Part shown: one piece after another, positions 1-64,000 of the stretch
Numbering within the stretch: position 1 is the first letter of the stretch
How the letters are laid out: the number at the start of each line of letters is the position of its first letter
NCBI RefSeq assembly: GCF_002954765.1
Contig: NZ_MTPW01000001.1
Span: 2,369,501-2,433,500 of the forward strand
Length of the DNA stretch: 64,000 bases
Direction of reading: 5' to 3'
From: Nonlabens arenilitoris
Lineage (GTDB): Bacteria; Bacteroidota; Bacteroidia; Flavobacteriales; Flavobacteriaceae
Translations under genes and position numbers: made by a program
Notes under the pieces: generated by a model
Told to the model about the DNA's origin: nothing
Seen by the model: the letters and a program-made list of their open reading frames with translations, nothing else
The model's database searches: none

Positions 1-659
1 TGCTTAATTAAAGATATTTCTTCTTCCTTTTCTTCTACAGATGCGGTTACTGGATCATCCAACAAAACTCTTTGTAATTCATCAACATCTTCACTCAACG
101 TGGCAGAGAATAACAAGTTTTGTCTTCTATTAGGCAATAGCTTTAGAATCTGGTCGAGTTCCTTTTTAAAACCTTTAGTTAGCATTTTATCGGCTTCATC
201 GAGGACTAAAGCTTTGACATTTTTTAAATGCACTGCGTTTGCTTCAATAAGTTCTAACAATCTACCAGGTGTCGCTACTAGAATATCGACATTATTCATC
301 TTACGCATTTGCGGATTGATGGAAGCACCACCATAAACGGCCATAGTAATTAAAGGCTTTGTTAAAGCTTTAGAGTATGGAATAAAAACCTCACTTACTT
401 GCGCTGCTAGTTCTCTAGTAGGTACCAGTATCAATGCGGTAATATGTCTGTTTTCAGATTCAATTCCTTCTAGTCGCTGTAAAAGCGGTAAGGCATATGC
501 CATGGTTTTACCAGATCCAGTTTTTGCAATTCCTAGCACATCTTTACCAGCAAGAATATCAGGCATGGCTAGCTTTTGAATAGGTGTAGGGTGAGAAAAT
601 TGATTTTCTCTTAAGGCAAAAAGTAATTGGTTAGATAATCCTAAGGATTCAAAAGACAT
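1..659 (-). CDS. DEAD-box ATP-dependent RNA helicase (3' end outside window)
   Basis: The N-terminal ~219 residues of a DEAD-box RNA helicase, read leftward from an ATG at 659; the C-terminal RecA domain lies beyond the window start. Visible motifs in order are the Q motif (HPTPIQ), Walker A (AKTGSGKT), PTRELA, TPGRL, DEAD and SAT, which together define RecA domain 1. The family unwinds short RNA duplexes with ATP, typically in ribosome assembly or mRNA turnover; which subfamily (RhlE-like or other) cannot be told from this half. It stands alone, with about 130 bp of AT-rich spacer before the next gene. Confidence 0.93.
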   Translation of the reverse strand, partial: MSFESLGLSNQLLFALRENQFSHPTPIQKLAMPDILAGKDVLGIAKTGSGKTMAYALPLLQRLEGIESENRHITALILVPTRELAAQVSEVFIPYSKALTKPLITMAVYGGASINPQMRKMNNVDILVATPGRLLELIEANAVHLKNVKALVLDEADKMLTKGFKKELDQILKLLPNRRQNLLFSATLSEDVDELQRVLLDDPVTASVEEKEEEISLIK

Positions 660-791
660 ATGTTGATTTTATACCATGCAAAGATAGCTCGTTTTTACAG
701 TAAAATACAGTTGTCTTAGTATGTGTAACTGATAAGAGATGTAGTTTTAAAATTTCAAATTTAGAATATCAAATTCTCAAGTTGACTATTT

Positions 792-1631
792 TTAATCATC
801 TTCACGTATTCCTGTGATATGAATTTCAACTCTACGGTCATAAAAATCACCTTTTCCAGTTTTAAAATTAGCCTGTTTCCCTACGGTCGTTAGGCGATCA
901 GCAGCGACTCCATATTTAACGAGAAAGCGTTTCACTTGTTCTGCTCTAGCTTGAGATAGATTCCATTGACCTGTGTCCATATCACGTCCATAAACGCCTG
1001 GTGATAAACAACATATATGTCCTTGTATTTCGATTTCATATTTTTTATGAAGCAATAGTGAATTAATGATAGAATCCATTACAGGAAAAGAAGATTCTCT
1101 TAATACATGCCTGCCTGGATAGAAAATGACATTATTAAATACTAGTTTATCACCTATTTGAAGACTGTCTTTTAAGATATCATATGAACGGTATTTTTCA
1201 ATACTATCGGTTACCACTGCTTTAGGTATATCTATTGTTTTTTTATAGGTTACACTTATTTCTACTCGTCTATTTCTATAACGTTGCGCTTTTATATTGC
1301 TACGATTCTTTAATGGTACCTCACCCACAATTTTCTGTTGAAAATAATTGTCTGTAAATCGTGGTTTTAAATAATTGATGACTGATTGTACTCTGTTAGT
1401 AGCGAGTTGCAGGTTGTAAGAAACACTACCACGATCATCACAGTAACCAATTAGCGCAATTGCGGTTATTTTTGTTGTTTGATCTACAATTAATCGAGCT
1501 TCTATATTTTTAATTGATTGCTCTGTTAGTATTGCACTATCGGTTTCAAAGTATATAGAAAATTCTTCAGTCGATACTTGAGAAAACCCTATGGTTGTAA
1601 TTAATAAGAAAAGGTATTTTATCATCTTCAT
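792..1631 (-). CDS. Exported protein with two OmpA-like domains
   Basis: A signal peptide of about 18 residues ends in GFSQ. I choose the ATG at 1631 because it places a Lys directly before the hydrophobic stretch; an ATG at 1652 is in frame but adds a poor leader. Two OmpA-like peptidoglycan-binding units follow. The first starts at IYFETDSA and ends with NRRVEI; the second holds GHICC and ends with DRRVEIHITG. Such proteins tie the outer membrane to the cell wall; no barrel is seen here. Divergent from the glycosylase gene across about 50 bp. The exact role is unknown. Confidence 0.8.
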   Translation of the reverse strand: MKMIKYLFLLITTIGFSQVSTEEFSIYFETDSAILTEQSIKNIEARLIVDQTTKITAIALIGYCDDRGSVSYNLQLATNRVQSVINYLKPRFTDNYFQQKIVGEVPLKNRSNIKAQRYRNRRVEISVTYKKTIDIPKAVVTDSIEKYRSYDILKDSLQIGDKLVFNNVIFYPGRHVLRESSFPVMDSIINSLLLHKKYEIEIQGHICCLSPGVYGRDMDTGQWNLSQARAEQVKRFLVKYGVAADRLTTVGKQANFKTGKGDFYDRRVEIHITGIREDD

Positions 1632-1681
1632 AACAATAGGCAAACGTTGCAAGCTTTAAATTAGTGTTTTAATCGCATCTC

Positions 1682-2287
1682 ATGTCACAAAAACTACCAC
1701 TTTCTTATTACCAGCAAAATGATGTGGTGTATCTCGCAAAAAATTTAATAGGTAAGAAGGTAGTGAGTAACATTAACGGAGAACTGACAAGTGGTATCAT
1801 AACTGAAACTGAGGCCTATCGAGGCTATGATGATAAGGCCTGCCACGCACATTTAGGACGTTTTACAGACAGGACTAAGGTGATGTATGAACCAGGTGGC
1901 GTTGCTTATGTTTACTTGTGCTATGGTATCCATCACTTATTTAATATCATCACAAATATTGATGGTAATGCAGACGCTATCTTAATACGTGCAGTAGAGC
2001 CTGTACAAGGTGTCGAAATCATGCTCAAACGCAGAGGTAAAAAGAAACTAGATAAAACACTGACCTCAGGACCTGGCAATTTTAGTAAAGCATTTGCTTT
2101 AGATAAGTCACATTATGGAGCAGATTTAACCGGTGATGAGGTATGGATTGAAAAGAATGATTTATTACGCTTTCGCGAAAGCGGTATTACCTCAACCACT
2201 AGAATAGGAATCGATTATGCAGGAGATGATAAGCACTTACCACGGCGTTTTTACTTAAATACGAGTCAATTTGTGAGTAAGCGATAG
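1682..2287 (+). CDS. mpg: 3-methyladenine DNA glycosylase (AAG/MPG family)
   Basis: Removes alkylated purines from DNA by base excision. The 201-residue protein shows the family signature: the catalytic Glu in ETEAY (about residue 42), followed by RTKVMY and the GVAYVYLCYGIHHLFNI core that forms the base-flipping pocket. Length is normal for bacterial AAG. One copy of the dispersed CGCTTTCGCGAAAGCG palindrome lies inside the gene (2168-2183) and is read as RFRES near residue 165, in a region that tolerates variation. It ends 3 bp before the convergent LytTR regulator gene. Confidence 0.93.
   Translation: MSQKLPLSYYQQNDVVYLAKNLIGKKVVSNINGELTSGIITETEAYRGYDDKACHAHLGRFTDRTKVMYEPGGVAYVYLCYGIHHLFNIITNIDGNADAILIRAVEPVQGVEIMLKRRGKKKLDKTLTSGPGNFSKAFALDKSHYGADLTGDEVWIEKNDLLRFRESGITSTTRIGIDYAGDDKHLPRRFYLNTSQFVSKR
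2168..2183. repeat. Dispersed palindrome copy 1 (inside mpg)
   Basis: Perfect CGCTTTCGCGAAAGCG inside the glycosylase gene, read in the frame CGC-TTT-CGC-GAA-AGC as RFRES. Confidence 0.95.
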
Positions 2288-2290
2288 CTT

Positions 2291-3034
2291 TTAACCACGG
2301 AATCGCTCTAAAAATTCAGCACGTTTAGCTCTGGCAACGGGAATAGTAGCGTCACTTGATAAAACTACATAACCATCATTTAAATATTTTACAATGTGTG
2401 TGGTATTCACTACATAAGATTTATGAATGTGATAAAAATCGGGATGAGTGAGAAGTTTTTTAAAATGACCGATGCTGCTTGAACTAAGTATGGGTTTGCG
2501 ATTAGTGAAATGAATTTTAGTGTAACCATCCACGCCTTCACAATGAGTAATGGTCTTTACTTTTACAAACTCAAGACCATCAATAGAAGGAATGACAATC
2601 TTCTTTTTTTGAAAATTTTCTTGACTTATGTTTTCTAGTAGTTGTTTGTTTTTTAGGAGTGCATTTTTTTGATTAATATTTATCGTTGCGTTTGTGACCG
2701 ATTCTACAAGATCTTCATTATCAATAGGTTTTACTAGATATCCTATGGCGCATTGTTTAATAGCATCAAGCGCATACTGATCAAATGCGGTAGCAAAAAT
2801 GATCTCAAATTGAGGATTTTTAAATTGCTCTAGCACGTCAAAACCGCTCATGCCAGGCATGGCGATGTCTATAAAAACGAGTTGTGGTTGCAACTCGTTA
2901 ATGATGTCAAATGCCTGTGCCGGTTTTTCTATAGTCGCTATGATGTCTAGTTCTGGACAGAAGCGTTCAATCTTACTTTTAAGAATTGCGATAGCCTTAG
3001 GCTCATCATCTATAAGAATGGTTTTTATGCTCAT
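2291..3034 (-). CDS. LytTR-family response regulator
   Basis: A two-component regulator of the LytR/AlgR type, 247 residues. The N-terminal receiver domain has the acidic pair IDD (residues 8-10) and the phospho-acceptor Asp at about 56 in FIDIAMPG. The C-terminal half (about 145-245) is a LytTR DNA-binding domain with HIHKSYVVNTTHI and the SSDATIPVARAKRAEF ending. It starts inside the stop codon of the kinase gene (ATGA overlap at 3031-3034), so the two are translationally coupled. Its cognate kinase is apparently frameshifted in this assembly. Targets are unknown; the envelope genes upstream on the same strand are candidates. Confidence 0.93.
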   Translation of the reverse strand: MSIKTILIDDEPKAIAILKSKIERFCPELDIIATIEKPAQAFDIINELQPQLVFIDIAMPGMSGFDVLEQFKNPQFEIIFATAFDQYALDAIKQCAIGYLVKPIDNEDLVESVTNATININQKNALLKNKQLLENISQENFQKKKIVIPSIDGLEFVKVKTITHCEGVDGYTKIHFTNRKPILSSSSIGHFKKLLTHPDFYHIHKSYVVNTTHIVKYLNDGYVVLSSDATIPVARAKRAEFLERFRG

Positions 3035-3830
3035 AAGTCCGTTAAATTTTGAATGCTTAGTTCCACGATTGTTCCTGTACCATCATTAAGTTCTGATCGG
3101 TCTTGAATAGAGTAGGAGATGTTCCAGTCACCGCTATCGTTTAAAATTTCTAATCGTTCTGCAATTACAGCACTGGAATGAGCCTTTGCAGTACCCATAG
3201 TTTGCTTATTGTGTTTTTTAGTCTTGTTAAGTCCTATACCATCATCTTTAATAATAATGATATATTGATTTGTTAACGTTGTAGTCTTAAAGTCCACTTC
3301 TATAATACCTGATGAGGTTTTATGAAAAATACCATGATTGACAGCGTTTTCTAGCATAGGCTGTATCATCATTGTAGGTATGCTTAAGTCTGTGATGTCT
3401 AGTGTTTTATCTATGTTAATATGGTATGATATTTTATCTTCAAACCTTAATTTTTCAATGTCTAGATATTTTTAATAAAAGCAATTTCTTCTTTAAGGGT
3501 AATAGTTTTGGTCCTAGAATAATCAAAAAAAAGGCGCATTAATTTTGAAAATTTTGTGAGGTAATCTTCACTTATTTCTACTTCATTGCGCTGTATATAA
3601 TACTGGATAGCGTTTAAGCTATTATGCACAAAATGCGGATTCAACTGGCTGCGCAGTGCGTTAAGTTCGCTTTCATATTGTTTCTTTTGAGCCGCTAGTT
3701 GATCTTCTAGTTGTTGTTGAAGTAGTTGGTTTTTACGATTGTTGAATGTGATGAAAAGAAAAACCATTCCTATCACAATGACTAGTATTAAGATAAATAG
3801 AAATAGGTATGTTATCGCTAGATTATCCAT
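3031..3830 (-). pseudogene. LytS-type sensor histidine kinase, apparently frameshifted
   Basis: A membrane-anchored histidine kinase (one N-terminal TM helix at residues 5-29, then a coiled coil). The His-kinase box LNPHFVHNSLNAI has the phospho-accepting His at residue 66. The reading frame stops at 3462 just after EEIAFIKN, where the family normally continues K(N/K)YL.IEKLRF. Exactly that continuation (YLDIEKLRF) is found in the next frame, followed by MMIQPMLENAVNHG (N box) and DDGIGL (G box) down to 3031. One missing base near 3466-3470, next to an A5 run, restores a normal kinase of about 265 residues. Either a sequencing error or a real loss of function. Confidence 0.85.
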
Positions 3831-4454
3831 TTAATTTTCTGAGTTTAATTCCATAAATCATGCTACCGTATAAAACTAAACTTGATATAGTAATTATTGA
3901 GTAAAAGATATTTTTATGAATCGTAATTAATTCTTGTATCAAGAAGAAAATGACAACTAAGTTTAATTGATAAATGATTACTGCTATTGATACCCAAAAT
4001 GCTGGTATTCTTTTAAAATTTATGACTTCACTATTATTCAATAGTTGTTGTAAGTAGACAAATACGTTGATCAAAATAATTATTGAAATAATAAAATTGG
4101 AATAGTAAAAATTTCAAAAAGAAAATTTTGGTACAACATATTTATTAAAAACGATAATAAACCTATAGATATACTAGTAATTAATAATTTGTTGTTTTTG
4201 ATGTTTTCATAAAACCAAATGAACAAAACTATATTAGTTAGAATTATAACTAAATTACTAAAAATCAATAAACTAGATTCTTCAACTCTTTTGAAGTAGT
4301 TTGCAAATATTTCAATTACAACCGTTATGGAAAGGAAAACTACTAACCATTTTTCAGGTGTATTTTTTAAAATATGCCAGTTGATAATTGCATAAATGAA
4401 TGCAATTATCATACTGCCATATAAAAAGTATTGAGTGATTGATATAAAATCCAC
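3823..4454 (-). pseudogene. Multi-TM membrane sensor-like protein, apparently frameshifted
   Basis: Two adjacent open stretches (4080-4454, 124 codons; 3823-4074, 83 codons) together give a hydrophobic protein of about 208 residues with roughly six TM helices. The second half carries a FWVSIAVIIYQ segment of a kind found in small membrane proteins encoded beside LytS kinases in Bacteroidota. The first half ends in ILLFQ-stop, and the second frame runs open back through the stop, so a single missing base within the AT-rich stretch 4075-4125 would join them. It overlaps the kinase start by 8 bp and lies 3 bp after the lipoprotein gene, so all are likely one operon. It probably supplies the sensory part to the kinase (inference). 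Confidence 0.65.
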
Positions 4455-4457
4455 TTC

Positions 4458-4976
4458 TTATGGATTAGTTATTTGGTTTCCAGACGGTGGCATTCCTGCA
4501 GTACCATGATTAAGAACATTTCCTCCTGGAATATTAGGAATATCATTACTTCTACTGCCCGTAGTTGTTCCTGCTGGTACAAAAATGATTGTGCTTGTTA
4601 GAGTGCCGTTTTGGTCATTACTTGCAGCTAAGTATGCTCTAATTCCTAAGTTATCATAGTTTCCATTAAAACTTTCTACATGTTCAATAAAACATTTCAT
4701 ATCCTCAAGCTTAAAAAAGACTTCAGTAGAATGGTTGAAATTAACAATAGTGTTAGTAGTATCTCGATATACGATTGTAGGGTCACTAACAGTTGAATTT
4801 CTAATAGCTTCATATTGTCTTACCATACCTACAGCTACATCTCGATTAATTTGTCCGTTGTCTCCAGAACAATCAAGTGTTATATCGTCATCTGAAGATG
4901 ATGTAGGCCAGTTGCAAGCAGTAACTAGTACAACAATACAAGCTATTAATACATAAGTAATTTGTTTAGTTTTCAT
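4458..4976 (-). CDS. Hypothetical lipoprotein upstream of LytTR system
   Basis: A lipoprotein with lipobox VTAC (Cys21) followed by a Ser/Asp-rich linker (SSSDDD), which in Bacteroidota fits surface or outer-membrane sorting. The remaining ~140 residues match no family I recognise; the C-terminus is Gly/Pro/Asn-rich. It is the first gene of the set lipoprotein, membrane sensor, kinase, regulator, with 3 bp to the next gene, so it may be an accessory or ligand-binding part of that signalling system. That role is inferred from position only. Confidence 0.75.
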   Translation of the reverse strand: MKTKQITYVLIACIVVLVTACNWPTSSSDDDITLDCSGDNGQINRDVAVGMVRQYEAIRNSTVSDPTIVYRDTTNTIVNFNHSTEVFFKLEDMKCFIEHVESFNGNYDNLGIRAYLAASNDQNGTLTSTIIFVPAGTTTGSRSNDIPNIPGGNVLNHGTAGMPPSGNQITNP

Positions 4977-5113
4977 AAGGTTGGGTTTTAAGTAAGTTTT
5001 AAAGGTATATGTTTTTTATTATCGTTAGAATCGCTTTTTTATAAGCGAATTATCATAATAGAACCAGCGCAGCAAGATTGCTCCATACTACGCTGTCCCC
5101 TTGAAATGTTACC

Positions 5114-6310
5114 TTAATTAGGACAAGAATAAAAAGTAATTAACTCGATACTATTGTTTGCTAAGGACACGGTTTCAGTAGTTACAGTTTGTGTCCATCC
5201 GGTTTGATTTATGATTCTTATGGTATAGTTTCCATCTGCAAGACCTGAAAAGAAGTAATTACCATTAATATCAGTAGTGCCTATTCTTATAACATTATTG
5301 TTACTATCCAGTACTTCAAAAGTCCAGTTGTCTCCTATAGCATCACTAGCATCATTAAACGCTCTATCACATGAATTTATTCCTTCTAGAATATTTAAAA
5401 TACTGATGGTATTATTTTCACAACAATTTCCTTCATTATCACTATTATTATTAGATATGGCCATATCACCATTAGTAGTAACCATATTACCTAAAAACGA
5501 GAATCCTAAGATTACAGAACCTGTATTTAATAAGTAACCTCTTATACTATAAGTATCTGCAGGAAGTGCAAGAGCAGTAGCAGACCATGTTTGAATACCT
5601 GTGTTAGGTGACCAATCATATACAGGACTAGTGCTTAGGACGTTATTATTACTGTCTAACAATTCAAAAAATATTTCATCATCTCCTTCAAATGTAAAGC
5701 TGAAATCCACTGCAGTATCTTCCAATACACAAAACGCTCGTTCAAATACAAAAGGAACGGCTTGCCCAGCTGAATTCTGAGCATTATTACAGTTGAAACT
5801 ACCATTAGGTCCTAGGTCAAAAGGTGCCAGAGTGGCTGCGCCAGGTTGATTCACCCATCCGGTGTCAGGTTGACCTGTGAGATTCATAGAAAAAACATCT
5901 CCATTAAAAGGAGCTACAGCAGGACTATTACAAGGATTTGCTGGATTATTTCCATTAATTAAAGGTGGTCTGTTCAATACTTTCCAAAACGGGTCTACAG
6001 CACCAAAAGCTGCCGGAATCATCATACCTGTATTGTCAATACCACTAGTAAGGTTTAATTCACTAGAAAGGTCACAAGCGGTAGGTATTAAATTAGAATC
6101 GCCTATACATTCACAAAACTCATTGATTGTGCCGTCTAGCATACCATTTCCGTTACTATCACATGCATCACCTATGTTAGCTTGTAAATTAGGACAATCA
6201 GGATCATCATCTCCGGTGTATCCACAAACTTCATTGCCATCGCAAGAGAAAACAAACATGGCTAGCATGCTCAATCCTATTAATTTAAAATTATTGATAT
6301 AGTTTTTCAT
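5114..6310 (-). CDS. Large secreted lipoprotein with SdrD-B-like C-terminal domain
   Basis: A lipoprotein of 398 residues (lipobox FVFSC, Cys23). Near the N-terminus is a Cys-rich segment (residues 28-70) with DSNGNGMLDGT, resembling a calcium-binding loop. The middle has a DxxxFFELLDSNNNVLS beta-sandwich resembling a lectin or pre-peptidase fold. The C-terminus (about 310-398) is an SdrD-B/CNA-B-like beta domain with TTDINGNYFFSGLADGNYTIRI. Such domains are surface stalks or adhesins. It lies 55 bp downstream of the OmpA barrel gene on the same strand. The function is not known. Confidence 0.75.
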   Translation of the reverse strand: MKNYINNFKLIGLSMLAMFVFSCDGNEVCGYTGDDDPDCPNLQANIGDACDSNGNGMLDGTINEFCECIGDSNLIPTACDLSSELNLTSGIDNTGMMIPAAFGAVDPFWKVLNRPPLINGNNPANPCNSPAVAPFNGDVFSMNLTGQPDTGWVNQPGAATLAPFDLGPNGSFNCNNAQNSAGQAVPFVFERAFCVLEDTAVDFSFTFEGDDEIFFELLDSNNNVLSTSPVYDWSPNTGIQTWSATALALPADTYSIRGYLLNTGSVILGFSFLGNMVTTNGDMAISNNNSDNEGNCCENNTISILNILEGINSCDRAFNDASDAIGDNWTFEVLDSNNNVIRIGTTDINGNYFFSGLADGNYTIRIINQTGWTQTVTTETVSLANNSIELITFYSCPN

Positions 6311-6365
6311 GATTTCTATTTTAAGCCTCAGCCTTATAACAGGCTGAGGAGTTGATTGTTAATTG

Positions 6366-8081
6366 TTATTCTGGACAGATGACTTTCATCTCTGTTCTAC
6401 GATTGATTTGATGCTCTGCCTCACTACATTCTGTACCATCTGCACAACGATTCAATAATCTAGTTTCACCATAACCTATTCCTACTACTCGATCTGCATC
6501 AATTCCTTGAGAAGCGATGTAATCTCTAGCAGCACTCGCACGATTTTGAGAAAGAGTTTTGTTATAGGCATTAGAACCTCTAGAATCTGTGTGTGAAGAG
6601 ATTTCAATACGTACACTAGGATTATCTTTCATGAATTGTACTAGTCTGTTTAATTCCGGTTTTGCATCAGCTCTTATGAAGTATTTATCTAGATCATATA
6701 AGATGTTTTTAAGAGCTATGGCTCTACCACAGTCAGCTTCTTCTAGACATACTTCCAGTTTTACAAATAGAGTAGTACTACGATCATAATTCTCTGTAGA
6801 AATAGTTTCTGTTTGAGAGAAATAATTTGCCTTTTTACCTCTTAGAGAGTAAGTGGCTTTTTGCTTAACATTAAAGATAAACTGACCTTTATCATCAGTC
6901 ATCGTGTTCTTTTGTTCTGCTTGTGATAAATTGTTCAATATCACAGATACGCCATCAAGAGCCGTATTAGTGTTACATACTACGGCATTACCTTTTAAGA
7001 TAAAGTTCAGGTCGCTGTAAACGATTTCTTTTTGTAAAGTTTCATTAGGTTTAAATTCACTTTTAACAGCAGCGGTACTTTCTAATTCTACATCATATAG
7101 TTTTCCTTCTATGGTGTAGTCATCCTTATTAATATCATTAAACACTACTACACCATAGGCGTTTGATCTTCCAGACTGTATCACATTACCTTCAGCATCT
7201 TTAAGGACGATATCAGTGTCTGGTAATAATTCTTTAGTGAACTTATCTCTTGCTGTAACGGCTAGATTGTACTTTTCGCAAACCTGACAATTTTCTTTAT
7301 CGTGTTTGCTTAATTTAAAACTTACACCAGCAAAAATTCCAACTGAAGATATATCGCAATCACAAGGTTCCTCGCGCTGTCTGTAATCGCGTTGAGAAAG
7401 TATGTTCTGCCCTTGATCAGAATTAAAAGTATGGTATCCTGTAGAAATTCCACTTTCTGTTGATTCTGTAACATTAATATGTCTCATGTAATAAGCACCA
7501 GCGTGAATTCCCCATTTTTCATTGAAGAAATAGTTGAATCTTGTTTGTAGCTTAAAACTTAAGGCACTGCTCACATCATATCCCGCATGGAAGTTTACAG
7601 GTACACTTGTTCCACCGGCTGCCGCAACTTCGTGAGTTACGCGTCCACCTTTTATAGAAGCTAGACCTACACGAGTGTTCAATTCTGCACTAAAGTTGCG
7701 ACTTGCATTACGATATTGAAAATCAGGTCCTATACCGTAAAATATTCTAGTGATTCCATCTTCAGTAATAGTAGATGAAGTAAATGCTGTACCGTCAAAA
7801 TCCAGTAACCCATCAGTAGGATAAGTACTTTCTGGACTGTTTTTAATGTAGTCTACATCTAGACCTATACCTATCCAGTTCCAGTAGTAATCAAAGCTTA
7901 TTCCAGCTTCCAGGCCACCGTTATAATCTATATAAGGTGTGTTGTTAAGGTATGCAGGGAAATCATAACCTATTCTAGGAGAGATTTGGAAATAGTTATC
8001 GGTGGTATGATCTATTTGCGCCCAGCCCGATAAACTAATTAAGAGCGTTAAAAACGCCATGGAGAGTTTTAAAAGTTTCAT
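6366..8081 (-). CDS. Outer-membrane protein: barrel, CarboxypepD-like repeats and OmpA domain
   Basis: A 571-residue outer-membrane protein. The signal peptide ends in GWAQ. Residues ~25-260 form an eight-stranded-type barrel (alternating aromatic strands, e.g. GIGLDVDYI). Residues ~270-440 carry two carboxypeptidase-regulatory-like beta domains (DGVSVILNNL, DDKGQFIF). Residues ~455-571 are a full OmpA peptidoglycan-binding domain (YDLDKYFIRADA, SSHTDSRGSNAYN, NRRTEMKV). It anchors the outer membrane to the wall and may display the central domains. It is first in the minus-strand block of envelope genes and divergent from htpG. Confidence 0.88.
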   Translation of the reverse strand: MKLLKLSMAFLTLLISLSGWAQIDHTTDNYFQISPRIGYDFPAYLNNTPYIDYNGGLEAGISFDYYWNWIGIGLDVDYIKNSPESTYPTDGLLDFDGTAFTSSTITEDGITRIFYGIGPDFQYRNASRNFSAELNTRVGLASIKGGRVTHEVAAAGGTSVPVNFHAGYDVSSALSFKLQTRFNYFFNEKWGIHAGAYYMRHINVTESTESGISTGYHTFNSDQGQNILSQRDYRQREEPCDCDISSVGIFAGVSFKLSKHDKENCQVCEKYNLAVTARDKFTKELLPDTDIVLKDAEGNVIQSGRSNAYGVVVFNDINKDDYTIEGKLYDVELESTAAVKSEFKPNETLQKEIVYSDLNFILKGNAVVCNTNTALDGVSVILNNLSQAEQKNTMTDDKGQFIFNVKQKATYSLRGKKANYFSQTETISTENYDRSTTLFVKLEVCLEEADCGRAIALKNILYDLDKYFIRADAKPELNRLVQFMKDNPSVRIEISSHTDSRGSNAYNKTLSQNRASAARDYIASQGIDADRVVGIGYGETRLLNRCADGTECSEAEHQINRRTEMKVICPE

Positions 8082-8393
8082 AATTAAAGATTTAGTTTAT
8101 GTTATAAAGTGAAAGAGCTTGATTCTTCACAATTGGCTAATTCAAATCACAGCTCTGTCACCTTGAATAACAGGACAAATATGTGGTTAACAGTAGGTTT
8201 AATCAACGGTCATTTGATTATCGGTAGGTTTCAAACCATCATCGGTTGTTATCATATTCTGATGATTTTACAGTTGTGCTGTCAGCTTGTCATTTATTGA
8301 TGAAATGGTATTGCATTTGACTAGTAGAAGGAGATTGATAATCACGCTTTCGCGAAAGCGTATACAATATAAACTTTAAGAATATTACATATT
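8082..8393. other. Divergent intergenic region between OmpA barrel gene and htpG
   Basis: About 310 bp between two divergent starts. It holds one dispersed palindrome (8345-8360) about 34 bp before htpG and several short TGAT/ATCA-rich segments near 8220-8275. I see no convincing gene; a 63-codon frame at 8109-8300 has no recognisable content. No clear sigma-32-like or CIRCE element was seen for htpG. Confidence 0.6.
8345..8360. repeat. Dispersed palindrome copy 2 (upstream of htpG)
   Basis: Perfect CGCTTTCGCGAAAGCG with flanking A/T giving an 18-bp dyad (8344-8361), 34 bp before the htpG start. Confidence 0.95.
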
Positions 8394-10283
8394 ATGTCAC
8401 AACAAGGAACCATTAACGTAGCGGTGGAGAATATTTTCCCGCTGATTAAGAAGTTTTTATACAGTGATCACGAGATTTTTCTACGTGAGCTGATCTCCAA
8501 CGCTACAGATGCAACTCTTAAGTTACAGCACCTGGCGAGAATAGGTGAAGCAAAAGTGGAACTGGGAGATCAAAAAATAGAAGTAAAGATTAATAAAGAT
8601 GCAAAAACGCTTCACATCATAGATCAAGGTCTAGGGATGAGTGAAGAAGAAGTGCAGAAATATATTAACGAGGTTGCTTTTTCTGGTGCAGAGGAATTTT
8701 TAGAAAAATATAAGGATACTGCCAAGGATAGTGGAATCATAGGACATTTTGGTCTAGGGTTTTATAGTGCCTTTATGGTAGCAGATAAGGTAGATATTAT
8801 TACTAAGTCATTTAAGGATGAACCTGCGGTGCACTGGTCATGTGATGGTTCACCTAACTACACGATTGAACCAGCAGATAAGAAAGACTTTGGGACAGAA
8901 ATTGTGTTGCACATTTCTGATGATGAATTAGAGTTTCTAGAAGAATCTCGTATAACAGAACTGTTAAATAAGTATAATAAATTTATGCCTGTCCCAATTA
9001 AATTTGGGATGAAGACAGAGACGTTGCCTAAGCCAGAAGATGCCAAAGATGAAGATCCAGCACCTACTCAAGAGGTAGATAACATTATTAATAATCCTAA
9101 TCCGGCTTGGACTAAACAACCGGCAGATTTAGAAGATCAGGATTACAAGAATTTTTATAGAGAGTTGTATCCTATGCAATTTGAGGAACCTCTTTTTAAT
9201 ATACACCTTAATGTAGATTATCCTTTTAATCTTACCGGTATACTGTATTTCCCTAAAATGACTCAAGATTTGAATGTACAAAAGGATCGTATCCAGTTGT
9301 ATCAAAATCAAGTGTATGTTACGGATAATGTAGAAGGTATTGTACCAGAGTTTTTAACGATGTTACGTGGTGTTATTGATTCTCCAGATATACCTTTAAA
9401 TGTGTCTAGATCATATTTACAAGCTGATGGAGCAGTAAAGAAAATATCTAGTTACATTACCCGTAAAGTTGCAGATAAGCTTAAGTCTTTATTCAATGAA
9501 GATCGTGCCGCATTTGAAGAAAAGTGGAACGATATAAAAATTGTCATTGAGTATGGAATGTTGAGTGAGGAAAAGTTTTTTGAAAAAGCAGATAAGTTTG
9601 CTTTATATCCTACTGTAAATGGTTCTTATTATACATGGGATGAATTAATAGAGAAAATTAAACCTTCTCAAACAAATAAAGATGATAAAACAGTTGTGTT
9701 ATATACTTCAAATAAAGAAGCTCAACACAGCTATGTGAATGCAGCTACTGATAAAGGGTATGAAGTACTATTGTTAGACTCACCTATCGTATCTCACTTA
9801 ATGCAAAAACTTGAAACTTCTAAGGAGAACATATCTTTTGTAAGAGTAGATGCAGACCACATTGATAATTTAATTAAAAAGGATGAAGATCAAATTTCTA
9901 AATTATCAGATGAGGAAAAAGAATCATTGCAAAAAACAATAACTGACACAATTAGTGATGCGAGTTATACTGTACAAGTAGAAGCTATGAGTAGTGATGC
10001 CGCACCATTTATAATTACACAGCCAGAGTTTATGCGTCGTATGAAGGAAATGCAGGCAACAGGTGGTGGTGGAATGATGGGCTTTGGTAATATGCCAGAT
10101 ATGTACAATTTAGTTGTTAATGCAAATCATGACCTAGTCCAAGAGATTTTTAATTCAAAATCTGATGAAAAGAAAGCAAGTTTGATAAAACAATCGGTAG
10201 ATCTAGCAAAACTTTCTCAAGGTCTTTTAAAAGGAGAAGCCTTAACAGATTTTGTTAAAAGAAGTTATGATTTGATTAAATAA
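8394..10283 (+). CDS. htpG: Molecular chaperone HtpG (Hsp90)
   Basis: Cytoplasmic ATP-dependent Hsp90 chaperone of 629 residues, normal for the family. The GHKL ATPase site is visible as RELISNATDA (residues 31-40), DQGLGM (77-82) and GHFGLGFYSAF (117-127). The middle domain holds KDRIQLYQNQVYVTDN and the dimerisation domain follows, with the Met/Gly-rich stretch MRRMKEMQATGGGGMMGF near the C-terminus seen in Bacteroidota members. Monocistronic; a strong Rho-independent terminator follows at 10306-10340. Confidence 0.97.
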   Translation: MSQQGTINVAVENIFPLIKKFLYSDHEIFLRELISNATDATLKLQHLARIGEAKVELGDQKIEVKINKDAKTLHIIDQGLGMSEEEVQKYINEVAFSGAEEFLEKYKDTAKDSGIIGHFGLGFYSAFMVADKVDIITKSFKDEPAVHWSCDGSPNYTIEPADKKDFGTEIVLHISDDELEFLEESRITELLNKYNKFMPVPIKFGMKTETLPKPEDAKDEDPAPTQEVDNIINNPNPAWTKQPADLEDQDYKNFYRELYPMQFEEPLFNIHLNVDYPFNLTGILYFPKMTQDLNVQKDRIQLYQNQVYVTDNVEGIVPEFLTMLRGVIDSPDIPLNVSRSYLQADGAVKKISSYITRKVADKLKSLFNEDRAAFEEKWNDIKIVIEYGMLSEEKFFEKADKFALYPTVNGSYYTWDELIEKIKPSQTNKDDKTVVLYTSNKEAQHSYVNAATDKGYEVLLLDSPIVSHLMQKLETSKENISFVRVDADHIDNLIKKDEDQISKLSDEEKESLQKTITDTISDASYTVQVEAMSSDAAPFIITQPEFMRRMKEMQATGGGGMMGFGNMPDMYNLVVNANHDLVQEIFNSKSDEKKASLIKQSVDLAKLSQGLLKGEALTDFVKRSYDLIK

Positions 10284-10305
10284 GTATAATTATAAACACT
10301 GAATT

Positions 10306-10340
10306 AAAGCATTCAATATTTAAATATTGAATGCTTTTTT
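10306..10340 (+). terminator. Terminator of htpG
   Basis: A perfect inverted repeat AAAGCATTCAATATTT / AAATATTGAATGCTTT followed by a T run, 23 bp after the htpG stop. Confidence 0.9.
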
Positions 10341-10848
10341 TATGCTTAAAAACTATCCATTTTATGATTTTATTAATAATCCAATTTAATTAGAAATTAT
10401 CATATTTTGATCATTAATCACATCTTTTGCTGTCTTTTTTGTAGGAGAAATATGTATTAAAACACGTGATTGTTTATGTATTTTAGTTGAATATTAAACG
10501 AAATCGTTTTCGATTTTAAGTCATATGTAGTATTTACTTACAAATAGAACTATTAACATAAAATTAACATACTGCCTAAGTGATTGATTTTACTAAGAAA
10601 ATTTAGTTTTTTTTTATGATTTCTTATTTTTTGAGATTTAACACTTGCACAAGTTTAAAAATCGCTGTTATATTTGGCATGTAATTAAGTGACCGCTCAA
10701 GTTTCTTAAGAACAAATTGGCAGATATCCCTATCTCCTGTCATAATTAACCCCTTAGAATAATGAACCTTGGTTCGCAAATGATTATAGCACGTAAGGCT
10801 ATCATCGTCGCTCGCAAATGTGTTTATATTAATTCTAAATATTTAATT
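10341..10848. other. Long leader region of the curli operon
   Basis: About 500 AT-rich bases without a supported gene. It includes an inverted repeat AAATCG-TTTT-CGATTT (10501-10516, also readable as a near-palindromic CGAAATCGTTTTCG), the putative promoter at 10645-10676, and a leader of about 165 nt before the first curlin start. The length suggests regulator binding or leader control of the curli operon, as curli promoters elsewhere are heavily regulated. In-frame codons from 10762 are not supported as coding (see the curlin entry). Confidence 0.5.
10645..10676 (+). promoter_or_regulatory. Putative Bacteroidetes-type promoter for the curli operon
   Basis: TTG at 10645-10647 and TATATTTG at 10669-10676 separated by 21 bp fit the Bacteroidetes -33/-7 consensus. 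The predicted start of transcription is near 10682, leaving a leader of about 165 nt. Confidence 0.6.
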
Positions 10849-12129
10849 ATGAAAAGAGTAATCATGAGTGCCGCGGCACTTGCAATAGGAGGATTTGTCT
10901 TTGCACAGACTCCGCAGACAATCACACCAATAGTACAGCAGTCATCTCCGACAGCTGCAGCCACAGTAGGTGGAAACTATTCAGACATCGACCAAAAAGG
11001 AATAGGTAGTGATGCAAAGGTTCAACAACAAGGAACAGCAAACGCTTCATTTATCGAGCAAACTGGTACTGATGTAGCAAATCGCAACTCAGTAGATGTG
11101 CTACAATGGGGTAATGTACAACCTAGTATAAGTGGACACCTTAACTATTCTGATATCAAGCAAGATGGTGCAGGTAATAATTTCATGGCAACACAACAAG
11201 GTGATGAAAATGAAATCTTAGGTTTACAAAATGGATTAGACAATGCTGCACTTGTACAACAAGGAGCAAATACTCCACAACAAGCTCAAAACAATTTAGC
11301 TAAAGTAGATCAAGATGGTAAAGATAACTATGCTGAAGTTCAACAACGTTATGATGATAATGAAGCAAGCATCCTTCAAAGAAATGATGCTGCAGCTGGT
11401 GTAGGTAACCGTTCTTATCAAGATCAAAGATCAAACCCAAATCAAACTGCAGGACAAGTTGCTATAGGTGAGCAATGGGGTGATAATAACGAGGCTGTAC
11501 AAATTCAAGATAGTGGTTCTCCTGCATTAGGTGGTGGAAATCATGCTGAAATTCAGCAAGGTGATGCAACGAAAGACGCATCTGATGCATTTGCACAACA
11601 AGTTCAGTCTGGTGCAACTAACGAAGCTTATGCTACACAATTCTTATCTGGAGACACTTCTTTCCAAGAACAATTAGGTACAGACAACAAAGCGGTTGTA
11701 AATCAAAATACTGCTGGATCTTTAAATGGTGGTGATAACCTGGTTGAGCAATTCCAAGATGGTGATCGTAACGAAGCACGTTCTACTCAAAACGGTAACA
11801 ACAACATGGTTAACCAAGAGCAGTATGGAATGGATAACTATTCTCGTGTAAGTCAAGGAAATGGACAAGCGGTCGGTAATATGGCTACTTCTATTCAAGA
11901 TGGTGCTGACCACCATTCTGTGATTAACCAACGTGCAAATGGTAACATGTCGATGGTAGATCAAACGGGTAATGGACAAACAAGTTTAATCAACCAAAAT
12001 GCGCCATTAGCAGGACAACCAGCATTAACTTCTGGTCAAAACAATGCAACAGTTATTCAAAGAAATGCAAATGTTGCTTTAACTCCTCAAGCTAGAAGAG
12101 CGGCAGCAACAAAAAGACACACATTTTAA
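10849..12129 (+). CDS. Major curlin-like amyloid subunit 1 (CsgA-type)
   Basis: A secreted amyloid subunit of 426 residues built almost wholly of curlin repeats (pattern N-x-A-x-v-x-Q-x-G-x-x-N), far longer than the ~150-residue E. coli CsgA. The signal peptide ends in GFVFAQ. The start is set at the ATG at 10849 (MKRVIMSAAA) because both downstream paralogs begin at the same MKR and share the upstream box TCTAAATATnnA; a 29-codon extension to 10762 is in frame but unmatched. Export would be through CsgG with CsgE/F, encoded downstream. The C-terminus ends in KRHTF, as in the next copy. First gene of the operon. Confidence 0.92.
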   Translation: MKRVIMSAAALAIGGFVFAQTPQTITPIVQQSSPTAAATVGGNYSDIDQKGIGSDAKVQQQGTANASFIEQTGTDVANRNSVDVLQWGNVQPSISGHLNYSDIKQDGAGNNFMATQQGDENEILGLQNGLDNAALVQQGANTPQQAQNNLAKVDQDGKDNYAEVQQRYDDNEASILQRNDAAAGVGNRSYQDQRSNPNQTAGQVAIGEQWGDNNEAVQIQDSGSPALGGGNHAEIQQGDATKDASDAFAQQVQSGATNEAYATQFLSGDTSFQEQLGTDNKAVVNQNTAGSLNGGDNLVEQFQDGDRNEARSTQNGNNNMVNQEQYGMDNYSRVSQGNGQAVGNMATSIQDGADHHSVINQRANGNMSMVDQTGNGQTSLINQNAPLAGQPALTSGQNNATVIQRNANVALTPQARRAAATKRHTF

Positions 12130-12137
12130 TATTATTT

Positions 12138-12208
12138 AATAAACCAGTAGGGACGGTTTAATGTGATTTTAAAGTAGGCTAAGGTATTTGAGAGCCTTAG
12201 CCGACTTT
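12138..12208 (+). other. Two hairpins between curlin genes 1 and 2
   Basis: A short stem (TAAACC / GGTTTA at 12140-12160) and a long stem (AAAGT-GGCTAAGG / CCTTAGCC-ACTTT at 12171-12208) fill the gap. The first stem recurs after curlin 2. They may stabilise mRNA or partly terminate, setting the ratio of curlins to the downstream export genes. Confidence 0.6.
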
Positions 12209-12261
12209 TAAAATAAGAGTTCTAATATCTCAAACCAATTTAAATCTAAATATCAATAATT

Positions 12262-13542
12262 ATGAAAAGAGTAATTTTAAGTGCTGCGGCACTAGCAATC
12301 GGTGGATTTGCATTTGCGCAAACTCCTCAAACAATCACACCAATCGTGCAGCAAACGTCTCCGACAGCAGCAGCTACAGTAGGTGGTAACTATTCTAATA
12401 TCGACCAAAAAGGAATAGGTAGTGATGCAAAAGTTCAACAACAAGGAACAGCAAACGCTTCATTTATCGAGCAAACAGGAACTGATGTAGCAAATCGCAA
12501 CTCAGTAGATGTACTACAATGGGGTAATGTACAACCTAGTATAAGTGGACACCTTAACTATTCTGATATCAAGCAAGATGGTGCAGGTAATAATTTTATG
12601 GCAACACAACAAGGTGATGAAAATGAAATCTTAGGTTTACAAAATGGATTAGACAATGCTGCACTTGTACAACAAGGAGCAAATACTCCACAACAAGCTC
12701 AAAACAATTTAGCTAAAGTAGATCAAGATGGTAAAGATAACTATGCTGAAGTTCAACAACGTTATGATGATAACGAAGCTAGCATCCTTCAAAGAAATGA
12801 TGCTGTAGCTGGTGTAGGTAACCGTTCTTATCAAGATCAAAGATCAAACCCAAATCAATCTGCAGGACAAGTTGCTATAGGTGAGCAATGGGGTGATAAC
12901 AATGAGGCTGTACAAATTCAAGATAGTGGTTCTCCTGCATTAGGTGGTGGAAACCATGCTGAAATTCAGCAAGGTGATGCAACTACTGAAGCTACCGGTG
13001 CATTTGCACAACAAGTTCAGTCTGGAGCAACTAACGAAGCATATGCTACACAATATCTTTCTAGTGATGAGTCTTACCAAGAGCAATTAGGAACAGACAA
13101 CAAAGCTGTAGTTGATCAAAACACTGGTGGAATTTCTTCTGGAGGAAACAACTTAGTTGAGCAATTCCAAGATGGAGATCGTAACGAGGCTCGATCTGAT
13201 CAAAATGGTAACGGTAACACTGTTAACCAAGAGCAATATGGTCAAGATAACTTTTCTAGCGTGAAGCAACGTTATGGACAAGATGCTGGTAACATGGCTA
13301 CATCTATCCAAGATGGTTCTTTAAACAACTCTGTAATCAACCAACAATCTCATGGAAACATGTCTATGGTAGATCAAACAGGTGATGGACAAACAAGTTT
13401 AATCAACCAAAATAACCCAACGACTGGTGCAGCTGCAGCAGCAGGTGGTTATAACAATGCTACAGTTATTCAGAGAAATGCTAACGTGGCATTAACTCCA
13501 CAAACTAGAAGAATCGCTGCGTCTAAAAGACACACATTTTAA
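12262..13542 (+). CDS. Major curlin-like amyloid subunit 2 (CsgA-type)
   Basis: A 426-residue paralog of the preceding curlin. The signal peptide ends in GFAFAQ. Residues ~20-245 are almost identical to copy 1, at the DNA level too; the C-terminal ~180 residues diverge (e.g. SSDESYQEQLG against SGDTSFQEQLG) while keeping the repeat frame and the RHTF tail. This points to recent duplication or gene conversion of the first half. It is predicted to be exported through CsgG and to form the fibre with copies 1 and 3. Hairpins lie on both sides of the gene. Confidence 0.92.
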   Translation: MKRVILSAAALAIGGFAFAQTPQTITPIVQQTSPTAAATVGGNYSNIDQKGIGSDAKVQQQGTANASFIEQTGTDVANRNSVDVLQWGNVQPSISGHLNYSDIKQDGAGNNFMATQQGDENEILGLQNGLDNAALVQQGANTPQQAQNNLAKVDQDGKDNYAEVQQRYDDNEASILQRNDAVAGVGNRSYQDQRSNPNQSAGQVAIGEQWGDNNEAVQIQDSGSPALGGGNHAEIQQGDATTEATGAFAQQVQSGATNEAYATQYLSSDESYQEQLGTDNKAVVDQNTGGISSGGNNLVEQFQDGDRNEARSDQNGNGNTVNQEQYGQDNFSSVKQRYGQDAGNMATSIQDGSLNNSVINQQSHGNMSMVDQTGDGQTSLINQNNPTTGAAAAAGGYNNATVIQRNANVALTPQTRRIAASKRHTF

Positions 13543-13544
13543 TT

Positions 13545-13620
13545 ATTAAACCAGTAGGGACGGTTTAATTTAAATAAGTACTTAAGGATGGTAGTAGTGT
13601 CACACCATTACCATCCTTTT
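13545..13620 (+). other. Two hairpins between curlin genes 2 and 3
   Basis: ATTAAACC / GGTTTAAT (13545-13569) is almost the same as the first hairpin after curlin 1. A second stem AAGGATGGTA / TACCATCCTT (13584-13618) ends in TTTT. Likely intercistronic stabiliser or partial terminator. Confidence 0.6.
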
Positions 13621-13643
13621 ATTAATATTTCTAAATATTTATT

Positions 13644-14918
13644 ATGAAAAGCTCAATAATATGCGGTTTATCACTGCTCATTAGTGGTATCGCAATCGCT
13701 CAAACATCACAGACACGACAAACAATTGTTGCGCCTGTACAACAAATTTCGCCAACTGCTGGATCAACAGTAGGTGGTAATTATTCAAATATCGATCAAA
13801 AAGGAATCGGTAGTGACGCACTAGTTCAACAACAAGGAACTGCTAATGCCTCTTTTATAGAACAAACCGGTACGGATGCCGGTAATCGTAATTCAGTTGA
13901 TGTCCTTCAATGGGGAAATGTGTCAGCCTTAAGCGGTGAAGAAAATTATTCTGAAATCAAACAAGATGGTGCAGGTAATAACTTCTCAGTATTCCAACAA
14001 GGAGACAAGAATGAAGTATTTGGTACTCAAACAGGTATTGATAACACTGCTATTGTTCAACAAGGTGCTAATCTAGCTCAACAAGCTCAAGATAATCTTG
14101 CTTTAGTCAATCAAAATGGTAAAGGCAACTTTGCTGAGGTACAACAAAGATTTGATAATAATGAATCTTCAATTACTCAAGATAATGATGCTGTAAATGG
14201 AGTAGGAAATAGGTCTTATCAAAGTCAAATCTCTGATGGAAATCAAACACCAGGTCATAAAGCAATAGGTACTCAATATGGAGATGATAATGAAATCGTT
14301 CAAAGTCAGGATAGTGATTATCAGCCTTTTGGAGGTGATAACTATGCTGAGGCTAATCAAGGAGATGCTGTATTAACTGCTGAAAGAGCCTTCTCGCAAC
14401 AAACTCAAAATGGAGGTTATAATAATGTATTTTCTACGCAATATGGTTCAGACAACACTTCTTTTCAAGAACAAAACGGTTTATTAAATACTGCTGAAGT
14501 ACATCAAAACACGTTATCTACAGGTGGAGATAATTATGCAGAACAGTACCAAATAGGAGGTTTTAACGAGGCTTATATTGAACAAGATGGACAGAATCAT
14601 TCTGCAAATCAAGAACAATATGGGGTGTTTAATGAATCAGTTGTTATACAAAATGGTGGACAGCTTACAGGAAATCAAGCGCTTACTATTCAAAGTGGAA
14701 TTAGCAACAATTCTTACGTAAATCAAATGGCTAATGGAAATATTGCAGATGTTGATCAGCTAGGAATGAATCATGTGTCTGTTATTAATCAAAATAGTCT
14801 AGGAACTTCGGCTGGTACAGGCGGTAGTAATTCAGCTACTGTTACTCAAAGAAATGCAAACGTTTCTTTAAATCGTCAAACTCAACGTGCTGCTGCTACC
14901 AAGTCTCACACATTTTAA
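13644..14918 (+). CDS. Major curlin-like amyloid subunit 3 (CsgA-type)
   Basis: A third long curlin, 424 residues, signal peptide ending in AIAQ. It has the same architecture as copies 1 and 2: a leader segment with SPTAGSTVGGNYS, IDQKGIGSDA, about 17-18 curlin repeats and a C-terminal KSHTF. It is clearly more diverged throughout, so it is the older duplicate. Predicted to be co-assembled with the other two. The C-terminal pentapeptide shared by all three is not part of the curlin repeat. Confidence 0.92.
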   Translation: MKSSIICGLSLLISGIAIAQTSQTRQTIVAPVQQISPTAGSTVGGNYSNIDQKGIGSDALVQQQGTANASFIEQTGTDAGNRNSVDVLQWGNVSALSGEENYSEIKQDGAGNNFSVFQQGDKNEVFGTQTGIDNTAIVQQGANLAQQAQDNLALVNQNGKGNFAEVQQRFDNNESSITQDNDAVNGVGNRSYQSQISDGNQTPGHKAIGTQYGDDNEIVQSQDSDYQPFGGDNYAEANQGDAVLTAERAFSQQTQNGGYNNVFSTQYGSDNTSFQEQNGLLNTAEVHQNTLSTGGDNYAEQYQIGGFNEAYIEQDGQNHSANQEQYGVFNESVVIQNGGQLTGNQALTIQSGISNNSYVNQMANGNIADVDQLGMNHVSVINQNSLGTSAGTGGSNSATVTQRNANVSLNRQTQRAAATKSHTF

Positions 14919-14935
14919 TATTGCTTAATTACTTG

Positions 14936-14965
14936 AACTGAGAAGCCCTTATGGGCTTTTCGGTT
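14936..14965 (+). other. Hairpin after curlin 3
   Basis: AACTGA-g-AAGCCC / GGGCTT-t-TCGGTT around a TTAT loop forms a stem of about 12 bp without a strong T run, so it is more likely an mRNA stabiliser or weak terminator than a full stop before the csg assembly genes. Confidence 0.55.
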
Positions 14966-14982
14966 AATTAAAAACTATCATT

Positions 14983-15489
14983 ATGAAAAATATACTTTTC
15001 TTACTCATTTTCTCTGCATTTACAACGTTTGGTCAGACTTATGTAGATGATAGTCAAGTAATCAATACAGCAAATTTACAAACTGTAAATGCACAGCTCA
15101 ATTTAGCTTCTGACCAAAATTCATCTGCAACTACGACAACTCAATTTGTTAACCAAAATAGTGTGTTTATTGAACAAGTAGGTACAAGTAATAACGCTAC
15201 CGTAAGCGTTTCATCAGATGATAGTCAGATTAATGTTTATCAAAATGGAACTCTTAATAGCACTGTTTTAAATCACACTGCAGATCGCATTAGGCAAAAT
15301 ATTGTACAAATAGGAAATGCTAATGTAGTATACGACTATAGTACTATTAGTGCTGCAAACCATTCATTAGACATTATTCAGAATGGAAATTTTAATACAT
15401 CCATTACAGCAGGTTCCAATGCTATATCTGAAAATATGAGAATTAATCAGACAGGAAATGGTAGGTCTGTGTTTGTAATTAACTTTTAA
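14983..15489 (+). CDS. Minor curlin / CsgB-like nucleator candidate
   Basis: A secreted protein of 168 residues (signal peptide ending in FGQ) with weaker, degenerate curlin repeats such as VNQNSVFIEQVGTSNNATV and LDIIQNGNFNTSI. Its shorter size, distinct sequence and place between the long curlins and the assembly genes fit a nucleator (CsgB role) or a minor subunit. The CsgB identity is inferred from position. It lies 6 bp upstream of the csgE gene and is probably co-translated. Confidence 0.7.
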   Translation: MKNILFLLIFSAFTTFGQTYVDDSQVINTANLQTVNAQLNLASDQNSSATTTTQFVNQNSVFIEQVGTSNNATVSVSSDDSQINVYQNGTLNSTVLNHTADRIRQNIVQIGNANVVYDYSTISAANHSLDIIQNGNFNTSITAGSNAISENMRINQTGNGRSVFVINF

Positions 15490-15495
15490 GATATA

Positions 15496-16224
15496 ATGAA
15501 GGTTCTCTTAAACATAATATTTTTCTTAACCTGTTGTTTTTTGCACGCTCAAGCGCAAGAGCAAAAATCATATTATAATCAAGAGATAAGTGGAGAGTTA
15601 TTCTTAGAACAGAAAGGAGATTATGTTTCCATTCAAGGAGTGGCTTCAAATCTTACAGATGTTTCTGCCAGTATACGATATGAACTTACCGTGTTTAAAA
15701 AGGACAGTCTAAACAATACCTCTAAAAACAAGCAAGAAGGGCGCGGTGTTTTAAACGCAAAGACTAAAGCGATTCTATCCACTACAACCGTTAATATTAA
15801 CAACCCATCAAAAATTACCATCATGTTGCTTATATATGATCTAAATAATAAGCTAGTAGGTAAAGCGGTACAAGTGTTAAAGGAGAATTCTCTTCAACTT
15901 GAAAAAAAAGAAATAGTTTCTAATGATGGCGTTGAAATAAGAGGAATTGTTATTGAAAAAACAAGGACTAAACCTGCTAGAGACTTCTATGATTATTTCT
16001 ATGGAGAATATCACAAATACAAAATTAATGGTAATCGCATTGTTACCGTAGAGGAGGAATTTGGTCAAGGGAGAAATTCATTGATTAAAGTTACCGTAGG
16101 TAGAGAAGTTGTTTATCAATTTTTTGTAACACCTAAAAAGAAGTACATGAAACAGATGGCAGATAATGCCATACGCTCTGTTTTTCAAAAGTTTTTACAA
16201 CTTAATAAAGAAGAAACTAATTAA
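15496..16224 (+). CDS. csgE: Curli assembly protein CsgE with extra N-terminal CsgH-like domain
   Basis: A periplasmic protein of 242 residues, signal peptide ending near HAQA. Residues ~147-237 are a CsgE domain (GIVIEKTRTKPARDFYDYF, RNSLIKVTVGREVVYQFF), which caps the CsgG pore and directs curlin specificity. Residues ~30-127 form an additional beta-rich domain (GDYVSIQGVAS, ASIRYELTVFKK, QEGRGVLNAKT) that resembles the immunoglobulin-like curlin inhibitor CsgH. E. coli CsgE lacks this part and is about half the length. The CsgE assignment is firm; the CsgH resemblance is by pattern only. Confidence 0.85.
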   Translation: MKVLLNIIFFLTCCFLHAQAQEQKSYYNQEISGELFLEQKGDYVSIQGVASNLTDVSASIRYELTVFKKDSLNNTSKNKQEGRGVLNAKTKAILSTTTVNINNPSKITIMLLIYDLNNKLVGKAVQVLKENSLQLEKKEIVSNDGVEIRGIVIEKTRTKPARDFYDYFYGEYHKYKINGNRIVTVEEEFGQGRNSLIKVTVGREVVYQFFVTPKKKYMKQMADNAIRSVFQKFLQLNKEETN

Positions 16225-16235
16225 ATAAATATATC

Positions 16236-16655
16236 ATGCTCACAAAATCTACAACATTGCTCTCGTTGTTATTTTTAGTTCTTGCTTACACGGCTTGCAA
16301 CGCACAACAATTTACTTATAAACCTATTAATCCAGCTTTTGGAGGAGATACGTTTAACTATCAATGGTTGATACAAAGTGCTGAAGCACAAAACAAATTT
16401 ACAGATCCAGCAGAATCTGCAATAGATGATACGTCGGAACTAGATGCCTTTACAGAAGGCTTAAATCGACAACTGCTTAGTGGATTTTCACGTCAAATTT
16501 TAAATCTACAATTAGGAGACGAAGAATTAAGACCAGGTGTTTTCACTATAGGTTCTTATGAAGTTGAAGTTTTAGAATCTTTGGAAGGTCTAGTGGTCAA
16601 TCTTTTAGATACTAATACAGGAGATCAAACCCAAATTATTATACCTAATAATTAG
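16236..16655 (+). CDS. csgF: Curli assembly protein CsgF
   Basis: Secreted, 139 residues, signal peptide ending in CNAQ. It has the CsgF signature at the mature N-terminus: FTYKPINPAFGGDTF followed by AEAQNKF, the segment that in E. coli inserts into the CsgG pore and forms its second constriction. CsgF couples secretion to nucleation at the cell surface. It lies 11 bp after csgE and 17 bp before csgG. The Cys in TACNAQ could also be read as a lipobox (YTAC), so lipidation is possible. Confidence 0.9.
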   Translation: MLTKSTTLLSLLFLVLAYTACNAQQFTYKPINPAFGGDTFNYQWLIQSAEAQNKFTDPAESAIDDTSELDAFTEGLNRQLLSGFSRQILNLQLGDEELRPGVFTIGSYEVEVLESLEGLVVNLLDTNTGDQTQIIIPNN

Positions 16656-16672
16656 GTTTAAAGAACTCTACT

Positions 16673-18187
16673 ATGAAATCTTATAAAAACATCATGATTC
16701 TCATGATGCTTACCATGCTATTAACGGCTTGTGGAGCATATATGAATCAGCCTATGGGAACTCAACCAGCCCGTATAGGTGAAGCGACAGAAGTCTCTAA
16801 GAGATTAATCGCTCTACCAGAGCCTAGTGCACCAGCAGTTGTCGGTGTCTATGAATTTGAAGATCAAACTGGTCAATTCAAACAATCAGAAAATGGAAGC
16901 ACCTTCAGTAACGCTGTTACCCAAGGTGGAACAACCATATTAGTAAAAGCGCTAGAGGACTCAAAATGGTTTACACCTATTGAAAGAGAGAATCTAGGGA
17001 ACTTACTTCAAGAACGTAATATTATACTCAATACCAGAAAAGATTATGCAGCGCGCAGTAATACACAAGTTAAAGAATTAGATCCATTACTATATGCAGG
17101 CGTGCTTATAGAAGGAGGAATTGTTTCTTATGACACTAACGTGTTAACGGGTGGTGCCGGTGCGAGATATTTTGGCGCTGGTGGTTCTACAAAGTATAGA
17201 CAAGATCGTGTGACCGTTTATTTAAGAGCCGTTTCTACAAAAACGGGTAAAATTATGAAAACCGTTTATGTGTCAAAAACAATCTATTCTCAAGCAGTAG
17301 ATGCAAGTCTATTTAGATACGTTAGTTTTAAAAGATTATTAGAAGCTGAAACTGGATTTACTAGAAATGAACCTGGACAGCTAGCCGTTAAAGAGGCTAT
17401 TGAAAAAGCAGTCGAGGCTCTTATAATTGAAGGTATTGATGCACAATTATGGTATCCTAAAGGAGGAAAACCCGTAGCTGATCAAATGATAGCAGCTTAT
17501 AAAGAAGAAAAATCTGTTGCAGAAAATACTGATGTGTATCAACGCAATATGCTTGATAGACGCAGCAAGTGGCGAGTTGACGCCGGTGCAGGTGGTACAT
17601 TAATTAATGGTGATTACCCTAATTCTTATTATGAATATGCTGCCACACTAGGTGTACAGTACAATTTTTCACCTTATGTAGGTATTCATGCGTCAGTGCA
17701 TAAATTCAGATTGAAAAACACAGATCTATTTAATCGAGAATTTGCTGCGTCAGAACTTAATGTGCATTTAACCATGCTACCTTATGATAAATTCACTCCT
17801 TATATATATGGAGGTGCAGGTTTAAATCATGCTAACTTTTTTGAACAAAACGATGTAAAGGCGCAAGCAGGATTAGGTCTTGAATATACAATTTCACCAT
17901 CCTTAGGTATAAAATTATATGCAGACTATAATGCTGTGTTATCAGATGATTTAGACTATGTCGTGGCAGGACAGCGAGATGATCATTACCTCAAATTTGG
18001 CCTTGGTGTGAATATCTATTTAGGTGGTAATGAAGCAAAGGATAATGATGAAAAACGTAAAATGAGAAAATACCGTCGTACACAACGACGTATAGAAAAA
18101 ATGAAACTAAGAGTTCAGGCAGAGCAAGAAGTTGCTGGAGACACGCTTTCGCGAAAGCGTAATAACTCAAACTTCCCTAACCCATAA
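16673..18187 (+). CDS. csgG: Curli secretion channel CsgG with C-terminal barrel extension
   Basis: An outer-membrane lipoprotein (lipobox LTAC, Cys20) of 504 residues. Residues ~50-262 are the CsgG domain that forms the nonameric curlin export pore (VVGVYEFEDQTGQF, LEDSKWFTPIERENLGNLLQERN, SFKRLLEAETGFTRNEP). E. coli CsgG stops near 277 residues; here ~180 more residues (295-455) form an OmpA/OprF-type eight-stranded barrel (YNFSPYVGIHASV, PYIYGGAGLNH, YLKFGLGVNIYLGG), followed by a Lys/Arg-rich tail. A dispersed palindrome (18144-18159) is read as TLSRKR in that tail, 16 codons from the stop region. Confidence 0.92.
   Translation: MKSYKNIMILMMLTMLLTACGAYMNQPMGTQPARIGEATEVSKRLIALPEPSAPAVVGVYEFEDQTGQFKQSENGSTFSNAVTQGGTTILVKALEDSKWFTPIERENLGNLLQERNIILNTRKDYAARSNTQVKELDPLLYAGVLIEGGIVSYDTNVLTGGAGARYFGAGGSTKYRQDRVTVYLRAVSTKTGKIMKTVYVSKTIYSQAVDASLFRYVSFKRLLEAETGFTRNEPGQLAVKEAIEKAVEALIIEGIDAQLWYPKGGKPVADQMIAAYKEEKSVAENTDVYQRNMLDRRSKWRVDAGAGGTLINGDYPNSYYEYAATLGVQYNFSPYVGIHASVHKFRLKNTDLFNREFAASELNVHLTMLPYDKFTPYIYGGAGLNHANFFEQNDVKAQAGLGLEYTISPSLGIKLYADYNAVLSDDLDYVVAGQRDDHYLKFGLGVNIYLGGNEAKDNDEKRKMRKYRRTQRRIEKMKLRVQAEQEVAGDTLSRKRNNSNFPNP
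18144..18159. repeat. Dispersed palindrome copy 3 (inside csgG)
   Basis: Perfect CGCTTTCGCGAAAGCG near the 3' end of csgG, read in the frame ACG-CTT-TCG-CGA-AAG-CGT as TLSRKR. Confidence 0.95.
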
Positions 18188-18203
18188 TTAAAAGATAGAA
18201 AAA

Positions 18204-19676
18204 ATGAAATTACTGCAATATATAGCTGGAATTACCATCCTACTTTTAGTGTCGGGATGTAGCGAGGATAAATTACAAATTAACGGTAAAGGAACTTTAA
18301 AAGGTCGGGTAGTAGCTGCCGAGACATTTTTACCACAAGAAAATGTGAAAATATCAACTAATCCCAATACAAACACTGTTTTTACTGATGCTGATGGATT
18401 ATTTGAATTTGAACTAGATAATGGTCAGTATTCTGTGCAGGCAGAGAAAGATGGCTTTTTAACAGACTTTGAGAGTGCTACAGTTGAGGTGGATGAAACA
18501 GTTGAAATTGTTTTTGAGTTACAAGTTGAGACTGCAAATAATAGAGCGCCAGATACTCCTGTACTAGTATCACCAGCAGATAACGAGGTCGACGTATCGT
18601 CTAATGTAACACTAGAATGGCTAGCAACTGATCCTGAAGATGATGAATTAACCTTTACAGTAGAACTGAGAAACACTTCAGATAATACAGTCGAAATATT
18701 TGAGGATATCACAGAGCCTATGCTGGACGTTACTCTGGATTTTGGTACTACATATTTATGGCAAGTAAGAGCAGACGATGGCATTAACCAGACCATTAAT
18801 AGTGCTTTATTTTCTTTTAGTACTTCAGATTTCCCGACCAATAGATTTCTATATGTACGTAAGGTGAACGGTAATAATGTTATTTACAGTAGTGATGAGA
18901 ATGGAACAGAAGTAGCGCTTACCACTACAACTACTAATAGCTGGCGACCTAGAGTGAATCGACAAGCTAATAAAATTGCTTTTTTAAGAAGTGTAGGTGC
19001 ACAGGTGCATGTGTTTACTATGAATTTAGATGGGTCACAGGTGCAGCAAGTAACATCTACTGTTGCCGTTGCAGGTTTTAACCTAGATGAGGTCGATATA
19101 TCATGGGCGACTAATGGATCATTAATTTATTATCCATCGTTAGATAAATTATATGCCATACAACCTAGTGGTGCTGGTCTAACTCAATTTTATCAAACTA
19201 CTAATGGTAATATCATTACCGATGTAGATGTTAATGAGCCTAGAATAGCGGTGAAAACTAATGATTTTGCAGGTTACAACGTTGAAATTTTGATACTAGA
19301 TATGCAGGCTGCTGTAGTGCAAACCGTTTTAAGTGGTATGCCTGGTGCTGCTGGTAGTATAGATTTAAGTGCAGACAACTCTACCATATTATATTCTAGA
19401 GATGTTACTGGTTTTGAAAACATTGCTTATAGACAGCTAGACTCTAGGCTCTTTGTTTACAATTTAAATACGTTACAAGAAATAGAGGTTTCATATAATA
19501 AACCTGCAGGGACAAATGATCTTGATGCTCGATTCTCTCCTACAGAAGGCTTAGTGATATGTAAAAACCAAGATAATGATGGAAACTCTGCTCCTATAAT
19601 ACAAACTCTAGAATTAACTATAGCAGACACTAGAGAAGATTTATTTACGAATGCTATAATGCCAGATTGGGAATAG
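18204..19676 (+). CDS. Lipoprotein with CarboxypepD-like, FnIII-like and beta-propeller parts, last curli-operon gene
   Basis: A lipoprotein (lipobox VSGC, Cys19) of 490 residues. Residues ~30-110 are a carboxypeptidase-regulatory-like beta domain (GTLKGRVVAAETFLPQENV, TDADGLFEFEL). Residues ~118-210 are FnIII-like (PDTPVLVSPADNEVDVSSNVTLEW, TTYLWQVRADDG). The remaining ~270 residues show TolB/WD40-like propeller repeats (SWRPRVNRQANKIAFLRS, MNLDGSQVQQVTS). It lies 16 bp after csgG on the same strand and has no counterpart in the E. coli csg operons. A surface accessory factor for curli is the natural guess. Confidence 0.8.
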   Translation: MKLLQYIAGITILLLVSGCSEDKLQINGKGTLKGRVVAAETFLPQENVKISTNPNTNTVFTDADGLFEFELDNGQYSVQAEKDGFLTDFESATVEVDETVEIVFELQVETANNRAPDTPVLVSPADNEVDVSSNVTLEWLATDPEDDELTFTVELRNTSDNTVEIFEDITEPMLDVTLDFGTTYLWQVRADDGINQTINSALFSFSTSDFPTNRFLYVRKVNGNNVIYSSDENGTEVALTTTTTNSWRPRVNRQANKIAFLRSVGAQVHVFTMNLDGSQVQQVTSTVAVAGFNLDEVDISWATNGSLIYYPSLDKLYAIQPSGAGLTQFYQTTNGNIITDVDVNEPRIAVKTNDFAGYNVEILILDMQAAVVQTVLSGMPGAAGSIDLSADNSTILYSRDVTGFENIAYRQLDSRLFVYNLNTLQEIEVSYNKPAGTNDLDARFSPTEGLVICKNQDNDGNSAPIIQTLELTIADTREDLFTNAIMPDWE

Positions 19677-20038
19677 GCGCTCTTTATCCTTATGTAGTAA
19701 ATGCGTTATCTACATAGTGGACTTGAGTCCCTGAGCAAGATTCAAATATGTCTAGGGTAACTAACTATGATACTTACGCAATTATCAATAGTTCTGTGCC
19801 TATTCCGTTTTGGTATTTATTTTAAAAGGTAATGCCCAGTAAGAATGTAGGGATTCTTAACTGGGCATTTATCATTTCTAAATATCTTGAAAAGAAATAT
19901 ATTCTTGTTTAAGATGAGACAAACATATACTTTAATCTGTTGTCTCACAACATTTTTAAGACATTTTGACGTTTAAAGGTCGTATTTAACAGATTTTTGG
20001 TAGTAAATGCCCTTTTAGTCGATGTTTTAGTCGATGGA
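19677..20038. other. Convergent intergenic region after the curli operon
   Basis: About 360 bp between convergent genes. It contains the hairpin at 19831-19870 and a short direct repeat of TTTTAGTCGATG near 20015-20036. No gene of credible length is seen. Confidence 0.6.
19831..19870. terminator. Hairpin terminator between convergent genes
   Basis: AATGCCCAGT-AAGAAT / ATTCTT-A-ACTGGGCATT forms a stem of about 16 bp with one bulge, followed by T/A-rich sequence on either strand. Probably ends both the curli operon and the beta-helix lipoprotein transcript. Confidence 0.65.
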
Positions 20039-21577
20039 TTATCCAGCACTAAGATCTATAGATTCATAAGCACCTGCATCAGGTGCAGTACTTCTAGAAT
20101 TACCTAAGATATCATTACTGGTTGCAGTAACAGGATTTGCAATTCCGTTGGCACCACTGGAATTATCTATTTGTAGACCGTTGTTATCCTCGTCTCTAAA
20201 TACTGGGTCTACGTTTAAAACATTTTGATTAAACAAGTTAGTATTTGAAAAATCATAATTAGGGAATCCTACAAAATCATCAAATCGATCATTAAATTTT
20301 AATAAGGAATGGTCAAAACTAAAATTGAATTGAGACACACCATCATCAGCTAGAATAAATTCTATATCGCGATCTCCATAGATGATACAATTTGAGAATT
20401 GAGCGTTTACTAAATCTTCAGTTAAGTCCGTATTAGGAATTATGTTTGAAATAAATAGGGTGGGATCTTGTCTAAAGCTATTATTCCAATAATTTGCAAT
20501 CGTACAGTTGTTAAAGGTATAATCTCCACCTAATCGCAGCACAACTGATGACTGACCCGAATTGTTAACTACCATATTATTAGCTTCAATATGACCAGTA
20601 GTTCCTATTAAACCAGAGTTTGAACTGTTATAAATTTGTGTGTTATTAATCTTAAGTGTAGCACCGTTTGAGGCAGCATTACTATTATCCATTATGATTC
20701 CTACGCTAGCGTTTTTTATAGTAGCGTTATTTATAATATTATCCTTGCTACCATCAGTAAGCCATATTGCACCCCATTGACCAGCTACATCTGCATATAC
20801 AGGTTCTAAACGATCACCTTCAAAAATGACTTCGTTCTCTAACTCATCTGTTGTAGAAGGTAAGCCGTTAACTTGCAGACTACCTTCATTAGCGACAATA
20901 ATACCACTTTCATTATGAAAATGTAGTCTTGCTCCAGCTTCAATCATTAATGTCTTATTGGGCGGTACACCAGCATATCCATAAATCACATAGGGCTTTG
21001 CTGCTGTTAATGTTAATTCAGTATCATCTAGAAAGAAACCGCTTATTCTTATTTCCTCACCGTCATCTGTGGTACCTAGTAAAAGAGTCTCTTCTATACC
21101 TTGTGCATCTCTTTCGGGAAATAGAAATATGGCATCTTGGACCAGCGTTACTAGTTCAACTACTTGCTGGTTAGGTCCATTATCAAATTCTATGGTGTCG
21201 GTATATAAAAATTCATCTCCTGAAGAGAAGTCATTAATATCAATTGTGGTCTCTACAAATACAAAAAGAGAATCTTTGGCAAGTAATTCTACATCTTCAA
21301 AGATGCGGCCTGGTACACCATCTACAGCGAGTCTATATTTTGAGTTTTCGCCTTGAGCGAGAGCAACACGAGGAATAACAATGTCATTACTACTGTTATT
21401 ATAAACTTTAAATGTACGAGTACTCGATCCTATATTAGTAAATACAGTATCTAAGAAAACGGTGTCTTGAGAAAAGCCTAAATCTCCAGTACTGTTTGAA
21501 AAAGCAAAATCATCTCTACAAGAAGCAAAGATGATACACAGGATAAGAGACGGAATGATTATAAAGTATTTCTTCAT
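20039..21577 (-). CDS. Right-handed beta-helix lipoprotein
   Basis: A lipoprotein (lipobox FASC, Cys20) of 512 residues. The N-terminal ~150 residues look like an immunoglobulin-type fold (LGFSQDTVFLDTVFTNIGSSTRTFKVYN). From about residue 200 parallel beta-helix rungs follow (IEAGARLHFHNESGIIVANEGSLQVNG, IINNATIKNASVGIIMDN), ending with DPVFRDEDNNGLQ, ANPV and PDAGAYE, which recur at the end of many Bacteroidota beta-helix proteins. The substrate is unknown. Its ATG overlaps the thioesterase stop (ATGA at 21574-21577), so it is the last gene of a coupled three-gene operon. Confidence 0.82.
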   Translation of the reverse strand: MKKYFIIIPSLILCIIFASCRDDFAFSNSTGDLGFSQDTVFLDTVFTNIGSSTRTFKVYNNSSNDIVIPRVALAQGENSKYRLAVDGVPGRIFEDVELLAKDSLFVFVETTIDINDFSSGDEFLYTDTIEFDNGPNQQVVELVTLVQDAIFLFPERDAQGIEETLLLGTTDDGEEIRISGFFLDDTELTLTAAKPYVIYGYAGVPPNKTLMIEAGARLHFHNESGIIVANEGSLQVNGLPSTTDELENEVIFEGDRLEPVYADVAGQWGAIWLTDGSKDNIINNATIKNASVGIIMDNSNAASNGATLKINNTQIYNSSNSGLIGTTGHIEANNMVVNNSGQSSVVLRLGGDYTFNNCTIANYWNNSFRQDPTLFISNIIPNTDLTEDLVNAQFSNCIIYGDRDIEFILADDGVSQFNFSFDHSLLKFNDRFDDFVGFPNYDFSNTNLFNQNVLNVDPVFRDEDNNGLQIDNSSGANGIANPVTATSNDILGNSRSTAPDAGAYESIDLSAG

Positions 21578-21984
21578 GTAAGTGTTTCAAAAAGGTCTCT
21601 TAACTCTTGAGATATTTTTACCGGTTTCCCTTTTTTATTTATCGCACACCATACAGATTTAGTTTTAACTAACAACTGTTCTGTAGTGGCATTATATATT
21701 TCTATAAAACGCTCGTATTTTACGTTTGTTGCCTGACCTACTTGAGTTTTTATCAAGATAGTATCGCCTAAAAACGCTGCAGCTTTATATTCTAGGTTAT
21801 GTTTAATCATTACCCAGTCAAATTGTTTTTTTAAAGCCTCTGTACCTACTGTTAACCAGTGTTCTATGGCAATTTCATTAGCCCATTGATTATACACCAC
21901 ATTATTAACATGGTTAAGATCATCAATTTCTGCATCTGTAACCTTTCTAGTTACTGTATATGTTGGTAAATCTGCGCTAATCAC
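21574..21984 (-). CDS. Acyl-CoA thioesterase, hotdog fold (4HBT / FadM-like)
   Basis: A single hotdog-fold thioesterase of 136 residues with the signature DDLNHVNNVVYNQWANE (residues 21-37), where the family has an active-site Asp/Asn beside HVNN. It hydrolyses acyl-CoA or acyl-ACP; the chain length cannot be read from the sequence. The start codon appears to be GTG at 21984, overlapping by 1 bp the TAG stop of the glutaminyl cyclase gene; no ATG fits the family start. Confidence 0.88.
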   Translation of the reverse strand: MISADLPTYTVTRKVTDAEIDDLNHVNNVVYNQWANEIAIEHWLTVGTEALKKQFDWVMIKHNLEYKAAAFLGDTILIKTQVGQATNVKYERFIEIYNATTEQLLVKTKSVWCAINKKGKPVKISQELRDLFETLT

Positions 21985-23033
21985 TATTTCTTAATTTTAA
22001 TTTCAAACATCTTATCCCATCTCTTACCAGTTACAAAAATAGTACCGCTCTTAGGGTTGAAAGCAATTCCATTAAGTACGTTATCATCCTTATTTGCATT
22101 GGGAATTTGAGCAGTTAATGATTTTAAATCTACAATACCTTCTACGACACCAGTTTTTGGGTTGATAATTGTTATACCATTGGTTTGATACACATTTGCA
22201 TATATTTTACCATCAATCCACTCTAGTTCATTAATTTTTGTAATACTATTTTTAGTAGATACGACTTGTACATAACTTAACTCTTCAAAAGTTATTGGGT
22301 CGATCTTCCATATTTTATCAGTACCATCACTCTTGTATAAATATTTACCATCATTACAAAGTCCCCAACCTTCTTTACTGCGACCATATTTAAACTCATC
22401 GATACGATTAAGAGATAGATCATAGACATATCCATATCCAGCTTGCCACGATAATTGATAAATTTTATCATTAAGAATCGTCATACCTTCTGCAAATATG
22501 TGGTCTGGTAATTCAAACTTCTTTAAAGCCTCTCCTGTATTTACATCTGTAATTCTTAGGTCACTTTCTTTAAACTGTCCGGTACTCTCATAAAGTGAGT
22601 CGCCATAAAACTCAAGCCCTTGCGTATACGATTCTGTTTTATGAGGATAAGTAGCAATTTCTTCTATTTGATAAACTTTTACATTATTAGGAGCTAATCT
22701 TGTGATGTGTGCAGACTTTGTTACCATCTTTCCATCTTTATATATGGACGCTTCAAATGTAAGTTTACCATAAGGTTGTGTACTCAGCTTTCGCGAAAGC
22801 GTAATACTATTTTCACCTTCAACTTTACCAGCATTTATATGCCAAATGATGCTATCATTTCCTATTTCTGAGGCATCGATAACTGATAAATTGATCGAAT
22901 CTGAGTTGGTGTAAGAATTTTTAGGATTAGTTATCTCTAAACTATAATTGTCTTTAAAGGTATCGATATCATTCTTACAGGCTGTTAACGAGATGGTTGC
23001 TAGTAAGATTATAGCGGCATTTTTCCAGTTCAT
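21984..23033 (-). CDS. Glutaminyl-peptide cyclotransferase (plant/bacterial type), lipoprotein
   Basis: Converts N-terminal Gln to pyroglutamate. A lipoprotein (lipobox LTAC, Cys19) of 349 residues. The N-terminal ~120 residues are an immunoglobulin-like stretch; the C-terminal ~225 residues form the five-bladed propeller of the Glu_cyclase_2 family (SYTQGLEF, YESTGQFKESDLR, FAEGM, EGWGLCNDG, NELEWIDGKIYANV, VLNGIAF, VTGKRWDKMFEI). A dispersed palindrome (22787-22800) lies in the N-terminal domain, read as TLSRKL. First gene of a coupled operon with the thioesterase and the beta-helix lipoprotein. Confidence 0.9.
   Translation of the reverse strand: MNWKNAAIILLATISLTACKNDIDTFKDNYSLEITNPKNSYTNSDSINLSVIDASEIGNDSIIWHINAGKVEGENSITLSRKLSTQPYGKLTFEASIYKDGKMVTKSAHITRLAPNNVKVYQIEEIATYPHKTESYTQGLEFYGDSLYESTGQFKESDLRITDVNTGEALKKFELPDHIFAEGMTILNDKIYQLSWQAGYGYVYDLSLNRIDEFKYGRSKEGWGLCNDGKYLYKSDGTDKIWKIDPITFEELSYVQVVSTKNSITKINELEWIDGKIYANVYQTNGITIINPKTGVVEGIVDLKSLTAQIPNANKDDNVLNGIAFNPKSGTIFVTGKRWDKMFEIKIKK
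22787..22800. repeat. Dispersed palindrome copy 4 (inside glutaminyl cyclase gene)
   Basis: The 14-bp core GCTTTCGCGAAAGC followed by GTAAT; the left flank is A instead of C. Read on the minus strand as TLSRKL. Confidence 0.93.
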
Positions 23034-23085
23034 ATATGGTTTTTAAGAGGTCGAAATATAACGATAAAATTGCTTGCTTAAAATC

Positions 23086-23116
23086 TTTGCAAAGTATAAA
23101 CTAGGTATTATATTTG
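23086..23116 (+). promoter_or_regulatory. Promoter of the SRP RNA gene
   Basis: TTTG at 23086-23089 and TATATTTG at 23109-23116 with a 19-bp spacer, an exact fit to the Bacteroidetes promoter, placed directly before the SRP RNA. Confidence 0.8.
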
Positions 23117-23118
23117 CA

Positions 23119-23220
23119 CCTGGCAAGTCCTACACAACTAGCTCCTGTTGAACTCCTCCAGGGCGGGAACGCAGCAAAGGTAAGCGGTCGTAGCAGTGTG
23201 ATGTAGGTAGCTTGCCTTTT
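23119..23220 (+). ncRNA. ffs: Small signal recognition particle RNA (4.5S-type)
   Basis: A GC-rich RNA of about 100 nt in an AT-rich gap. The ends pair (GGCAAG at 23122-23127 with CTTGCC at 23211-23216; CCTACA with TGTAGG). The tip has the conserved SRP features: CTCCAGGGCGGGAACGCAGC followed by AAAGGTAAG, which matches the asymmetric loop and GGAA-type tetraloop recognised by Ffh. The terminal stem runs into a run of eight T, so it doubles as terminator. It forms SRP with Ffh for co-translational membrane targeting. Confidence 0.92.
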
Positions 23221-23265
23221 TTTGTGTCCAATACTCAAATCTAATCATCTCAATAATAGGTTGTT

Positions 23266-24069
23266 ATGAATAAAGTTGTTCTTGTAACCGGCGGTTCTAG
23301 CGGTATAGGAAAGTCTATTTCTATTTATCTTAAAAGTAAAGGTTATACTGTTTATGGAACGAGTAGAAATCCTAATCGGTATCCAGACAGTCCTATAAAT
23401 CTAGTTGCTATGGATGTTAAAGATCCTATCTCTATTAAGGAGGCTGTTGTTGAGATTATTGATAAAGAAAGTAAAATAGATATCCTTATTAATAACGCTG
23501 GAGTAGGTATTACCGGTCCCGTAGAGGAAACGCCTATTGAAGAAATACATGGCGCGATGGATACAAATTTCTATGGTCCATTGCGTGTGCTGCAAGCTGT
23601 ATTACCATATATGAGGAAACAACAGTCTGGTAGAGTTATTAATATTACCAGTATCGCTGGTTATATGGGATTACCTTATCGAGGAATTTACAGCGCTAGT
23701 AAAGGAGCTTTAGAAATCGTTACCGAGGCGTATCGTATGGAGTGTGCTCATTTAAATATACATTTTAGCAATGTAGCGCCGGGAGATTTTGCTACTAATA
23801 TTGCAGCAGGTCGTTTTCATGCGCCAGTTATAGAAGGTAGTGATTATGCTATTGGATATTCTAAAACTTTAAAGCTTATTGATGAGCATGTCGATGATGG
23901 TAGTGACCCTATGGAAGTCGCCTATAAGATTTATGATATCCTACAAGAAAAAAATCCTGGAATACACTATAAGGTAGGTAGTTTTTTACAGAAATTTTCA
24001 ATTGTTCTCAAAAAAATATTGCCTGAAAAGCGTTATGAAAAAATGCTCAAGAAACATTACAAGCTTTAA
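23266..24069 (+). CDS. SDR-family NAD(P)-dependent oxidoreductase
   Basis: A classical short-chain dehydrogenase of 267 residues with the Rossmann TGGSSGIG (residues 8-15), NNAG (76-79) and the catalytic Ser129, Tyr142 and Lys146 (YSASK). The C-terminal tail of about 25 residues is basic and hydrophobic (LQKFSIVLKKILPEKRYEKMLKKHYKL), perhaps for membrane contact. The substrate is unknown. It starts 46 bp after the SRP RNA terminator and overlaps the convergent Fnr-family gene by 4 bp at its end. Confidence 0.9.
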   Translation: MNKVVLVTGGSSGIGKSISIYLKSKGYTVYGTSRNPNRYPDSPINLVAMDVKDPISIKEAVVEIIDKESKIDILINNAGVGITGPVEETPIEEIHGAMDTNFYGPLRVLQAVLPYMRKQQSGRVINITSIAGYMGLPYRGIYSASKGALEIVTEAYRMECAHLNIHFSNVAPGDFATNIAAGRFHAPVIEGSDYAIGYSKTLKLIDEHVDDGSDPMEVAYKIYDILQEKNPGIHYKVGSFLQKFSIVLKKILPEKRYEKMLKKHYKL

Positions 24070-24758
24070 AAGTCTTTAGTCAACTCTTCTAGAGCGTCAA
24101 GTTGTATAATTTTGATGTTTTTTCCTTGTGTTGTAATGTAACCTTTCTTTTTAAAGTCAGATAATAGCCTAATGCATGATTCTGTTGCAGTGCCTATAGC
24201 TGCGGCGAGATCTTCTCTAGATAATACCAAGGTTAAATCACCTGTAGCTGGATCCTCACCAAATTGTTTTTTAAGATATAATAATGATTGAGCCAGACGT
24301 TGTTTTACAGTTTTCTCAGATAAATTTACAATCATATCGTCTGCAATCTTTAATTCTGTAGCCATGGTGATAAGTAATTCTTTTACAAAAAGAGGATTAT
24401 TAGCGATTCGATTTTTAATAGCAGACTTAGGTATATAACACACTTCCATATCGTTAAGTGCCGTTGCGCTTAAATTTGCATTCTCATCACATACTATAGA
24501 TCGTTGTCCTAGAATCTCTCCTTTGGAGGCGATTTTTACAATTTGATCACGGCCAGATGCTGTTATCTTAGATAGCTTTGTAGCCCCATTACGTAAACAA
24601 TATATACCACTTAAACGTTGTCCTTCTTTAAAGATCATTTCACCTTTTGAAATAGATTGAAGTTCTTTAATGGTATTAATTTCAGCAAGATCTTCTGCGT
24701 TTAATACTCTTAGAGCATTGTATTGTCTTATGACACAGTTTTCACATTTTGTACTCAT
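24066..24758 (-). CDS. Crp/Fnr-family transcriptional regulator
   Basis: A 230-residue regulator: a cyclic-nucleotide-fold sensor domain (KGEMIFKEGQRLSGIYCLRNGATKL), a long dimer helix, and a C-terminal winged helix with LSREDLAAAIGTATESCIRLL, where E-x3-R matches the Fnr-type recognition helix for TGAT half-sites. Cys5 and Cys8 near the N-terminus (CENC) and further Cys residues could bind an Fe-S cluster as in FNR, but the spacing differs from E. coli. It is divergent from the cbb3 operon, whose promoters carry matching boxes, so it is the likely oxygen-responsive regulator of this block (inference). Confidence 0.88.
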   Translation of the reverse strand: MSTKCENCVIRQYNALRVLNAEDLAEINTIKELQSISKGEMIFKEGQRLSGIYCLRNGATKLSKITASGRDQIVKIASKGEILGQRSIVCDENANLSATALNDMEVCYIPKSAIKNRIANNPLFVKELLITMATELKIADDMIVNLSEKTVKQRLAQSLLYLKKQFGEDPATGDLTLVLSREDLAAAIGTATESCIRLLSDFKKKGYITTQGKNIKIIQLDALEELTKDF

Positions 24759-24823
24759 CGTATTATTAGATTGGGCTAATACAAAATTAAAGTATGTAGA
24801 AAATTAAAGTCTATTTCTTAATG

Positions 24824-24866
24824 TGATAATTGTCATGTTTTAAAACTGTTTTTAAAATGAAATTTG
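24824..24866 (+). promoter_or_regulatory. FNR-type box and promoter of ccoI
   Basis: TGATAATTGTCA (24824-24835, half-sites TGAT and its dyad) followed by a -7 element GAAATTTG (24859-24866, 6-7 matches to TAnnTTTG). The box centre lies 36.5 bp before the end of the -7 element, which places it at about -41.5, the class II activator position. Confidence 0.75.
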
Positions 24867-24896
24867 CACTAGGTATAATGAGCAAATAAATAAATT

Positions 24897-27299
24897 ATGG
24901 ATAATTGTTTCCATTGTGGAGATCCATGCATTGAACAAACTATCGCACATGATGAGAAGAAGTTTTGTTGTAATGGATGCAAACTGGTTTATGAAATACT
25001 AAGTGATAATGATTTAGGTAATTATTATAATATTGAGAATAATCCAGGTACATCTCCTTCTTTTTCAAAAGATAAATTCAACTTTCTTGAAAATGAAGAA
25101 ATAGTTCAAAAATTACTGGAGTTCAATGAGCAAGATGTTCAAGTGGTTCAATTATCTATACCGTCAATACATTGTAGTTCTTGTATATGGGTATTAGAAA
25201 ATTTACAACGTATTCATCATGGAGTTAAGTCTTCTCAAGTAGATTTTCCTAAAAAAACTGTAAGAGTTACCTTTAATTCAAATGAATTAGAACTTAAAGC
25301 ACTAGCGATATTACTTGCTTCAATTGGTTATGAGCCTTATATATCATTAGATGATTATGAAGAAAAAGATAAAAAAGTTGATCGCTCTTTAATCTATAAA
25401 TTAGGTGTAGCAGGATTTGCTTTTGGGAACGTGATGTTTTTATCATTCCCAGAGTATTTTGAGGTTCAAGAGTTTTGGTTAGATCAGTTTAAGGGGCTTT
25501 TCCGCTGGATGATGTTTGCTTTTTCTTTACCAGTAGTTTTCTATGCAGGTATAGATTATCTTAAATCTGCTTATAAAGGGATTAAGTCTGGTGTTTTAAA
25601 TATCGATATTCCTATCGCTTTAGGGATTGTAGTGTTATTTGTACGTAGTACGATTGAGATCGTTTTTGATTTAGGTACTGGTTTTTTAGATAGTCTTACT
25701 GGTTTAGTATTCTTTCTATTATTAGGCCGTTTTTTCCAGCAACGTACCTATGCATACCTCTCTTTTGATAGAGATTTCAAATCTTATTTTCCTATTGCAG
25801 TAACTAGATTACTTAAAAAAGATGGTCTTGTAGATGAAGATCAAGTACCTATTTATAAAATCGAAAAAGGAGATAGACTACTGATAAGATCTGGTGAGAT
25901 TTTACCAGTAGATGCTGTTTTATTAAGCGATAAAGCCTCGATGGATTATAGTTTTGTAACGGGTGAATCTGATCATATCACTAAATATTTAGGAGAGGTA
26001 CTATACGCTGGTGGTAGGCAGCAATCAGGGCTAATAGAGGTAGAAGCTATAAAAAATGTAGAGCAAAGTTATTTAACCAGTCTGTGGAGTAATGATGTTT
26101 TTAAGAAAAAACGCCACTCTAGTTTTCAAACACTAGTCGATCGTATCTCAAAAAAATTTACAGTTACCATTATTACTATAGCGGTAATAGGAGCTTTCAT
26201 ATGGTTATTTATTAATCCACTCATTGCTATTAATGTGTTCACAGCGGTTTTAATTGTTGCTTGTCCTTGTGCTATTGCTTTATCTACTCCATTTACAATG
26301 GGTAATATGTTGCGCATTTATGGTCATATGGGATTGTATCTTAAAGAGTCTGTTATCATTGAGCGCATGTCACAAATTGATACCATAGTATTTGATAAAA
26401 CAGGTACTATTACAACGAGCTCTAGCTCGCAAATAGAATATCAAGGTGATCCTTTAAATGAATTTGAAGAAAAAAATCTAGCAAGTACTTTGCGCGGTTC
26501 TAACCATCCATTGAGTAGAGCGCTGTACAACGAGCTTAAAAAAAATGATATCCTGCCTGCTTTAGATGATTTTAAAGAAGTGGCTGGAAAAGGACTGATA
26601 TCTAGAATAGATAAAGAGGTAATTAAGGTAGGTTCGCCATCGTTTACTGCATCTCAAATAGCTCAAAACGAGCATGTAGAAACGGCAGTTCATATCAATT
26701 TTAATCAACAATACAAGGGGAAATATACTTTTAAGAATAAGTATAGAACTGGTGTAGATACCCTATTTAAACGATTGTCAAAACACTATAAATTACATGT
26801 TGTATCTGGTGATAATGCAGGAGAAAAAAAACATCTCAAGGAACTATTACCATCTGATGTGATACTTAAATTTAATCAACAACCAGAACAAAAGCTTAAT
26901 TATATCAAAGATCTACAATCGCAGGGCGCTAGAGTAATGATGGTAGGTGATGGATTAAACGATGCTGGCGCACTTGCACAGTCAGATGTAGGTATTTCAA
27001 TAGCCGAAAACGTAAACGTTTTCACACCAGCCTGTGATGCTATTATGGATGCAAGTATCATAGACCGTATGGATGATGTGATCACGCTTTCGCGAAAAGC
27101 GGTAAACATCATCAATTGGTGTTTTATCCTGTCATTATTCTATAATCTTATAGGTATTTCAATCGCTTTAAGCGGCAATTTAACACCTGTAATGGCAGCT
27201 GTTTTAATGCCGTTAAGTTCATTGAGTGTTGTTGTATTTACTACAGTTATGACTAATTATTTAGGTAGAAAAATATCTAATAAAACTTCTCAAAACTGA
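24897..27299 (+). CDS. ccoI: Copper-transporting P-type ATPase for cbb3 oxidase assembly (CcoI-type)
   Basis: A P1B ATPase of 800 residues that moves Cu(I) for insertion into the cbb3 CuB site. In order: an N-terminal Cys-rich metal-binding domain (CFHCGDPC, CCNGC, residues 4-28), an HMA domain with HCSSC (Cys93, Cys96), the TM pore motif CPC in VACPCAIALSTPF, the phosphorylation site DKTGTIT, and the hinge GDGLND. This arrangement is the CcoI/FixI type. A degenerate copy of the dispersed palindrome lies at 27085-27101. The next promoter's FNR box overlaps its stop codon. Confidence 0.93.
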   Translation: MDNCFHCGDPCIEQTIAHDEKKFCCNGCKLVYEILSDNDLGNYYNIENNPGTSPSFSKDKFNFLENEEIVQKLLEFNEQDVQVVQLSIPSIHCSSCIWVLENLQRIHHGVKSSQVDFPKKTVRVTFNSNELELKALAILLASIGYEPYISLDDYEEKDKKVDRSLIYKLGVAGFAFGNVMFLSFPEYFEVQEFWLDQFKGLFRWMMFAFSLPVVFYAGIDYLKSAYKGIKSGVLNIDIPIALGIVVLFVRSTIEIVFDLGTGFLDSLTGLVFFLLLGRFFQQRTYAYLSFDRDFKSYFPIAVTRLLKKDGLVDEDQVPIYKIEKGDRLLIRSGEILPVDAVLLSDKASMDYSFVTGESDHITKYLGEVLYAGGRQQSGLIEVEAIKNVEQSYLTSLWSNDVFKKKRHSSFQTLVDRISKKFTVTIITIAVIGAFIWLFINPLIAINVFTAVLIVACPCAIALSTPFTMGNMLRIYGHMGLYLKESVIIERMSQIDTIVFDKTGTITTSSSSQIEYQGDPLNEFEEKNLASTLRGSNHPLSRALYNELKKNDILPALDDFKEVAGKGLISRIDKEVIKVGSPSFTASQIAQNEHVETAVHINFNQQYKGKYTFKNKYRTGVDTLFKRLSKHYKLHVVSGDNAGEKKHLKELLPSDVILKFNQQPEQKLNYIKDLQSQGARVMMVGDGLNDAGALAQSDVGISIAENVNVFTPACDAIMDASIIDRMDDVITLSRKAVNIINWCFILSLFYNLIGISIALSGNLTPVMAAVLMPLSSLSVVVFTTVMTNYLGRKISNKTSQN
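27085..27101. repeat. Degenerate dispersed palindrome copy 5 (inside ccoI)
   Basis: CGCTTTCGCGAAAAGCG, one extra A relative to the consensus; read as TLSRKA. The imperfect dyad shows drift of the element inside a coding sequence. Confidence 0.85.
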
Positions 27300-27339
27300 T
27301 AATTGTCATGTTTTAAGGAAGGCGGTAGAAATATTTTTG
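27297..27339 (+). promoter_or_regulatory. FNR-type box and promoter of ccoS-ccoNOQP
   Basis: TGATAATTGTCA (27297-27308), identical to the ccoI box and followed by the same 8 bases, overlaps the ccoI stop codon TGA. A perfect -7 element TATTTTTG lies at 27332-27339, again 36.5 bp from box centre to element end. It gives the oxidase structural genes their own regulated start. Confidence 0.8.
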
Positions 27340-27359
27340 TAACGATAATTCAAAGAGGT

Positions 27360-27542
27360 ATGAGTATCATATATATGTTATTAGCAGTGAGTGTGGTCGT
27401 AGCACTACTATTTTTTGTTCTATTTATAGTGTCTGTAAAGGATGGACAATATGATGATACGTACACGCCTAGTGTGCGCATGCTATTTGATGACGAAGTC
27501 GTTAAAACTAAAGAAGAAAACAACCAAATTAATTCAAAATAA
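27360..27542 (+). CDS. ccoS: cbb3 oxidase maturation protein CcoS
   Basis: A single-TM protein of 60 residues (MSIIYMLLAVSVVVALLFF, then VKDGQYDD), the usual CcoS length and layout; needed for cofactor insertion into cbb3 oxidase. I take the ATG at 27360; a longer frame from a TTG at 27303 would run through the FNR box and promoter and is rejected. It lies 2 bp before ccoNO. Confidence 0.88.
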   Translation: MSIIYMLLAVSVVVALLFFVLFIVSVKDGQYDDTYTPSVRMLFDDEVVKTKEENNQINSK

Positions 27543-27544
27543 TT

Positions 27545-29749
27545 ATGCAATTAGAACAATTCCATTACGATAATAAAATCGTTAAGAATTTCCTTTATGC
27601 GACCATACTTTGGGGTGTCGTAGGGATGACAGTCGGTTTATTACTGGCGTTTATGTTTCTTTTTCCTAACTTGACAGATGGCATTTCATGGCTTAGTTTC
27701 GGTAGGTTGAGACCACTTCATACTAACGCGGTGATATTTGCCTTTGTTGGTAACGCTATTTTTGCAGGTGTATATTATTCTACCCAGCGTTTACTTAAAG
27801 CACGTATGTGGAGTGACTTTTTATCTAAGGTCAACTTTTGGGGATGGCAATTAATTATTGTAGCTGCTGCCATTACTTTACCATTAGGTATGACGTCTTC
27901 AAAAGAATATGCAGAGCTTGAATGGCCTATTGATATTGCGATTGCATTAATTTGGGTTGCTTTTGGTGTTAACCTTATCGGTACACTTATAAAAAGACGA
28001 CAACGTCACTTATATGTTGCGATCTGGTTTTATATAGCCACTTTTGTCACTGTAGCAGTATTGCATATTTTCAATAGTATGGCCTTGCCAGTAAATATGT
28101 TTAAGAGTTATTCTGCATATGCTGGTGTGCAAGATGCGCTAGTACAATGGTGGTATGGTCATAATGCGGTAGCATTTTTCTTAACAACACCATTTTTAGG
28201 ATTGATGTATTACTTTGTACCTAAAGCTGCAAATAGACCAGTTTATTCTTATAGATTATCTATTATTCACTTTTGGTCTTTGATATTTATCTATATCTGG
28301 GCAGGTCCTCACCATTTATTATATAGTGCCTTACCAGACTGGGCGCAAAATCTAGGTGTAGCGTTTTCTGTAATGTTAATTGCGCCATCATGGGGTGGAA
28401 TGATTAATGGATTACTAACACTGCGAGGTGCATGGGATAAAGTGCGTACCAGTCCAGTATTAAAATTTATGGTTGTAGCTATTACAGGTTATGGGATGGC
28501 AACTTTTGAAGGACCTATGTTATCTCTTAAAAATGTAAATGCGATAGCTCACTTCTCTGACTGGATTATTGCCCACGTTCACGTCGGTGCATTAGCATGG
28601 AATGGATTTATGACTTTTGGTATTATTTATTATTTAGTGCCTATTCTTTTTAAAACAAAATTAGCATCTACTAAACTAGCAAACTTTCACTTTTGGATAG
28701 GTACTTTAGGTATCATTCTCTATGCATTACCTATGTATGTAGCTGGATTTGTACAAGCGTTTATGTGGAAACAATTTAATCCAGATGGTACACTTGCTTA
28801 TGGTAATTTCTTAGAAACGGTAAATGAAATTATGCCTATGTATTGGATGCGTGCTATAGGAGGTACATTATATATTGCTGGTATGCTTGTATTAGTATAC
28901 AATGTAATTATGACGGTTAGACAAGGTAGTAAAGTTACAGATGAACTAGTAGAGGCTGCACCATTAACTCGCGTTTCTAAAAAGAGAACAGCTAGTGAAG
29001 GATGGCACACCTGGTTAGAAAGAAAGCCTTTGAAAATGACATTGTACTCAACTATTGCCATATTAATAGGTGGGCTGGTACAAATTGTACCTTCATTAAT
29101 GGTAGATGATTATATACCAGTTATCTCTAGTGTTAAGCCATATACCCCATTAGAATTAGAAGGTAGAGATATTTACATTAGGGAAGGTTGTGTGGGATGT
29201 CACTCGCAAATGATTAGACCTTTCCGTAGTGAGGTAGAACGATATGGAGAATATTCCAAAGCTGGAGAATATGTATACGATCATCCTTTCTTATTTGGCT
29301 CTAAAAGAACTGGACCAGATTTAATGAGAGTAGGTGGGAAGTATAACGATAACTGGCACTTAAATCACTTTTATGATCCGCAAACGACTAGTTCTGGTTC
29401 TATTATGCCATCATATAAATGGTTAATAGAAAACGAGCATGATCGCAGTCAGACTCAAGAAAAAATGGAGGTAATGGTAAGTCTAGGCGTGCCTTACTCA
29501 CCAGCAGATATTGAGAACGCACCAGAGACAATGGCGGCTCAAGCTTTAAAGATTGAAATGAGCTTAATGAATGATCCAGACTTTGCAAAAATCTATAATG
29601 CAGATAAAAAATATGCCGAAGAAAATGGAGAAGAATTTGTTGAAATGAGAGATAGAGAAGTAGTTTCTATTATTGCTTATTTACAACGATTAGGAACAGA
29701 CATTAAGGTGAAAAATGCTGAGGCTTTAAGTGTTAATCAAAACGACTAA
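27545..29749 (+). CDS. ccoNO: Fused cbb3 cytochrome oxidase subunits I and II (CcoN-CcoO)
   Basis: A 734-residue fusion as usual in Bacteroidota. Residues 1-~480 are CcoN, the haem-copper oxidase core with 12 or more TM helices and His ligands (RPLHTNAVIF, GHNAVAFFLTTPFLG, GPHHLLY, HVHVGALAWNGF). Residues ~500-734 are CcoO, anchored by one TM helix, with a single haem c site CVGCH (Cys549, Cys552, His553) and axial Met in GSIMPSY. It reduces O2 at very low oxygen and pumps protons in the inner membrane. Confidence 0.96.
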   Translation: MQLEQFHYDNKIVKNFLYATILWGVVGMTVGLLLAFMFLFPNLTDGISWLSFGRLRPLHTNAVIFAFVGNAIFAGVYYSTQRLLKARMWSDFLSKVNFWGWQLIIVAAAITLPLGMTSSKEYAELEWPIDIAIALIWVAFGVNLIGTLIKRRQRHLYVAIWFYIATFVTVAVLHIFNSMALPVNMFKSYSAYAGVQDALVQWWYGHNAVAFFLTTPFLGLMYYFVPKAANRPVYSYRLSIIHFWSLIFIYIWAGPHHLLYSALPDWAQNLGVAFSVMLIAPSWGGMINGLLTLRGAWDKVRTSPVLKFMVVAITGYGMATFEGPMLSLKNVNAIAHFSDWIIAHVHVGALAWNGFMTFGIIYYLVPILFKTKLASTKLANFHFWIGTLGIILYALPMYVAGFVQAFMWKQFNPDGTLAYGNFLETVNEIMPMYWMRAIGGTLYIAGMLVLVYNVIMTVRQGSKVTDELVEAAPLTRVSKKRTASEGWHTWLERKPLKMTLYSTIAILIGGLVQIVPSLMVDDYIPVISSVKPYTPLELEGRDIYIREGCVGCHSQMIRPFRSEVERYGEYSKAGEYVYDHPFLFGSKRTGPDLMRVGGKYNDNWHLNHFYDPQTTSSGSIMPSYKWLIENEHDRSQTQEKMEVMVSLGVPYSPADIENAPETMAAQALKIEMSLMNDPDFAKIYNADKKYAEENGEEFVEMRDREVVSIIAYLQRLGTDIKVKNAEALSVNQND

Positions 29750-29752
29750 ACC

Positions 29753-29944
29753 ATGCTCAAATTTATAAAAGGAAATCTAGAAGCGATAGAAGGTGTGTCT
29801 ATCTATCCCATCATATCACTACTTATCTTTTTTACTTTTTTCACTTTACTTTTTCTATACGTGTTTACAGCAAAAAAGGATCATATCAACACTCTTAGTG
29901 AGATGCCATTAAACGAACCAACTAAAAACCAAGAAGATGAATAA
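29753..29944 (+). CDS. ccoQ: cbb3 oxidase subunit CcoQ
   Basis: A single-TM protein of 63 residues (LLIFFTFFTLLFLYVFTAKKDHI), with a polar C-terminal tail. The position between ccoNO and ccoP and the size identify it as CcoQ, which stabilises the complex. It overlaps the ccoP start by 8 bp. Confidence 0.85.
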   Translation: MLKFIKGNLEAIEGVSIYPIISLLIFFTFFTLLFLYVFTAKKDHINTLSEMPLNEPTKNQEDE

Positions 29945-30890
29945 ATCAGCACTTTTTAGAATAATCATTTTTATGATTCTAGCTTTAGTTCTATTTGAAC
30001 TAGTCGCAGGTAAAGAAGGTACTTGGGCTGTGCAAGAATATCCTTTAATATGGCTCATCTTAGGCGTATTGTTTCTATGTGCATACCTATTAGAAACTAG
30101 TGTCAAGACTCTAGAGAGAGTTCTTTATAATACATTAAGCGATGAGGCAAAAGAAAGATATGATGCCGCGACTATAGCCCGTAAAGAGCAAGAATTTGCC
30201 GGTATTAAAAAGACTTATGCAAAAATGCTGGGTAGTAAGCCTATTGAAGATGAAGGAGAGATTGAACTAGATCATAATTATGACGGTATACGTGAATTGG
30301 ATAATAATTTACCGCCATGGTGGGTTTATTTATTCTATGCAACCATTCTTTTTGGAGTTGTATATCTAACTAAATATCACGTTTTTGATATCGCACCTGA
30401 TCAGGCTGAAGAATATCTACAAGAAGTTGCTATTGCTGAAAAGGAAATAGAAGAATACAAGAAAACAGCAAAAAATCTTATAGATGTCAATACAGTGACT
30501 TTACTTACTGATGCGTCAGACCTTAAAGCTGGACAAGGTATTTTTCAAGACAATTGTATCGCATGTCATAAGGCAGATGGTGGTGGTGGTATAGGGCCTA
30601 ATCTTACAGATCGATACTGGATTCTAGGTGGTGGAATTAAAAATGTATTTAATACAATAAGTGAAGGTGGACGTGATGGTAAAGGTATGGTGTCCTGGAA
30701 AGCAGATTTATCTCCTAGTGAAATGGCGCAAGTCGCTAGTTATGTTATGACTTTTCAAGGTACTACTCCTGCAGAACCTAAAGAACCAGAAGGAGAAATA
30801 TGGGAAGATCCAGACGCTCCTAAAGAAATAGAGCAACCAGCAGCACCAGAAACTCAAGTGGATTCTACAGCGGTAACTTTTAATAATTAA
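29937..30890 (+). CDS. ccoP: cbb3 oxidase cytochrome c subunit CcoP
   Basis: A membrane-bound cytochrome c of 317 residues. Two TM helices in the first 55 residues, the CcoP signature YDGIRELDNNLPPWWVYLF followed by a third TM, then one cytochrome c domain with CIACH (Cys207, Cys210, His211) and Met ligand in GKGMVSW. Only one CxxCH is present, whereas proteobacterial CcoP has two; single-haem CcoP is common in Bacteroidota. The C-terminal ~45 residues are Pro/Glu-rich. Passes electrons to CcoO. Confidence 0.93.
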   Translation: MNKSALFRIIIFMILALVLFELVAGKEGTWAVQEYPLIWLILGVLFLCAYLLETSVKTLERVLYNTLSDEAKERYDAATIARKEQEFAGIKKTYAKMLGSKPIEDEGEIELDHNYDGIRELDNNLPPWWVYLFYATILFGVVYLTKYHVFDIAPDQAEEYLQEVAIAEKEIEEYKKTAKNLIDVNTVTLLTDASDLKAGQGIFQDNCIACHKADGGGGIGPNLTDRYWILGGGIKNVFNTISEGGRDGKGMVSWKADLSPSEMAQVASYVMTFQGTTPAEPKEPEGEIWEDPDAPKEIEQPAAPETQVDSTAVTFNN

Positions 30891-30907
30891 GTTTAAAGCA
30901 TAATAAA

Positions 30908-32329
30908 ATGGAGACGCCAGAAAATGAGGTTTTTAGAGACAGTATAGGAACCATTAATGAAGATGGTAAACGCAACTGGTTATACCCTAAAAAGCCGTCA
31001 GGTAAATTTTATGACTACCGTAAATGGGTAAGTTATGGATTGCTGGCATTTTTACTAGCGGCTCCATTTATTAAAGTAAACGGTAACCAGTTCATTATGA
31101 TAAATGTACTGGAAAGGCGTTTTAATATTTTCGGATTCCCATTCTGGCCACAAGATTTTCACCTTTTTGTTATCATGATGATAATAGGTGTTGTGTTTGT
31201 GATTTTTTTCACGGTAGCTTTTGGAAGAATATTTTGTGGATGGATGTGCCCGCAGACTATTTTTATGGAAATGGTTTTCCGTAGAATTGAATATTGGATA
31301 GAAGGTGATCGTGGAAAACAAATAAGACTAGATAAGCAAAAATGGGATGCAGAAAAAATACGCAAGAAAGGAACTAAGTGGCTCTTATTTGCCATCATAT
31401 CATTCATTATCGCAAATGTTTTTCTAGCTTATCTTATAGGTAGTGATCAGCTCTTCAAATATATCAAGGACGGTCCACTAGCCCACATAAGCACTTTAAT
31501 CTCGCTCATCATATTTACAGGAGTGTTTTACTTTGTTTTTGCATGGTTTAGAGAACAGGTTTGTATAATTGCCTGTCCTTATGGTAGGTTGCAAGGTGTA
31601 TTATTAGATGATAAATCTATTATAGTTGCATATGATCACAAAAGAGGTGAGAAAGAGGAAGGTCGTGCCTTATTTAAAAAGAATGAAGATCGTGCAGCAA
31701 CTGGTAAAGGTGACTGTATTGATTGTGGTCAGTGTGTCCAGGTTTGTCCTACTGGTATAGATATTAGAAATGGTACACAACTAGAATGTGTCAATTGTAC
31801 AGCTTGTATAGATGCTTGTGATCACATGATGGAAAAAGTAGATCTTCCTAAAGGTTTGATCCGTTATGCAAGTGAAGATAATATCACTAAAGGCAATAAG
31901 TTTGAATGGACACCTAGATTAAAAGGTTACATCGCTGTACTAGCCATTTTATTAGGTATTTTCTCTGGTATGATGTTACTGCGCAATGATGTTGAAGCAC
32001 GCGTTTTAAGGTTGCCAGGTTCCTTATATGAACATAAAGGAGAGCATATAATAAGTAATGTTTACACATATAAATTAGTAAACAAAACAATAGTACCTAT
32101 AGAAGATATAAACTTTAAATTATTGTCCCATAAAGGCACTATTCATTTAGTAAAAAACCAAGGATTCAGTATCGCTAAAGAAGGCCTTGCAGAAGGAACC
32201 TTATTTATTGAACTCAATACCGGCGCTATTAAAAGTGATAAAGAACGTATAGAAATAGGGATATATAGCGGCGATGATTTGATTGAAACGACCACGACAT
32301 CATTTCTAGGCCCTAGAAGTTATAAATAG
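30908..32329 (+). CDS. ccoG: cbb3 oxidase accessory protein CcoG (RdxA/FixG)
   Basis: A membrane ferredoxin-like protein of 473 residues. Six or so TM helices enclose Cys motifs: CGWMCPQT, CIIACPYG, and two 4Fe-4S clusters CIDCGQCVQVCP and CVNCTACIDAC. The C-terminal ~120 residues form the periplasmic FixG immunoglobulin-like domain. CcoG is reported to reduce Cu(II) for cbb3 assembly. It lies 17 bp after ccoP in the same operon. Confidence 0.93.
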   Translation: METPENEVFRDSIGTINEDGKRNWLYPKKPSGKFYDYRKWVSYGLLAFLLAAPFIKVNGNQFIMINVLERRFNIFGFPFWPQDFHLFVIMMIIGVVFVIFFTVAFGRIFCGWMCPQTIFMEMVFRRIEYWIEGDRGKQIRLDKQKWDAEKIRKKGTKWLLFAIISFIIANVFLAYLIGSDQLFKYIKDGPLAHISTLISLIIFTGVFYFVFAWFREQVCIIACPYGRLQGVLLDDKSIIVAYDHKRGEKEEGRALFKKNEDRAATGKGDCIDCGQCVQVCPTGIDIRNGTQLECVNCTACIDACDHMMEKVDLPKGLIRYASEDNITKGNKFEWTPRLKGYIAVLAILLGIFSGMMLLRNDVEARVLRLPGSLYEHKGEHIISNVYTYKLVNKTIVPIEDINFKLLSHKGTIHLVKNQGFSIAKEGLAEGTLFIELNTGAIKSDKERIEIGIYSGDDLIETTTTSFLGPRSYK

Positions 32330-32350
32330 AGAATAATTGAATTAAAATAT

Positions 32351-32364
32351 GCTTTCGCGAAAGC
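32351..32364. repeat. Dispersed palindrome copy 6 (between ccoG and ccoH)
   Basis: GCTTTCGCGAAAGC followed by GTATT; intergenic inside the cco operon. Confidence 0.93.
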
Positions 32365-32388
32365 GTATTAACAATAAACATTATCATC

Positions 32389-32832
32389 ATGAAATTAAAT
32401 TGGGGAACCAGCATAGCGATTGCGATTACATTATTTATAGGTTTTATAATGGTAATGGTGGTAACGATGCTTACAGATAAAGGTTTTGATCACGACATGG
32501 TCACTACCGACTATTACAAAAAAGAATTGCTATTTCAACAAGAAATTGATGCAGAACAGAATGCAAAAAACCTAGGTGAGATAAAAGGTTTGAAAACAAC
32601 GACCGGATGGGCAATTGAATTTCCAGAAAGTGTCGCAGAGAAAGAATTTAAAGGAAAAGTGTCCTTATACAGACCGTCAGATAAGCAGCTAGATTTTGAA
32701 CTGCCTATAGTTTTATCTGGTAACTATTTGCTCATACCTGACAATCGCTTAACCGACGGTCGATGGGACATTCTTATAACGGCTACTCTAGATGGTCAAC
32801 CGTTTAAATATAAAAATTCAATCATCTATTAA
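32389..32832 (+). CDS. ccoH: cbb3 oxidase assembly protein FixH/CcoH
   Basis: A 147-residue protein with one N-terminal TM helix (IAIAITLFIGFIMVMVVTM) and a periplasmic beta domain carrying DHDMVTTDYYKKELLFQQEID, the FixH family hallmark. It acts in maturation of the oxidase. The stop codon is followed after one base by the ATG of the SafE-like gene. Confidence 0.9.
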   Translation: MKLNWGTSIAIAITLFIGFIMVMVVTMLTDKGFDHDMVTTDYYKKELLFQQEIDAEQNAKNLGEIKGLKTTTGWAIEFPESVAEKEFKGKVSLYRPSDKQLDFELPIVLSGNYLLIPDNRLTDGRWDILITATLDGQPFKYKNSIIY

Positions 32833-32833
32833 T

Positions 32834-33565
32834 ATGTTGTGGTCTGGATTCTTATTAGGTCTATTGGGTAGTTTCCATTGTATGGGAATGTGCGGTCCTA
32901 TAGCTTTTTTATTACCAGTGAACCACAAAAAGCCAACTCAAAAAGCCGTACAGGTCAGTGTTTATCATGCTGGTAGACTGTTTGCTTATGGTTTAATAGG
33001 TTTTTTATTAGGCTTATTAGGTAAAAGTTTTGACCTTTTTGGGTGGCAACAGCAATTGAGCATTGTAGTAGGGATAGCGATGATTGTAATGGTAATAACT
33101 ACCTATTTCATAGGTATGAATTTTACAGTGACTAAACCGTTATATAGACTAGTAGGTAAATTAAAAAGTGCGATGGGTAAGGAGCTCAAAAAGAAAACCT
33201 ATGACGCATTTTTTACTATGGGTTTTTTAAATGGTCTACTACCATGTGGATTAGTATATATGGCTGTTATAGGAGCCGTAGGATCTGGAAATGCACTGGA
33301 AGGTACGGTATATATGATGTTTTTTGGATTAGGTACTGTACCGTTAATGACGGCTGCAGTTTATTTAGGTAATGTGATATCGTTAAAAGTAAAAACTTTT
33401 ATGAGAAAAGCAGTTCCTGTTTTTATAATCCTTATCGGTTTACTTTTTATCGTTAGAGGTCTAGGTTTAGGGATACCATATCTATCTCCTAAAAATATGA
33501 AAAATCAACAGTCTGCACAGCAGTCCTGTCATACAACTATAGTTTTAAATACAAATCAAAAATAA
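32834..33565 (+). CDS. SafE/CcoI2-like membrane protein of the cco operon
   Basis: A membrane protein of 243 residues of the sulfite exporter TauE/SafE-like group found at the end of cbb3 gene sets. It has about six TM helices and the motif FHCMGMCGP near the N-terminus, likely a copper-binding patch, and GLLPCGLVY in the middle. I use the ATG at 32834, after the ccoH stop; an upstream in-frame extension to 32792 would overlap ccoH by 41 bp. A role in copper supply to the oxidase is inferred from context. Confidence 0.85.
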   Translation: MLWSGFLLGLLGSFHCMGMCGPIAFLLPVNHKKPTQKAVQVSVYHAGRLFAYGLIGFLLGLLGKSFDLFGWQQQLSIVVGIAMIVMVITTYFIGMNFTVTKPLYRLVGKLKSAMGKELKKKTYDAFFTMGFLNGLLPCGLVYMAVIGAVGSGNALEGTVYMMFFGLGTVPLMTAAVYLGNVISLKVKTFMRKAVPVFIILIGLLFIVRGLGLGIPYLSPKNMKNQQSAQQSCHTTIVLNTNQK

Positions 33566-33570
33566 AAATT

Positions 33571-33747
33571 ATGAATATGTTACCTCTAGTAGACTGGACC
33601 ATGGGAGCAGTTTTAATAGGTGTGTTTGCACTAGTATGTGTCGCACTGGTCGCGATTGTTATGAATATGATGAAAACAGATAAAAAAAGGATGAAAGTAC
33701 TAGGGCTGAATAAGTCTGTAGTGAGAATGTTTCAAGGCGAGCTGTAA
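33571..33747 (+). CDS. Small single-TM protein at the end of the cco operon
   Basis: A 58-residue open frame 5 bp after the SafE-like gene. It has one clear TM helix (GAVLIGVFALVCVALVAIVM) and a basic tail (KTDKKRMKVLGLNKSVVRMFQGEL). It is followed by a terminator at 33781. Position and layout suggest a small oxidase-associated membrane peptide, but I know no named family. Confidence 0.6.
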   Translation: MNMLPLVDWTMGAVLIGVFALVCVALVAIVMNMMKTDKKRMKVLGLNKSVVRMFQGEL

Positions 33748-33780
33748 GGCCCGTCATGATTTATTTTGGTTAATTGGTTG

Positions 33781-33815
33781 AAAGAGGTATTCTGTATAGA
33801 GTACCTCTTTCTTTG
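33781..33815 (+). terminator. Terminator of the cco operon
   Basis: AAAGAGGTA / TACCTCTTT (33781-33789 and 33802-33810) followed by CTTTG; inner TCT/AGA pairs extend the stem. Confidence 0.75.
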
Positions 33816-33860
33816 TAGTGAACTTAAATTTTTTAACAAAAAACTATCGACTTTAAAGCA

Positions 33861-33889
33861 AAAAAAAATCTCCTTGTTAAAGGAGATTT
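33861..33889 (-). terminator. Terminator of hemN
   Basis: AAATCTCCTT / AAGGAGATTT around a 4-nt loop, followed on the minus strand by a run of eight T; lies 29 bp beyond the hemN stop. Confidence 0.88.
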
Positions 33890-33917
33890 GTTCAAATCAT
33901 TAAGATTATTTACCATA

Positions 33918-35303
33918 TTAAATCGTCATTGAAAATAATTGCGTGTTAGGTTTTTTTCGTTTTAGCCTCAAATCAAAGGCCATACAAATATTGCGTACAA
34001 ATGGTCTACCTTTTTCAGTAACACTTATACCATTAGATTCTAGAATAAGCAATCCGTCTTCTTCCATCTCTTTAAGACTAATCAATATATCTGGAATCTC
34101 TTCAAAATAGAGTTCTCCATTCTTTTCCCATTGAGTTTCAAAATGACACATTAAATTCAGGATGTGTTTTCTGATGATTAAATCTTCATTATTTAATAAA
34201 TGTCCTCTGTAAACTGGAATTTGATCTTGATCCAGTAACTTTTTATATTCTGTAATACTTTTTACATTTTGAGAAAACCCGTACCAGCTATCACTGATAG
34301 AAGAAACTCCTAGGCCTATCATAGCTTGTGTACTACTAGAACTATATCCCATAAAATTGCGATGTAACTTTTTAGTTTCCATAGCTATATTCAACTCATC
34401 ACTAACCAGTGCAAAGTGATCCATTCCTATCTCAATATAACCAGCGTCTTCTAACATTTTTTTTCCGATCTCATATTGAGCTCTTTTTTCATCTGGACTA
34501 GGTAGGTTATCTTGACTAAAACCACGTTGCCCGTTACCTTTTATCCATGGCACAAATGCATAACTATAAAAGGCTATACGATCTGGTTTAAGTGCTATCG
34601 TTTGTTTAATAGTATGTATAACATGTTCTTTTTTTTGAAAAGGAAGGCCGTAAATTAAATCATGTCCGACAGAGGTGTAACCTGTTTCTCTGGCGTTAAG
34701 TGTAGCATTTAGAACATTCTCAAATGGTTGTACTCTGTGAATAGCCTTTTGGACCTCTAGGTTATAATCTTGTACACCATAGCTCACGCGATTAAAACCT
34801 AATTCAAATAAAGTCTTTAGGTGTTCTTTTGTTGTGTTATTAGGATGCCCTTCAAAACTGAGAGTCGCATTTTTTGCTTTATGAGCATTTTTAAAAATTT
34901 CATCAATAAGAATTTGTAAATTTTCTGGAGAGAAAAATGTCGGAGTTCCTCCACCTAGGTGTAATTCACTGATGATAGGAGTTTCATCTAAAAGTGCTAA
35001 ATAAAGAGACCACTCTTTAAGCACATTTGTGATATAAGGAAGCTCTACATTATGATTTACGGTTATTCTTTTATTGCATCCACAAAATGTACACATCGCT
35101 TCACAAAATGGTAAATGAATGTATAAGCTGATTCCTTCTTTTTGATTAGATTCTTTAAAACTTTTTATGACAGAACTTTCCCAGTTTGATTTAGTAAAAG
35201 AATTTTCTTCCCAGTAAGGTACAGTAGGATAACTAGTGTAACGTGGTCCAGCAACATTGTATTTTTGAACGAGTGAAGACATACCTGATTTTTCATAAAA
35301 CAC
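33918..35303 (-). CDS. hemN: Oxygen-independent coproporphyrinogen III oxidase (radical SAM)
   Basis: Decarboxylates coproporphyrinogen III in haem synthesis without oxygen. 461 residues, normal for true HemN rather than HemW (~380). The radical-SAM cluster motif is YIHLPFCEAMCTFCGCNK (Cys-x3-Cys-x2-Cys plus the adjacent Cys typical of HemN), then LHLGGGTPTFFS and GHPNNT for SAM binding. An FNR-type box and a perfect -7 element lie upstream, so expression under low oxygen together with the cbb3 oxidase is expected. Divergent from hemJ. Confidence 0.94.
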   Translation of the reverse strand: MFYEKSGMSSLVQKYNVAGPRYTSYPTVPYWEENSFTKSNWESSVIKSFKESNQKEGISLYIHLPFCEAMCTFCGCNKRITVNHNVELPYITNVLKEWSLYLALLDETPIISELHLGGGTPTFFSPENLQILIDEIFKNAHKAKNATLSFEGHPNNTTKEHLKTLFELGFNRVSYGVQDYNLEVQKAIHRVQPFENVLNATLNARETGYTSVGHDLIYGLPFQKKEHVIHTIKQTIALKPDRIAFYSYAFVPWIKGNGQRGFSQDNLPSPDEKRAQYEIGKKMLEDAGYIEIGMDHFALVSDELNIAMETKKLHRNFMGYSSSSTQAMIGLGVSSISDSWYGFSQNVKSITEYKKLLDQDQIPVYRGHLLNNEDLIIRKHILNLMCHFETQWEKNGELYFEEIPDILISLKEMEEDGLLILESNGISVTEKGRPFVRNICMAFDLRLKRKKPNTQLFSMTI

Positions 35304-35342
35304 ACTTCAATAATGAGACCTATGTGTTCTTAATTTAAAGAC

Positions 35343-35385
35343 CAAAACTAGAGGTATGCTCATTTTTAAAAAATGATATTTATCA
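35343..35385 (-). promoter_or_regulatory. FNR-type box and promoter of hemN
   Basis: A perfect FNR half-site dyad TGATATTTATCA (35374-35385) and, on the minus strand, the -7 element TAGTTTTG (35343-35350). The distance from box centre to element end is 36.5 bp, the same as at ccoI and ccoS. Confidence 0.82.
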
Positions 35386-35474
35386 GTTCTTAAGTTCTTA
35401 CAAAAGATTCTTATTGCGTTGTTATTTCTTGATATTGATTTAATATTTTTACAGTCATATTTAAATCATAACTA

Positions 35475-36020
35475 TTGGAAGATTATTATCTATATTTCAA
35501 GGCTTTACATCTTATTTTTATTGTGACATGGTTTGCAGGCTTGTTTTACATTCCGCGATTATTTGTATATCAAATTGAGGCTCATCAAGAACAAGAACCG
35601 GTAAAATCTATATTGCTTAAACAATTACAATTGATGACACGCAGGTTATGGTATATCATTTCATGGCCTAGTGCAGTGCTTGCTACATCATTTGCCTTAT
35701 GTTTAATATTTATTAATCCTGCAATTATTGAAGCACAATGGATGCAGGTTAAGTTGGGTTTTGTGGTGTTACTTTTTATATATCACATTAAAACCCATTA
35801 TATTTTTAAAGAATTAGAGAATGATATTATAAAGTGGACCTCAAATGGCATGAGATTGTATAATGAAGGTGCAACACTTATCTTATTTGCTGTTATCTTT
35901 TTAGTTATACTTAAAAGCGCTATCAATTGGATTTATGGTGTCGTAGGAATCTTTTTACTAGCGGCTGTTTTAATGATTTTATTTAAAATTTATAAAAGAT
36001 ATCGAGATCAAAAAGCATAA
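35475..36020 (+). CDS. hemJ: Protoporphyrinogen IX oxidase HemJ-like membrane protein
   Basis: A 181-residue protein with about four to five TM helices of the HemJ/CopD-like family. The N-terminal signature YFKALHLIFIVTWFAGLFYIPRLFVY holds the conserved His and RLFVY. HemJ oxidises protoporphyrinogen IX, a late haem step; its position back to back with hemN supports this. The start must be TTG at 35475 (MEDYY), since no ATG precedes the conserved region in frame. Confidence 0.85.
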   Translation: MEDYYLYFKALHLIFIVTWFAGLFYIPRLFVYQIEAHQEQEPVKSILLKQLQLMTRRLWYIISWPSAVLATSFALCLIFINPAIIEAQWMQVKLGFVVLLFIYHIKTHYIFKELENDIIKWTSNGMRLYNEGATLILFAVIFLVILKSAINWIYGVVGIFLLAAVLMILFKIYKRYRDQKA

Positions 36021-36197
36021 TGTGTTAATATCTGTTTTTTAGCATGTTACATAGATTAAATAATCAATTTCGGTATCTGGTGTTGTTAAACGTCAATTTA
36101 GTGTTCTTTAACGAAAACCGATTTTTTTTATCAAAAGTTAATATATCAACCTATCTTAACGAGATACTTTTGCGGTGTTAAAAAAATAACTCCCCAA

Positions 36198-37499
36198 ATG
36201 AAAAACGTATTATTCGTTTTGTTAATTCTATTCTGTAGTCAATCTATCGGTCAGGTTGGAATCAATACAGATACACCTGCTCCAGACGCTGCTTTAGATA
36301 TAGAAGGAACTGATAAAGGTGTATTGATACCACGATTAGATCTGTCAGATTTATCTACCATAGCACCTGTTACTGGTGGTTCTACAGAAAGTTTACTAGT
36401 CTATAATACAAACACGACTACTGGTAAAGGTTTCTATTTTTGGTCTGGAATCGAATGGGTTCCAGTAGGTAAAGGTTTGTACTGGGAAAAGGACGGTAAT
36501 ACAGGAACAACACCTGGCACATCAGCTGGTGAGAATTATTTAGGAACTAAAGACGCTCAAGATTTAGTTATAGCTACTAATAGTACAGAGGTGATGCGAG
36601 TAACTAGTACTGGACAGGTGTTAGCATCTAATGCAGGTTCTGCAGCAGCACCTACTTTCTCTTTTCATTCAGACAGTGATACAGGTATCTATTCTGAGGG
36701 AACAGATAAGTTAAACGTGAGCGCGGCAGGTAATAACATGGTAGAATTTGATGGAGGATCTAGTCCTCAAACTATTTTGAATCCTACAAATGCAAACGTT
36801 GATACACGCATTGCAACACAAGGAGAATCACATATGCTTTTTGTAGACGCTGATACAGACCGTATAGGTATTGCAAACAGCAATCCACAAGCAACGCTTC
36901 ATGTCGGTGGTACTACTAGTACTATTAGAATAGATGCTCTTAATTCTACTAATAATGTTAATAATAAAGGATCTGTTTCTACACCAGTATTTGTAGATGC
37001 AAATGGTGAGTTAAGTATTCAAGGTTCAAACGTTATTACTCAATTAGTAGAAGATAATACAGCGTTTTTATCTACACCTGTAATTGTAGACAATACGTCT
37101 AGTGGTAGAACAATTACTGAGCTTTATGCTACAACGGTTACTTTAACTAGAGACGCACTTATTGAAGTGGTATATCAGGCAGGTGTAACGATAACAGATA
37201 CATCAAATGCTTTTATATATGATGGAAGACCTAGAATCTATAGAATATTTGTAGAAATAGATGGTAGAAAGGTAGCCTATAAAGGAGATGCCTATACCAG
37301 TAGAAGTACGACAGGTACGACTATAGTAAATGGACCATTTTATCTTAATGGTAATGGTTATGTTCAATTACCTGGATCTACTACGGGAATTACTCATGAA
37401 ATAAAAGTATTTGCAGAGGTTTATGGAAACACTGCCTCTACTAGGTGTTCTTATGGTGGTAATGGAGATGACACTTTTCAAGTTCTAGTAAGATATTAA
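36198..37499 (+). CDS. Secreted GVGI-type repeat-tail protein, copy A
   Basis: A secreted protein of 433 residues; signal peptide ends in SIGQ and the mature protein starts VGINTDTPAPDAALDIEGTDKGVLIPRL, a motif common in abundant secreted Bacteroidota proteins that resembles phage-tail-fibre neck segments. Middle repeats include DRIGIANSNPQATLHVGG; the C-terminal ~140 residues form a beta domain (LIEVVYQAGVTITD, DGRPRIYRIFVEIDGR) also present in the next gene. A promoter-like TACTTTTG lies at 36165-36172. The function is unknown; surface structural protein is likely. Confidence 0.75.
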   Translation: MKNVLFVLLILFCSQSIGQVGINTDTPAPDAALDIEGTDKGVLIPRLDLSDLSTIAPVTGGSTESLLVYNTNTTTGKGFYFWSGIEWVPVGKGLYWEKDGNTGTTPGTSAGENYLGTKDAQDLVIATNSTEVMRVTSTGQVLASNAGSAAAPTFSFHSDSDTGIYSEGTDKLNVSAAGNNMVEFDGGSSPQTILNPTNANVDTRIATQGESHMLFVDADTDRIGIANSNPQATLHVGGTTSTIRIDALNSTNNVNNKGSVSTPVFVDANGELSIQGSNVITQLVEDNTAFLSTPVIVDNTSSGRTITELYATTVTLTRDALIEVVYQAGVTITDTSNAFIYDGRPRIYRIFVEIDGRKVAYKGDAYTSRSTTGTTIVNGPFYLNGNGYVQLPGSTTGITHEIKVFAEVYGNTASTRCSYGGNGDDTFQVLVRY

Positions 37500-37503
37500 T
37501 ATT

Positions 37504-38787
37504 ATGAGCTTGAAAAATATATATACCATCTTATTGTTTTCAATGAGCTTTCTATGTGCTACAGCTCAAATAGGATTTGGTACCAGTGGTCCTCAACCAG
37601 AAACTTTGATGGATGTATACGCTATTGATAAAGGTTTGTTGCTACCACGTATCTCAATCAGTGATTTTGATAGTTTTAATTTGCCTGTAGGTTCTCAAAC
37701 AGAATCTCTATTACTTTATAATACTAATGCTACTTTAGGTAAAGGTTTTACTTATTGGAATGGTAGCTCTTGGAATCATGTTAATAATAACTTTTTTTGG
37801 AGTACTTATGGCGACGATAACTTGTCTAGTTCTAATTTTTTAGGCACAGCAGATAATAATTCTTTCATTATAGGTACAGCAGGTTTGCCTCGCCTACACT
37901 TTACAACTGCACAACGTTTAGTGACTCACAATAACGGTTCTAAATCTAATCCATCATGGTCTATGATTAATGCCGGAATAGGTGCATATAGTTTAGGTAA
38001 TGATTTAAGAATAAGTCTTGTAGGTAAAGATTACATTTCTGTAGCGCCTACAAATGGAGTAATTATCAATCCTTCACAAGAAAATATTGATTTATCTATA
38101 AATAGTACTACAACAACCGCTTTACAAATAGATGCTAGTGCAGATGGAATAGGGATAGCATCTACGACACCTATTGATGCTTCTTTACATCTCCAAGGAG
38201 CAACTAGCAATGTAAGATTCAATAATCTGTCATCTTCCCATATGAATAATAATGGAGTTGATAAATCCTTATTATATGTAGATCATAATGGTGAATTGAC
38301 ACTAGAATCTACGCCGCATGTTACTCAATTACCACAATTTGAATTTGAATCTGCATATCTATCTTCTACTGTAAACGTACGCAGTACAACGTTAGGAGCA
38401 CAGACGGTTGTATTGCATAGTACATCAGAAGAGCTTTTTGAAGATGGGTTATTAGAAGTTGTATATCAGACATCCGTTTCGGTAAGAAACAACTCAGGTG
38501 GAGCCATAACAGATGGTAGACCTAGAAAATATGGGATAAGAGTGAAAGTCAACGGTCGTGTTATAGGTCAGACCTCAAAAATGTACACAGCAGACGGTAC
38601 AGGAGGTGCTATAGCTTCAGGATTTATGTATTTGAATGGTAAAGGATATATACCACTTTCTGGTAGCCCTTCAGGTAGTTCATATGTTATTGACGTAGAG
38701 CTTTTTGTTGACGGTGGTGGCGGCAGTACTTGGTATAGTATTGGTTCTTCTTCAAATGACTTTTTTGAAGTTATTGTCCATTATTAG
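37504..38787 (+). CDS. Secreted GVGI-type repeat-tail protein, copy B
   Basis: A tandem paralog of the preceding gene, 427 residues, signal peptide ending in ATAQ, then IGFGTSGPQPETLMDVYAIDKGLLLPRI. It has the same middle layout (GIGIASTTPIDASLHLQG) and the same C-terminal domain (LLEVVYQTSVSV, DGRPRKYGIRVKVNGR). Identity with copy A is modest, so the duplication is old. It starts 4 bp after copy A and is probably co-translated. A dispersed palindrome follows the stop codon. Confidence 0.75.
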   Translation: MSLKNIYTILLFSMSFLCATAQIGFGTSGPQPETLMDVYAIDKGLLLPRISISDFDSFNLPVGSQTESLLLYNTNATLGKGFTYWNGSSWNHVNNNFFWSTYGDDNLSSSNFLGTADNNSFIIGTAGLPRLHFTTAQRLVTHNNGSKSNPSWSMINAGIGAYSLGNDLRISLVGKDYISVAPTNGVIINPSQENIDLSINSTTTTALQIDASADGIGIASTTPIDASLHLQGATSNVRFNNLSSSHMNNNGVDKSLLYVDHNGELTLESTPHVTQLPQFEFESAYLSSTVNVRSTTLGAQTVVLHSTSEELFEDGLLEVVYQTSVSVRNNSGGAITDGRPRKYGIRVKVNGRVIGQTSKMYTADGTGGAIASGFMYLNGKGYIPLSGSPSGSSYVIDVELFVDGGGGSTWYSIGSSSNDFFEVIVHY

Positions 38788-38789
38788 GA

Positions 38790-38805
38790 CGCTTTCGCGA
38801 AAGCG
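38790..38805. repeat. Dispersed palindrome copy 7 (between convergent genes)
   Basis: Perfect CGCTTTCGCGAAAGCG with A/T flanks (18 bp, 38789-38806), 2 bp after one stop codon and 14 bp before the other; it could act as a bidirectional terminator stem. Confidence 0.95.
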
Positions 38806-38819
38806 TAATTAAAATCAAT

Positions 38820-39689
38820 TTACTTTTTAAAAGGTTCAACAAGTTGTTTCCCAAAACTATCTGGATAGTGTTCATCGCCATGAAATCCTAACTCTAGATG
38901 AGCATCGTGATAAGGTACATGAGCAGTACCAAATAGGTAATCCCAAATACTTAAAGATAATCCATAATTAACACCGTATTTATGGTCAGCAGGTAAATCT
39001 CTTGCGTGATGCCAAAGGTGCATTTTAGGATTGTTGATAATGTATTTCAAAGGACCATAATCCCAATTCAAATTTGCATGGTTTAAATGTCCTATAAAGA
39101 CGCTGAACATATGAACGATAAAAAATTGTTCAATACCAAAGCCTAACATGGCTAATGGTATGTATTGAAGACTTTTATAAATTATAGTTTCCATAAAATG
39201 AAAACGGAATTGCGCAGCAAATCCCATCTCCTTAATACTATGGTGTACCTTATGGAATTCCCATAACATAGGTACACGATGTAGTAAACGATGGATGTTC
39301 CATTGTATAAAATCTGCAATGATAAACATGATAAGCAACTGGCTCCACACTGGAAGGCTTCCCAATTCGATGGCAACTAGATTTTCAATTCCTATACTTT
39401 TAAGACCATCATTGAATGCCGCAACAGCAACATTTGATATAGAATTGTAACCTACTAGTGAGAACAAAAAGAAATTGAAAAACAAGTAAAATAAATCCAA
39501 CCAAAAATCGCGACGTAATACTTTCTGATCCTTGCGCCACGGCTTTATAATTTCTAAGGTAAATACTAATAATGAAAGTCCCACTAGCCAATAAAAATAG
39601 TTGGTCCATGATGGCGTGGTGATTTCTTTAACGAGATAATTCCAGTAATCAGAAAAGGAATTAATAAATAGATCGATATAATCTTGCAT
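38820..39689 (-). CDS. Sterol desaturase / fatty acid hydroxylase family membrane enzyme
   Basis: A di-iron membrane enzyme of 289 residues with about five TM helices. The His boxes of the superfamily are present: HRLLH, HKVHH, HLNHAN and HLWHH, followed by YGVNYGLSLSIWDYLFGTAH, a tail typical of the bacterial group. It hydroxylates or desaturates a lipid or carotenoid-like substrate that cannot be named from sequence. Monocistronic, minus strand. Confidence 0.9.
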   Translation of the reverse strand: MQDYIDLFINSFSDYWNYLVKEITTPSWTNYFYWLVGLSLLVFTLEIIKPWRKDQKVLRRDFWLDLFYLFFNFFLFSLVGYNSISNVAVAAFNDGLKSIGIENLVAIELGSLPVWSQLLIMFIIADFIQWNIHRLLHRVPMLWEFHKVHHSIKEMGFAAQFRFHFMETIIYKSLQYIPLAMLGFGIEQFFIVHMFSVFIGHLNHANLNWDYGPLKYIINNPKMHLWHHARDLPADHKYGVNYGLSLSIWDYLFGTAHVPYHDAHLELGFHGDEHYPDSFGKQLVEPFKK

Positions 39690-39822
39690 ATATGTAATGT
39701 CGCTTAATAAATCATAAAATTACTACTTGTTACACTTACTACAACGTTATCTCAATATTAGAAATCTATTCTAGTATAAAGTACTGTGTATCCTTTATTT
39801 TTGAGCAAGTAAAATAAAATTC

Positions 39823-41490
39823 ATGAAAAACTCCATTCTCTTTCTATTTTTAATAATAGTACTTTATTCCTGTAAGACTGAGGTTGAAAGTCAAAGGTTA
39901 TCATTAGAAAAGGAGCAGGCTCATTTTGACTGGAGTGCTGCAAACGTTTATTTTCTATTGACAGATCGATTTCATAATGGTGATGCATCAAACGATACCA
40001 TCATCAACAGAAACAAGGAAACAGGTAAATTACGTGGATTTGAAGGTGGAGATTTTGCCGGTATCATTGAAAAAATAGACGATGATTACTTTACAGATTT
40101 AGGAGTTAATGCCATTTGGTTAACACCCATTTGGGAGCAAATTCATGAAGGTATAGATGAAGGAACAGGATACTCTTATGCTTTTCATGGATACTGGGCA
40201 AAAGACTGGACCGCAGTAGAACCTAGTTATGGTACACAGGCAGAATTTGAATCATTAGTTCAAAAGGCGCATGATAAAAATATAAGGATTTTACTAGATG
40301 TTGTTATAAATCATACAGGACCTGTGACAGAAATGGATCCAGTATGGCCAGCAGATTGGGTTCGTACAGGACCTGCTTGTACCTATCAGGATCAAGAAAC
40401 CGCAGTGAGTTGTACTTTAACTAATAACCTACCAGATATAAGAACGGATAGTAAAGAAGAAGTAGAATTGCCAGCGCATTTGGTTCAAAAATGGAAACAA
40501 GAAGGCCGCCTTGAAGCAGAACTTAAAGAGCTGGATGATTTTTTTAATCGTACAGGATTACCACGCACACCGGTTAATTATATTATTAAATGGGTTACTG
40601 ATTATGCTCGTGAAACAGGTGTCGATGGATTTAGAATTGATACGGTGAAGCATGTAGAAGAAGAGGTTTGGAAAGTCTTTAATGAACAAGCCATAATAGC
40701 TTATGAAGACTGGAAGAAAGCAAATCCCGAAAAGAAAATACATGACGATGCCTTCTTTATTCTAGGAGAGTTATACGGTTATGAGGCGAGTGGTGGTAGA
40801 AGATATTATTTTAATGATAATCCAGTAGACTATTTTGATTATGGCTATGACGCGATGATTAATTTTGGTTTCAAGAGACATGCTATAGCGCCATATAAAG
40901 AGCTATTTAAACGATATGATGGCTTTAGAGATAGCTTACTTCTAGAAGACCCTAATGATCCTGCTTATTTTATGAATTATATAAGCAGTCATGATGATGG
41001 TCAACCTTTTGATGCAGCTAGAGAGCGTACTTTTGAGAGTGTTACTAAGTTATTACTCACGCCTGGAATGGCACAAATCTATTATGGTGATGAGGTAGCA
41101 AGACCTCTTATCATAGAAGGTACTCAAGGTGACGCCACATTAAGATCCAATATGGACTGGGATAATATTGATGCAAATTTATTGAGCCACTGGCAAAAAT
41201 TAGGTCAGTTCCGTCGCAATCATCCTGCGGTAGGAGCAGGTAGCCATCATTCCCTAGAACATGATGGAACGGGAACCATTTTTGCTAGATGGTATGATAA
41301 AAACGGTTTTCAAGATCAAATAATCGCTGGAGCAGGCTTAAAAGATGAAAATGTGACTATAGATATTACTCGTGTTTTTAAAGATGTTACTCAATTACGT
41401 AATGCTTATACGGGAACTATTTTAGATGTAGTAGATGGTACAGTCACCGTTCAAACTCAACGTGGTATCGTGCTGCTAGAATCTATATAG
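39823..41490 (+). CDS. Alpha-amylase family (GH13) lipoprotein
   Basis: A glycoside hydrolase of 555 residues with lipobox LYSC (Cys17), so anchored in the envelope. GH13 motifs: DVVINHTG (region I), GFRIDTVKHV with the nucleophile Asp at about 273, ILGELYG with the acid/base Glu at about 316, and ISSHDDGQ with the third acid. The C-terminal ~75 residues are the beta domain. It cleaves alpha-1,4 glucans; no SusC/D pair is next to it. A TATTTTTG -7 element lies at 39796-39803, 20 bp before the start. Confidence 0.92.
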   Translation: MKNSILFLFLIIVLYSCKTEVESQRLSLEKEQAHFDWSAANVYFLLTDRFHNGDASNDTIINRNKETGKLRGFEGGDFAGIIEKIDDDYFTDLGVNAIWLTPIWEQIHEGIDEGTGYSYAFHGYWAKDWTAVEPSYGTQAEFESLVQKAHDKNIRILLDVVINHTGPVTEMDPVWPADWVRTGPACTYQDQETAVSCTLTNNLPDIRTDSKEEVELPAHLVQKWKQEGRLEAELKELDDFFNRTGLPRTPVNYIIKWVTDYARETGVDGFRIDTVKHVEEEVWKVFNEQAIIAYEDWKKANPEKKIHDDAFFILGELYGYEASGGRRYYFNDNPVDYFDYGYDAMINFGFKRHAIAPYKELFKRYDGFRDSLLLEDPNDPAYFMNYISSHDDGQPFDAARERTFESVTKLLLTPGMAQIYYGDEVARPLIIEGTQGDATLRSNMDWDNIDANLLSHWQKLGQFRRNHPAVGAGSHHSLEHDGTGTIFARWYDKNGFQDQIIAGAGLKDENVTIDITRVFKDVTQLRNAYTGTILDVVDGTVTVQTQRGIVLLESI

Positions 41491-41591
41491 AAATGTTTAA
41501 TTATTGATACCTTCTTGAATTAATGGCAATTTGTTAACGCATTGTCTCATTATTGATTCAGAATTTTGCAATAACAATAGATGTAGCTATT

Positions 41592-42944
41592 ATGAACAAG
41601 CTTAAAATTTGGAAAAATCAATACACTAAGTTTAAATTAAAATTAAGTCCGCAGCAAAATCTCTTTTATGGCTTCTTTACCTATGTCATAGCTGGGTTTG
41701 TCTTACTGTCTCTTCCATGGTTGCAAAAAACTGACATCGCTTTTATAGATAACTTATTTACAGCTACTAGTGCAGTGTCTACTACAGGTCTAGTAACAGT
41801 AAGTATATATGATTCTTATAATTTTGTAGGTCAACTGGTGATCATGTCATTATTTCAATTAGGTGGTATAGGATATTTAACCTTTACAACTTTTATGTTA
41901 TTATCCACAACCAGACGTATCACTCACTGGCATAAAAAGTTGTTGAATTGTGAGTTTACCTTACCTGTAACTATTAAAATTAAAGACTTTTTAAAATCTG
42001 TAATCCTTTTTACAGTTGTTATGGAAACGATAGGAGCTATTCTATTTTTTATAGCATTTTATAATAAAGGTATGCCTGTAGGCGAGGCAATTTGGAACTC
42101 TATTTTTCATAGTATTAGTGCATTTTGTACGGCAGGTTTTAGCCTTTTCAATAGTGGATTTACAGAATATGTAGATGATGGCTTTGTAAACTTTATTATC
42201 GCTTTTTTAGCAATAGCAGGCTCGTTAGGCTTTATAGTTGTGACGGATTTAGTGCTGTGGATTAAAGATCGTACCCATCAATTAAGTTTTACGTCACTCA
42301 TCATATTTATAGGCTTTGCATTTTTGTTGAGTTTTGGATTTATATTTATGTACTTCTTTGAGCCTACTATAACGGCATTGGATGGAAGTGCCCGATTATA
42401 TGCTGCATTTTTTCAAACTATGTCTGCAATGACCACCGTAGGATTTAATACGGTCGATTATGGATCCTATTCTATACCTATTATATTGGTAACCATTTTT
42501 TTAATGTATGTAGGTGCCTCGCCATCTGGAACTGCTGGAGGAATAAAAATAACAACACTATCTGCCGTATTTGCTATCATGAAAAGTAGGCTTAGAGGCT
42601 CAAAAGAAATTACTTTTCTAGGTCGTAAGATTCCTTTTGAAAGATTATATATCGCTACATCGTCTTTTATATTTTATACGAGCTTAATTTTCATTTTCAC
42701 TCTAGCACTTACGTTTACTGATGACTTCGGTCTAGAAAAATCCCTATTTGAGGTCAGCTCTGCATTAGGTACAGTAGGATTAAGTATGGGAATAACGGGC
42801 GATTTATCTAGCATAGGTAAAATGTTAATCATTATAATTATGTTCATAGGTAGGCTAGGAGTATTGACCTTTGGCCTTGCGATTTGGTCTAAGTCTATAC
42901 AAACTGAGGAATCTGTTTTTATAGAAGATGATATCGCTGTGTAG
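41592..42944 (+). CDS. Potassium uptake channel subunit, TrkH/KtrB family
   Basis: A membrane protein of 450 residues with four M1-P-M2 repeats. The four filter segments are visible, each with its key Gly: SAVSTTGL, SAFCTAGF, SAMTTVGFN and SALGTVGL. It imports K+ coupled to Na+ or H+ with a cytosolic TrkA/KtrA partner, which is not in this window. I start at ATG 41592; a TTG-initiated extension to 41553 has no family support. The gene ends before a palindrome and a terminator-like hairpin. Confidence 0.93.
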   Translation: MNKLKIWKNQYTKFKLKLSPQQNLFYGFFTYVIAGFVLLSLPWLQKTDIAFIDNLFTATSAVSTTGLVTVSIYDSYNFVGQLVIMSLFQLGGIGYLTFTTFMLLSTTRRITHWHKKLLNCEFTLPVTIKIKDFLKSVILFTVVMETIGAILFFIAFYNKGMPVGEAIWNSIFHSISAFCTAGFSLFNSGFTEYVDDGFVNFIIAFLAIAGSLGFIVVTDLVLWIKDRTHQLSFTSLIIFIGFAFLLSFGFIFMYFFEPTITALDGSARLYAAFFQTMSAMTTVGFNTVDYGSYSIPIILVTIFLMYVGASPSGTAGGIKITTLSAVFAIMKSRLRGSKEITFLGRKIPFERLYIATSSFIFYTSLIFIFTLALTFTDDFGLEKSLFEVSSALGTVGLSMGITGDLSSIGKMLIIIIMFIGRLGVLTFGLAIWSKSIQTEESVFIEDDIAV

Positions 42945-42963
42945 AGATTGATGTTTTGAGAGA

Positions 42964-42979
42964 CGCTTTCGCGAAAGCG
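42964..42979. repeat. Dispersed palindrome copy 8 (after ktrB-like gene)
   Basis: Perfect CGCTTTCGCGAAAGCG with A/T flanks, 19 bp after the channel gene stop. Confidence 0.95.
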
Positions 42980-43001
42980 TAATTATTATAATCCATCAAG
43001 G

Positions 43002-43053
43002 ATGCTTTATCTTTAGAATCTTAACTAAGATATAAAGATGAAGCATTTTTTTT
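43002..43053 (+). promoter_or_regulatory. Terminator-like hairpin containing the DUF2891 start codon
   Basis: ATGCTT-t-ATCTTTA (43002-43015) pairs with TAAAGAT-g-AAGCAT (43033-43046), 13 bp with one mismatch, directly followed by a run of T. The start codon of the next gene (ATG 43038) lies in the 3' arm, so the structure could end the upstream transcript and also limit entry into the pxp operon. Confidence 0.7.
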
Positions 43054-44156
43054 ATACACTACTATTAATCAGTTTAATAGCCTGTAAAGATGAAGGTGGA
43101 GAACAACAAGTAGTAATCATCGATAAGATTGCAACACCGCAACTTCTTCTAGATCAGGCTAACAATCTCGCGGAACTACCTTTACATTGTATTGAGACTG
43201 AGTATCCTAATAAAATGGGGCATGTTACCGCAGCACCAGAAGACCAAAAACGACCAACAGAACAGCATCCTGTTTTCTACGGCTGTTTTGACTGGCATAG
43301 TGCAGTACACGGCTACTGGAGTGCTGTAACTTTAATAAAGCAGTTTCCAGAACTTGAGGCTAGAGAAGAATTGCTAGCAAAAATAAAACGCAATCTTACC
43401 ACAGAGAATATCGCGGTCGAAATAGCGTACTTAAATACGGAGAATAATAAAACATTTGAACGCACTTATGGATGGGCATGGTTGCTCAAACTACAACAAG
43501 AACTAGACACTTGGGAAAATCCTCAAGGACAAGAACTAGCTCAAATTCTTCAACCATTAAGTGATGTCGTTATAGAGCGATATACAGACTACTTACCTAA
43601 ACTTAATTATGCTATAAGAGTAGGTGAGCATTCTAACACAGCATTTGGGATGGTATTTGCCTGGGATTATGCAACACATGCCGGTGAACTAGAATTGAAA
43701 GCAGCCATAGAGTCTAAGGCCAAAGAATTTTATATGAATGATACCGATTGTCCATTATCGTGGGAACCTAGCGGCTATGATTTCTTATCACCATGTCTTG
43801 AAGAAATAGATATTATGAGGCGCATTTTACCAGCCGCAGATTTCCATCAATGGGTTGCTGCGTTTATACCTCATATTCAAAATGGAAAATTAGATATAGA
43901 AATAGGTCGTGTTTCAGACCGTAGTGATGGTAAACTAGTACATATCGATGGACTTAACCTCAGTCGTGCATGGGTACTTTATGGATTGATAAGTCAGTAT
44001 CCACAGCAATATGCTGCATTACAAGAAACTGCAGATGCACATTTGACCAATACGATACCTAATCTGGTAGCAGACGACTATGCCGGTGGACATTGGTTGG
44101 GTAGCTTTGCTATTTATGCTTTACAAAATGCATCGCATGTTCCAGAAGATCTTTAA
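43038..44156 (+). CDS. DUF2891 family lipoprotein
   Basis: A lipoprotein (lipobox LIAC, Cys16) of 372 residues. The DUF2891 hallmark is clear: HPVFYGCFDWHSAVHGYWS, then TFERTYGWAWLLKLQ, GEHSNTAFGMVFAWDYA and WEPSGYDFLSPCLEE. The family is predicted to be an alpha/alpha-barrel enzyme without a proven activity. Its 3' end overlaps the transporter start by 20 bp, tying it to the 5-oxoprolinase genes. The start codon sits in a hairpin (43002-43053). Confidence 0.88.
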   Translation: MKHFFYTLLLISLIACKDEGGEQQVVIIDKIATPQLLLDQANNLAELPLHCIETEYPNKMGHVTAAPEDQKRPTEQHPVFYGCFDWHSAVHGYWSAVTLIKQFPELEAREELLAKIKRNLTTENIAVEIAYLNTENNKTFERTYGWAWLLKLQQELDTWENPQGQELAQILQPLSDVVIERYTDYLPKLNYAIRVGEHSNTAFGMVFAWDYATHAGELELKAAIESKAKEFYMNDTDCPLSWEPSGYDFLSPCLEEIDIMRRILPAADFHQWVAAFIPHIQNGKLDIEIGRVSDRSDGKLVHIDGLNLSRAWVLYGLISQYPQQYAALQETADAHLTNTIPNLVADDYAGGHWLGSFAIYALQNASHVPEDL

Positions 44157-45333
44157 AAATATAGGTCCTGGAACTTTAGTAGCTGCGGCTTTTATAGGTC
44201 CTGGAACAGTTACTGTTTGTACTCTTGCAGGCGCAAACTATGGTTATAGCCTGCTTTGGGCGATGCTGCTTTCTATTTTTGCGACGATTGTATTGCAAGA
44301 GATGGCTGCCCGATTAGGGTTGATTACTGGTAAAGGATTACCGGAAATATTGCACAGTACAATAAGCAATAAAATAATTAGAATGGCAATAGTTATTCTA
44401 GTACTAGCAGCCATTGCGGTTGGTAATGCGGCTTATGAAGCAGGTAATATTTCTGGTGGTGTGCTGGGTTTAAATATCATATTCGGTACACATTGGTATT
44501 TTCCATTATTACTAGGATTGATTGCTTTTTGTCTACTCATTTATGGAAATTATAAAGTATTAGAACGTGTATTAATCACGCTAGTAGTTATCATGGGAAT
44601 TTCATTTATAGCAACCGCAATAGCGATAGGACCAGACTTTAGTTTGATTTTAAAAGGTCTATTTATTCCATCCATTAATGAAGGTAATCTCTTAACTATA
44701 GTAGGCTTAATAGGTACCACAGTGGTGCCTTATAATCTTTTTTTACATGCGTCATTAGTAAGTGAGAAGTGGAATGACACAATGGATTTAAATGCCGTTA
44801 GAAAAGACACTATTATAAGTGTCATTTTAGGAGGATTAGTCTCTATGTCGATCATTGTTGCAGCAACAGCGTTACAATCCACTAGAGTCTCTACAGGAGC
44901 AGATGTAGCAAAAGCTCTTGAACCGATCTTTGGCGTGGCGTCAACTTACGTATTTTCTATCGGTATTTTAGCCGCCGGAATTACCAGTGCGATTACTGCG
45001 CCTCTTGCTGCTGCATATGTCGTTAAAGGTTGTCTAGGATGGCATGGTAATATGAAAAGTTGGTCTTTTAGAGCGGTATGGATGATTATACTAGCGCTAG
45101 GAGTGCTATTTTCTAGTATAGGTTTAAAGCCACTAGACATTATCACATTTGCTCAAATTGCAAATGGATTGTTATTACCCATTATCGCTATTCTATTATT
45201 ATGGCTGGTGAATCAAAAGTTTCTAGGTGCTTATCAAAATCGCAGTTGGCAAAACATTATGGCTCTTATCGTTATCGCAATAGCCATTATATTAGGTGCA
45301 AAAACACTTTTAAAGGTATTTGAAATTATCTGA
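44137..45333 (+). CDS. Nramp-superfamily transporter of the YcsG type, atypical metal site
   Basis: A membrane protein of 398 residues with 11 predicted TM helices and the Nramp fold. At the site of the canonical TM1 motif DPGN it reads IGPGTVT, and the TM6 MPHN motif reads VPYN, so the Asp and Met metal ligands are missing. The gene sits directly upstream of pxpABC, as ycsG sits beside the homologous ycsF-kipI-kipA genes in Bacillus. Cargo other than a transition metal is likely. I start at ATG 44137 (MFQKIFKNIGPGTL). Confidence 0.85.
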   Translation: MFQKIFKNIGPGTLVAAAFIGPGTVTVCTLAGANYGYSLLWAMLLSIFATIVLQEMAARLGLITGKGLPEILHSTISNKIIRMAIVILVLAAIAVGNAAYEAGNISGGVLGLNIIFGTHWYFPLLLGLIAFCLLIYGNYKVLERVLITLVVIMGISFIATAIAIGPDFSLILKGLFIPSINEGNLLTIVGLIGTTVVPYNLFLHASLVSEKWNDTMDLNAVRKDTIISVILGGLVSMSIIVAATALQSTRVSTGADVAKALEPIFGVASTYVFSIGILAAGITSAITAPLAAAYVVKGCLGWHGNMKSWSFRAVWMIILALGVLFSSIGLKPLDIITFAQIANGLLLPIIAILLLWLVNQKFLGAYQNRSWQNIMALIVIAIAIILGAKTLLKVFEII

Positions 45334-45334
45334 T

Positions 45335-46069
45335 ATGGTTACGATTGATGTTAATATGGACCTAGGTGAAGGAATGAATGTTGAAGGACAGGTTATGCCA
45401 TATATAAGTTCTTGTAATATTGCATGCGGTGGCCATTATGGAAATTATGATTCTATAAAAGAGACCTTGCTTTTAGCTCAAAAATATGGTGTCAAAACAG
45501 GTGCGCATCCTTCTTTTGAAGATCGAGAGAATTTTGGTCGAATTCATTTAGATTGGAATGAAGCACGCTTTCGCGAAAGCGTATCTAAACAAATCCAGCA
45601 ATTCCATGATGTAGCATTAGAGCTAGGAATGACTATGCATCACATCAAAATGCACGGTGCTTTATATCATGCAACAGCACACTTACCTGAATATGTTGAT
45701 TGGACAATTAAGTTGGTGAGAGACCAATATCCAGATGTTAAGTTATATGTACCATCTGACAGCTTAATAGAACAAGAATTAAAGAATCATAGATTGTCTT
45801 ATTTACAAGAGGCATTTGCTGACCGACGTTATGATGGTGATGGGAAATTAGTTCCTCGCAGTAAACCTAATGCGGTAATTGAAGATGTATCAAAGCTTGT
45901 TAATCAACTATCAATGATGGTTCATGAACATAAGGTGATTTGTATAGATGAGCAGGAAATCCCCTTAAATGCACAAACCTATTGTGTGCATGGAGATAAT
46001 CTATCGATAGTTCACAATTTTAATGAGGTAATTACTGCATTGAATTTAAATCGAATTAAAATTGGATAG
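45335..46069 (+). CDS. pxpA: 5-oxoprolinase subunit A (LamB/YcsF family)
   Basis: A 244-residue subunit of ATP-dependent 5-oxoprolinase, which opens 5-oxoproline (pyroglutamate) to glutamate. Family motifs are VNMDLGEG (start), SSCNIACGGHYG, GAHPSFEDRENFGR and HIKMHGALYH. The start is ATG 45335 (MVTIDVNMDLGEG), 1 bp after the transporter stop. A dispersed palindrome (45566-45581) is read as RFRES in the loop LDWNEARFRESVSK. Confidence 0.93.
   Translation: MVTIDVNMDLGEGMNVEGQVMPYISSCNIACGGHYGNYDSIKETLLLAQKYGVKTGAHPSFEDRENFGRIHLDWNEARFRESVSKQIQQFHDVALELGMTMHHIKMHGALYHATAHLPEYVDWTIKLVRDQYPDVKLYVPSDSLIEQELKNHRLSYLQEAFADRRYDGDGKLVPRSKPNAVIEDVSKLVNQLSMMVHEHKVICIDEQEIPLNAQTYCVHGDNLSIVHNFNEVITALNLNRIKIG
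45566..45581. repeat. Dispersed palindrome copy 9 (inside pxpA)
   Basis: Perfect CGCTTTCGCGAAAGCG with A/T flanks inside pxpA, read as RFRES. Confidence 0.95.
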
Positions 46070-46769
46070 CTTCATTGTATATCATCGATATAGTGAGAAT
46101 AGTTTACTGGTTACTATTGATATAGACACCGATGTGCAAGAATACCGTTCATACATTACGAGATTAATTAATGATCAATATGGACATAGGGTTGTATTGA
46201 ATCAAGGATTTAATTCTGTTCTCATTTTATGGCGTGAAGAGTCTGTAAATCAAACTTTGATAAATGAGGTAAAATTGTTATTAAAAGGCATAACTCCATC
46301 TCCAATGCGTGTTATCAATAAATGGAAATTACCGGTTTATTATGATTGTCTTTCCGCAGATATAAGAGCAGTATCAAAATATACAAATTTGGAAGTTGAC
46401 GAAATAATACGTCTACATCAACAAATAGTTTATTCGGTTCATTTTATGGGATTTTTGCCAGGATTTCCCTATCTAAAAGGGTTGTCTAAAGAACTAACTA
46501 TTCCTCGTAAGGCAATACCATCGCAAGCCGTAGAAATGGGATCTGTGGCTATTGCGGCAGGAATCTGTGGTATTTATCCACAAAACAGTCCTGGTGGCTG
46601 GTACGTACTAGGGAACTGTCCTGTACCACTTTTTAATAGAGAACGAGAACAACCTTTTTTATTATCTATCCATGATCAAGTTGAATTTTATGCAATAGAT
46701 AAGTCAACTTTTAAATATCTAAAACAACATTCAAGTCATCTAGACATTAATCAATTTATACATGGCTAG
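46062..46769 (+). CDS. pxpB: 5-oxoprolinase subunit B (KipI family)
   Basis: A 235-residue cyclophilin-like subunit with HFMGFLPGFPYLKGL and MGSVAIAAGICGIYPQNSPGGW, hallmarks of KipI/PxpB. It forms the catalytic complex with PxpA and PxpC. It seems to start from TTG at 46062, overlapping pxpA by 8 bp, and overlaps pxpC by 8 bp, so all three are translationally coupled. Confidence 0.92.
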   Translation: MDSFIVYHRYSENSLLVTIDIDTDVQEYRSYITRLINDQYGHRVVLNQGFNSVLILWREESVNQTLINEVKLLLKGITPSPMRVINKWKLPVYYDCLSADIRAVSKYTNLEVDEIIRLHQQIVYSVHFMGFLPGFPYLKGLSKELTIPRKAIPSQAVEMGSVAIAAGICGIYPQNSPGGWYVLGNCPVPLFNREREQPFLLSIHDQVEFYAIDKSTFKYLKQHSSHLDINQFIHG

Positions 46770-47601
46770 ACTAACTGTTCTTAATCCAGGTTTTCAATCA
46801 ACTGTACAAGATACGGGCAGATTTGCATATAGAGAATATGGTGTGCCACATAGTGGCGCCATGGATCTAGTTAGCTCGCGTCTAGCAAATCGATTATTAA
46901 ATAATAAGGATGATGATGCAGTAATCGAAATGACATTGTCCGGTGCCGAAATGATTTTTTCAGAGCCTACACAAATTGCAATCACTGGAGCACATTGTAA
47001 AATACAGGTACAACACAAGGTTTATAAAAGTCCTAGTGTGATAAGACTTAAAACAGGAGATGTAGTTAAAATAGGTCCTGCTATAGATGGTAATTTTATT
47101 TATTTAGGGATTAAGAACGGTTTTCAAACAGAATCATCTCTAGGTAGTCGATCTTACTATCCACATATTTTAGACAACGCATTACTTAAAAAAGGCGATC
47201 ACCTTTCATACCATCGAGCAGAAAAAAGTATAGAACTAATTGATGAAATCCCATCAAATTTAAACGCTAGTTTAAAAGCATATGCAGGTCCAGAATTTCA
47301 TTTGCTCAATAGAAAGCAGCAAGAACAGTTACTAGCGACCACTTTTACAGTATCAAATGAGTGGGATCGTATGGCTTATCAATTAAATGAAGTCATAGCT
47401 AACCATCTAGCAGCCATAAAAAGTAGTCCTGTATTACCAGGGACCATACAATTAACACCACAAGGTAGGTTAATTGTATTAATGAGAGATGCACAAACGA
47501 CAGGTGGTTATCCTAGAGTATTACAACTTACTGAAAAAGCGGTGAGTGCGATTAGTCAAAAAAGAGTTGGAGTATCTGTAGATTTTATAATTAAGAATTA
47601 A
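46762..47601 (+). CDS. pxpC: 5-oxoprolinase subunit C (KipA, biotin-dependent carboxylase-like)
   Basis: A 279-residue subunit with the family start TVLNPGFQSTVQDTGR and GVPHSGAMD, then SGAEMIF and GTIQLTPQGRLIVLMRDAQTTGGYPR. It completes the PxpABC complex. Last gene of the five-gene unit; no clear terminator follows before the yihY-type gene 86 bp downstream. Confidence 0.92.
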   Translation: MARLTVLNPGFQSTVQDTGRFAYREYGVPHSGAMDLVSSRLANRLLNNKDDDAVIEMTLSGAEMIFSEPTQIAITGAHCKIQVQHKVYKSPSVIRLKTGDVVKIGPAIDGNFIYLGIKNGFQTESSLGSRSYYPHILDNALLKKGDHLSYHRAEKSIELIDEIPSNLNASLKAYAGPEFHLLNRKQQEQLLATTFTVSNEWDRMAYQLNEVIANHLAAIKSSPVLPGTIQLTPQGRLIVLMRDAQTTGGYPRVLQLTEKAVSAISQKRVGVSVDFIIKN

Positions 47602-47687
47602 TAGATTTTTAAGTTAAACTATATCTAATGCTATTGGAATACTTAAGATTACTTCTTTAATTCGTAGTAACATGCTTAAAAGAAACA

Positions 47688-48674
47688 ATGTCTCTGCAAA
47701 AATTTAAATGGCTTCATTTGCCGTCCATTTTATGGGAAAGTGCAAAAAAATGGAATGATGATGATGTGTGGCAATTAAGTGCTAGCGTTGCTTATTATAC
47801 CATACTTGCCTTACCAGGATTGCTAGTCATTATGATTAACATCGTAGGAGCGGTATGGGATACTGAAATTGCCACAGGTAGATTAACCTCTAGCCTTACA
47901 TCATTAATAGGGTATGATAGTGCCGAAAGTATCAATGGAATTTTACAAGCCGCAAGTCGCGATTCAGACAGTTGGTTTGCAAAAATTGTTGGGATATCGA
48001 CATTAGTTTTTGCGGCTACCGGTGTCTTTTACCAGTTGCAGCTATCTCTAAATAAAATATGGAAGCTTAAAATTAACCCCAAAACACCGTGGTGGAAAAT
48101 CATTACGGATCGCGTAAAGAGTTTTGGATTTATTCTCGTTCTAGGGTTTTTAATACTTATTAGTTTTATACTATCTGCAGTTATAGGGATTTTACAAGAC
48201 TGGATACAAATTCACATTGCAGATTATTTAGGACAACTAGCTCTAGTGGTCAATTACATCGTTTCCTTGGCAATTATTTCATTTCTGTTTGGGTTGATGT
48301 TTAGATACTTACCAGATGCACGTCTTAAATGGGATATGGTCTGGCCAGGCGCTTTACTAACCGGTATTTTATTTGAAACAGGTAAATTTTTATTAGAAAT
48401 TTATTTCACACAGTCCTCTCCAGCTAGTGCTTATGGTGCAGCAGGTCTTATCGTACTTTTGCTTTTATGGGTTTCTTACTCGTCCTTAATACTTTTTTAT
48501 GGGGCCGAGTTTATTAAAGTATATGCATCACGTTATGGTCATGGAATATCTCCTAGTTCAAAATCCTTAAAATATAGAGAGGAACTAATCATTACCGATA
48601 AAGGAGAAGATGTTACTGAGATGGAAATTGAAGAATTGATCAACTCAGATGACAACCCTATTGTAGATCGTTAG
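47688..48674 (+). CDS. YihY/BrkB family membrane protein
   Basis: A 328-residue membrane protein of the YihY/virulence factor BrkB family with six TM helices. The motifs LSASVAYYTILALPGLLVI, LVFAATGVFYQLQLSLNKIW and SSPASAYGAAGLIVLLLLWVSYSSLILFYGAEF are characteristic. The C-terminal ~55 residues are a polar cytosolic tail. Its molecular role is not settled for the family. A dispersed palindrome starts 3 bp after the stop codon. Confidence 0.9.
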   Translation: MSLQKFKWLHLPSILWESAKKWNDDDVWQLSASVAYYTILALPGLLVIMINIVGAVWDTEIATGRLTSSLTSLIGYDSAESINGILQAASRDSDSWFAKIVGISTLVFAATGVFYQLQLSLNKIWKLKINPKTPWWKIITDRVKSFGFILVLGFLILISFILSAVIGILQDWIQIHIADYLGQLALVVNYIVSLAIISFLFGLMFRYLPDARLKWDMVWPGALLTGILFETGKFLLEIYFTQSSPASAYGAAGLIVLLLLWVSYSSLILFYGAEFIKVYASRYGHGISPSSKSLKYREELIITDKGEDVTEMEIEELINSDDNPIVDR

Positions 48675-48676
48675 TA

Positions 48677-48692
48677 CGCTTTCGCGAAAGCG
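48677..48692. repeat. Dispersed palindrome copy 10 (after yihY-type gene)
   Basis: Perfect CGCTTTCGCGAAAGCG; flanks AGTA / TACT extend the pairing if two mismatched bases are allowed, giving a strong stem immediately after the stop codon. Confidence 0.95.
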
Positions 48693-48860
48693 TTACTAAA
48701 TAAATCAAACCAGCCAAAACTGCTCAATGTAACAGTACCTATTATATGGTGGATATACTTTTCATACCAGATACTTTAGGTAGCTGACTACATAACAGAT
48801 GTGTTTAAACAACTGTTTTAATGTGAAAATACTTGTTGAAACTTCTAAAAAGTGAGTTAA

Positions 48861-48878
48861 TTCTTAATATATTAAGAA
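48861..48878. promoter_or_regulatory. 18-bp perfect palindrome upstream of stress genes
   Basis: TTCTTAATA-TATTAAGAA, a perfect dyad 37 bp before the start of the PNPOx-like gene, in operator position. The cognate regulator is unknown. Confidence 0.5.
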
Positions 48879-48915
48879 AGTTACTGATGATAGATCTGTA
48901 TATTGAAAATAAAAA

Positions 48916-49416
48916 ATGAGTACAGAAAACCTTTACCAAAAAGAAGCCTTAGAGAAATATCTAGAATTATCTAGATCAATTGAGACCAGCATGATGCTTA
49001 CTAATTTAGGGTCAAAGCCAGTGGACAGTATACCGATGACTCCTAAAAGGATAAATGATAACGGCTCCATACTATTCTTCAGTAAAAGCACGAGTGATCA
49101 TAATAAAAACATTGAAAATGATCCAGATACTCAATTAATTTTTAGTAATGTGAAGTCTAAAGAGTTTTTAAGTGTTTATGGAACCACTACTATTAGTAAA
49201 GACCCAATATTAATTGAAGAGCTGTATGGAAACCTGGATAACAATTGGTTTAAAGGAAAAGATGACCCAACAATAACAGTGTTGACCTTCACACCACAGC
49301 AGGCGCAATATTGGGATACTAAGACGAATTCAATTGTAACCCTTGCAAAATTAGCGTACACAGCTATCACCGGTGATGAGACAGAAATAGGAACTAGTGG
49401 AAGTTTAAAATTATAA
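48916..49416 (+). CDS. General stress protein, pyridoxamine 5'-phosphate oxidase-like
   Basis: A 166-residue split-barrel flavin-binding fold protein of the general stress protein 26 group. It shows ETSMMLTNLG, SILFFSKSTSDHNKNIENDP and QAQYWDTKTN, matching the FMN-binding barrel layout of that group. A redox or flavin-sequestering role is assumed for the family. Its stop codon overlaps the ATG of the hemerythrin gene by one base, so both are coupled, fitting a stress or oxygen-sensing pair. Confidence 0.85.
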   Translation: MSTENLYQKEALEKYLELSRSIETSMMLTNLGSKPVDSIPMTPKRINDNGSILFFSKSTSDHNKNIENDPDTQLIFSNVKSKEFLSVYGTTTISKDPILIEELYGNLDNNWFKGKDDPTITVLTFTPQQAQYWDTKTNSIVTLAKLAYTAITGDETEIGTSGSLKL

Positions 49417-49862
49417 TGACAACGGATATGAATATTTTTGAAGCCCTTAGAAAAGATCACGAGATACAAAGAGAACTTTGTGATCAACTAGTCCATACAT
49501 CTGGAGACACCGCATTAAGAAAAAACATGTTTGAAAAATTAAAACACGAGTTGGCTATACATGCAGACGCTGAGGAAAGACATTTTTATGTACCATTGAT
49601 TGAGTCTGATCTCACACAAGAAAAAGCTAGACATAGCATTGCTGAGCATCACGAGATGGATGAGTTAGTTGAAAAACTAGAAGAAACAGACATGGATAGC
49701 AGTGCCTGGCTTAAATACATGAAGGAGCTGGCGCATCAAGTAGAACATCATCTTGATGAAGAAGAGCAAGAAGTCTTTCAACTTGCTGGTAAAGCTTTAA
49801 AGGAAAAAGAGAAAACCAGCTTAGCAAAAGATTATCTCAAATTTATGGAACAAAATAGATAG
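49416..49862 (+). CDS. Hemerythrin HHE domain protein
   Basis: A 148-residue four-helix bundle with hemerythrin-type ligands: KDHEIQRELC, HADAEERHFYV, AEHHEMDEL and HHLDEEEQEVF supply the His and Glu residues of a di-iron site. Such proteins bind O2 or respond to oxidative and nitrosative stress. Coupled to the PNPOx-like gene and ended by a strong terminator. Confidence 0.88.
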   Translation: MTTDMNIFEALRKDHEIQRELCDQLVHTSGDTALRKNMFEKLKHELAIHADAEERHFYVPLIESDLTQEKARHSIAEHHEMDELVEKLEETDMDSSAWLKYMKELAHQVEHHLDEEEQEVFQLAGKALKEKEKTSLAKDYLKFMEQNR

Positions 49863-49882
49863 CAACTATTCTAATTCTTAAT

Positions 49883-49915
49883 AAAAAAAATCCGATCATT
49901 TGATCGGATTTTTTT
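49883..49915. terminator. Bidirectional terminator after hemerythrin gene
   Basis: AAAAATCCGATC / GATCGGATTTTT around ATTT, with T runs on both strands. Confidence 0.9.
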
Positions 49916-50039
49916 ATAAATAGCTTTCAAAGCGTGAAGATGATGGAGTGTTATTCACGTCGTCTTCATAATCCTCATGATCATCGATAGTCTTACGCTT
50001 GTAATCGCTGTAGCCGTTTGGTGAAAATGTGTGATTCAT
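49914..50039 (-). CDS. Possible small polar protein (41 residues)
   Basis: A 41-codon frame, very polar and acidic (YSDYKRKTIDDHEDYEDDVNN), preceded on its strand by an A-rich stretch usual before Bacteroidota starts. It ends within the bidirectional terminator. I know no family; it may be a real small protein or chance. Confidence 0.4.
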   Translation of the reverse strand: MNHTFSPNGYSDYKRKTIDDHEDYEDDVNNTPSSSRFESYL

Positions 50040-50140
50040 CTTTTTTTTTATAAAATTAAAAGATATCTATATTTCAAATTTTTAATAATTTCTTAATTGA
50101 TATGGAATTAACATAAATAAGGAAATAGCTTAACATCTAA

Positions 50141-51544
50141 TCATAATTCAACAGCATTCTCTTCATAAATCACATTTTGCTCGCCATATTTTTTAAGGTA
50201 AGCTCTTATAATTTGATTGGTATGAAAGTTTGCCACTTTGCGTTCTATGAAATCTTCACAGTCAGATAAAGAATTGATGGTCGCATAGCGATCAATATAT
50301 CCATATCCTTGATATTCACCACCTTTTATAAGTATAAAACAAGATTCTTCATGAGTTCTACCAGGCTGTTTGATGATATAATTAGGATTTTGATTATGTA
50401 ATGATTCTATCGCCTGTTGTGCACGCAAGTTGTATAAAGAAACAAGCTCTTCTTTCTTACATACACCTTTGCAGTTCTTTAATTTATAATGTGATGTACA
50501 ATCTTCTTGAGTTTTAAAACTACAATATCGAGGACATAGATTATGATTTGCACATAATTGTTCTAGTTGTTCTACCGCATGAGCGCGATTATAATGCGTC
50601 ACGACAGAATAATCATAGGACTTAACTAATCCTACCGCAAATTGAATAATCCCTAGCTGATTTTTATAATGAAGGATTTGATAGGCTGGTTTAGGCTTTT
50701 TTTGAACCACATTAAAACGTGGATAGTGCTTTTTAATTAAATCAGATTCCTGCAGCAATGCAACCAGTTCATTACCCGTCACAATATGGTCAATGTAAAA
50801 AATCTCTTGACACATCAAGTAAGACTTAGACGTCTTAGAATAGAAATGAGATAATACTCTTTTACGTATGTTGATGGCCTTACCTATATAAATGATTTTA
50901 TGACCTTTATCTTTAAAAATATAAACACCAGCGGTTTCGGGTAGTTCGTCAAACTGTGATCTTTCTAAATGTGGTGGAAAGGTACCTTCTTTAAAAGTTC
51001 CTTTCACAAATTTGTCAAACACAGCACCATCCTTATCCATGGTAAGTAATTTTTGAAAAAGGATAACGGTCGCATCGGTATCACCTTCAGCACGATGTCT
51101 ATTGATCAATGGAATGTCTATTGCATCACATAATTTACCGAGGCTATAAGAATTTATACCAGGTATTAATTCTCTAGATAATCTTACCGTGCATAATTTT
51201 TTACGTTTAAAATCGTGGTCTATTCTTTTAAACTCGTTGCGCAATACATTGTAGTCAAAGTTGACATTATGAGCTACAAAAATGCAATCTTTTGTAAAAT
51301 TCAAGATGTCCTCAGCCACATCTGCAAATACTGGCGCACTGGCTACCATAGCATTATCAATACCAGTTAAAGTCGTAATGTAATCTGGGATTAAAACTTC
51401 TGGATCTATTAAAGAGCTGTATTTATCCAGAATGGTATCGCCGCGCATGCGTACTATGCAAATCTCGGTCATACGATTACCGCTCATACGGTTACCAGTA
51501 GTCTCTATGTCAACGACACAATATAAATTTTCAAGATGATTCAA
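50141..51544 (-). CDS. DnaQ-type exonuclease fused to GIY-YIG nuclease (Cho/UvrC-like)
   Basis: A 467-residue protein. Residues 1-~170 are a DEDD exonuclease like DNA polymerase III epsilon: ExoI VVDIETTG, ExoII AHNVNFDYNVL, ExoIII HRAEGDTDAT. Residues ~200-280 are a UvrC-type GIY-YIG nuclease (ETAGVYIFKDKGHKIIYIGKAINIRKRVLSHF). The rest includes a Cys cluster (CPRYCSFKTQEDC, CKGVC) that may bind metal. The fusion is known in several bacterial groups and is thought to act in DNA repair. Monocistronic. Confidence 0.9.
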   Translation of the reverse strand: MNHLENLYCVVDIETTGNRMSGNRMTEICIVRMRGDTILDKYSSLIDPEVLIPDYITTLTGIDNAMVASAPVFADVAEDILNFTKDCIFVAHNVNFDYNVLRNEFKRIDHDFKRKKLCTVRLSRELIPGINSYSLGKLCDAIDIPLINRHRAEGDTDATVILFQKLLTMDKDGAVFDKFVKGTFKEGTFPPHLERSQFDELPETAGVYIFKDKGHKIIYIGKAINIRKRVLSHFYSKTSKSYLMCQEIFYIDHIVTGNELVALLQESDLIKKHYPRFNVVQKKPKPAYQILHYKNQLGIIQFAVGLVKSYDYSVVTHYNRAHAVEQLEQLCANHNLCPRYCSFKTQEDCTSHYKLKNCKGVCKKEELVSLYNLRAQQAIESLHNQNPNYIIKQPGRTHEESCFILIKGGEYQGYGYIDRYATINSLSDCEDFIERKVANFHTNQIIRAYLKKYGEQNVIYEENAVEL

Positions 51545-51666
51545 ATGCTGTTATTTGGAAATGTTCCAAAATTATGGAATAATTCCAGCTAATATAGCTT
51601 CAATTGAATTTTTAACATATAGCTAAAATCCAGCACGAACTACGAGAATCATCCTTGCTCAAGAAT

Positions 51667-52422
51667 TTAATACTTAGTAATCGTTATTTGAGCGATATAG
51701 GTAGCATCTATAGGTAGTATGCTAAATAGCTCTCTACTTCCTGCGCCTTCAACTACTGCAGCCTTAAGACCTAGATGAACCTGATCGCCTAGATCATAGT
51801 AACGTATGTCTGTGGCATAAAAAGGAACACTTACTGGTGAATTTACAGAACCTCTAGGGATACCACCAAAAATTCTAAAACTATCCGTTTCAGTAGTACC
51901 AGAAAGTTTTAAATTATTAAGATAAAGATTGATGAAAAAAGTACTCGATCCAGAAATAGCTACTGTAGAATTAACCTCAAATCTATAAAAACCTGCCTTT
52001 TTAATTTCAAAATACTCGTCACCCAAAACTGTTGTTCCCGTTGGGTCTACTAATTCAATTAAAGATGTATTATTAATATTAATTTGTGGTAGTTCTAAAT
52101 GGAATCTTCTTTCTTGTCCACTAGCACATGGAACACAATCGCTAAAAAAGACATTACCACCAGAACCAAATTTTGCATTAAACGCCAGTTGAGGTATTCC
52201 CACATTTTCTACGGCCTGATCAATAGTTACATTCACTATATCGCCGTTGGAATCTCTTGCTAGTAATCTGTTTTGAGCATCATAGTTGGTACCGTTAGGT
52301 GCGTCATCGATACGTATACCGCCTGCAACATGTAAATCATTTTGGGGACTAACGGTTCCTACACCTACCTGTGCTTGTACGGTAAAGGACAGAAACAAAA
52401 TAATAATGTAATAAGACTTCAT
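51667..52422 (-). CDS. Secreted GVGI-type protein, copy C
   Basis: A secreted protein of about 251 residues. The start is ATG 52422 (MKSYYIIILFLSFTVQAQ), which gives a clean signal peptide; an in-frame extension to 52470 is unlikely. The mature N-terminus VGVGTVSPQNDLHVAGGIRI matches the GVGI/LHV motif of the proteins at 36198 and 37504. The C-terminal ~150 residues form a beta-rich domain resembling TNF/C1q-like jelly rolls (YFEIKKAGFYRFEVNSTVAI). The function is unknown. Confidence 0.72.
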   Translation of the reverse strand: MKSYYIIILFLSFTVQAQVGVGTVSPQNDLHVAGGIRIDDAPNGTNYDAQNRLLARDSNGDIVNVTIDQAVENVGIPQLAFNAKFGSGGNVFFSDCVPCASGQERRFHLELPQININNTSLIELVDPTGTTVLGDEYFEIKKAGFYRFEVNSTVAISGSSTFFINLYLNNLKLSGTTETDSFRIFGGIPRGSVNSPVSVPFYATDIRYYDLGDQVHLGLKAAVVEGAGSRELFSILPIDATYIAQITITKY

Positions 52423-52640
52423 GAAGGTTGGGTTTAAGTAATAGAGTATTTCAATAATACTGTTCTTCACCTTAATACCATGCTCATTACTAGATTAATC
52501 GATTAACAGAAAACTTTTAGTGACATCACGCAATTACTGAAAGGATTCTTGAACAGAAGAAATTTCTATAACAAAAGAAACAATCCATAAGCTCAACTGT
52601 AAAAATGAGGCTTTTATAATGCTTTTGATTTTGTTTACTC

Positions 52641-54230
52641 TTAACTACTACAGCTCAACATACTACATCCTACTTTGGTACGAGCCCAGTCTGGTCGCAG
52701 ATCATACCATTTATCAAATTCTGGTTGCTCGTCATATGGTCGTTGCAACATTCTATAGACCTCATTTAATAAGGTATAATCACCTTTATCAGCCTCGTCA
52801 ATTACTAATTGTGCGATATAATTTCTAAACACATATTTTGGGTTAATAGCGTTCATTTGTTGTTGTTTCGCTTTCGCGAAAGCGATACCATCCATACCTA
52901 ACGCGTCTTGCTCTAACTGCAGTCTTTTTAAATATGTTTCTAACCATTCTAGCCAGCTCCACTGATGTGGCTCGCTGATGTTTTCAAGATCATAGAAAGC
53001 CATTGAAATAGTTATGAAGGCTTTATCAGCATCCATATGTGGTTCAATCAAAGATAATTCCCTGAAAAACAAAGTCATGTCTGTCTCGTGCAGCTGTAGA
53101 TGATGTTCTAAAGTAGCGACTAGCTTTTGATCATTTTCTTGAGTGGTTTGAAGTCCCAATTTGCTTTTCATCATCATCAAGTACTGGGACTGATAGTTTG
53201 ATTTATATTCATTTAAAATAGCTTCTAGTGCCGGACCATCATTAATTAATTCATATAATGCATTTGCTAGTTGCAATAGGTTCCATAAACCTATCTCTGG
53301 TTGTGCACCATAGCGGTAACGTTTATTCTGGCTGTCTGTGGTGTTAGGTGTCCATCCATGTTCATAAGGCTCTAACCAGCCATAGGGTCCGTAATCTATA
53401 GTAAGTCCTAGAATAGACATATTATCTGTGTTCATCACTCCATGTACAAAGCCTACACGCTGCCAGTGAATAATCATTTCTAGCGTGCGATGAGTCACCT
53501 CTTGAAAGAATTGTAAATAGGCTTCTTTACCTGTCGCGGTAATATGACTATAAAATGTTTTTATGGTATAATCAGTAAGCTGCTTCAAATACTCTGGATT
53601 GCCTTGCGCTGCAGCCCATTCAAAATTTCCAAAGCGTATAAAACTAGGCGCTACACGACATACAATAGCACCTTTTTCATGTGCAGCATTACCATCATAT
53701 AACATATCACGCAGTACCTGGTCGCCACTTAATGAAAGTGATAAGGACCGCGTGGTAGGAACACCTAGATAATGCATCGCCTCGCTACATAAATGCTCGC
53801 GTATACTGCTGCGCAGCACGGCAAGTCCATCACCACGTCGAGAATATGGAGTAGGACCAGCACCTTTTAACTGCCATGCCCATCGCTGGTCATGATGCAG
53901 CATCTCAAATAAATTGATAGCACGTCCATCACCTAACTGTCCAGCCCAATTGCCAAATTGATGTCCGGCATATGCCATTGCATAAGGTGCAACGTTATCT
54001 GGTAATTCTTGTCCAGTGACTAACTTTTTAAAGGAAAGTGACTGCACATCTTCATTTGTAAAACCCAGCTCTTGTGCTAGCTTAGATACATGAATGACTT
54101 GTGCGTTTTTAAAGACTAATGGTTGCGCTAGGGAATAAGCCGCACCAGTAACTTGTCTAGTGTAATTTTCTGTTATTGGGTCCTGTGGTAACGCGTCTGT
54201 AAAGCTGTTATTAATATGGATGTTGTGCAT
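52641..54230 (-). CDS. selO: Protein adenylyltransferase SelO (YdiU)
   Basis: A pseudokinase-fold AMPylase of 529 residues that transfers AMP to protein Ser/Thr/Tyr. Motifs are GQLGDGRAINLFE, KGAGPTPYSRRGDG, RSSIREHLCSEAMHYLG, HGVMNTDNMSILGLTIDYGPYG and the C-terminal GCSMLSCSS, where the conserved Cys replaces the selenocysteine of animal SelO. I start at ATG 54230 (MHNIHINNSF); a 24-codon upstream extension is not family-like. A dispersed palindrome (52869-52884) is read as AFAKA. Confidence 0.93.
   Translation of the reverse strand: MHNIHINNSFTDALPQDPITENYTRQVTGAAYSLAQPLVFKNAQVIHVSKLAQELGFTNEDVQSLSFKKLVTGQELPDNVAPYAMAYAGHQFGNWAGQLGDGRAINLFEMLHHDQRWAWQLKGAGPTPYSRRGDGLAVLRSSIREHLCSEAMHYLGVPTTRSLSLSLSGDQVLRDMLYDGNAAHEKGAIVCRVAPSFIRFGNFEWAAAQGNPEYLKQLTDYTIKTFYSHITATGKEAYLQFFQEVTHRTLEMIIHWQRVGFVHGVMNTDNMSILGLTIDYGPYGWLEPYEHGWTPNTTDSQNKRYRYGAQPEIGLWNLLQLANALYELINDGPALEAILNEYKSNYQSQYLMMMKSKLGLQTTQENDQKLVATLEHHLQLHETDMTLFFRELSLIEPHMDADKAFITISMAFYDLENISEPHQWSWLEWLETYLKRLQLEQDALGMDGIAFAKAKQQQMNAINPKYVFRNYIAQLVIDEADKGDYTLLNEVYRMLQRPYDEQPEFDKWYDLRPDWARTKVGCSMLSCSS
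52869..52884. repeat. Dispersed palindrome copy 11 (inside selO)
   Basis: Perfect CGCTTTCGCGAAAGCG inside selO, read in the third possible frame GCT-TTC-GCG-AAA-GCG as AFAKA. Confidence 0.95.
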
Positions 54231-54376
54231 GATACAAAGGTAGCAGAATTGAAGGGAAACTAGATTTAATGATATGCCAAACCATATATAAAGGAATCTC
54301 AAAAATCCCCCATAATGGGAATGGTTTACTATTCTATAACAATGTAATTTTCATCATTAATCAATAATTATAAATT

Positions 54377-55735
54377 ATGAAAAATGTAATCATCAGTATA
54401 GTATTCTGTTTATTCATAAATATAACGATGGCACAGTTCCCCAGTTTTAGAGCTAGTGAAAAGTCTTATTCACCTTTAACTGTTAACGACGCTGATTTAG
54501 TAAAATTTGGTGATAGTGTTTCTGCAAATAGAGTAGTGATTACTATATACAAAGAAGATCTAAACATATTCCTTAAAGAGAAAATAGACCCAAGTCTAGA
54601 TTTTGATCTTTTGCAAAAAACAGACCTGAGTACTTTTCAAAAAAAAATGGCTGTAAATAGAAAAAGGTTAGATACAGCACAAATAGCTTTATATGATGTG
54701 ATTAAGGAAAATATAGAGGATAAGGATGGTCTTATTTTAAACCTTAAATCTATAGATTATGATAATGCTACACTAGATGATTTTATCAATATGCATTTTA
54801 TCGCAGAATCAGTACCTGCTTCTCAAGATCGCTTTCCACTTTTTAAAGTCAAGTATCATCAAGCGTTAAAACAGTTAGATGCGGTCAGAAAAAAGAAGCG
54901 CGCCTTACTAGATAATCAAGAATTTATCGAGGCAGAGAGATTAACGATAATAGAGAAGAAGTTTCAAATAAGTGCTGATACTTTAAAAACACTGTTTCAC
55001 GATGCCCGAGATTCTACAAATATCAAGTACAATATTTTTAAAGAGAATCAGATAGATCCAGTGCAACATATATATGCTCGAGATCATGGTAAGTTGTATT
55101 TTGTCAATGAATCAGCCCTACAATTCAATACCGATGCAGCAGTTGTAAATACTGAATTTGCAGCGACATTTTTTGGACCGTTGCGAGTCAATTTTGGAAC
55201 GGTTTTAAGTACTGGATCTAATGATGAGGTTGCGGTAATAGATCCTACCACTCCTATTGTGGAAGAGGTAAAAGTAAGCGAAGAAAGCAAACAACGTTTA
55301 ATTACTGGTGGAGGAAACACTTATCTAGGATTAGAGCTTCCGTTCTTGTATTATAGTTCACATCGATTTACGTTTTTTGGTTATATGCGTGGTAGAATGT
55401 CTTTAGAACTCGATGATTTTTCAGATGATGTAGACACAAGTTCAGTTGTATTCAGTAGTACTGGCCATGTAGTACTGGCTATTAATAGTGATGATCGTGC
55501 CTTTAATTTTTATGTGCAAGCCAGTTATGGCTCATATACTGGAGCAAGCGCTTTTAGAGAACGATTAGGTGTTGAGGAAAAGGTTTTTGATTTTGGATTC
55601 ATAACAGCAGGCGTGACAATTAAAGACTCTATGAGGATATCAGTAAATTTTAAACCCATCAGTTCACAAAACCAGTTAAGAGATGGAAAGTTCACGTTAG
55701 GAATTCAATTTTTACCTAATCTATTTAAAACTTAA
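54377..55735 (+). CDS. Exported protein with C-terminal barrel-like domain, unknown function
   Basis: A 452-residue exported protein, signal peptide ending in TMAQ. Residues ~60-220 are helical and charged (LKEKIDPSLDFDLLQKTDL, LDAVRKKKRALLDNQEF). Residues ~255-452 show alternating beta strands typical of a small outer-membrane barrel (TAAVVNTEFAATFFGPLRVNFG, YLGLELPFLYYSSHRFTFFGYMRGRMS) and end in the aromatic-rich QFLPNLFKT. I do not recognise a named family. Confidence 0.65.
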   Translation: MKNVIISIVFCLFINITMAQFPSFRASEKSYSPLTVNDADLVKFGDSVSANRVVITIYKEDLNIFLKEKIDPSLDFDLLQKTDLSTFQKKMAVNRKRLDTAQIALYDVIKENIEDKDGLILNLKSIDYDNATLDDFINMHFIAESVPASQDRFPLFKVKYHQALKQLDAVRKKKRALLDNQEFIEAERLTIIEKKFQISADTLKTLFHDARDSTNIKYNIFKENQIDPVQHIYARDHGKLYFVNESALQFNTDAAVVNTEFAATFFGPLRVNFGTVLSTGSNDEVAVIDPTTPIVEEVKVSEESKQRLITGGGNTYLGLELPFLYYSSHRFTFFGYMRGRMSLELDDFSDDVDTSSVVFSSTGHVVLAINSDDRAFNFYVQASYGSYTGASAFRERLGVEEKVFDFGFITAGVTIKDSMRISVNFKPISSQNQLRDGKFTLGIQFLPNLFKT

Positions 55736-55777
55736 AAGAATTTGTATTATTGAAGAACAATCATTAAAACATAGCAC

Positions 55778-56206
55778 ATGAAAATTTTAAAAGCTTTAAG
55801 TCTTACCGCAGTTTTATTTATGTTTTTAACCTCTTTTACAGCGCTAGTGGGCGATAGTCCTCATGTAGGTCGTTGGAAGGGTGAAGATAAAGGCGATATG
55901 GGATTTCTAGAATTGACCAGTGATGGATATGCTACCTTTGAATTCGAAGGACAAAAAATGGGCGGCCAATCCTATGTTAGTGATGGAGTAGAACTCGCAA
56001 TGACTTATAAAATTGATAAAAAGCAATCACCAGCACATATCGATTTTATTATGATCGATAAAAGCACTGATGCTGAACGAGGACGCCTTAAAGGAATTAT
56101 AGAGATGAAATCTCATGATCAAATGCATCTTGCCATAGGCTTCGGTGGAGGATCACGTCCTACAGATTTTACGGTAGACGCGCTACTTTTCAGTAGGGTG
56201 AAATAA
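55778..56206 (+). CDS. Small exported hypothetical protein
   Basis: A 142-residue protein with a signal peptide (ending near TALVGDSP) and a lipocalin-like beta layout (VGRWKGEDKGDMGFLELTSDGYATFEFEG, LKGIIEMKSHDQMHLAIGFGG). It resembles small exported proteins of unknown function with a W-x-G start. Stands 42 bp after the barrel-like gene; co-transcription possible. Confidence 0.65.
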   Translation: MKILKALSLTAVLFMFLTSFTALVGDSPHVGRWKGEDKGDMGFLELTSDGYATFEFEGQKMGGQSYVSDGVELAMTYKIDKKQSPAHIDFIMIDKSTDAERGRLKGIIEMKSHDQMHLAIGFGGGSRPTDFTVDALLFSRVK

Positions 56207-56245
56207 TGAAAAAGTATCGATCAATACTCTTATCAATGATTAATT

Positions 56246-56656
56246 TTGTCATCAAAAAATAATCCATTGCACTGTCCTTGTGATACCCAGCGACTCTATA
56301 AAAACTGTTGTGCAATCGCGCATCATCAAATTAATGATGTCGCTACAGCACAGCAATTGATGCGATCGCGTTATAGCGCTTTTGTTATAGGTGACATCGA
56401 TTTTCTACAACGCAGTCATCACAGCTCTATGAGACCTAGTAAAAAAGAAGCTCGTGAGATCAAACAATGGACTCAATCTGTAGATTGGATTAAATTAGAA
56501 GTTTTACAAACTAATAAAGGACTGAAAAACGATTTAACAGGTACGGTAGAGTTCAAAGCTTATTTTATGGAAAATGGTCGGGTAGACGTCATTCACGAGC
56601 ATTCTAGATTCTGTAAAGAGAATGGACATTGGGTTTATCTAGACGCGATGGTATAA
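56246..56656 (+). CDS. YchJ-type protein (SEC-C zinc motif and NTF2-like domain)
   Basis: A 136-residue protein of the YchJ/UPF0225 family. The N-terminal zinc motif is CPCDTQRLYKNCC and the NTF2-like domain has LMRSRYSAFVIGDIDFL and ends HSRFCKENGHWVYLD. The start is a TTG at 56246 because no ATG fits. The molecular role is unknown. A dispersed palindrome follows 23 bp after the stop. Confidence 0.88.
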   Translation: MSSKNNPLHCPCDTQRLYKNCCAIAHHQINDVATAQQLMRSRYSAFVIGDIDFLQRSHHSSMRPSKKEAREIKQWTQSVDWIKLEVLQTNKGLKNDLTGTVEFKAYFMENGRVDVIHEHSRFCKENGHWVYLDAMV

Positions 56657-56679
56657 GAGGCAAATGGATTGTGGAATTC

Positions 56680-56695
56680 CGCTTTCGCGAAAGCG
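56680..56695. repeat. Dispersed palindrome copy 12 (between convergent genes)
   Basis: Perfect CGCTTTCGCGAAAGCG between the YchJ-type gene and the small basic protein gene. Confidence 0.95.
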
Positions 56696-56709
56696 AACTA
56701 TAAAAAAGC

Positions 56710-56865
56710 CTACTGCTCTTTACTGTTTTGAGCAGCTTTAATAATCGCTTTTAACCTTAGGGCACGAGCCTCTTTCTCCTCTCGCAATTTATTCTTCTTG
56801 CGATTCATAAGCTTTGTGTGCTTACTCTTGTTTTTGGTGTTTTTTTCTTTTCCAGCTTTGGCCAT
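56710..56865 (-). CDS. Small Lys/Arg-rich protein
   Basis: A 51-residue frame, strongly basic (MAKAGKEKNTKNKSKHTK, then KKNKLREEKEARALRLKAIIK), predicted all-helical. Composition and clean codon use suggest a real nucleic-acid or ribosome-associated small protein. It starts at 56865; a second in-frame ATG lies two codons upstream. No named family is known to me. Confidence 0.6.
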   Translation of the reverse strand: MAKAGKEKNTKNKSKHTKLMNRKKNKLREEKEARALRLKAIIKAAQNSKEQ

Positions 56866-56942
56866 GAGCATATCATCTACTGGCAAAGGTAGTGATATAG
56901 TAGATTTGAAGATAGCACTTACCTTTACAAATAAAAATAACG

Positions 56943-57302
56943 ATGACCGTAAAAGATCTGGTAGGTACTTATAAAGTTAAAGGACATAATCAAGATCGAG
57001 CACATAGCAGCTATAGTGGTGTTCTTACCTTATCACTGGATCAACACGATAGAGTGGTTGCACGATGGCAAATAGGTAATGATCAAGTGCAACAAGGAAT
57101 AGGCTTTTATAAAGATCATATTCTAGTCATTAACTTTAACTATACATCTGATACCGGTGCGATATTTAAAGGTGTGGTAGTGTATAAATGCTTAACTAAG
57201 GATATTCTAGATGGTTTCTGGTCAGAAGAATTAGGTGATCCAGACCATCTAGGTGCAGAACAGGCTTATCGAATTACAGAAAGAAGCGAGTTACTGAATT
57301 AA
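56943..57302 (+). CDS. Hypothetical cytosolic beta-rich protein
   Basis: A 119-residue protein without a signal peptide, beginning MTVKDLVGTYKVKG and rich in beta strands (SGVLTLSLDQHDRVVARWQIG, ILVINFNYTSDTGAIFKGVVVYKCL). The W-and-G pattern resembles lipocalin-like small domains. I recognise no family and no motif that gives a function. Confidence 0.6.
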   Translation: MTVKDLVGTYKVKGHNQDRAHSSYSGVLTLSLDQHDRVVARWQIGNDQVQQGIGFYKDHILVINFNYTSDTGAIFKGVVVYKCLTKDILDGFWSEELGDPDHLGAEQAYRITERSELLN

Positions 57303-57460
57303 ATCCATAAGATTGCTTTAGTTAGGTTGTTATAGCTAAGTTTTAGTGGTTTGGTAAGTAGTTAAGAATTTTCTTATATTTAATTTAGTTTAAAACTGTA
57401 TGAAACTTAGTTTTGTGATTTTCAGAACACTTTCATTATATACGAATCTGGTTAACTGCA

Positions 57461-57634
57461 ATGAATCAATATTTTTTTATAGGCTTACTAATTTTTATGA
57501 TCATCATCATTATATGGATCTACCAGTCTATAGAAGTGATTAAAAAAAAGCGAGCTGCCGGTCACAAGAACTATAGAAATAAAAGTTATTATAAATACTT
57601 TCTCAAGTATGTAATGAAGGACATTCCAGATTAA
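57461..57634 (+). CDS. Small single-TM protein (57 residues)
   Basis: One N-terminal TM helix (FFIGLLIFMIIIIIWIYQ) followed by a basic, Tyr-rich tail (KKKRAAGHKNYRNKSYYKYF). The frame is clean and a short hairpin (TATACCC / GGGTATG near 57651-57670) follows. Probably a real small membrane protein; function unknown. Confidence 0.55.
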   Translation: MNQYFFIGLLIFMIIIIIWIYQSIEVIKKKRAAGHKNYRNKSYYKYFLKYVMKDIPD

Positions 57635-57717
57635 AGCTTAAAGTTCTTAATATACCCTTTAACGGGTATGTTGATATTCAAATCATACTCATATATTTGA
57701 TTACTAACCGTTTTATT

Positions 57718-58014
57718 ATGAAAAAGACTTGGGGAATTATCATTGTCGTATTGTTAATCATTATTGTGACTGCAGGTCGATTGTATAAAAAATACGATCG
57801 TGACCAGCGATTGCAAGAAGAGAATGCGGTATCGCAAGAACAAGCGCAACAATTAATTCAAAATCAACGCCAGGCAGAAATCGATGCCCAACTCGCAGAA
57901 CAAACCCGATTAAGAGACTCTGCTTACCAAGTTGAAAAAGCCGCAAGAGAACAACAAATGGCAGATCTTAAAGCTTTAAGAGAACAACTAGAAGCAGAAA
58001 CAACAGCAGAATAA
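57718..58014 (+). CDS. Small membrane protein with coiled-coil tail
   Basis: A 98-residue protein with one N-terminal TM helix (WGIIIVVLLIIIVTAGRLY) and a C-terminal Gln/Glu/Ala-rich coiled coil (EEQAQ-type heptads to the end). Start ATG 57718; an upstream in-frame ATG at 57697 is less likely. Could be a scaffold or envelope stalk; no family recognised. Confidence 0.65.
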   Translation: MKKTWGIIIVVLLIIIVTAGRLYKKYDRDQRLQEENAVSQEQAQQLIQNQRQAEIDAQLAEQTRLRDSAYQVEKAAREQQMADLKALREQLEAETTAE

Positions 58015-58093
58015 CATCGATAAAAGGCAAAAAAGATAATTGGGTTAATGGCTTGTTTTTTAAGTGTTTATTGATTAATTTTATAAATATAAA

Positions 58094-58111
58094 ATCGAAA
58101 ACGTTTTCGAT
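58094..58111. promoter_or_regulatory. LacI-type operator-like palindrome
   Basis: ATCGAAAAC-GTTTTCGAT, a perfect 18-bp dyad with the central CG and GAAAACGTTTTC core typical of LacI/GalR-family operators, overlapping a promoter-like CACTTTTG at about 58120-58127, upstream of the broken secreted-protein gene. Confidence 0.55.
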
Positions 58112-58270
58112 ATTTACATCACTTTTGTAGATCAAATAATTGTATTATAATTGTCCCGAGATGTTTAGAATATCTCTATAAAATAGATTTGAAAGTTAAA
58201 CACCAAATCATTTTTATTAATAATAATCTCTCCCCTAAAAATTTAATAATTATGAGTAAAATCAAATATT

Positions 58271-58966
58271 ATGAAATTTTTAATTTTTGTGGCAATTCTG
58301 TCATGCACGCCTTTTTTAGCTTATGGTCAAGTAGGTATTAATACCCAATTACCGCAAGCCTTACTAGATATTGAAGTGTCTGATCCAGCTGCGCCAGATA
58401 GTACAGATGGTATATTAATACCACGTGTTAGTGCTTTTCCTGCGGTTGCTCCAGACGTGAGTCAAGATGGAATGTTAGTATATCTTACTACAACCACAGG
58501 TAATAGTACACCAGGTTTTTACTATTGGAATGGAACCATTACCCAATGGTGTAAGTTAATGACTGAGAATGCTATGATGATGTGCTCGATATCTGGTGTA
58601 GGTTAAGGTATTTCTGGTACGGTTTTCAATTTTGACAACTTGAGATTCTCCAGTATTCAAGGAGCAAGTTTTGTAGGTAATGAATTAATGTTGCCGCCTG
58701 GAGTTTATGAAATAGAATCAGACTTAAGGCTCAATCCTAATGTAGCTATAGAATGGAACATGCGTGTGGGCGGCACTATATATGCAGGCTCCATTCCAGG
58801 ATCGTCAGTATCTGCTGTAGCTCTACTTCATACCAGTACTGCTCCACAACGAGCTATAGTCACTATTACTAGCAGTTCTGGTGGGATAGATTTTATCATT
58901 ACTAATGGTGTAGGCGCAAATCTTGTGTCAGACTGTAGCTATCTAAAGATTACAAAGTTGCAGTAG
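58271..58966 (+). pseudogene. Secreted GVGI-type protein, copy D, interrupted by an in-frame stop
   Basis: Signal peptide ending in AYGQ and mature start VGINTQLPQALLDIE, the GVGI motif of the proteins at 36198, 37504 and 51667. The frame meets TAA at 58604-58606 and then continues open in the same frame for 120 more codons to 58966, with beta-rich content like copy C (SIQGASFVGNELMLPPGVYEIESDLRL). A single base change explains it; one-base indels do not. Either a recent pseudogene, a base-call error, or readthrough. Confidence 0.75.
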
Positions 58967-59160
58967 TAGGCAGTCCTTAGATCATAGCAATCATTTGTGG
59001 ACGTATTGTTAAGGCCAGCAATTATAGGATAATATACCGGTTACCTATATCATACAAAGATTTAGATGTCAAATATTGGTGATACTATTTACTCACAAAC
59101 AAGCAAGTACAAATATTTTAATAAGCTTGCCATTTTTAAATAATTGATTTTCATTTAAAT

Positions 59161-59198
59161 AAGTGGCTCTAGAGTATGGAGCTACTCATTTATTTTTT
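59161..59198 (+). terminator. Terminator downstream of the broken GVGI gene
   Basis: AGTGGCTC / GAGCTACT (one G-T pair) with a 9-nt loop, followed by TATTTTTT. Confidence 0.75.
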
Positions 59199-59222
59199 CC
59201 TTTTCTCTTTAATTCTCTTATC

Positions 59223-59286
59223 TTCACATTCCCCTAAAACACAAAATTTCCTACATCATTGGATCAGTGCGTTTTAGGGTTTTTTG
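59223..59286 (+). repeat. 63-bp hairpin element, copy 1
   Basis: TTCACAnTCCCCTAAAACA start, a conserved loop with CCTACATCATTGGAT, closing stem GTTTTAGGG and a T run. CCCTAAAAC pairs with GTTTTAGGG (9 bp). A near-identical copy lies at 63502-63565. Confidence 0.85.
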
Positions 59287-59296
59287 ATTTAAATTA

Positions 59297-59312
59297 CGCT
59301 TTCGCGAAAGCG
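59297..59312. repeat. Dispersed palindrome copy 13 (before hsdM remnant)
   Basis: Perfect CGCTTTCGCGAAAGCG, 28 bp before the hsdM remnant start. Confidence 0.95.
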
Positions 59313-59340
59313 GAATTACAACACACAAACAGTATCCTAA

Positions 59341-59439
59341 ATGTCAGAAGAAGAAAAACAACAAATACTCAAACAAACACTCTGGAATATTGCAAACGAC
59401 CTGCGTGGTAATATGGATGTCGCTATTTTAAGTTTATAA
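59341..59439 (+). pseudogene. Remnant of type I restriction-modification hsdM (N-terminus only)
   Basis: A 32-codon frame starting MSEEEKQQILKQTLWNIAND then LRGNMD, which is the conserved N-terminus of type I methyltransferase subunit HsdM (LWNIANDLRGKMDADEFRDYILG). After NMD the similarity stops abruptly (VAILSL-stop), with no continuation in other frames before the convergent gene 17 bp later. The rest of the system has been deleted, leaving a scar. Confidence 0.75.
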
Positions 59440-59456
59440 AGTTGTTGTAGTAGCAG

Positions 59457-60269
59457 TTATTGGAACTTCATATATACAGGCAAATGATCAGATAGCATTC
59501 TCATATCATATAATTGATCGCAAGACTGCACAAAATCAATACTTCCACAATCGATTAATTTAGTTTTTATCGAGTCATAAATAATATTATCTACGGCATG
59601 ATTCAGATATGTATGGTTGTCACATGATTGCTTTAAGGTTGTTTTATCACCGTTGAGACAAGCTTTAAAATTATTTTCTTTGAATGTATTAAATACACGA
59701 TGACTAATTGGTAAATTAAAATCTCCAGCGAGAATAATATTCTCATCTTTATGGTTAAGCATATAATCACTTAGGCAATTTATTTCAATCTCAGGTTGCT
59801 CACTATACTTTCTAGAATGGTAGTTAAGAACAGTAAAGATCTTCCCGTTTGCTTCAAATCTCATTCTATAAGGTTCTCGATACACACAAGAATCTAATTC
59901 TGTTACTAAGACTCCTTTTTCAACAACTTTTAACTTACTCGTTTTCCATAAAAAGGCATATTTTTCTGTTTTATATTTAGGACTTTTAGTCGCATAGCTT
60001 ATAGAGTAATCCCATTTACTTCCTTTTCTATTAAGCTCATCGGCCAGTCTTGCAACCGCTTGTGAACCACCATATCCTGCTACCACTTCTTGAATGGCGA
60101 TGATGTCATAATCCCTCAAAATTTCGGCAATATTTTCGATTTCGTCAGCAGACTTTGTCTTACCGAAGTCTCTAATGTTCCACGTTACTAATGATGTTTC
60201 TTGTGCATGAGTTGACAATGGTATGCTTAGAGTTAAGATGACTATGAATAGTAAATGTTTTATGCTCAT
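59457..60269 (-). CDS. Secreted endonuclease/exonuclease/phosphatase-family protein
   Basis: A secreted DNase I-like fold protein of about 270 residues. Start ATG 60269 gives a signal peptide ending in THAQ; an in-frame extension to 60305 is less likely. Motifs: VTWNIRDFG, IIAIQEV (metal-binding Glu), ILAGDFNLP and LSDHLPVYMKF (catalytic His/Asp). It cleaves DNA or phosphoester substrates outside the cytoplasm, perhaps for scavenging. Convergent with the hsdM remnant. Confidence 0.9.
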   Translation of the reverse strand: MSIKHLLFIVILTLSIPLSTHAQETSLVTWNIRDFGKTKSADEIENIAEILRDYDIIAIQEVVAGYGGSQAVARLADELNRKGSKWDYSISYATKSPKYKTEKYAFLWKTSKLKVVEKGVLVTELDSCVYREPYRMRFEANGKIFTVLNYHSRKYSEQPEIEINCLSDYMLNHKDENIILAGDFNLPISHRVFNTFKENNFKACLNGDKTTLKQSCDNHTYLNHAVDNIIYDSIKTKLIDCGSIDFVQSCDQLYDMRMLSDHLPVYMKFQ

Positions 60270-60308
60270 AAAAAGTGATATAATATGGGATGATTTTTTA
60301 TCCATTTC

Positions 60309-60322
60309 GCTTTCGCGAAAGC
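60309..60322. repeat. Dispersed palindrome copy 14 (before secreted nuclease gene)
   Basis: GCTTTCGCGAAAGC core, 40 bp upstream of the nuclease-family start. Confidence 0.93.
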
Positions 60323-60402
60323 CTTGAAACTTCCTTATTGATCTAATTATTATTCTAGAATATTAATTGTTTAACAAATGTATTTATAACCAATTGGTAT
60401 AG

Positions 60403-60428
60403 ACTTACGGGAAACCGTAAAGTTTTTT
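60403..60428 (+). terminator. Orphan terminator-like hairpin between divergent genes
   Basis: ACTTACGG-GAAA-CCGTAAAGT (one bulged A, GNRA loop) followed by a T run. It lies between divergent genes, so it should end a short plus-strand transcript or attenuate one. Confidence 0.65.
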
Positions 60429-60477
60429 TAAAGAAGTGATATACGTTTGTTACTCTAACTGAAAAATATCTAACCTT

Positions 60478-60870
60478 ATGATAACCAATGAACTCAAAGG
60501 ACATTTTTTGCGTCTTTATCAAATCGCATTTGCAGATGATAGTTTTGATAAACTAGAACTTGAAATGCTTTATCAATTTGCAAATGATAGAGGTCTTACT
60601 AAAGAACAACTTGATGGAATATTACTCAATCCATCAACAGATATTTCCATACCAGACTCCATAGAAACACGTGTAGAATATTTGTATGATTTAGCTATAA
60701 TGATTTGGGCAGATGATAAGGTTGATGAAGATGAATATATAGCTCTTAAAAAATACTGTAAGAAATTTGGATTTTTAGATGAAAATATTGAAGCCTTGGC
60801 AGACTATTTATTAGAGTCAGCAAATAATGGTGTTAGTAAGGAAGAGATCATTAATAGTATAAATTCTTAG
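60478..60870 (+). CDS. TerB-like helical protein
   Basis: A 130-residue helical protein with two TerB-type acidic motifs (AFADDSFDKLELEML and IWADDKVDEDEYIALKKY), each with alternating Asp residues that bind metal in TerB/TerB-N families. No signal peptide. A promoter-like TACGTTTG lies at 60442-60449. It is followed 4 bp later by the coiled-coil membrane protein gene, suggesting a cytosolic partner of a membrane complex. TerB domains occur in tellurite and stress gene sets; the function here is unknown. Confidence 0.75.
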   Translation: MITNELKGHFLRLYQIAFADDSFDKLELEMLYQFANDRGLTKEQLDGILLNPSTDISIPDSIETRVEYLYDLAIMIWADDKVDEDEYIALKKYCKKFGFLDENIEALADYLLESANNGVSKEEIINSINS

Positions 60871-60874
60871 TGTC

Positions 60875-62133
60875 ATGAGTGCGATAAAAAATTTATTCAA
60901 AGTAAAGAATGAGATTAAAACTCCGGAAGAAAATGAGGTAGATACTAAAGAGGCTAGAGAGCAAGTAAGGATGACCTATTATCAATCAGGTTATGGAGCC
61001 TCTAAAAAAGCAGAAGGTAATCCACCAACTTTAGAAATTGCCCTTCATAATTTATATAACAGTTTTGAAGATTTATGTAGAAAGCAAATCAATGAACAAC
61101 AAATATTAAAGCAACCATATAAACAAACTCAAGAGCAAGAGAGAACTCAATTACGGAAACTAGATACCGCTTTATCCATATATGAAGGACAAGTAAAATC
61201 TAAAACTGAAGATATCGATCGTCATAAGTCTGAAATTATCGAGGTTAAACAGAATCCCGATAAATTTGGTATTGATGTAGATAAAAGGCCTAAGGCGCAG
61301 TTCTATATCGGTTTAGCTCTATTAGTTCCTATCACAATTTACTTGTTTGTGTTTTACATATCTGCATCTTATTCTTCCTTTTTTAAAGATTTTGAAGACG
61401 GAAGTTTAACAGCTGCAATTTTTGATGCAGAGGCCTTTAGTAAAGCTCTAAATGATGGAGTTTTAGAAGCTATTTTCGTTGGTACGATACCATTTGTATT
61501 TATGGGTTTAGGATATTTAGTGCATATGTTTCAAAAGGAAAAAGGATGGAAAAGTGTGATGAAATTGATAGTGCTTTTTGTTTTAACTTTTTCTTTGATG
61601 TGATCTTAGCTTATTTAATTGAGAAAAAAATATTTGATTTCAATGCATTACCTGGACAATCATTTACCGCAAATGACGCTCTTCAAAGTGTCAATTTCTG
61701 GGGAATTATATTCGCTGGTTTTGTTGTTTATGTTATTTGGGGATTAGTCTTTGACTTTGTCATGAAAGAACATGAAAATGTAGATAAAATAAGAGGTTTT
61801 ATCCGTTCCAAAAAAGAGGCTATTAGAAATGATTTAGATAAAAAAGAAGAATTATTAAAAAAGATAGATACTTTAAAAAATGATATCACCGCTGTTGAAG
61901 GTAAAATAGCAGAGCTACAATCTAAAATTGACGGTTTTATTTTTCCTGTTAAGGAGTACTTACATTATCACTACCAGTATGTAGAAGGCTGGTATCAAGC
62001 CATTAATTCTGAGTTGCCATGGCCTATAAAACAATTGGATGAAAGAAGAGCCGAGTGCGAATTAGTAGCAAAAGCACATTTGACTAGACTTAATTTATCT
62101 GAAGCAGATCATCAAAAAATAGTTTATTCTTAA
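60875..62133 (+). pseudogene. Coiled-coil multi-TM membrane protein, apparently frameshifted
   Basis: Two overlapping open stretches (60875-61603 and, out of frame, to 62133) together encode about 419 residues. The first part has a coiled coil (about 50-130) and two TM regions (about 145-165 and 195-240); it ends in LTFSLM-stop. The second continues FDVILAYLIEKKIFDF in the next frame, with a TM near FWGIIFAGFVVYVIWGLVF and a second long coiled coil (KKEAIRNDLDKKEELLKKID). One missing T in TTTTTCTTTG at about 61590-61600 explains it. Part of the TerB-like gene set. Confidence 0.75.
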
Positions 62134-62146
62134 TCTTATAGCAACT

Positions 62147-63073
62147 ATGAAATATTTTAGCCTTATTAACAAAAACCTTCTTTTCTTATTATTTATTTTA
62201 TTAACTGGTTGTAAAAATGACTCAAATATTGAGGACTTAGACTCCTTAGAGACAAATATTGTTGAAACTGTAGAAAAAACAAATACAGGTAACCAAGACA
62301 TAAATGTAAGTTTTCTCTTAGACCTATCAGATAGAATAAATCCTAAAAAATATCCTAATCCGACAATGGATTTTTATGAGCGTGATGCCGCATACATTCG
62401 ATCTGTATCCACAGCTTTTTATTCACACTTAAGAGGAAAAAAAGTGCGATTAATGAATGATAAAATTCAAGTCTTTTTTGATCCTGAGCCTTTAAACCAA
62501 AGAATAAATAAAATATCGAGTAATCTAAAATTTTCTTTTACTAGAAAAACAACCACAATAGAGAAAATTAGAGATGTTCGAAAGGTTTATGATTCTATGC
62601 CAGTTGAAATATATAAACTAGCAATAGCAGATGATAAATATATAGGTTCTGATACATGGAAATTCTTTAAAACTAAAGTTAAAGATTATTGTATAGAAAA
62701 AGATCACCGTAACATATTAGTCGTGTTAACTGATGGCTATATCTATCATAAGGATACCAAGTTTAAAGAAGAAAATAAAAGCACTTATTTAACACCTCAA
62801 ACGATTAGAGCAGCTGGTTTGAATTCCAGTAAATGGGAAGAGAAGTTCAATGACCATGGTTATGGTTTTATCCCTGCAATAGAAGGTCTCGATAATTTAG
62901 AAGTTTTAGTTTTAGGAATTAATCCTGATAATAAAAATCCGTATGAAGAAGATGTTATTAGGAAATACTGGAGTGAATGGTTTGATGCTATGGGAATAAA
63001 GAAATATGAGATTAAAACGGCAGGTCTTCCTGCTAACATGGATAAAGTTATCAAAGACTTTATACTTAAATAA
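62147..63073 (+). CDS. VWA-like lipoprotein of the TerB-like gene set
   Basis: A lipoprotein (lipobox LTGC, Cys22) of 308 residues. The core resembles a von Willebrand A / Rossmann fold: INVSFLLDLSDRIN (a MIDAS-like DxSxR, hydrophobic strand first), a second strand ILVVLTDGYIYH and LEVLVLGINPDNKNPYEEDV. It is 13 bp after the coiled-coil membrane protein gene. It might bind an extracytoplasmic ligand and signal through the membrane protein to the TerB-like protein; this is inference. No named family recognised. Confidence 0.75.
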   Translation: MKYFSLINKNLLFLLFILLTGCKNDSNIEDLDSLETNIVETVEKTNTGNQDINVSFLLDLSDRINPKKYPNPTMDFYERDAAYIRSVSTAFYSHLRGKKVRLMNDKIQVFFDPEPLNQRINKISSNLKFSFTRKTTTIEKIRDVRKVYDSMPVEIYKLAIADDKYIGSDTWKFFKTKVKDYCIEKDHRNILVVLTDGYIYHKDTKFKEENKSTYLTPQTIRAAGLNSSKWEEKFNDHGYGFIPAIEGLDNLEVLVLGINPDNKNPYEEDVIRKYWSEWFDAMGIKKYEIKTAGLPANMDKVIKDFILK

Positions 63074-63079
63074 AACGCA

Positions 63080-63445
63080 ATGAAACACATATTTACGACT
63101 ATTACATTCTTGTTTTTATCAAGCATGGTATTCTCACAATCCTGTGAAGAGCAAATTGAATATTTAGAAGATAACTACTACGGCTCTACCTACAGTAGCC
63201 CTACTAGTACAGCGATATCAAAAGTTACGTTTTATCAAGCTACGATAGATTACCGTACGGTTTATTTTGCGGTAGTGTGTTTTAAAAGCAAATACTCTTA
63301 CGGCTGTAGTGAGTATTTATATCAAGTAGGGTCCAATACAAAGTACAACTACTCTATGAACTATCTGGATAGCGCCGGAAAAGCTTTCTGGAGTTATATA
63401 GAACCCTATGGAGATAATTCACCTTGTGCGCCAGATTTAGATTAA
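63080..63445 (+). CDS. Secreted KTSC-like small protein
   Basis: A 121-residue secreted protein, signal peptide ending in VFSQ. The mature part ends with YLYQVGSNTKYNYSMNYLDSAGKAFWSYIEP, which resembles the C-terminal half of the KTSC fold, preceded by AISKVTFYQ. Extra Cys residues suggest disulfides. It lies 6 bp after the VWA-like gene, hence the same operon. The KTSC call is tentative. Confidence 0.6.
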   Translation: MKHIFTTITFLFLSSMVFSQSCEEQIEYLEDNYYGSTYSSPTSTAISKVTFYQATIDYRTVYFAVVCFKSKYSYGCSEYLYQVGSNTKYNYSMNYLDSAGKAFWSYIEPYGDNSPCAPDLD

Positions 63446-63501
63446 TGCAGTATGGGTTTTTCTATTAAAATAAACTGCCTTTTTATAGATCATTTATTAT
63501 A

Positions 63502-63565
63502 TTCACAATCCCCTAAAACATAACTTTTCCTACATCATTGGATAAGTGTGGTTTAGGGTTTTTTT
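63502..63565 (+). repeat. 63-bp hairpin element, copy 2
   Basis: Near-identical to copy 1 at 59223, including the loop CCTACATCATTGGAT. CCCTAAA pairs with TTTAGGG and a longer T run follows, so it works as a terminator for the TerB-like operon. Confidence 0.85.
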
Positions 63566-63584
63566 ATTAAATAATTCGAATTGT

Positions 63585-64000
63585 ATGAAAACTAAACTAA
63601 CCTTATTTTTTTATTCTTACTTCATACATTTTGGTGTACAGCACAAGAAGAAATAGCTGTAGAAACACTAGATCACAATATTGAGTTTGTGGAGATGATT
63701 AGCACAGTAAGTCCTGTGGCTGTTAATCCATATCTTGCAGTTTTTGGTACGGCACTGCTTTCTAAAATGGGATTTCATAATGACTATATTCATAACCATC
63801 CTTTTTATGACAATTGGTTTATCGTTATTCTATTTGGTTTTCTATTCGCATTTACAGCTATTATTGGAACTTTTGTAAAAACAAATCAAGTAACAGGTGT
63901 CATAGGGAATGCCGAAGATTTTCTAGAAACCAAAGCCTCTGTTTTAATTAACCTTATAGTGGTGCTTTTGCCCACGTTTTTAAACCAAGATCCTGTAATG
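63585..64000 (+). pseudogene. Exported membrane protein with apparent frameshift in the signal peptide (3' end outside window)
   Basis: From ATG 63585 the frame reads MKTKLTLFF and then hits a stop at about 63654. With one more T in the T7 run at 63606-63612 it continues LFLLHTFWCTAQEEIAVETL, a normal signal peptide, and stays open to the window end with two TM segments (WFIVILFGFLFAFTAIIG; ASVLINLIVVLLPTFL). Either an assembly error, real decay, or a phase-variable poly-T. No family recognised. Confidence 0.6.

Follow-up and report, generated by a model that had tools for sequence, protein, structure and literature searches.

The palindrome GCTTTCGCGAAAGC occurs in 550 perfect copies in the 3.3 Mb genome of Nonlabens arenilitoris, where base composition predicts 0.003 and the reversed control is found 0 times. 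Judged from the sequence, the tentative interpretation is that it forms the core of a signal for DNA self-recognition, most likely one for uptake during natural transformation (probability about 0.45). This reading, absent from the possibilities listed in the first-pass annotation, fits somewhat more of the evidence than a chromosome-organising site. The first-pass annotation had noticed the palindrome at 14 places in the window, i.e., the whole 64-kb stretch of DNA analysed, and had suggested counting it genome-wide, examining strand, ori-ter, and coding bias, and comparing orthologous positions in relatives. The genome-wide count proved to be far above random expectation.

Copies in the window and shape of the repeated unit

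All 14 places in this window from a member of the Flavobacteriaceae are real (Table 1), 13 being perfect 14-mers and the one at 27085 a degenerate copy. At the level of the 16-mer ten are perfect, and those at 22786, 32350, and 60308 differ by one outermost base with the 14-mer intact. Dinucleotide shuffles of the window yielded 0.06 matches with up to three mismatches, and 14 were reached in 0 of 100 shuffles.

Table 1. Copies of the palindrome in the 64-kb window, their surrounding open reading frames (ORFs), the peptide read through the site, and its state in compared genomes.
Copy	Position	Context	Reads	Compared genomes
Perfect 14-mer	2169..2182	within ORF 1682-2287 (+)	RFRES	
Perfect 14-mer	8346..8359	flanked by divergent ORFs 6366-8081 (-), 8394-10283 (+)		
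Perfect 14-mer	18145..18158	ORF 16673-18187 (+), close to C-terminal end	TLSRKR	exact in G012, G003, G001
Perfect 14-mer	22787..22800	within ORF 21984-23033 (-)		exact in G012, G003, G001, G006
Degenerate, 10-bp core and one additional A	27086..27100	within ORF 24897-27299 (+)		
Perfect 14-mer	32351..32364	spacer of ORFs 30908-32329 / 32389-32832		exact in G012, G003, G001, G006
Perfect 14-mer	38791..38804	spacer of convergent ORFs 37504-38787 (+) / 38820-39689 (-)		exact in G003; one substitution each in G012, G001
Perfect 14-mer	42965..42978	spacer of ORFs 41553-42944 / 43038-44156		
Perfect 14-mer	45567..45580	within ORF 45320-46069 (+)	RFRES	
Perfect 14-mer	48678..48691	spacer of ORFs 47688-48674 / 48916-49416		
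Perfect 14-mer	52870..52883	within ORF 52641-54302 (-)	AFAKA	
Perfect 14-mer	56681..56694	spacer of ORFs 56246-56656 / 56943-57302		
Perfect 14-mer	59298..59311	spacer of ORFs 58640-58966 (+) / 59457-60305 (-)		
Perfect 14-mer	60309..60322	spacer of divergent ORFs 59457-60305 (-) / 60478-60870 (+)		

The whole repeated unit spans about 50 bp and consists of the 16-bp palindrome with symmetric A-rich, G-poor arms on both sides. A sequence logo built from 127 sites displayed a flank consensus that is weak, consistent, and symmetric and covers about 18 bp per side, and no T-run on the 3' side of the palindrome. Among 109 sites both arms were strong in 71, one in 30, and neither in 8. That copies share no long identical flank had been stated before and was seen again here, but the flanks are not featureless, given this symmetric consensus.

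Spacing and gene context

Figures on spacing, flanks, and context refer to 644 kb of the 3.32 Mb genome, made up of 29 stretches of 20 kb and the window (stretch L068, which overlaps the window, was omitted, and 5,000 bases of L077 are N), with genes called as longest ORFs; individual genome positions are listed for the first 100 of the 550 sites. Near-misses are few, 21 copies with one mismatch versus 109 perfect ones. The average density is about one site per 6 kb, and 0 pairs of copies lie less than 1 kb apart in the 644 kb versus about 17 expected. Spacing is more even than chance, which bears out the fairly even distribution claimed in the first-pass annotation, and strong repulsion with even spacing is also found in other Nonlabens and in genome G242.

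Together with the perfect palindrome and the symmetric footprint of about 50 bp, this spacing also favours the main rival explanation, which the first-pass annotation had listed and which is considered unlikely: the motif would be bound by a homodimeric protein that organises the chromosome (Noc-, SlmA-, or MatP-like, or DNA-wrapping) and is needed about every 5 kb, with selection retaining one site per interval. The sites parS, Noc (NBS), SlmA, and MatP are palindromes scattered over the chromosome and bound by homodimers. The motif differs from them in its 550 copies, in a density wave that was not significant (permutation P 0.12 over 30 stretches of 20 kb, a test of low power with ori and ter not located), and in the single ParB match; the search for a binding protein, which covered ParB, gave no candidate. 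The sequence of parS is unlike the motif, and a ParB/parS system was rejected on that one match. The strand check was equally negative, as the right-hand flank was the stronger one at 56 of 109 sites and no regional strand pattern emerged. Further arguments against an organising site are that 550 singly dispensable sites would demand strong selection to give 21 one-mismatch versus 109 perfect copies, and that the motif comes and goes between neighbouring genera.

The check for coding bias revealed intergenic enrichment, with 38 of the 109 sites in the 9.5% of bases that lie between genes, and a reading-frame bias (44/15/12) among the 71 sites within genes. A hairpin could form, and the intergenic share might suggest an RNA hairpin, a terminator, or a regulator operator. 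This is very improbable in view of the 71 genic sites, the missing 3' T-run, and the location of the window's sole Rfam match elsewhere. The 37 classifiable intergenic sites, moreover, comprise 22 tandem, 6 convergent, and 9 divergent ones versus 32.8, 11.5, and 11.1 kb of available spacer; terminator and operator were rejected on gene context.

A further explanation, judged rather improbable, is that of a HIP1-like iterated palindrome maintained by another process, such as the action of topoisomerase or gyrase at the site, a repair bias linked to methylation, or a role as signal for a recombination hot spot. The last variant is opposed by the nature of Chi, which is short, non-palindromic, and oriented, with a density comparable to that of the motif; the motif differs from Chi and KOPS in its palindromic form and the lack of a strand pattern. 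The explanation as such is favoured by the occurrence of an iterated palindrome inside and outside genes, as for HIP1, by the core TCGCGA being rarer apart from the motif than composition predicts (34/64 in 644 kb), and by the symmetric A-rich flank, which could suit DNA wrapping. HIP1 (GCGATCGC), described as a highly iterated perfect palindrome of cyanobacteria (PMC4390886), is a different sequence from another phylum, and the motif is longer, sparser, and neither the HIP1 octamer nor a GATC/CGATCG methylase site. Of the HIP1-like repeat proposed in the first-pass annotation only the character of a highly iterated palindrome stands.

Turnover of sites between relatives

In four close genomes (that of the window, G012, G003, and G001) 24 of the 33 pairwise comparisons, which are non-independent, showed an exact site, versus 10–24% for random 14-mers; another alignment of the window loci with four relatives gave 18 of 22 kept. 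Eight of the nine differences among the four genomes are gapless substitutions, and between close relatives sites change mainly by point mutation. The full set of 55 genome pairs gave a list of 53 differences, 26 of them gapless and 27 gapped, the latter mainly in distant, poorly aligned pairs. When the left flanks of these 53 were inspected, no gap of 14–16 bp with an aligned left flank was found, and the lone 14-bp gap also deletes nine or more bases of the flank.

A REP/RAYT-like small mobile palindrome would likewise be short, palindromic, and dispersed, and two Nonlabens relatives (G002 and G005) encode Y1_Tnp proteins. A search of the own genome, however, gave a single weak Y1_Tnp match, and the motif-rich genomes G226 and Dokdonia G431 have none; clean empty sites of 14–16 bp are missing from the differences seen, and copies have no common flanks. 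Such an element is hardly credible, and a mobile element or transposon was rejected on the differing flanks, the turnover by substitution, and the weak transposase match, in agreement with the first-pass annotation. Its claim of a selected site is likewise upheld, in the wider sense of selected or driven, by the 550 copies, the few near-misses, the conservation at orthologous positions, and the even spacing.

Distribution in the family and a second oligomer

At copy numbers in the hundreds the motif belongs to a few related marine bacteria. It is abundant in 23 of 23 Nonlabens genomes searched (288–857 copies each). Among 397 genomes drawn from the family at least 400 copies were found only in four Nonlabens and two others, the rest having 0–19. 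In G242 and G226 core and near-flank signal are as in Nonlabens, a Dokdonia locus of 22 kb carries five copies, and presence or absence of the motif changes between neighbouring genera. An rpoB tree gave no firm placement of Nonlabens relative to the G226/Dokdonia/G242 group or to the genera next described.

Neighbouring genera contain a different oligomer, CTTCGGAA(A), which is USS-like in one genus. Its form CTTCGGAAA was counted 456+465 times in G048 (control 49+42) and 408+409 times in G112 (control 26+32), where it is accompanied by A/T tracts. It is nearly missing from Nonlabens (3+1 in G000, control 22+13), and G078, a member of the CTTCGGAA group, is not rich in it (16+8, control 33+41). 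No mutual repulsion of CTTCGGAA(A) copies was found in G112, G048, and G137, which counts against the uptake model. An avoided counterpart of the motif in Nonlabens (TTCGAA/TTCGGAA) was also considered and dropped, since TTCGAA is just as rare in G112, a motif-poor genome, and is reduced in G123 as well.

If the neighbouring genera use CTTCGGAAA as their signal, the family would have dialects, and the GCTTTCGCGAAAGC and CTTCGGAAA genera can be likened to the related taxa with differing DUS described for Neisseriaceae (PMC3630211). It is conceivable, though doubtful, that Flavobacteriaceae have genus-level uptake dialects, with a two-sided palindrome, a homodimeric receptor, and a pilus-less machine in Nonlabens and Dokdonia-type and G226-type genomes versus a one-sided CTTCGGAAA in neighbours, and a switch between one-sided and palindromic form within one clade.

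Phages, prophage-like contigs, and islands

Two related Nonlabens phages (65.7 kb) contain 0 copies versus 10.9 expected, and a 35-kb gap without sites begins with 20 kb of an ulvan polysaccharide locus that has one site at its edge. Both tests are small, and a Poisson model predicts 1.6 gaps of 35 kb among 550 sites. Such absences are predicted by an uptake signal and a chromosomal protein site alike. A pattern scan of viral contigs matched at least 120 stretches, mostly with one copy among the matches listed; the multi-copy ones examined were the prophage-like L160 and L143. In the 11.3 kb of L160 there are three flanked copies, one of them within an ORF for a head-maturation protease; the 14.0 kb of L143 have two, close to genes for an integrase and a tape-measure protein. 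These copies lower the uptake and the dialect reading somewhat, and are compatible with a chromosome-organising site, as is the absence from the phages and the foreign-looking locus.

Ten stretches in other genera were chosen for clustered copies. Nine share genes by alignment and the tenth (L082) aligned with none; the six shared genes that could be named encode a CzcA/CusA-type RND protein, a TolC-type protein, an adaptor, two P-type ATPases, and a weakly matching Fur-like regulator. An initial suggestion that the motif marks origins of replication in other genera was not borne out. Scattered copies occur in other genomes too, e.g., G536 and G568.

Comparison with known uptake signals

Uptake specificity is known mainly from the type IV pilus systems of Pasteurellaceae and Neisseriaceae. 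Uptake signals familiar to us are non-palindromic, and we know of no palindromic one, which speaks against the uptake reading. With the USS of Pasteurellaceae, as described in PMC7811141, the motif shares an over-represented conserved core, A/T-rich flanks, a rather even spread, and tolerance in genes; as in USS and DUS systems the oligomer is far above chance and its host has competence genes. The same source gives an under-representation of USS in newly acquired segments and an average spacing of about 1 kb, than which one site per 6 kb is clearly sparser. Drive is assumed to maintain USS and DUS, whose versions differ between related taxa (PMC7811141, PMC3630211). The motif differs from both in its palindromic form with arms on both sides, its core of 14–16 bp, its strong mutual repulsion, its presence in some prophage-like contigs, and in being known from sequence alone, and its hosts' group is said to use pilus-less competence.

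A competence machinery of the ComEC/DUF5689 type is described in Riemerella (PMC8459023), and R. columbina is reported to prefer its own DNA in uptake (PMC7965970). Every one of 30 chosen genomes has a DUF5689 gene, and ComEC was present in 9 of 9; motif-poor genera have the genes too, so they are not specific to the motif. DUF5689 had been guessed to be the receptor; its tree does not group the motif-rich genera (3 changes versus a shuffled mean of 3.4) and thus gives this candidate no support, a further point against the uptake reading. Searches for literature on transformation in Nonlabens or Dokdonia, on CTTCGGAA, on Nonlabens palindromes, and on flavobacterial uptake sequences yielded nothing relevant. 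Neither the 14-mer nor the 16-mer was found in a search with subscription journals largely outside its scope; matches had only TTTCGCGAAA and are apparently unrelated.

As an uptake signal the symmetric site would be bound by some part of the pilus-less competence machinery of flavobacteria, located at the cell surface or in the periplasm, and fragments with at least one site would enter the cell more often. Their recombination into the chromosome would then spread and repair sites, a molecular drive. One site per fragment would suffice, and it is proposed that for this reason new sites build up in regions still lacking one and clusters do not form.

If the motif is an uptake signal, the pilus-less competence machinery of flavobacteria would gain a test substrate from within Bacteroidota, the contrast of GCTTTCGCGAAAGC and CTTCGGAAA would offer a pair for studying dialect change, and the motif would be a tag for tracing gene flow, which metal-resistance islands already seem to show. 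If it is an architectural site instead, its density and invariance would be unusual for such a site.

Copy Number and Extent of the Palindrome

The perfect 14-mer GCTTTCGCGAAAGC occurs 13 times in the window, which spans C1:2369501-2433500 of the genome, with ten of these copies lying within the 16-mer CGCTTTCGCGAAAGCG; of the 14 copies proposed in the first-pass annotation one is degenerate, and the others stand as perfect 14-mers. The complete 3.32 Mb genome, with Nonlabens ulvanivorans and other Nonlabens as its nearest named relatives, contains 550 perfect 14-mers where base composition predicts 0.003, and the reversed sequence used as a control does not occur. In 644 kb sampled from this genome TCGCGA was found 143 times, TTTCGCGAAA 114 times, the 14-mer 109 times, the 16-mer 88 times, and the 18-mer 29 times, and because of these counts along a ladder of nested lengths the repeat unit is the 14-16-mer and not the TCGCGA core. 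Near-miss copies with one mismatch numbered 21, those with two mismatches six. Two small contigs of the genome (C2 and C3; L351 and L352) carry three copies in 10.0 kb and one in 9.6 kb; such genes as could be recognised on them are of chromosomal type, some being apparently split, and the contigs are probably unplaced assembly pieces rather than plasmids. A description of the palindrome was not found in the literature searched.

Flanks were compiled for a pool of 127 sites and also for 109 sites. Read outward, the pooled flanks start with G, T/A, A, A, and T and continue predominantly with A as far as about +13, position +15 being C or T and position +18 being T. G makes up 1–12% of the flanks over +4 to +18 as compared to 17.5% in the background, and little signal is left past +31. 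The flank score exceeded the 90th percentile of the background on both sides in 71 of the 109 sites, on one side in 30, and on neither in eight, left and right flank strength being uncorrelated (r 0.09). As flank signal is present on both sides, the whole unit is therefore symmetric and about 50 bp long.

Features and loci with their positions
Feature	Location	Strand	Remark
Degenerate palindrome copy	window, 27086-27100		n=1
Bacteroidales small SRP RNA (RF04183)	window, 23114-23221	+	sole Rfam match in the window
Loci of neighbouring genera for CTTCGGAAA	L309-L317, L327-L340, L347-L348
DUF5689 twice in one 742-aa frame	G112:C1:178270-179733		genome with the most USS-like motif
Dense GACGGCGACGGC-type repeat	L325 (G251:C1:500001-520000)		many copies in 20 kb

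Occurrence and Conservation among Relatives

All 23 Nonlabens genomes searched contained 288–857 copies, and the 16 genomes of other genera in the same search contained none. Of 397 Flavobacteriaceae genomes drawn evenly, 317 had no copy, 74 had 1–19, and six had at least 400, namely, four Nonlabens and two genomes from outside the genus, G226 (408) and G242 (857). None of the 246 genomes from outside the family in an order-wide draw of 296 exceeded one copy. G242 (about 40% GC) and G226 (46% GC in the sample) have the identical core and the identical near-flank bias, the bias further out being weaker in G226. A locus from a MAG named Dokdonia holds five copies in 22 kb, and in an rpoB tree the genome of this MAG clusters with G242. 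The palindrome is a real, strong, and genus-wide iterated recognition sequence.

In line with the first-pass view of a selected site, copies are conserved at orthologous positions. In a close set made up of the window and the orthologous regions of three other genomes (G012, G003, and G001; 84–90% identity) the exact 14-mer was kept in 24 of 33 pairwise site comparisons, as compared to 10–24% for random 14-mers in the same alignments; against G006 (73% identity) 12 of 14 were exact (controls 3%). Eight of the nine differences in the close set are gapless substitutions of 1–5 bases, and the ninth is gapped and poorly aligned. Between close relatives, loss or gain of a site is thus mostly a matter of point mutation, and sites otherwise persist. 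Across eleven genomes (55 pairs) 53 differences were listed, 26 gapless and 27 gapped, the latter mostly from pairs with identities near 70%, for which the alignment is hardly informative. Among these 53, no gap of 14–16 bp has its left flank aligned, and the single 14-bp gap also deletes at least nine flanking bases. In distant Nonlabens many sites lie at different positions.

Placement and Spacing

Among the sampled sites 71 of 109 are located in ORFs and 38 in intergenic regions, a 3.7-fold intergenic excess as such bases make up only 9.5%. In ORFs the frame read as AFAKA is favoured (44 of 71), and intergenic sites are proportional to the available tandem, convergent, and divergent spacer. 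The fairly even spacing noticed in the window recurs in the sampled stretches, where no two sites are less than 1 kb apart (16.7 pairs expected; minimum of 2000 simulations 5) and four gaps are below 2 kb (30 expected). In a separate set, the 99 gaps between the first 100 listed sites of the genome, one gap is below 1 kb (772 bp) and three are below 1.5 kb, as compared to 21% expected. Other Nonlabens and G242 show this repulsion clearly as well, whereas it is weak for the 24 sites of G226, and four control octamers show none. Sites number one to five per 20 kb, with no significant chromosomal density wave (P 0.12). In the stretch L048 rRNA operons fill about the first 8 kb without a site, and two sites follow past them. 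Of the gaps between the first 100 sites the longest spans 35 kb (C1, 383–418 kb); its first 20 kb (L108, 383–403 kb) contain ulvan lyases (two PL28), rhamnosidases, a sulfatase, GH3, and GH88, together with a single perfect site, located at the edge, and another 10-bp core. A single gap of this size is not improbable alone (1.6 expected under Poisson). A dimeric chromosome-organising protein binding to the palindrome would fit its symmetry and spacing as well as or better than DNA uptake, but it accounts less well for the fact that 550 sites, each dispensable on its own, hardly vary.

A Second Motif in Neighbouring Genera

Sampling of neighbouring genera for repeated words yielded CTTCGGAA, with 39 copies in 40 kb of G048 (1.2 expected), 30 in 60 kb of G137 (1.7), 20 in 60 kb of G112 (1.2), and 10 in 60 kb of G372 (1.5). 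In G112, G048, and G137 copies of CTTCGGAA(A) did not repel one another. Whole-genome counts of CTTCGGAAA, with the reversed control in brackets, were 456+465 (49+42) in G048, 408+409 (26+32) in G112, 259+270 (39+31) in G137, 243+224 (41+42) in G372, and 572+594 (37+56) in G314; the excess over this control is about 6–14 fold in these genomes, G099, and others of the Flavobacteriaceae. In Nonlabens the counts were 3+1 (22+13) in N. arenilitoris, 2+2 (16+20) in G006, 0+2 (14+10) in G007, and 1+4 (13+13) in G014, and none of the six palindrome-rich genomes was rich in CTTCGGAAA. In G112, 59 of 68 TTCGGAA are part of CTTCGGAAA, followed mostly by T and then by A-rich runs near 13–17 and 21–25, a layout resembling the H. 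influenzae USS, in which AT-tracts accompany the core, as described in excerpts of PMC7811141; in G048 and G137 the A/T tracts are weak. CTTCGGAAA looks like a second uptake-type signal. A chromosome-organising protein explains less well both the presence and absence of the palindrome between neighbouring genera and the other iterated word found there; it is the main rival reading, and we consider it less likely than DNA uptake.

Two other words are depleted: TTCGAA is strongly avoided (25 versus 219 expected in the sample of the N. arenilitoris genome, 3 versus 75 in G112), and TCATGA is absent from 160 kb of G242 (52 expected); either restriction or codon use may lie behind this.

A Possible Role in DNA Uptake

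To the reading of the palindrome as a DNA-uptake signal we assign a probability of about 0.45. With its strict core, weak A/T arms, and tolerance in genes it resembles uptake sequences under molecular drive, as do its substitution-type turnover and the different signal in neighbouring genera (excerpts of PMC7811141 and PMC3630211). In Riemerella, which belongs to the wider group, competence involves ComEC, DprA, ComF, and RecA together with new proteins, among them one with DUF5689 and a neighbour for which an outer-membrane location is predicted; pilus homologues were not found in this genus (PMC8459023). N. arenilitoris has a ComEC, and a DUF5689 protein adjoins a putative outer-membrane-like ORF, which is our own reading of a sequence cut by the locus end and without a Pfam hit. 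The palindrome would, by inference, serve as a signal for uptake. Repulsion between sites would be expected if one site per incoming fragment were enough and a 50-bp unit were so long that only drive could produce it; this is an argument rather than a result, and it was put forward once the lack of repulsion in the shorter CTTCGGAA was known.

Phages and Foreign DNA

No copies were present in two closely related phages of Nonlabens, P12024S (35.7 kb) and P12024L (covered over 30.0 of its 35.7 kb), with 10.9 expected at chromosomal density. By contrast, two multi-copy IMG/VR viral contigs that were examined carry flanked copies. L160 has three in 11.3 kb, one of which lies within an ORF that matches a head maturation protease, close to an endolysin; in L143 two occur within 14.0 kb, with an integrase and a tape-measure protein nearby. 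Both resemble temperate phages or prophages, presumably from motif-rich hosts; copies in prophages would be no difficulty for a chromosome-organising protein.

Ten stretches in other genera were chosen for clustered copies, and these share the flank bias of the palindrome. In nine of them (L078–L081 and L083–L087; 69–95% alike) the copies lie within related genes, heavy-metal efflux genes among them, often at matching positions and some mutated at 1–3 bases. The simplest reading would be that the islands in motif-poor genera derive from motif-rich donors, and in the heavy-metal efflux islands the palindrome is perhaps a tag of gene flow.
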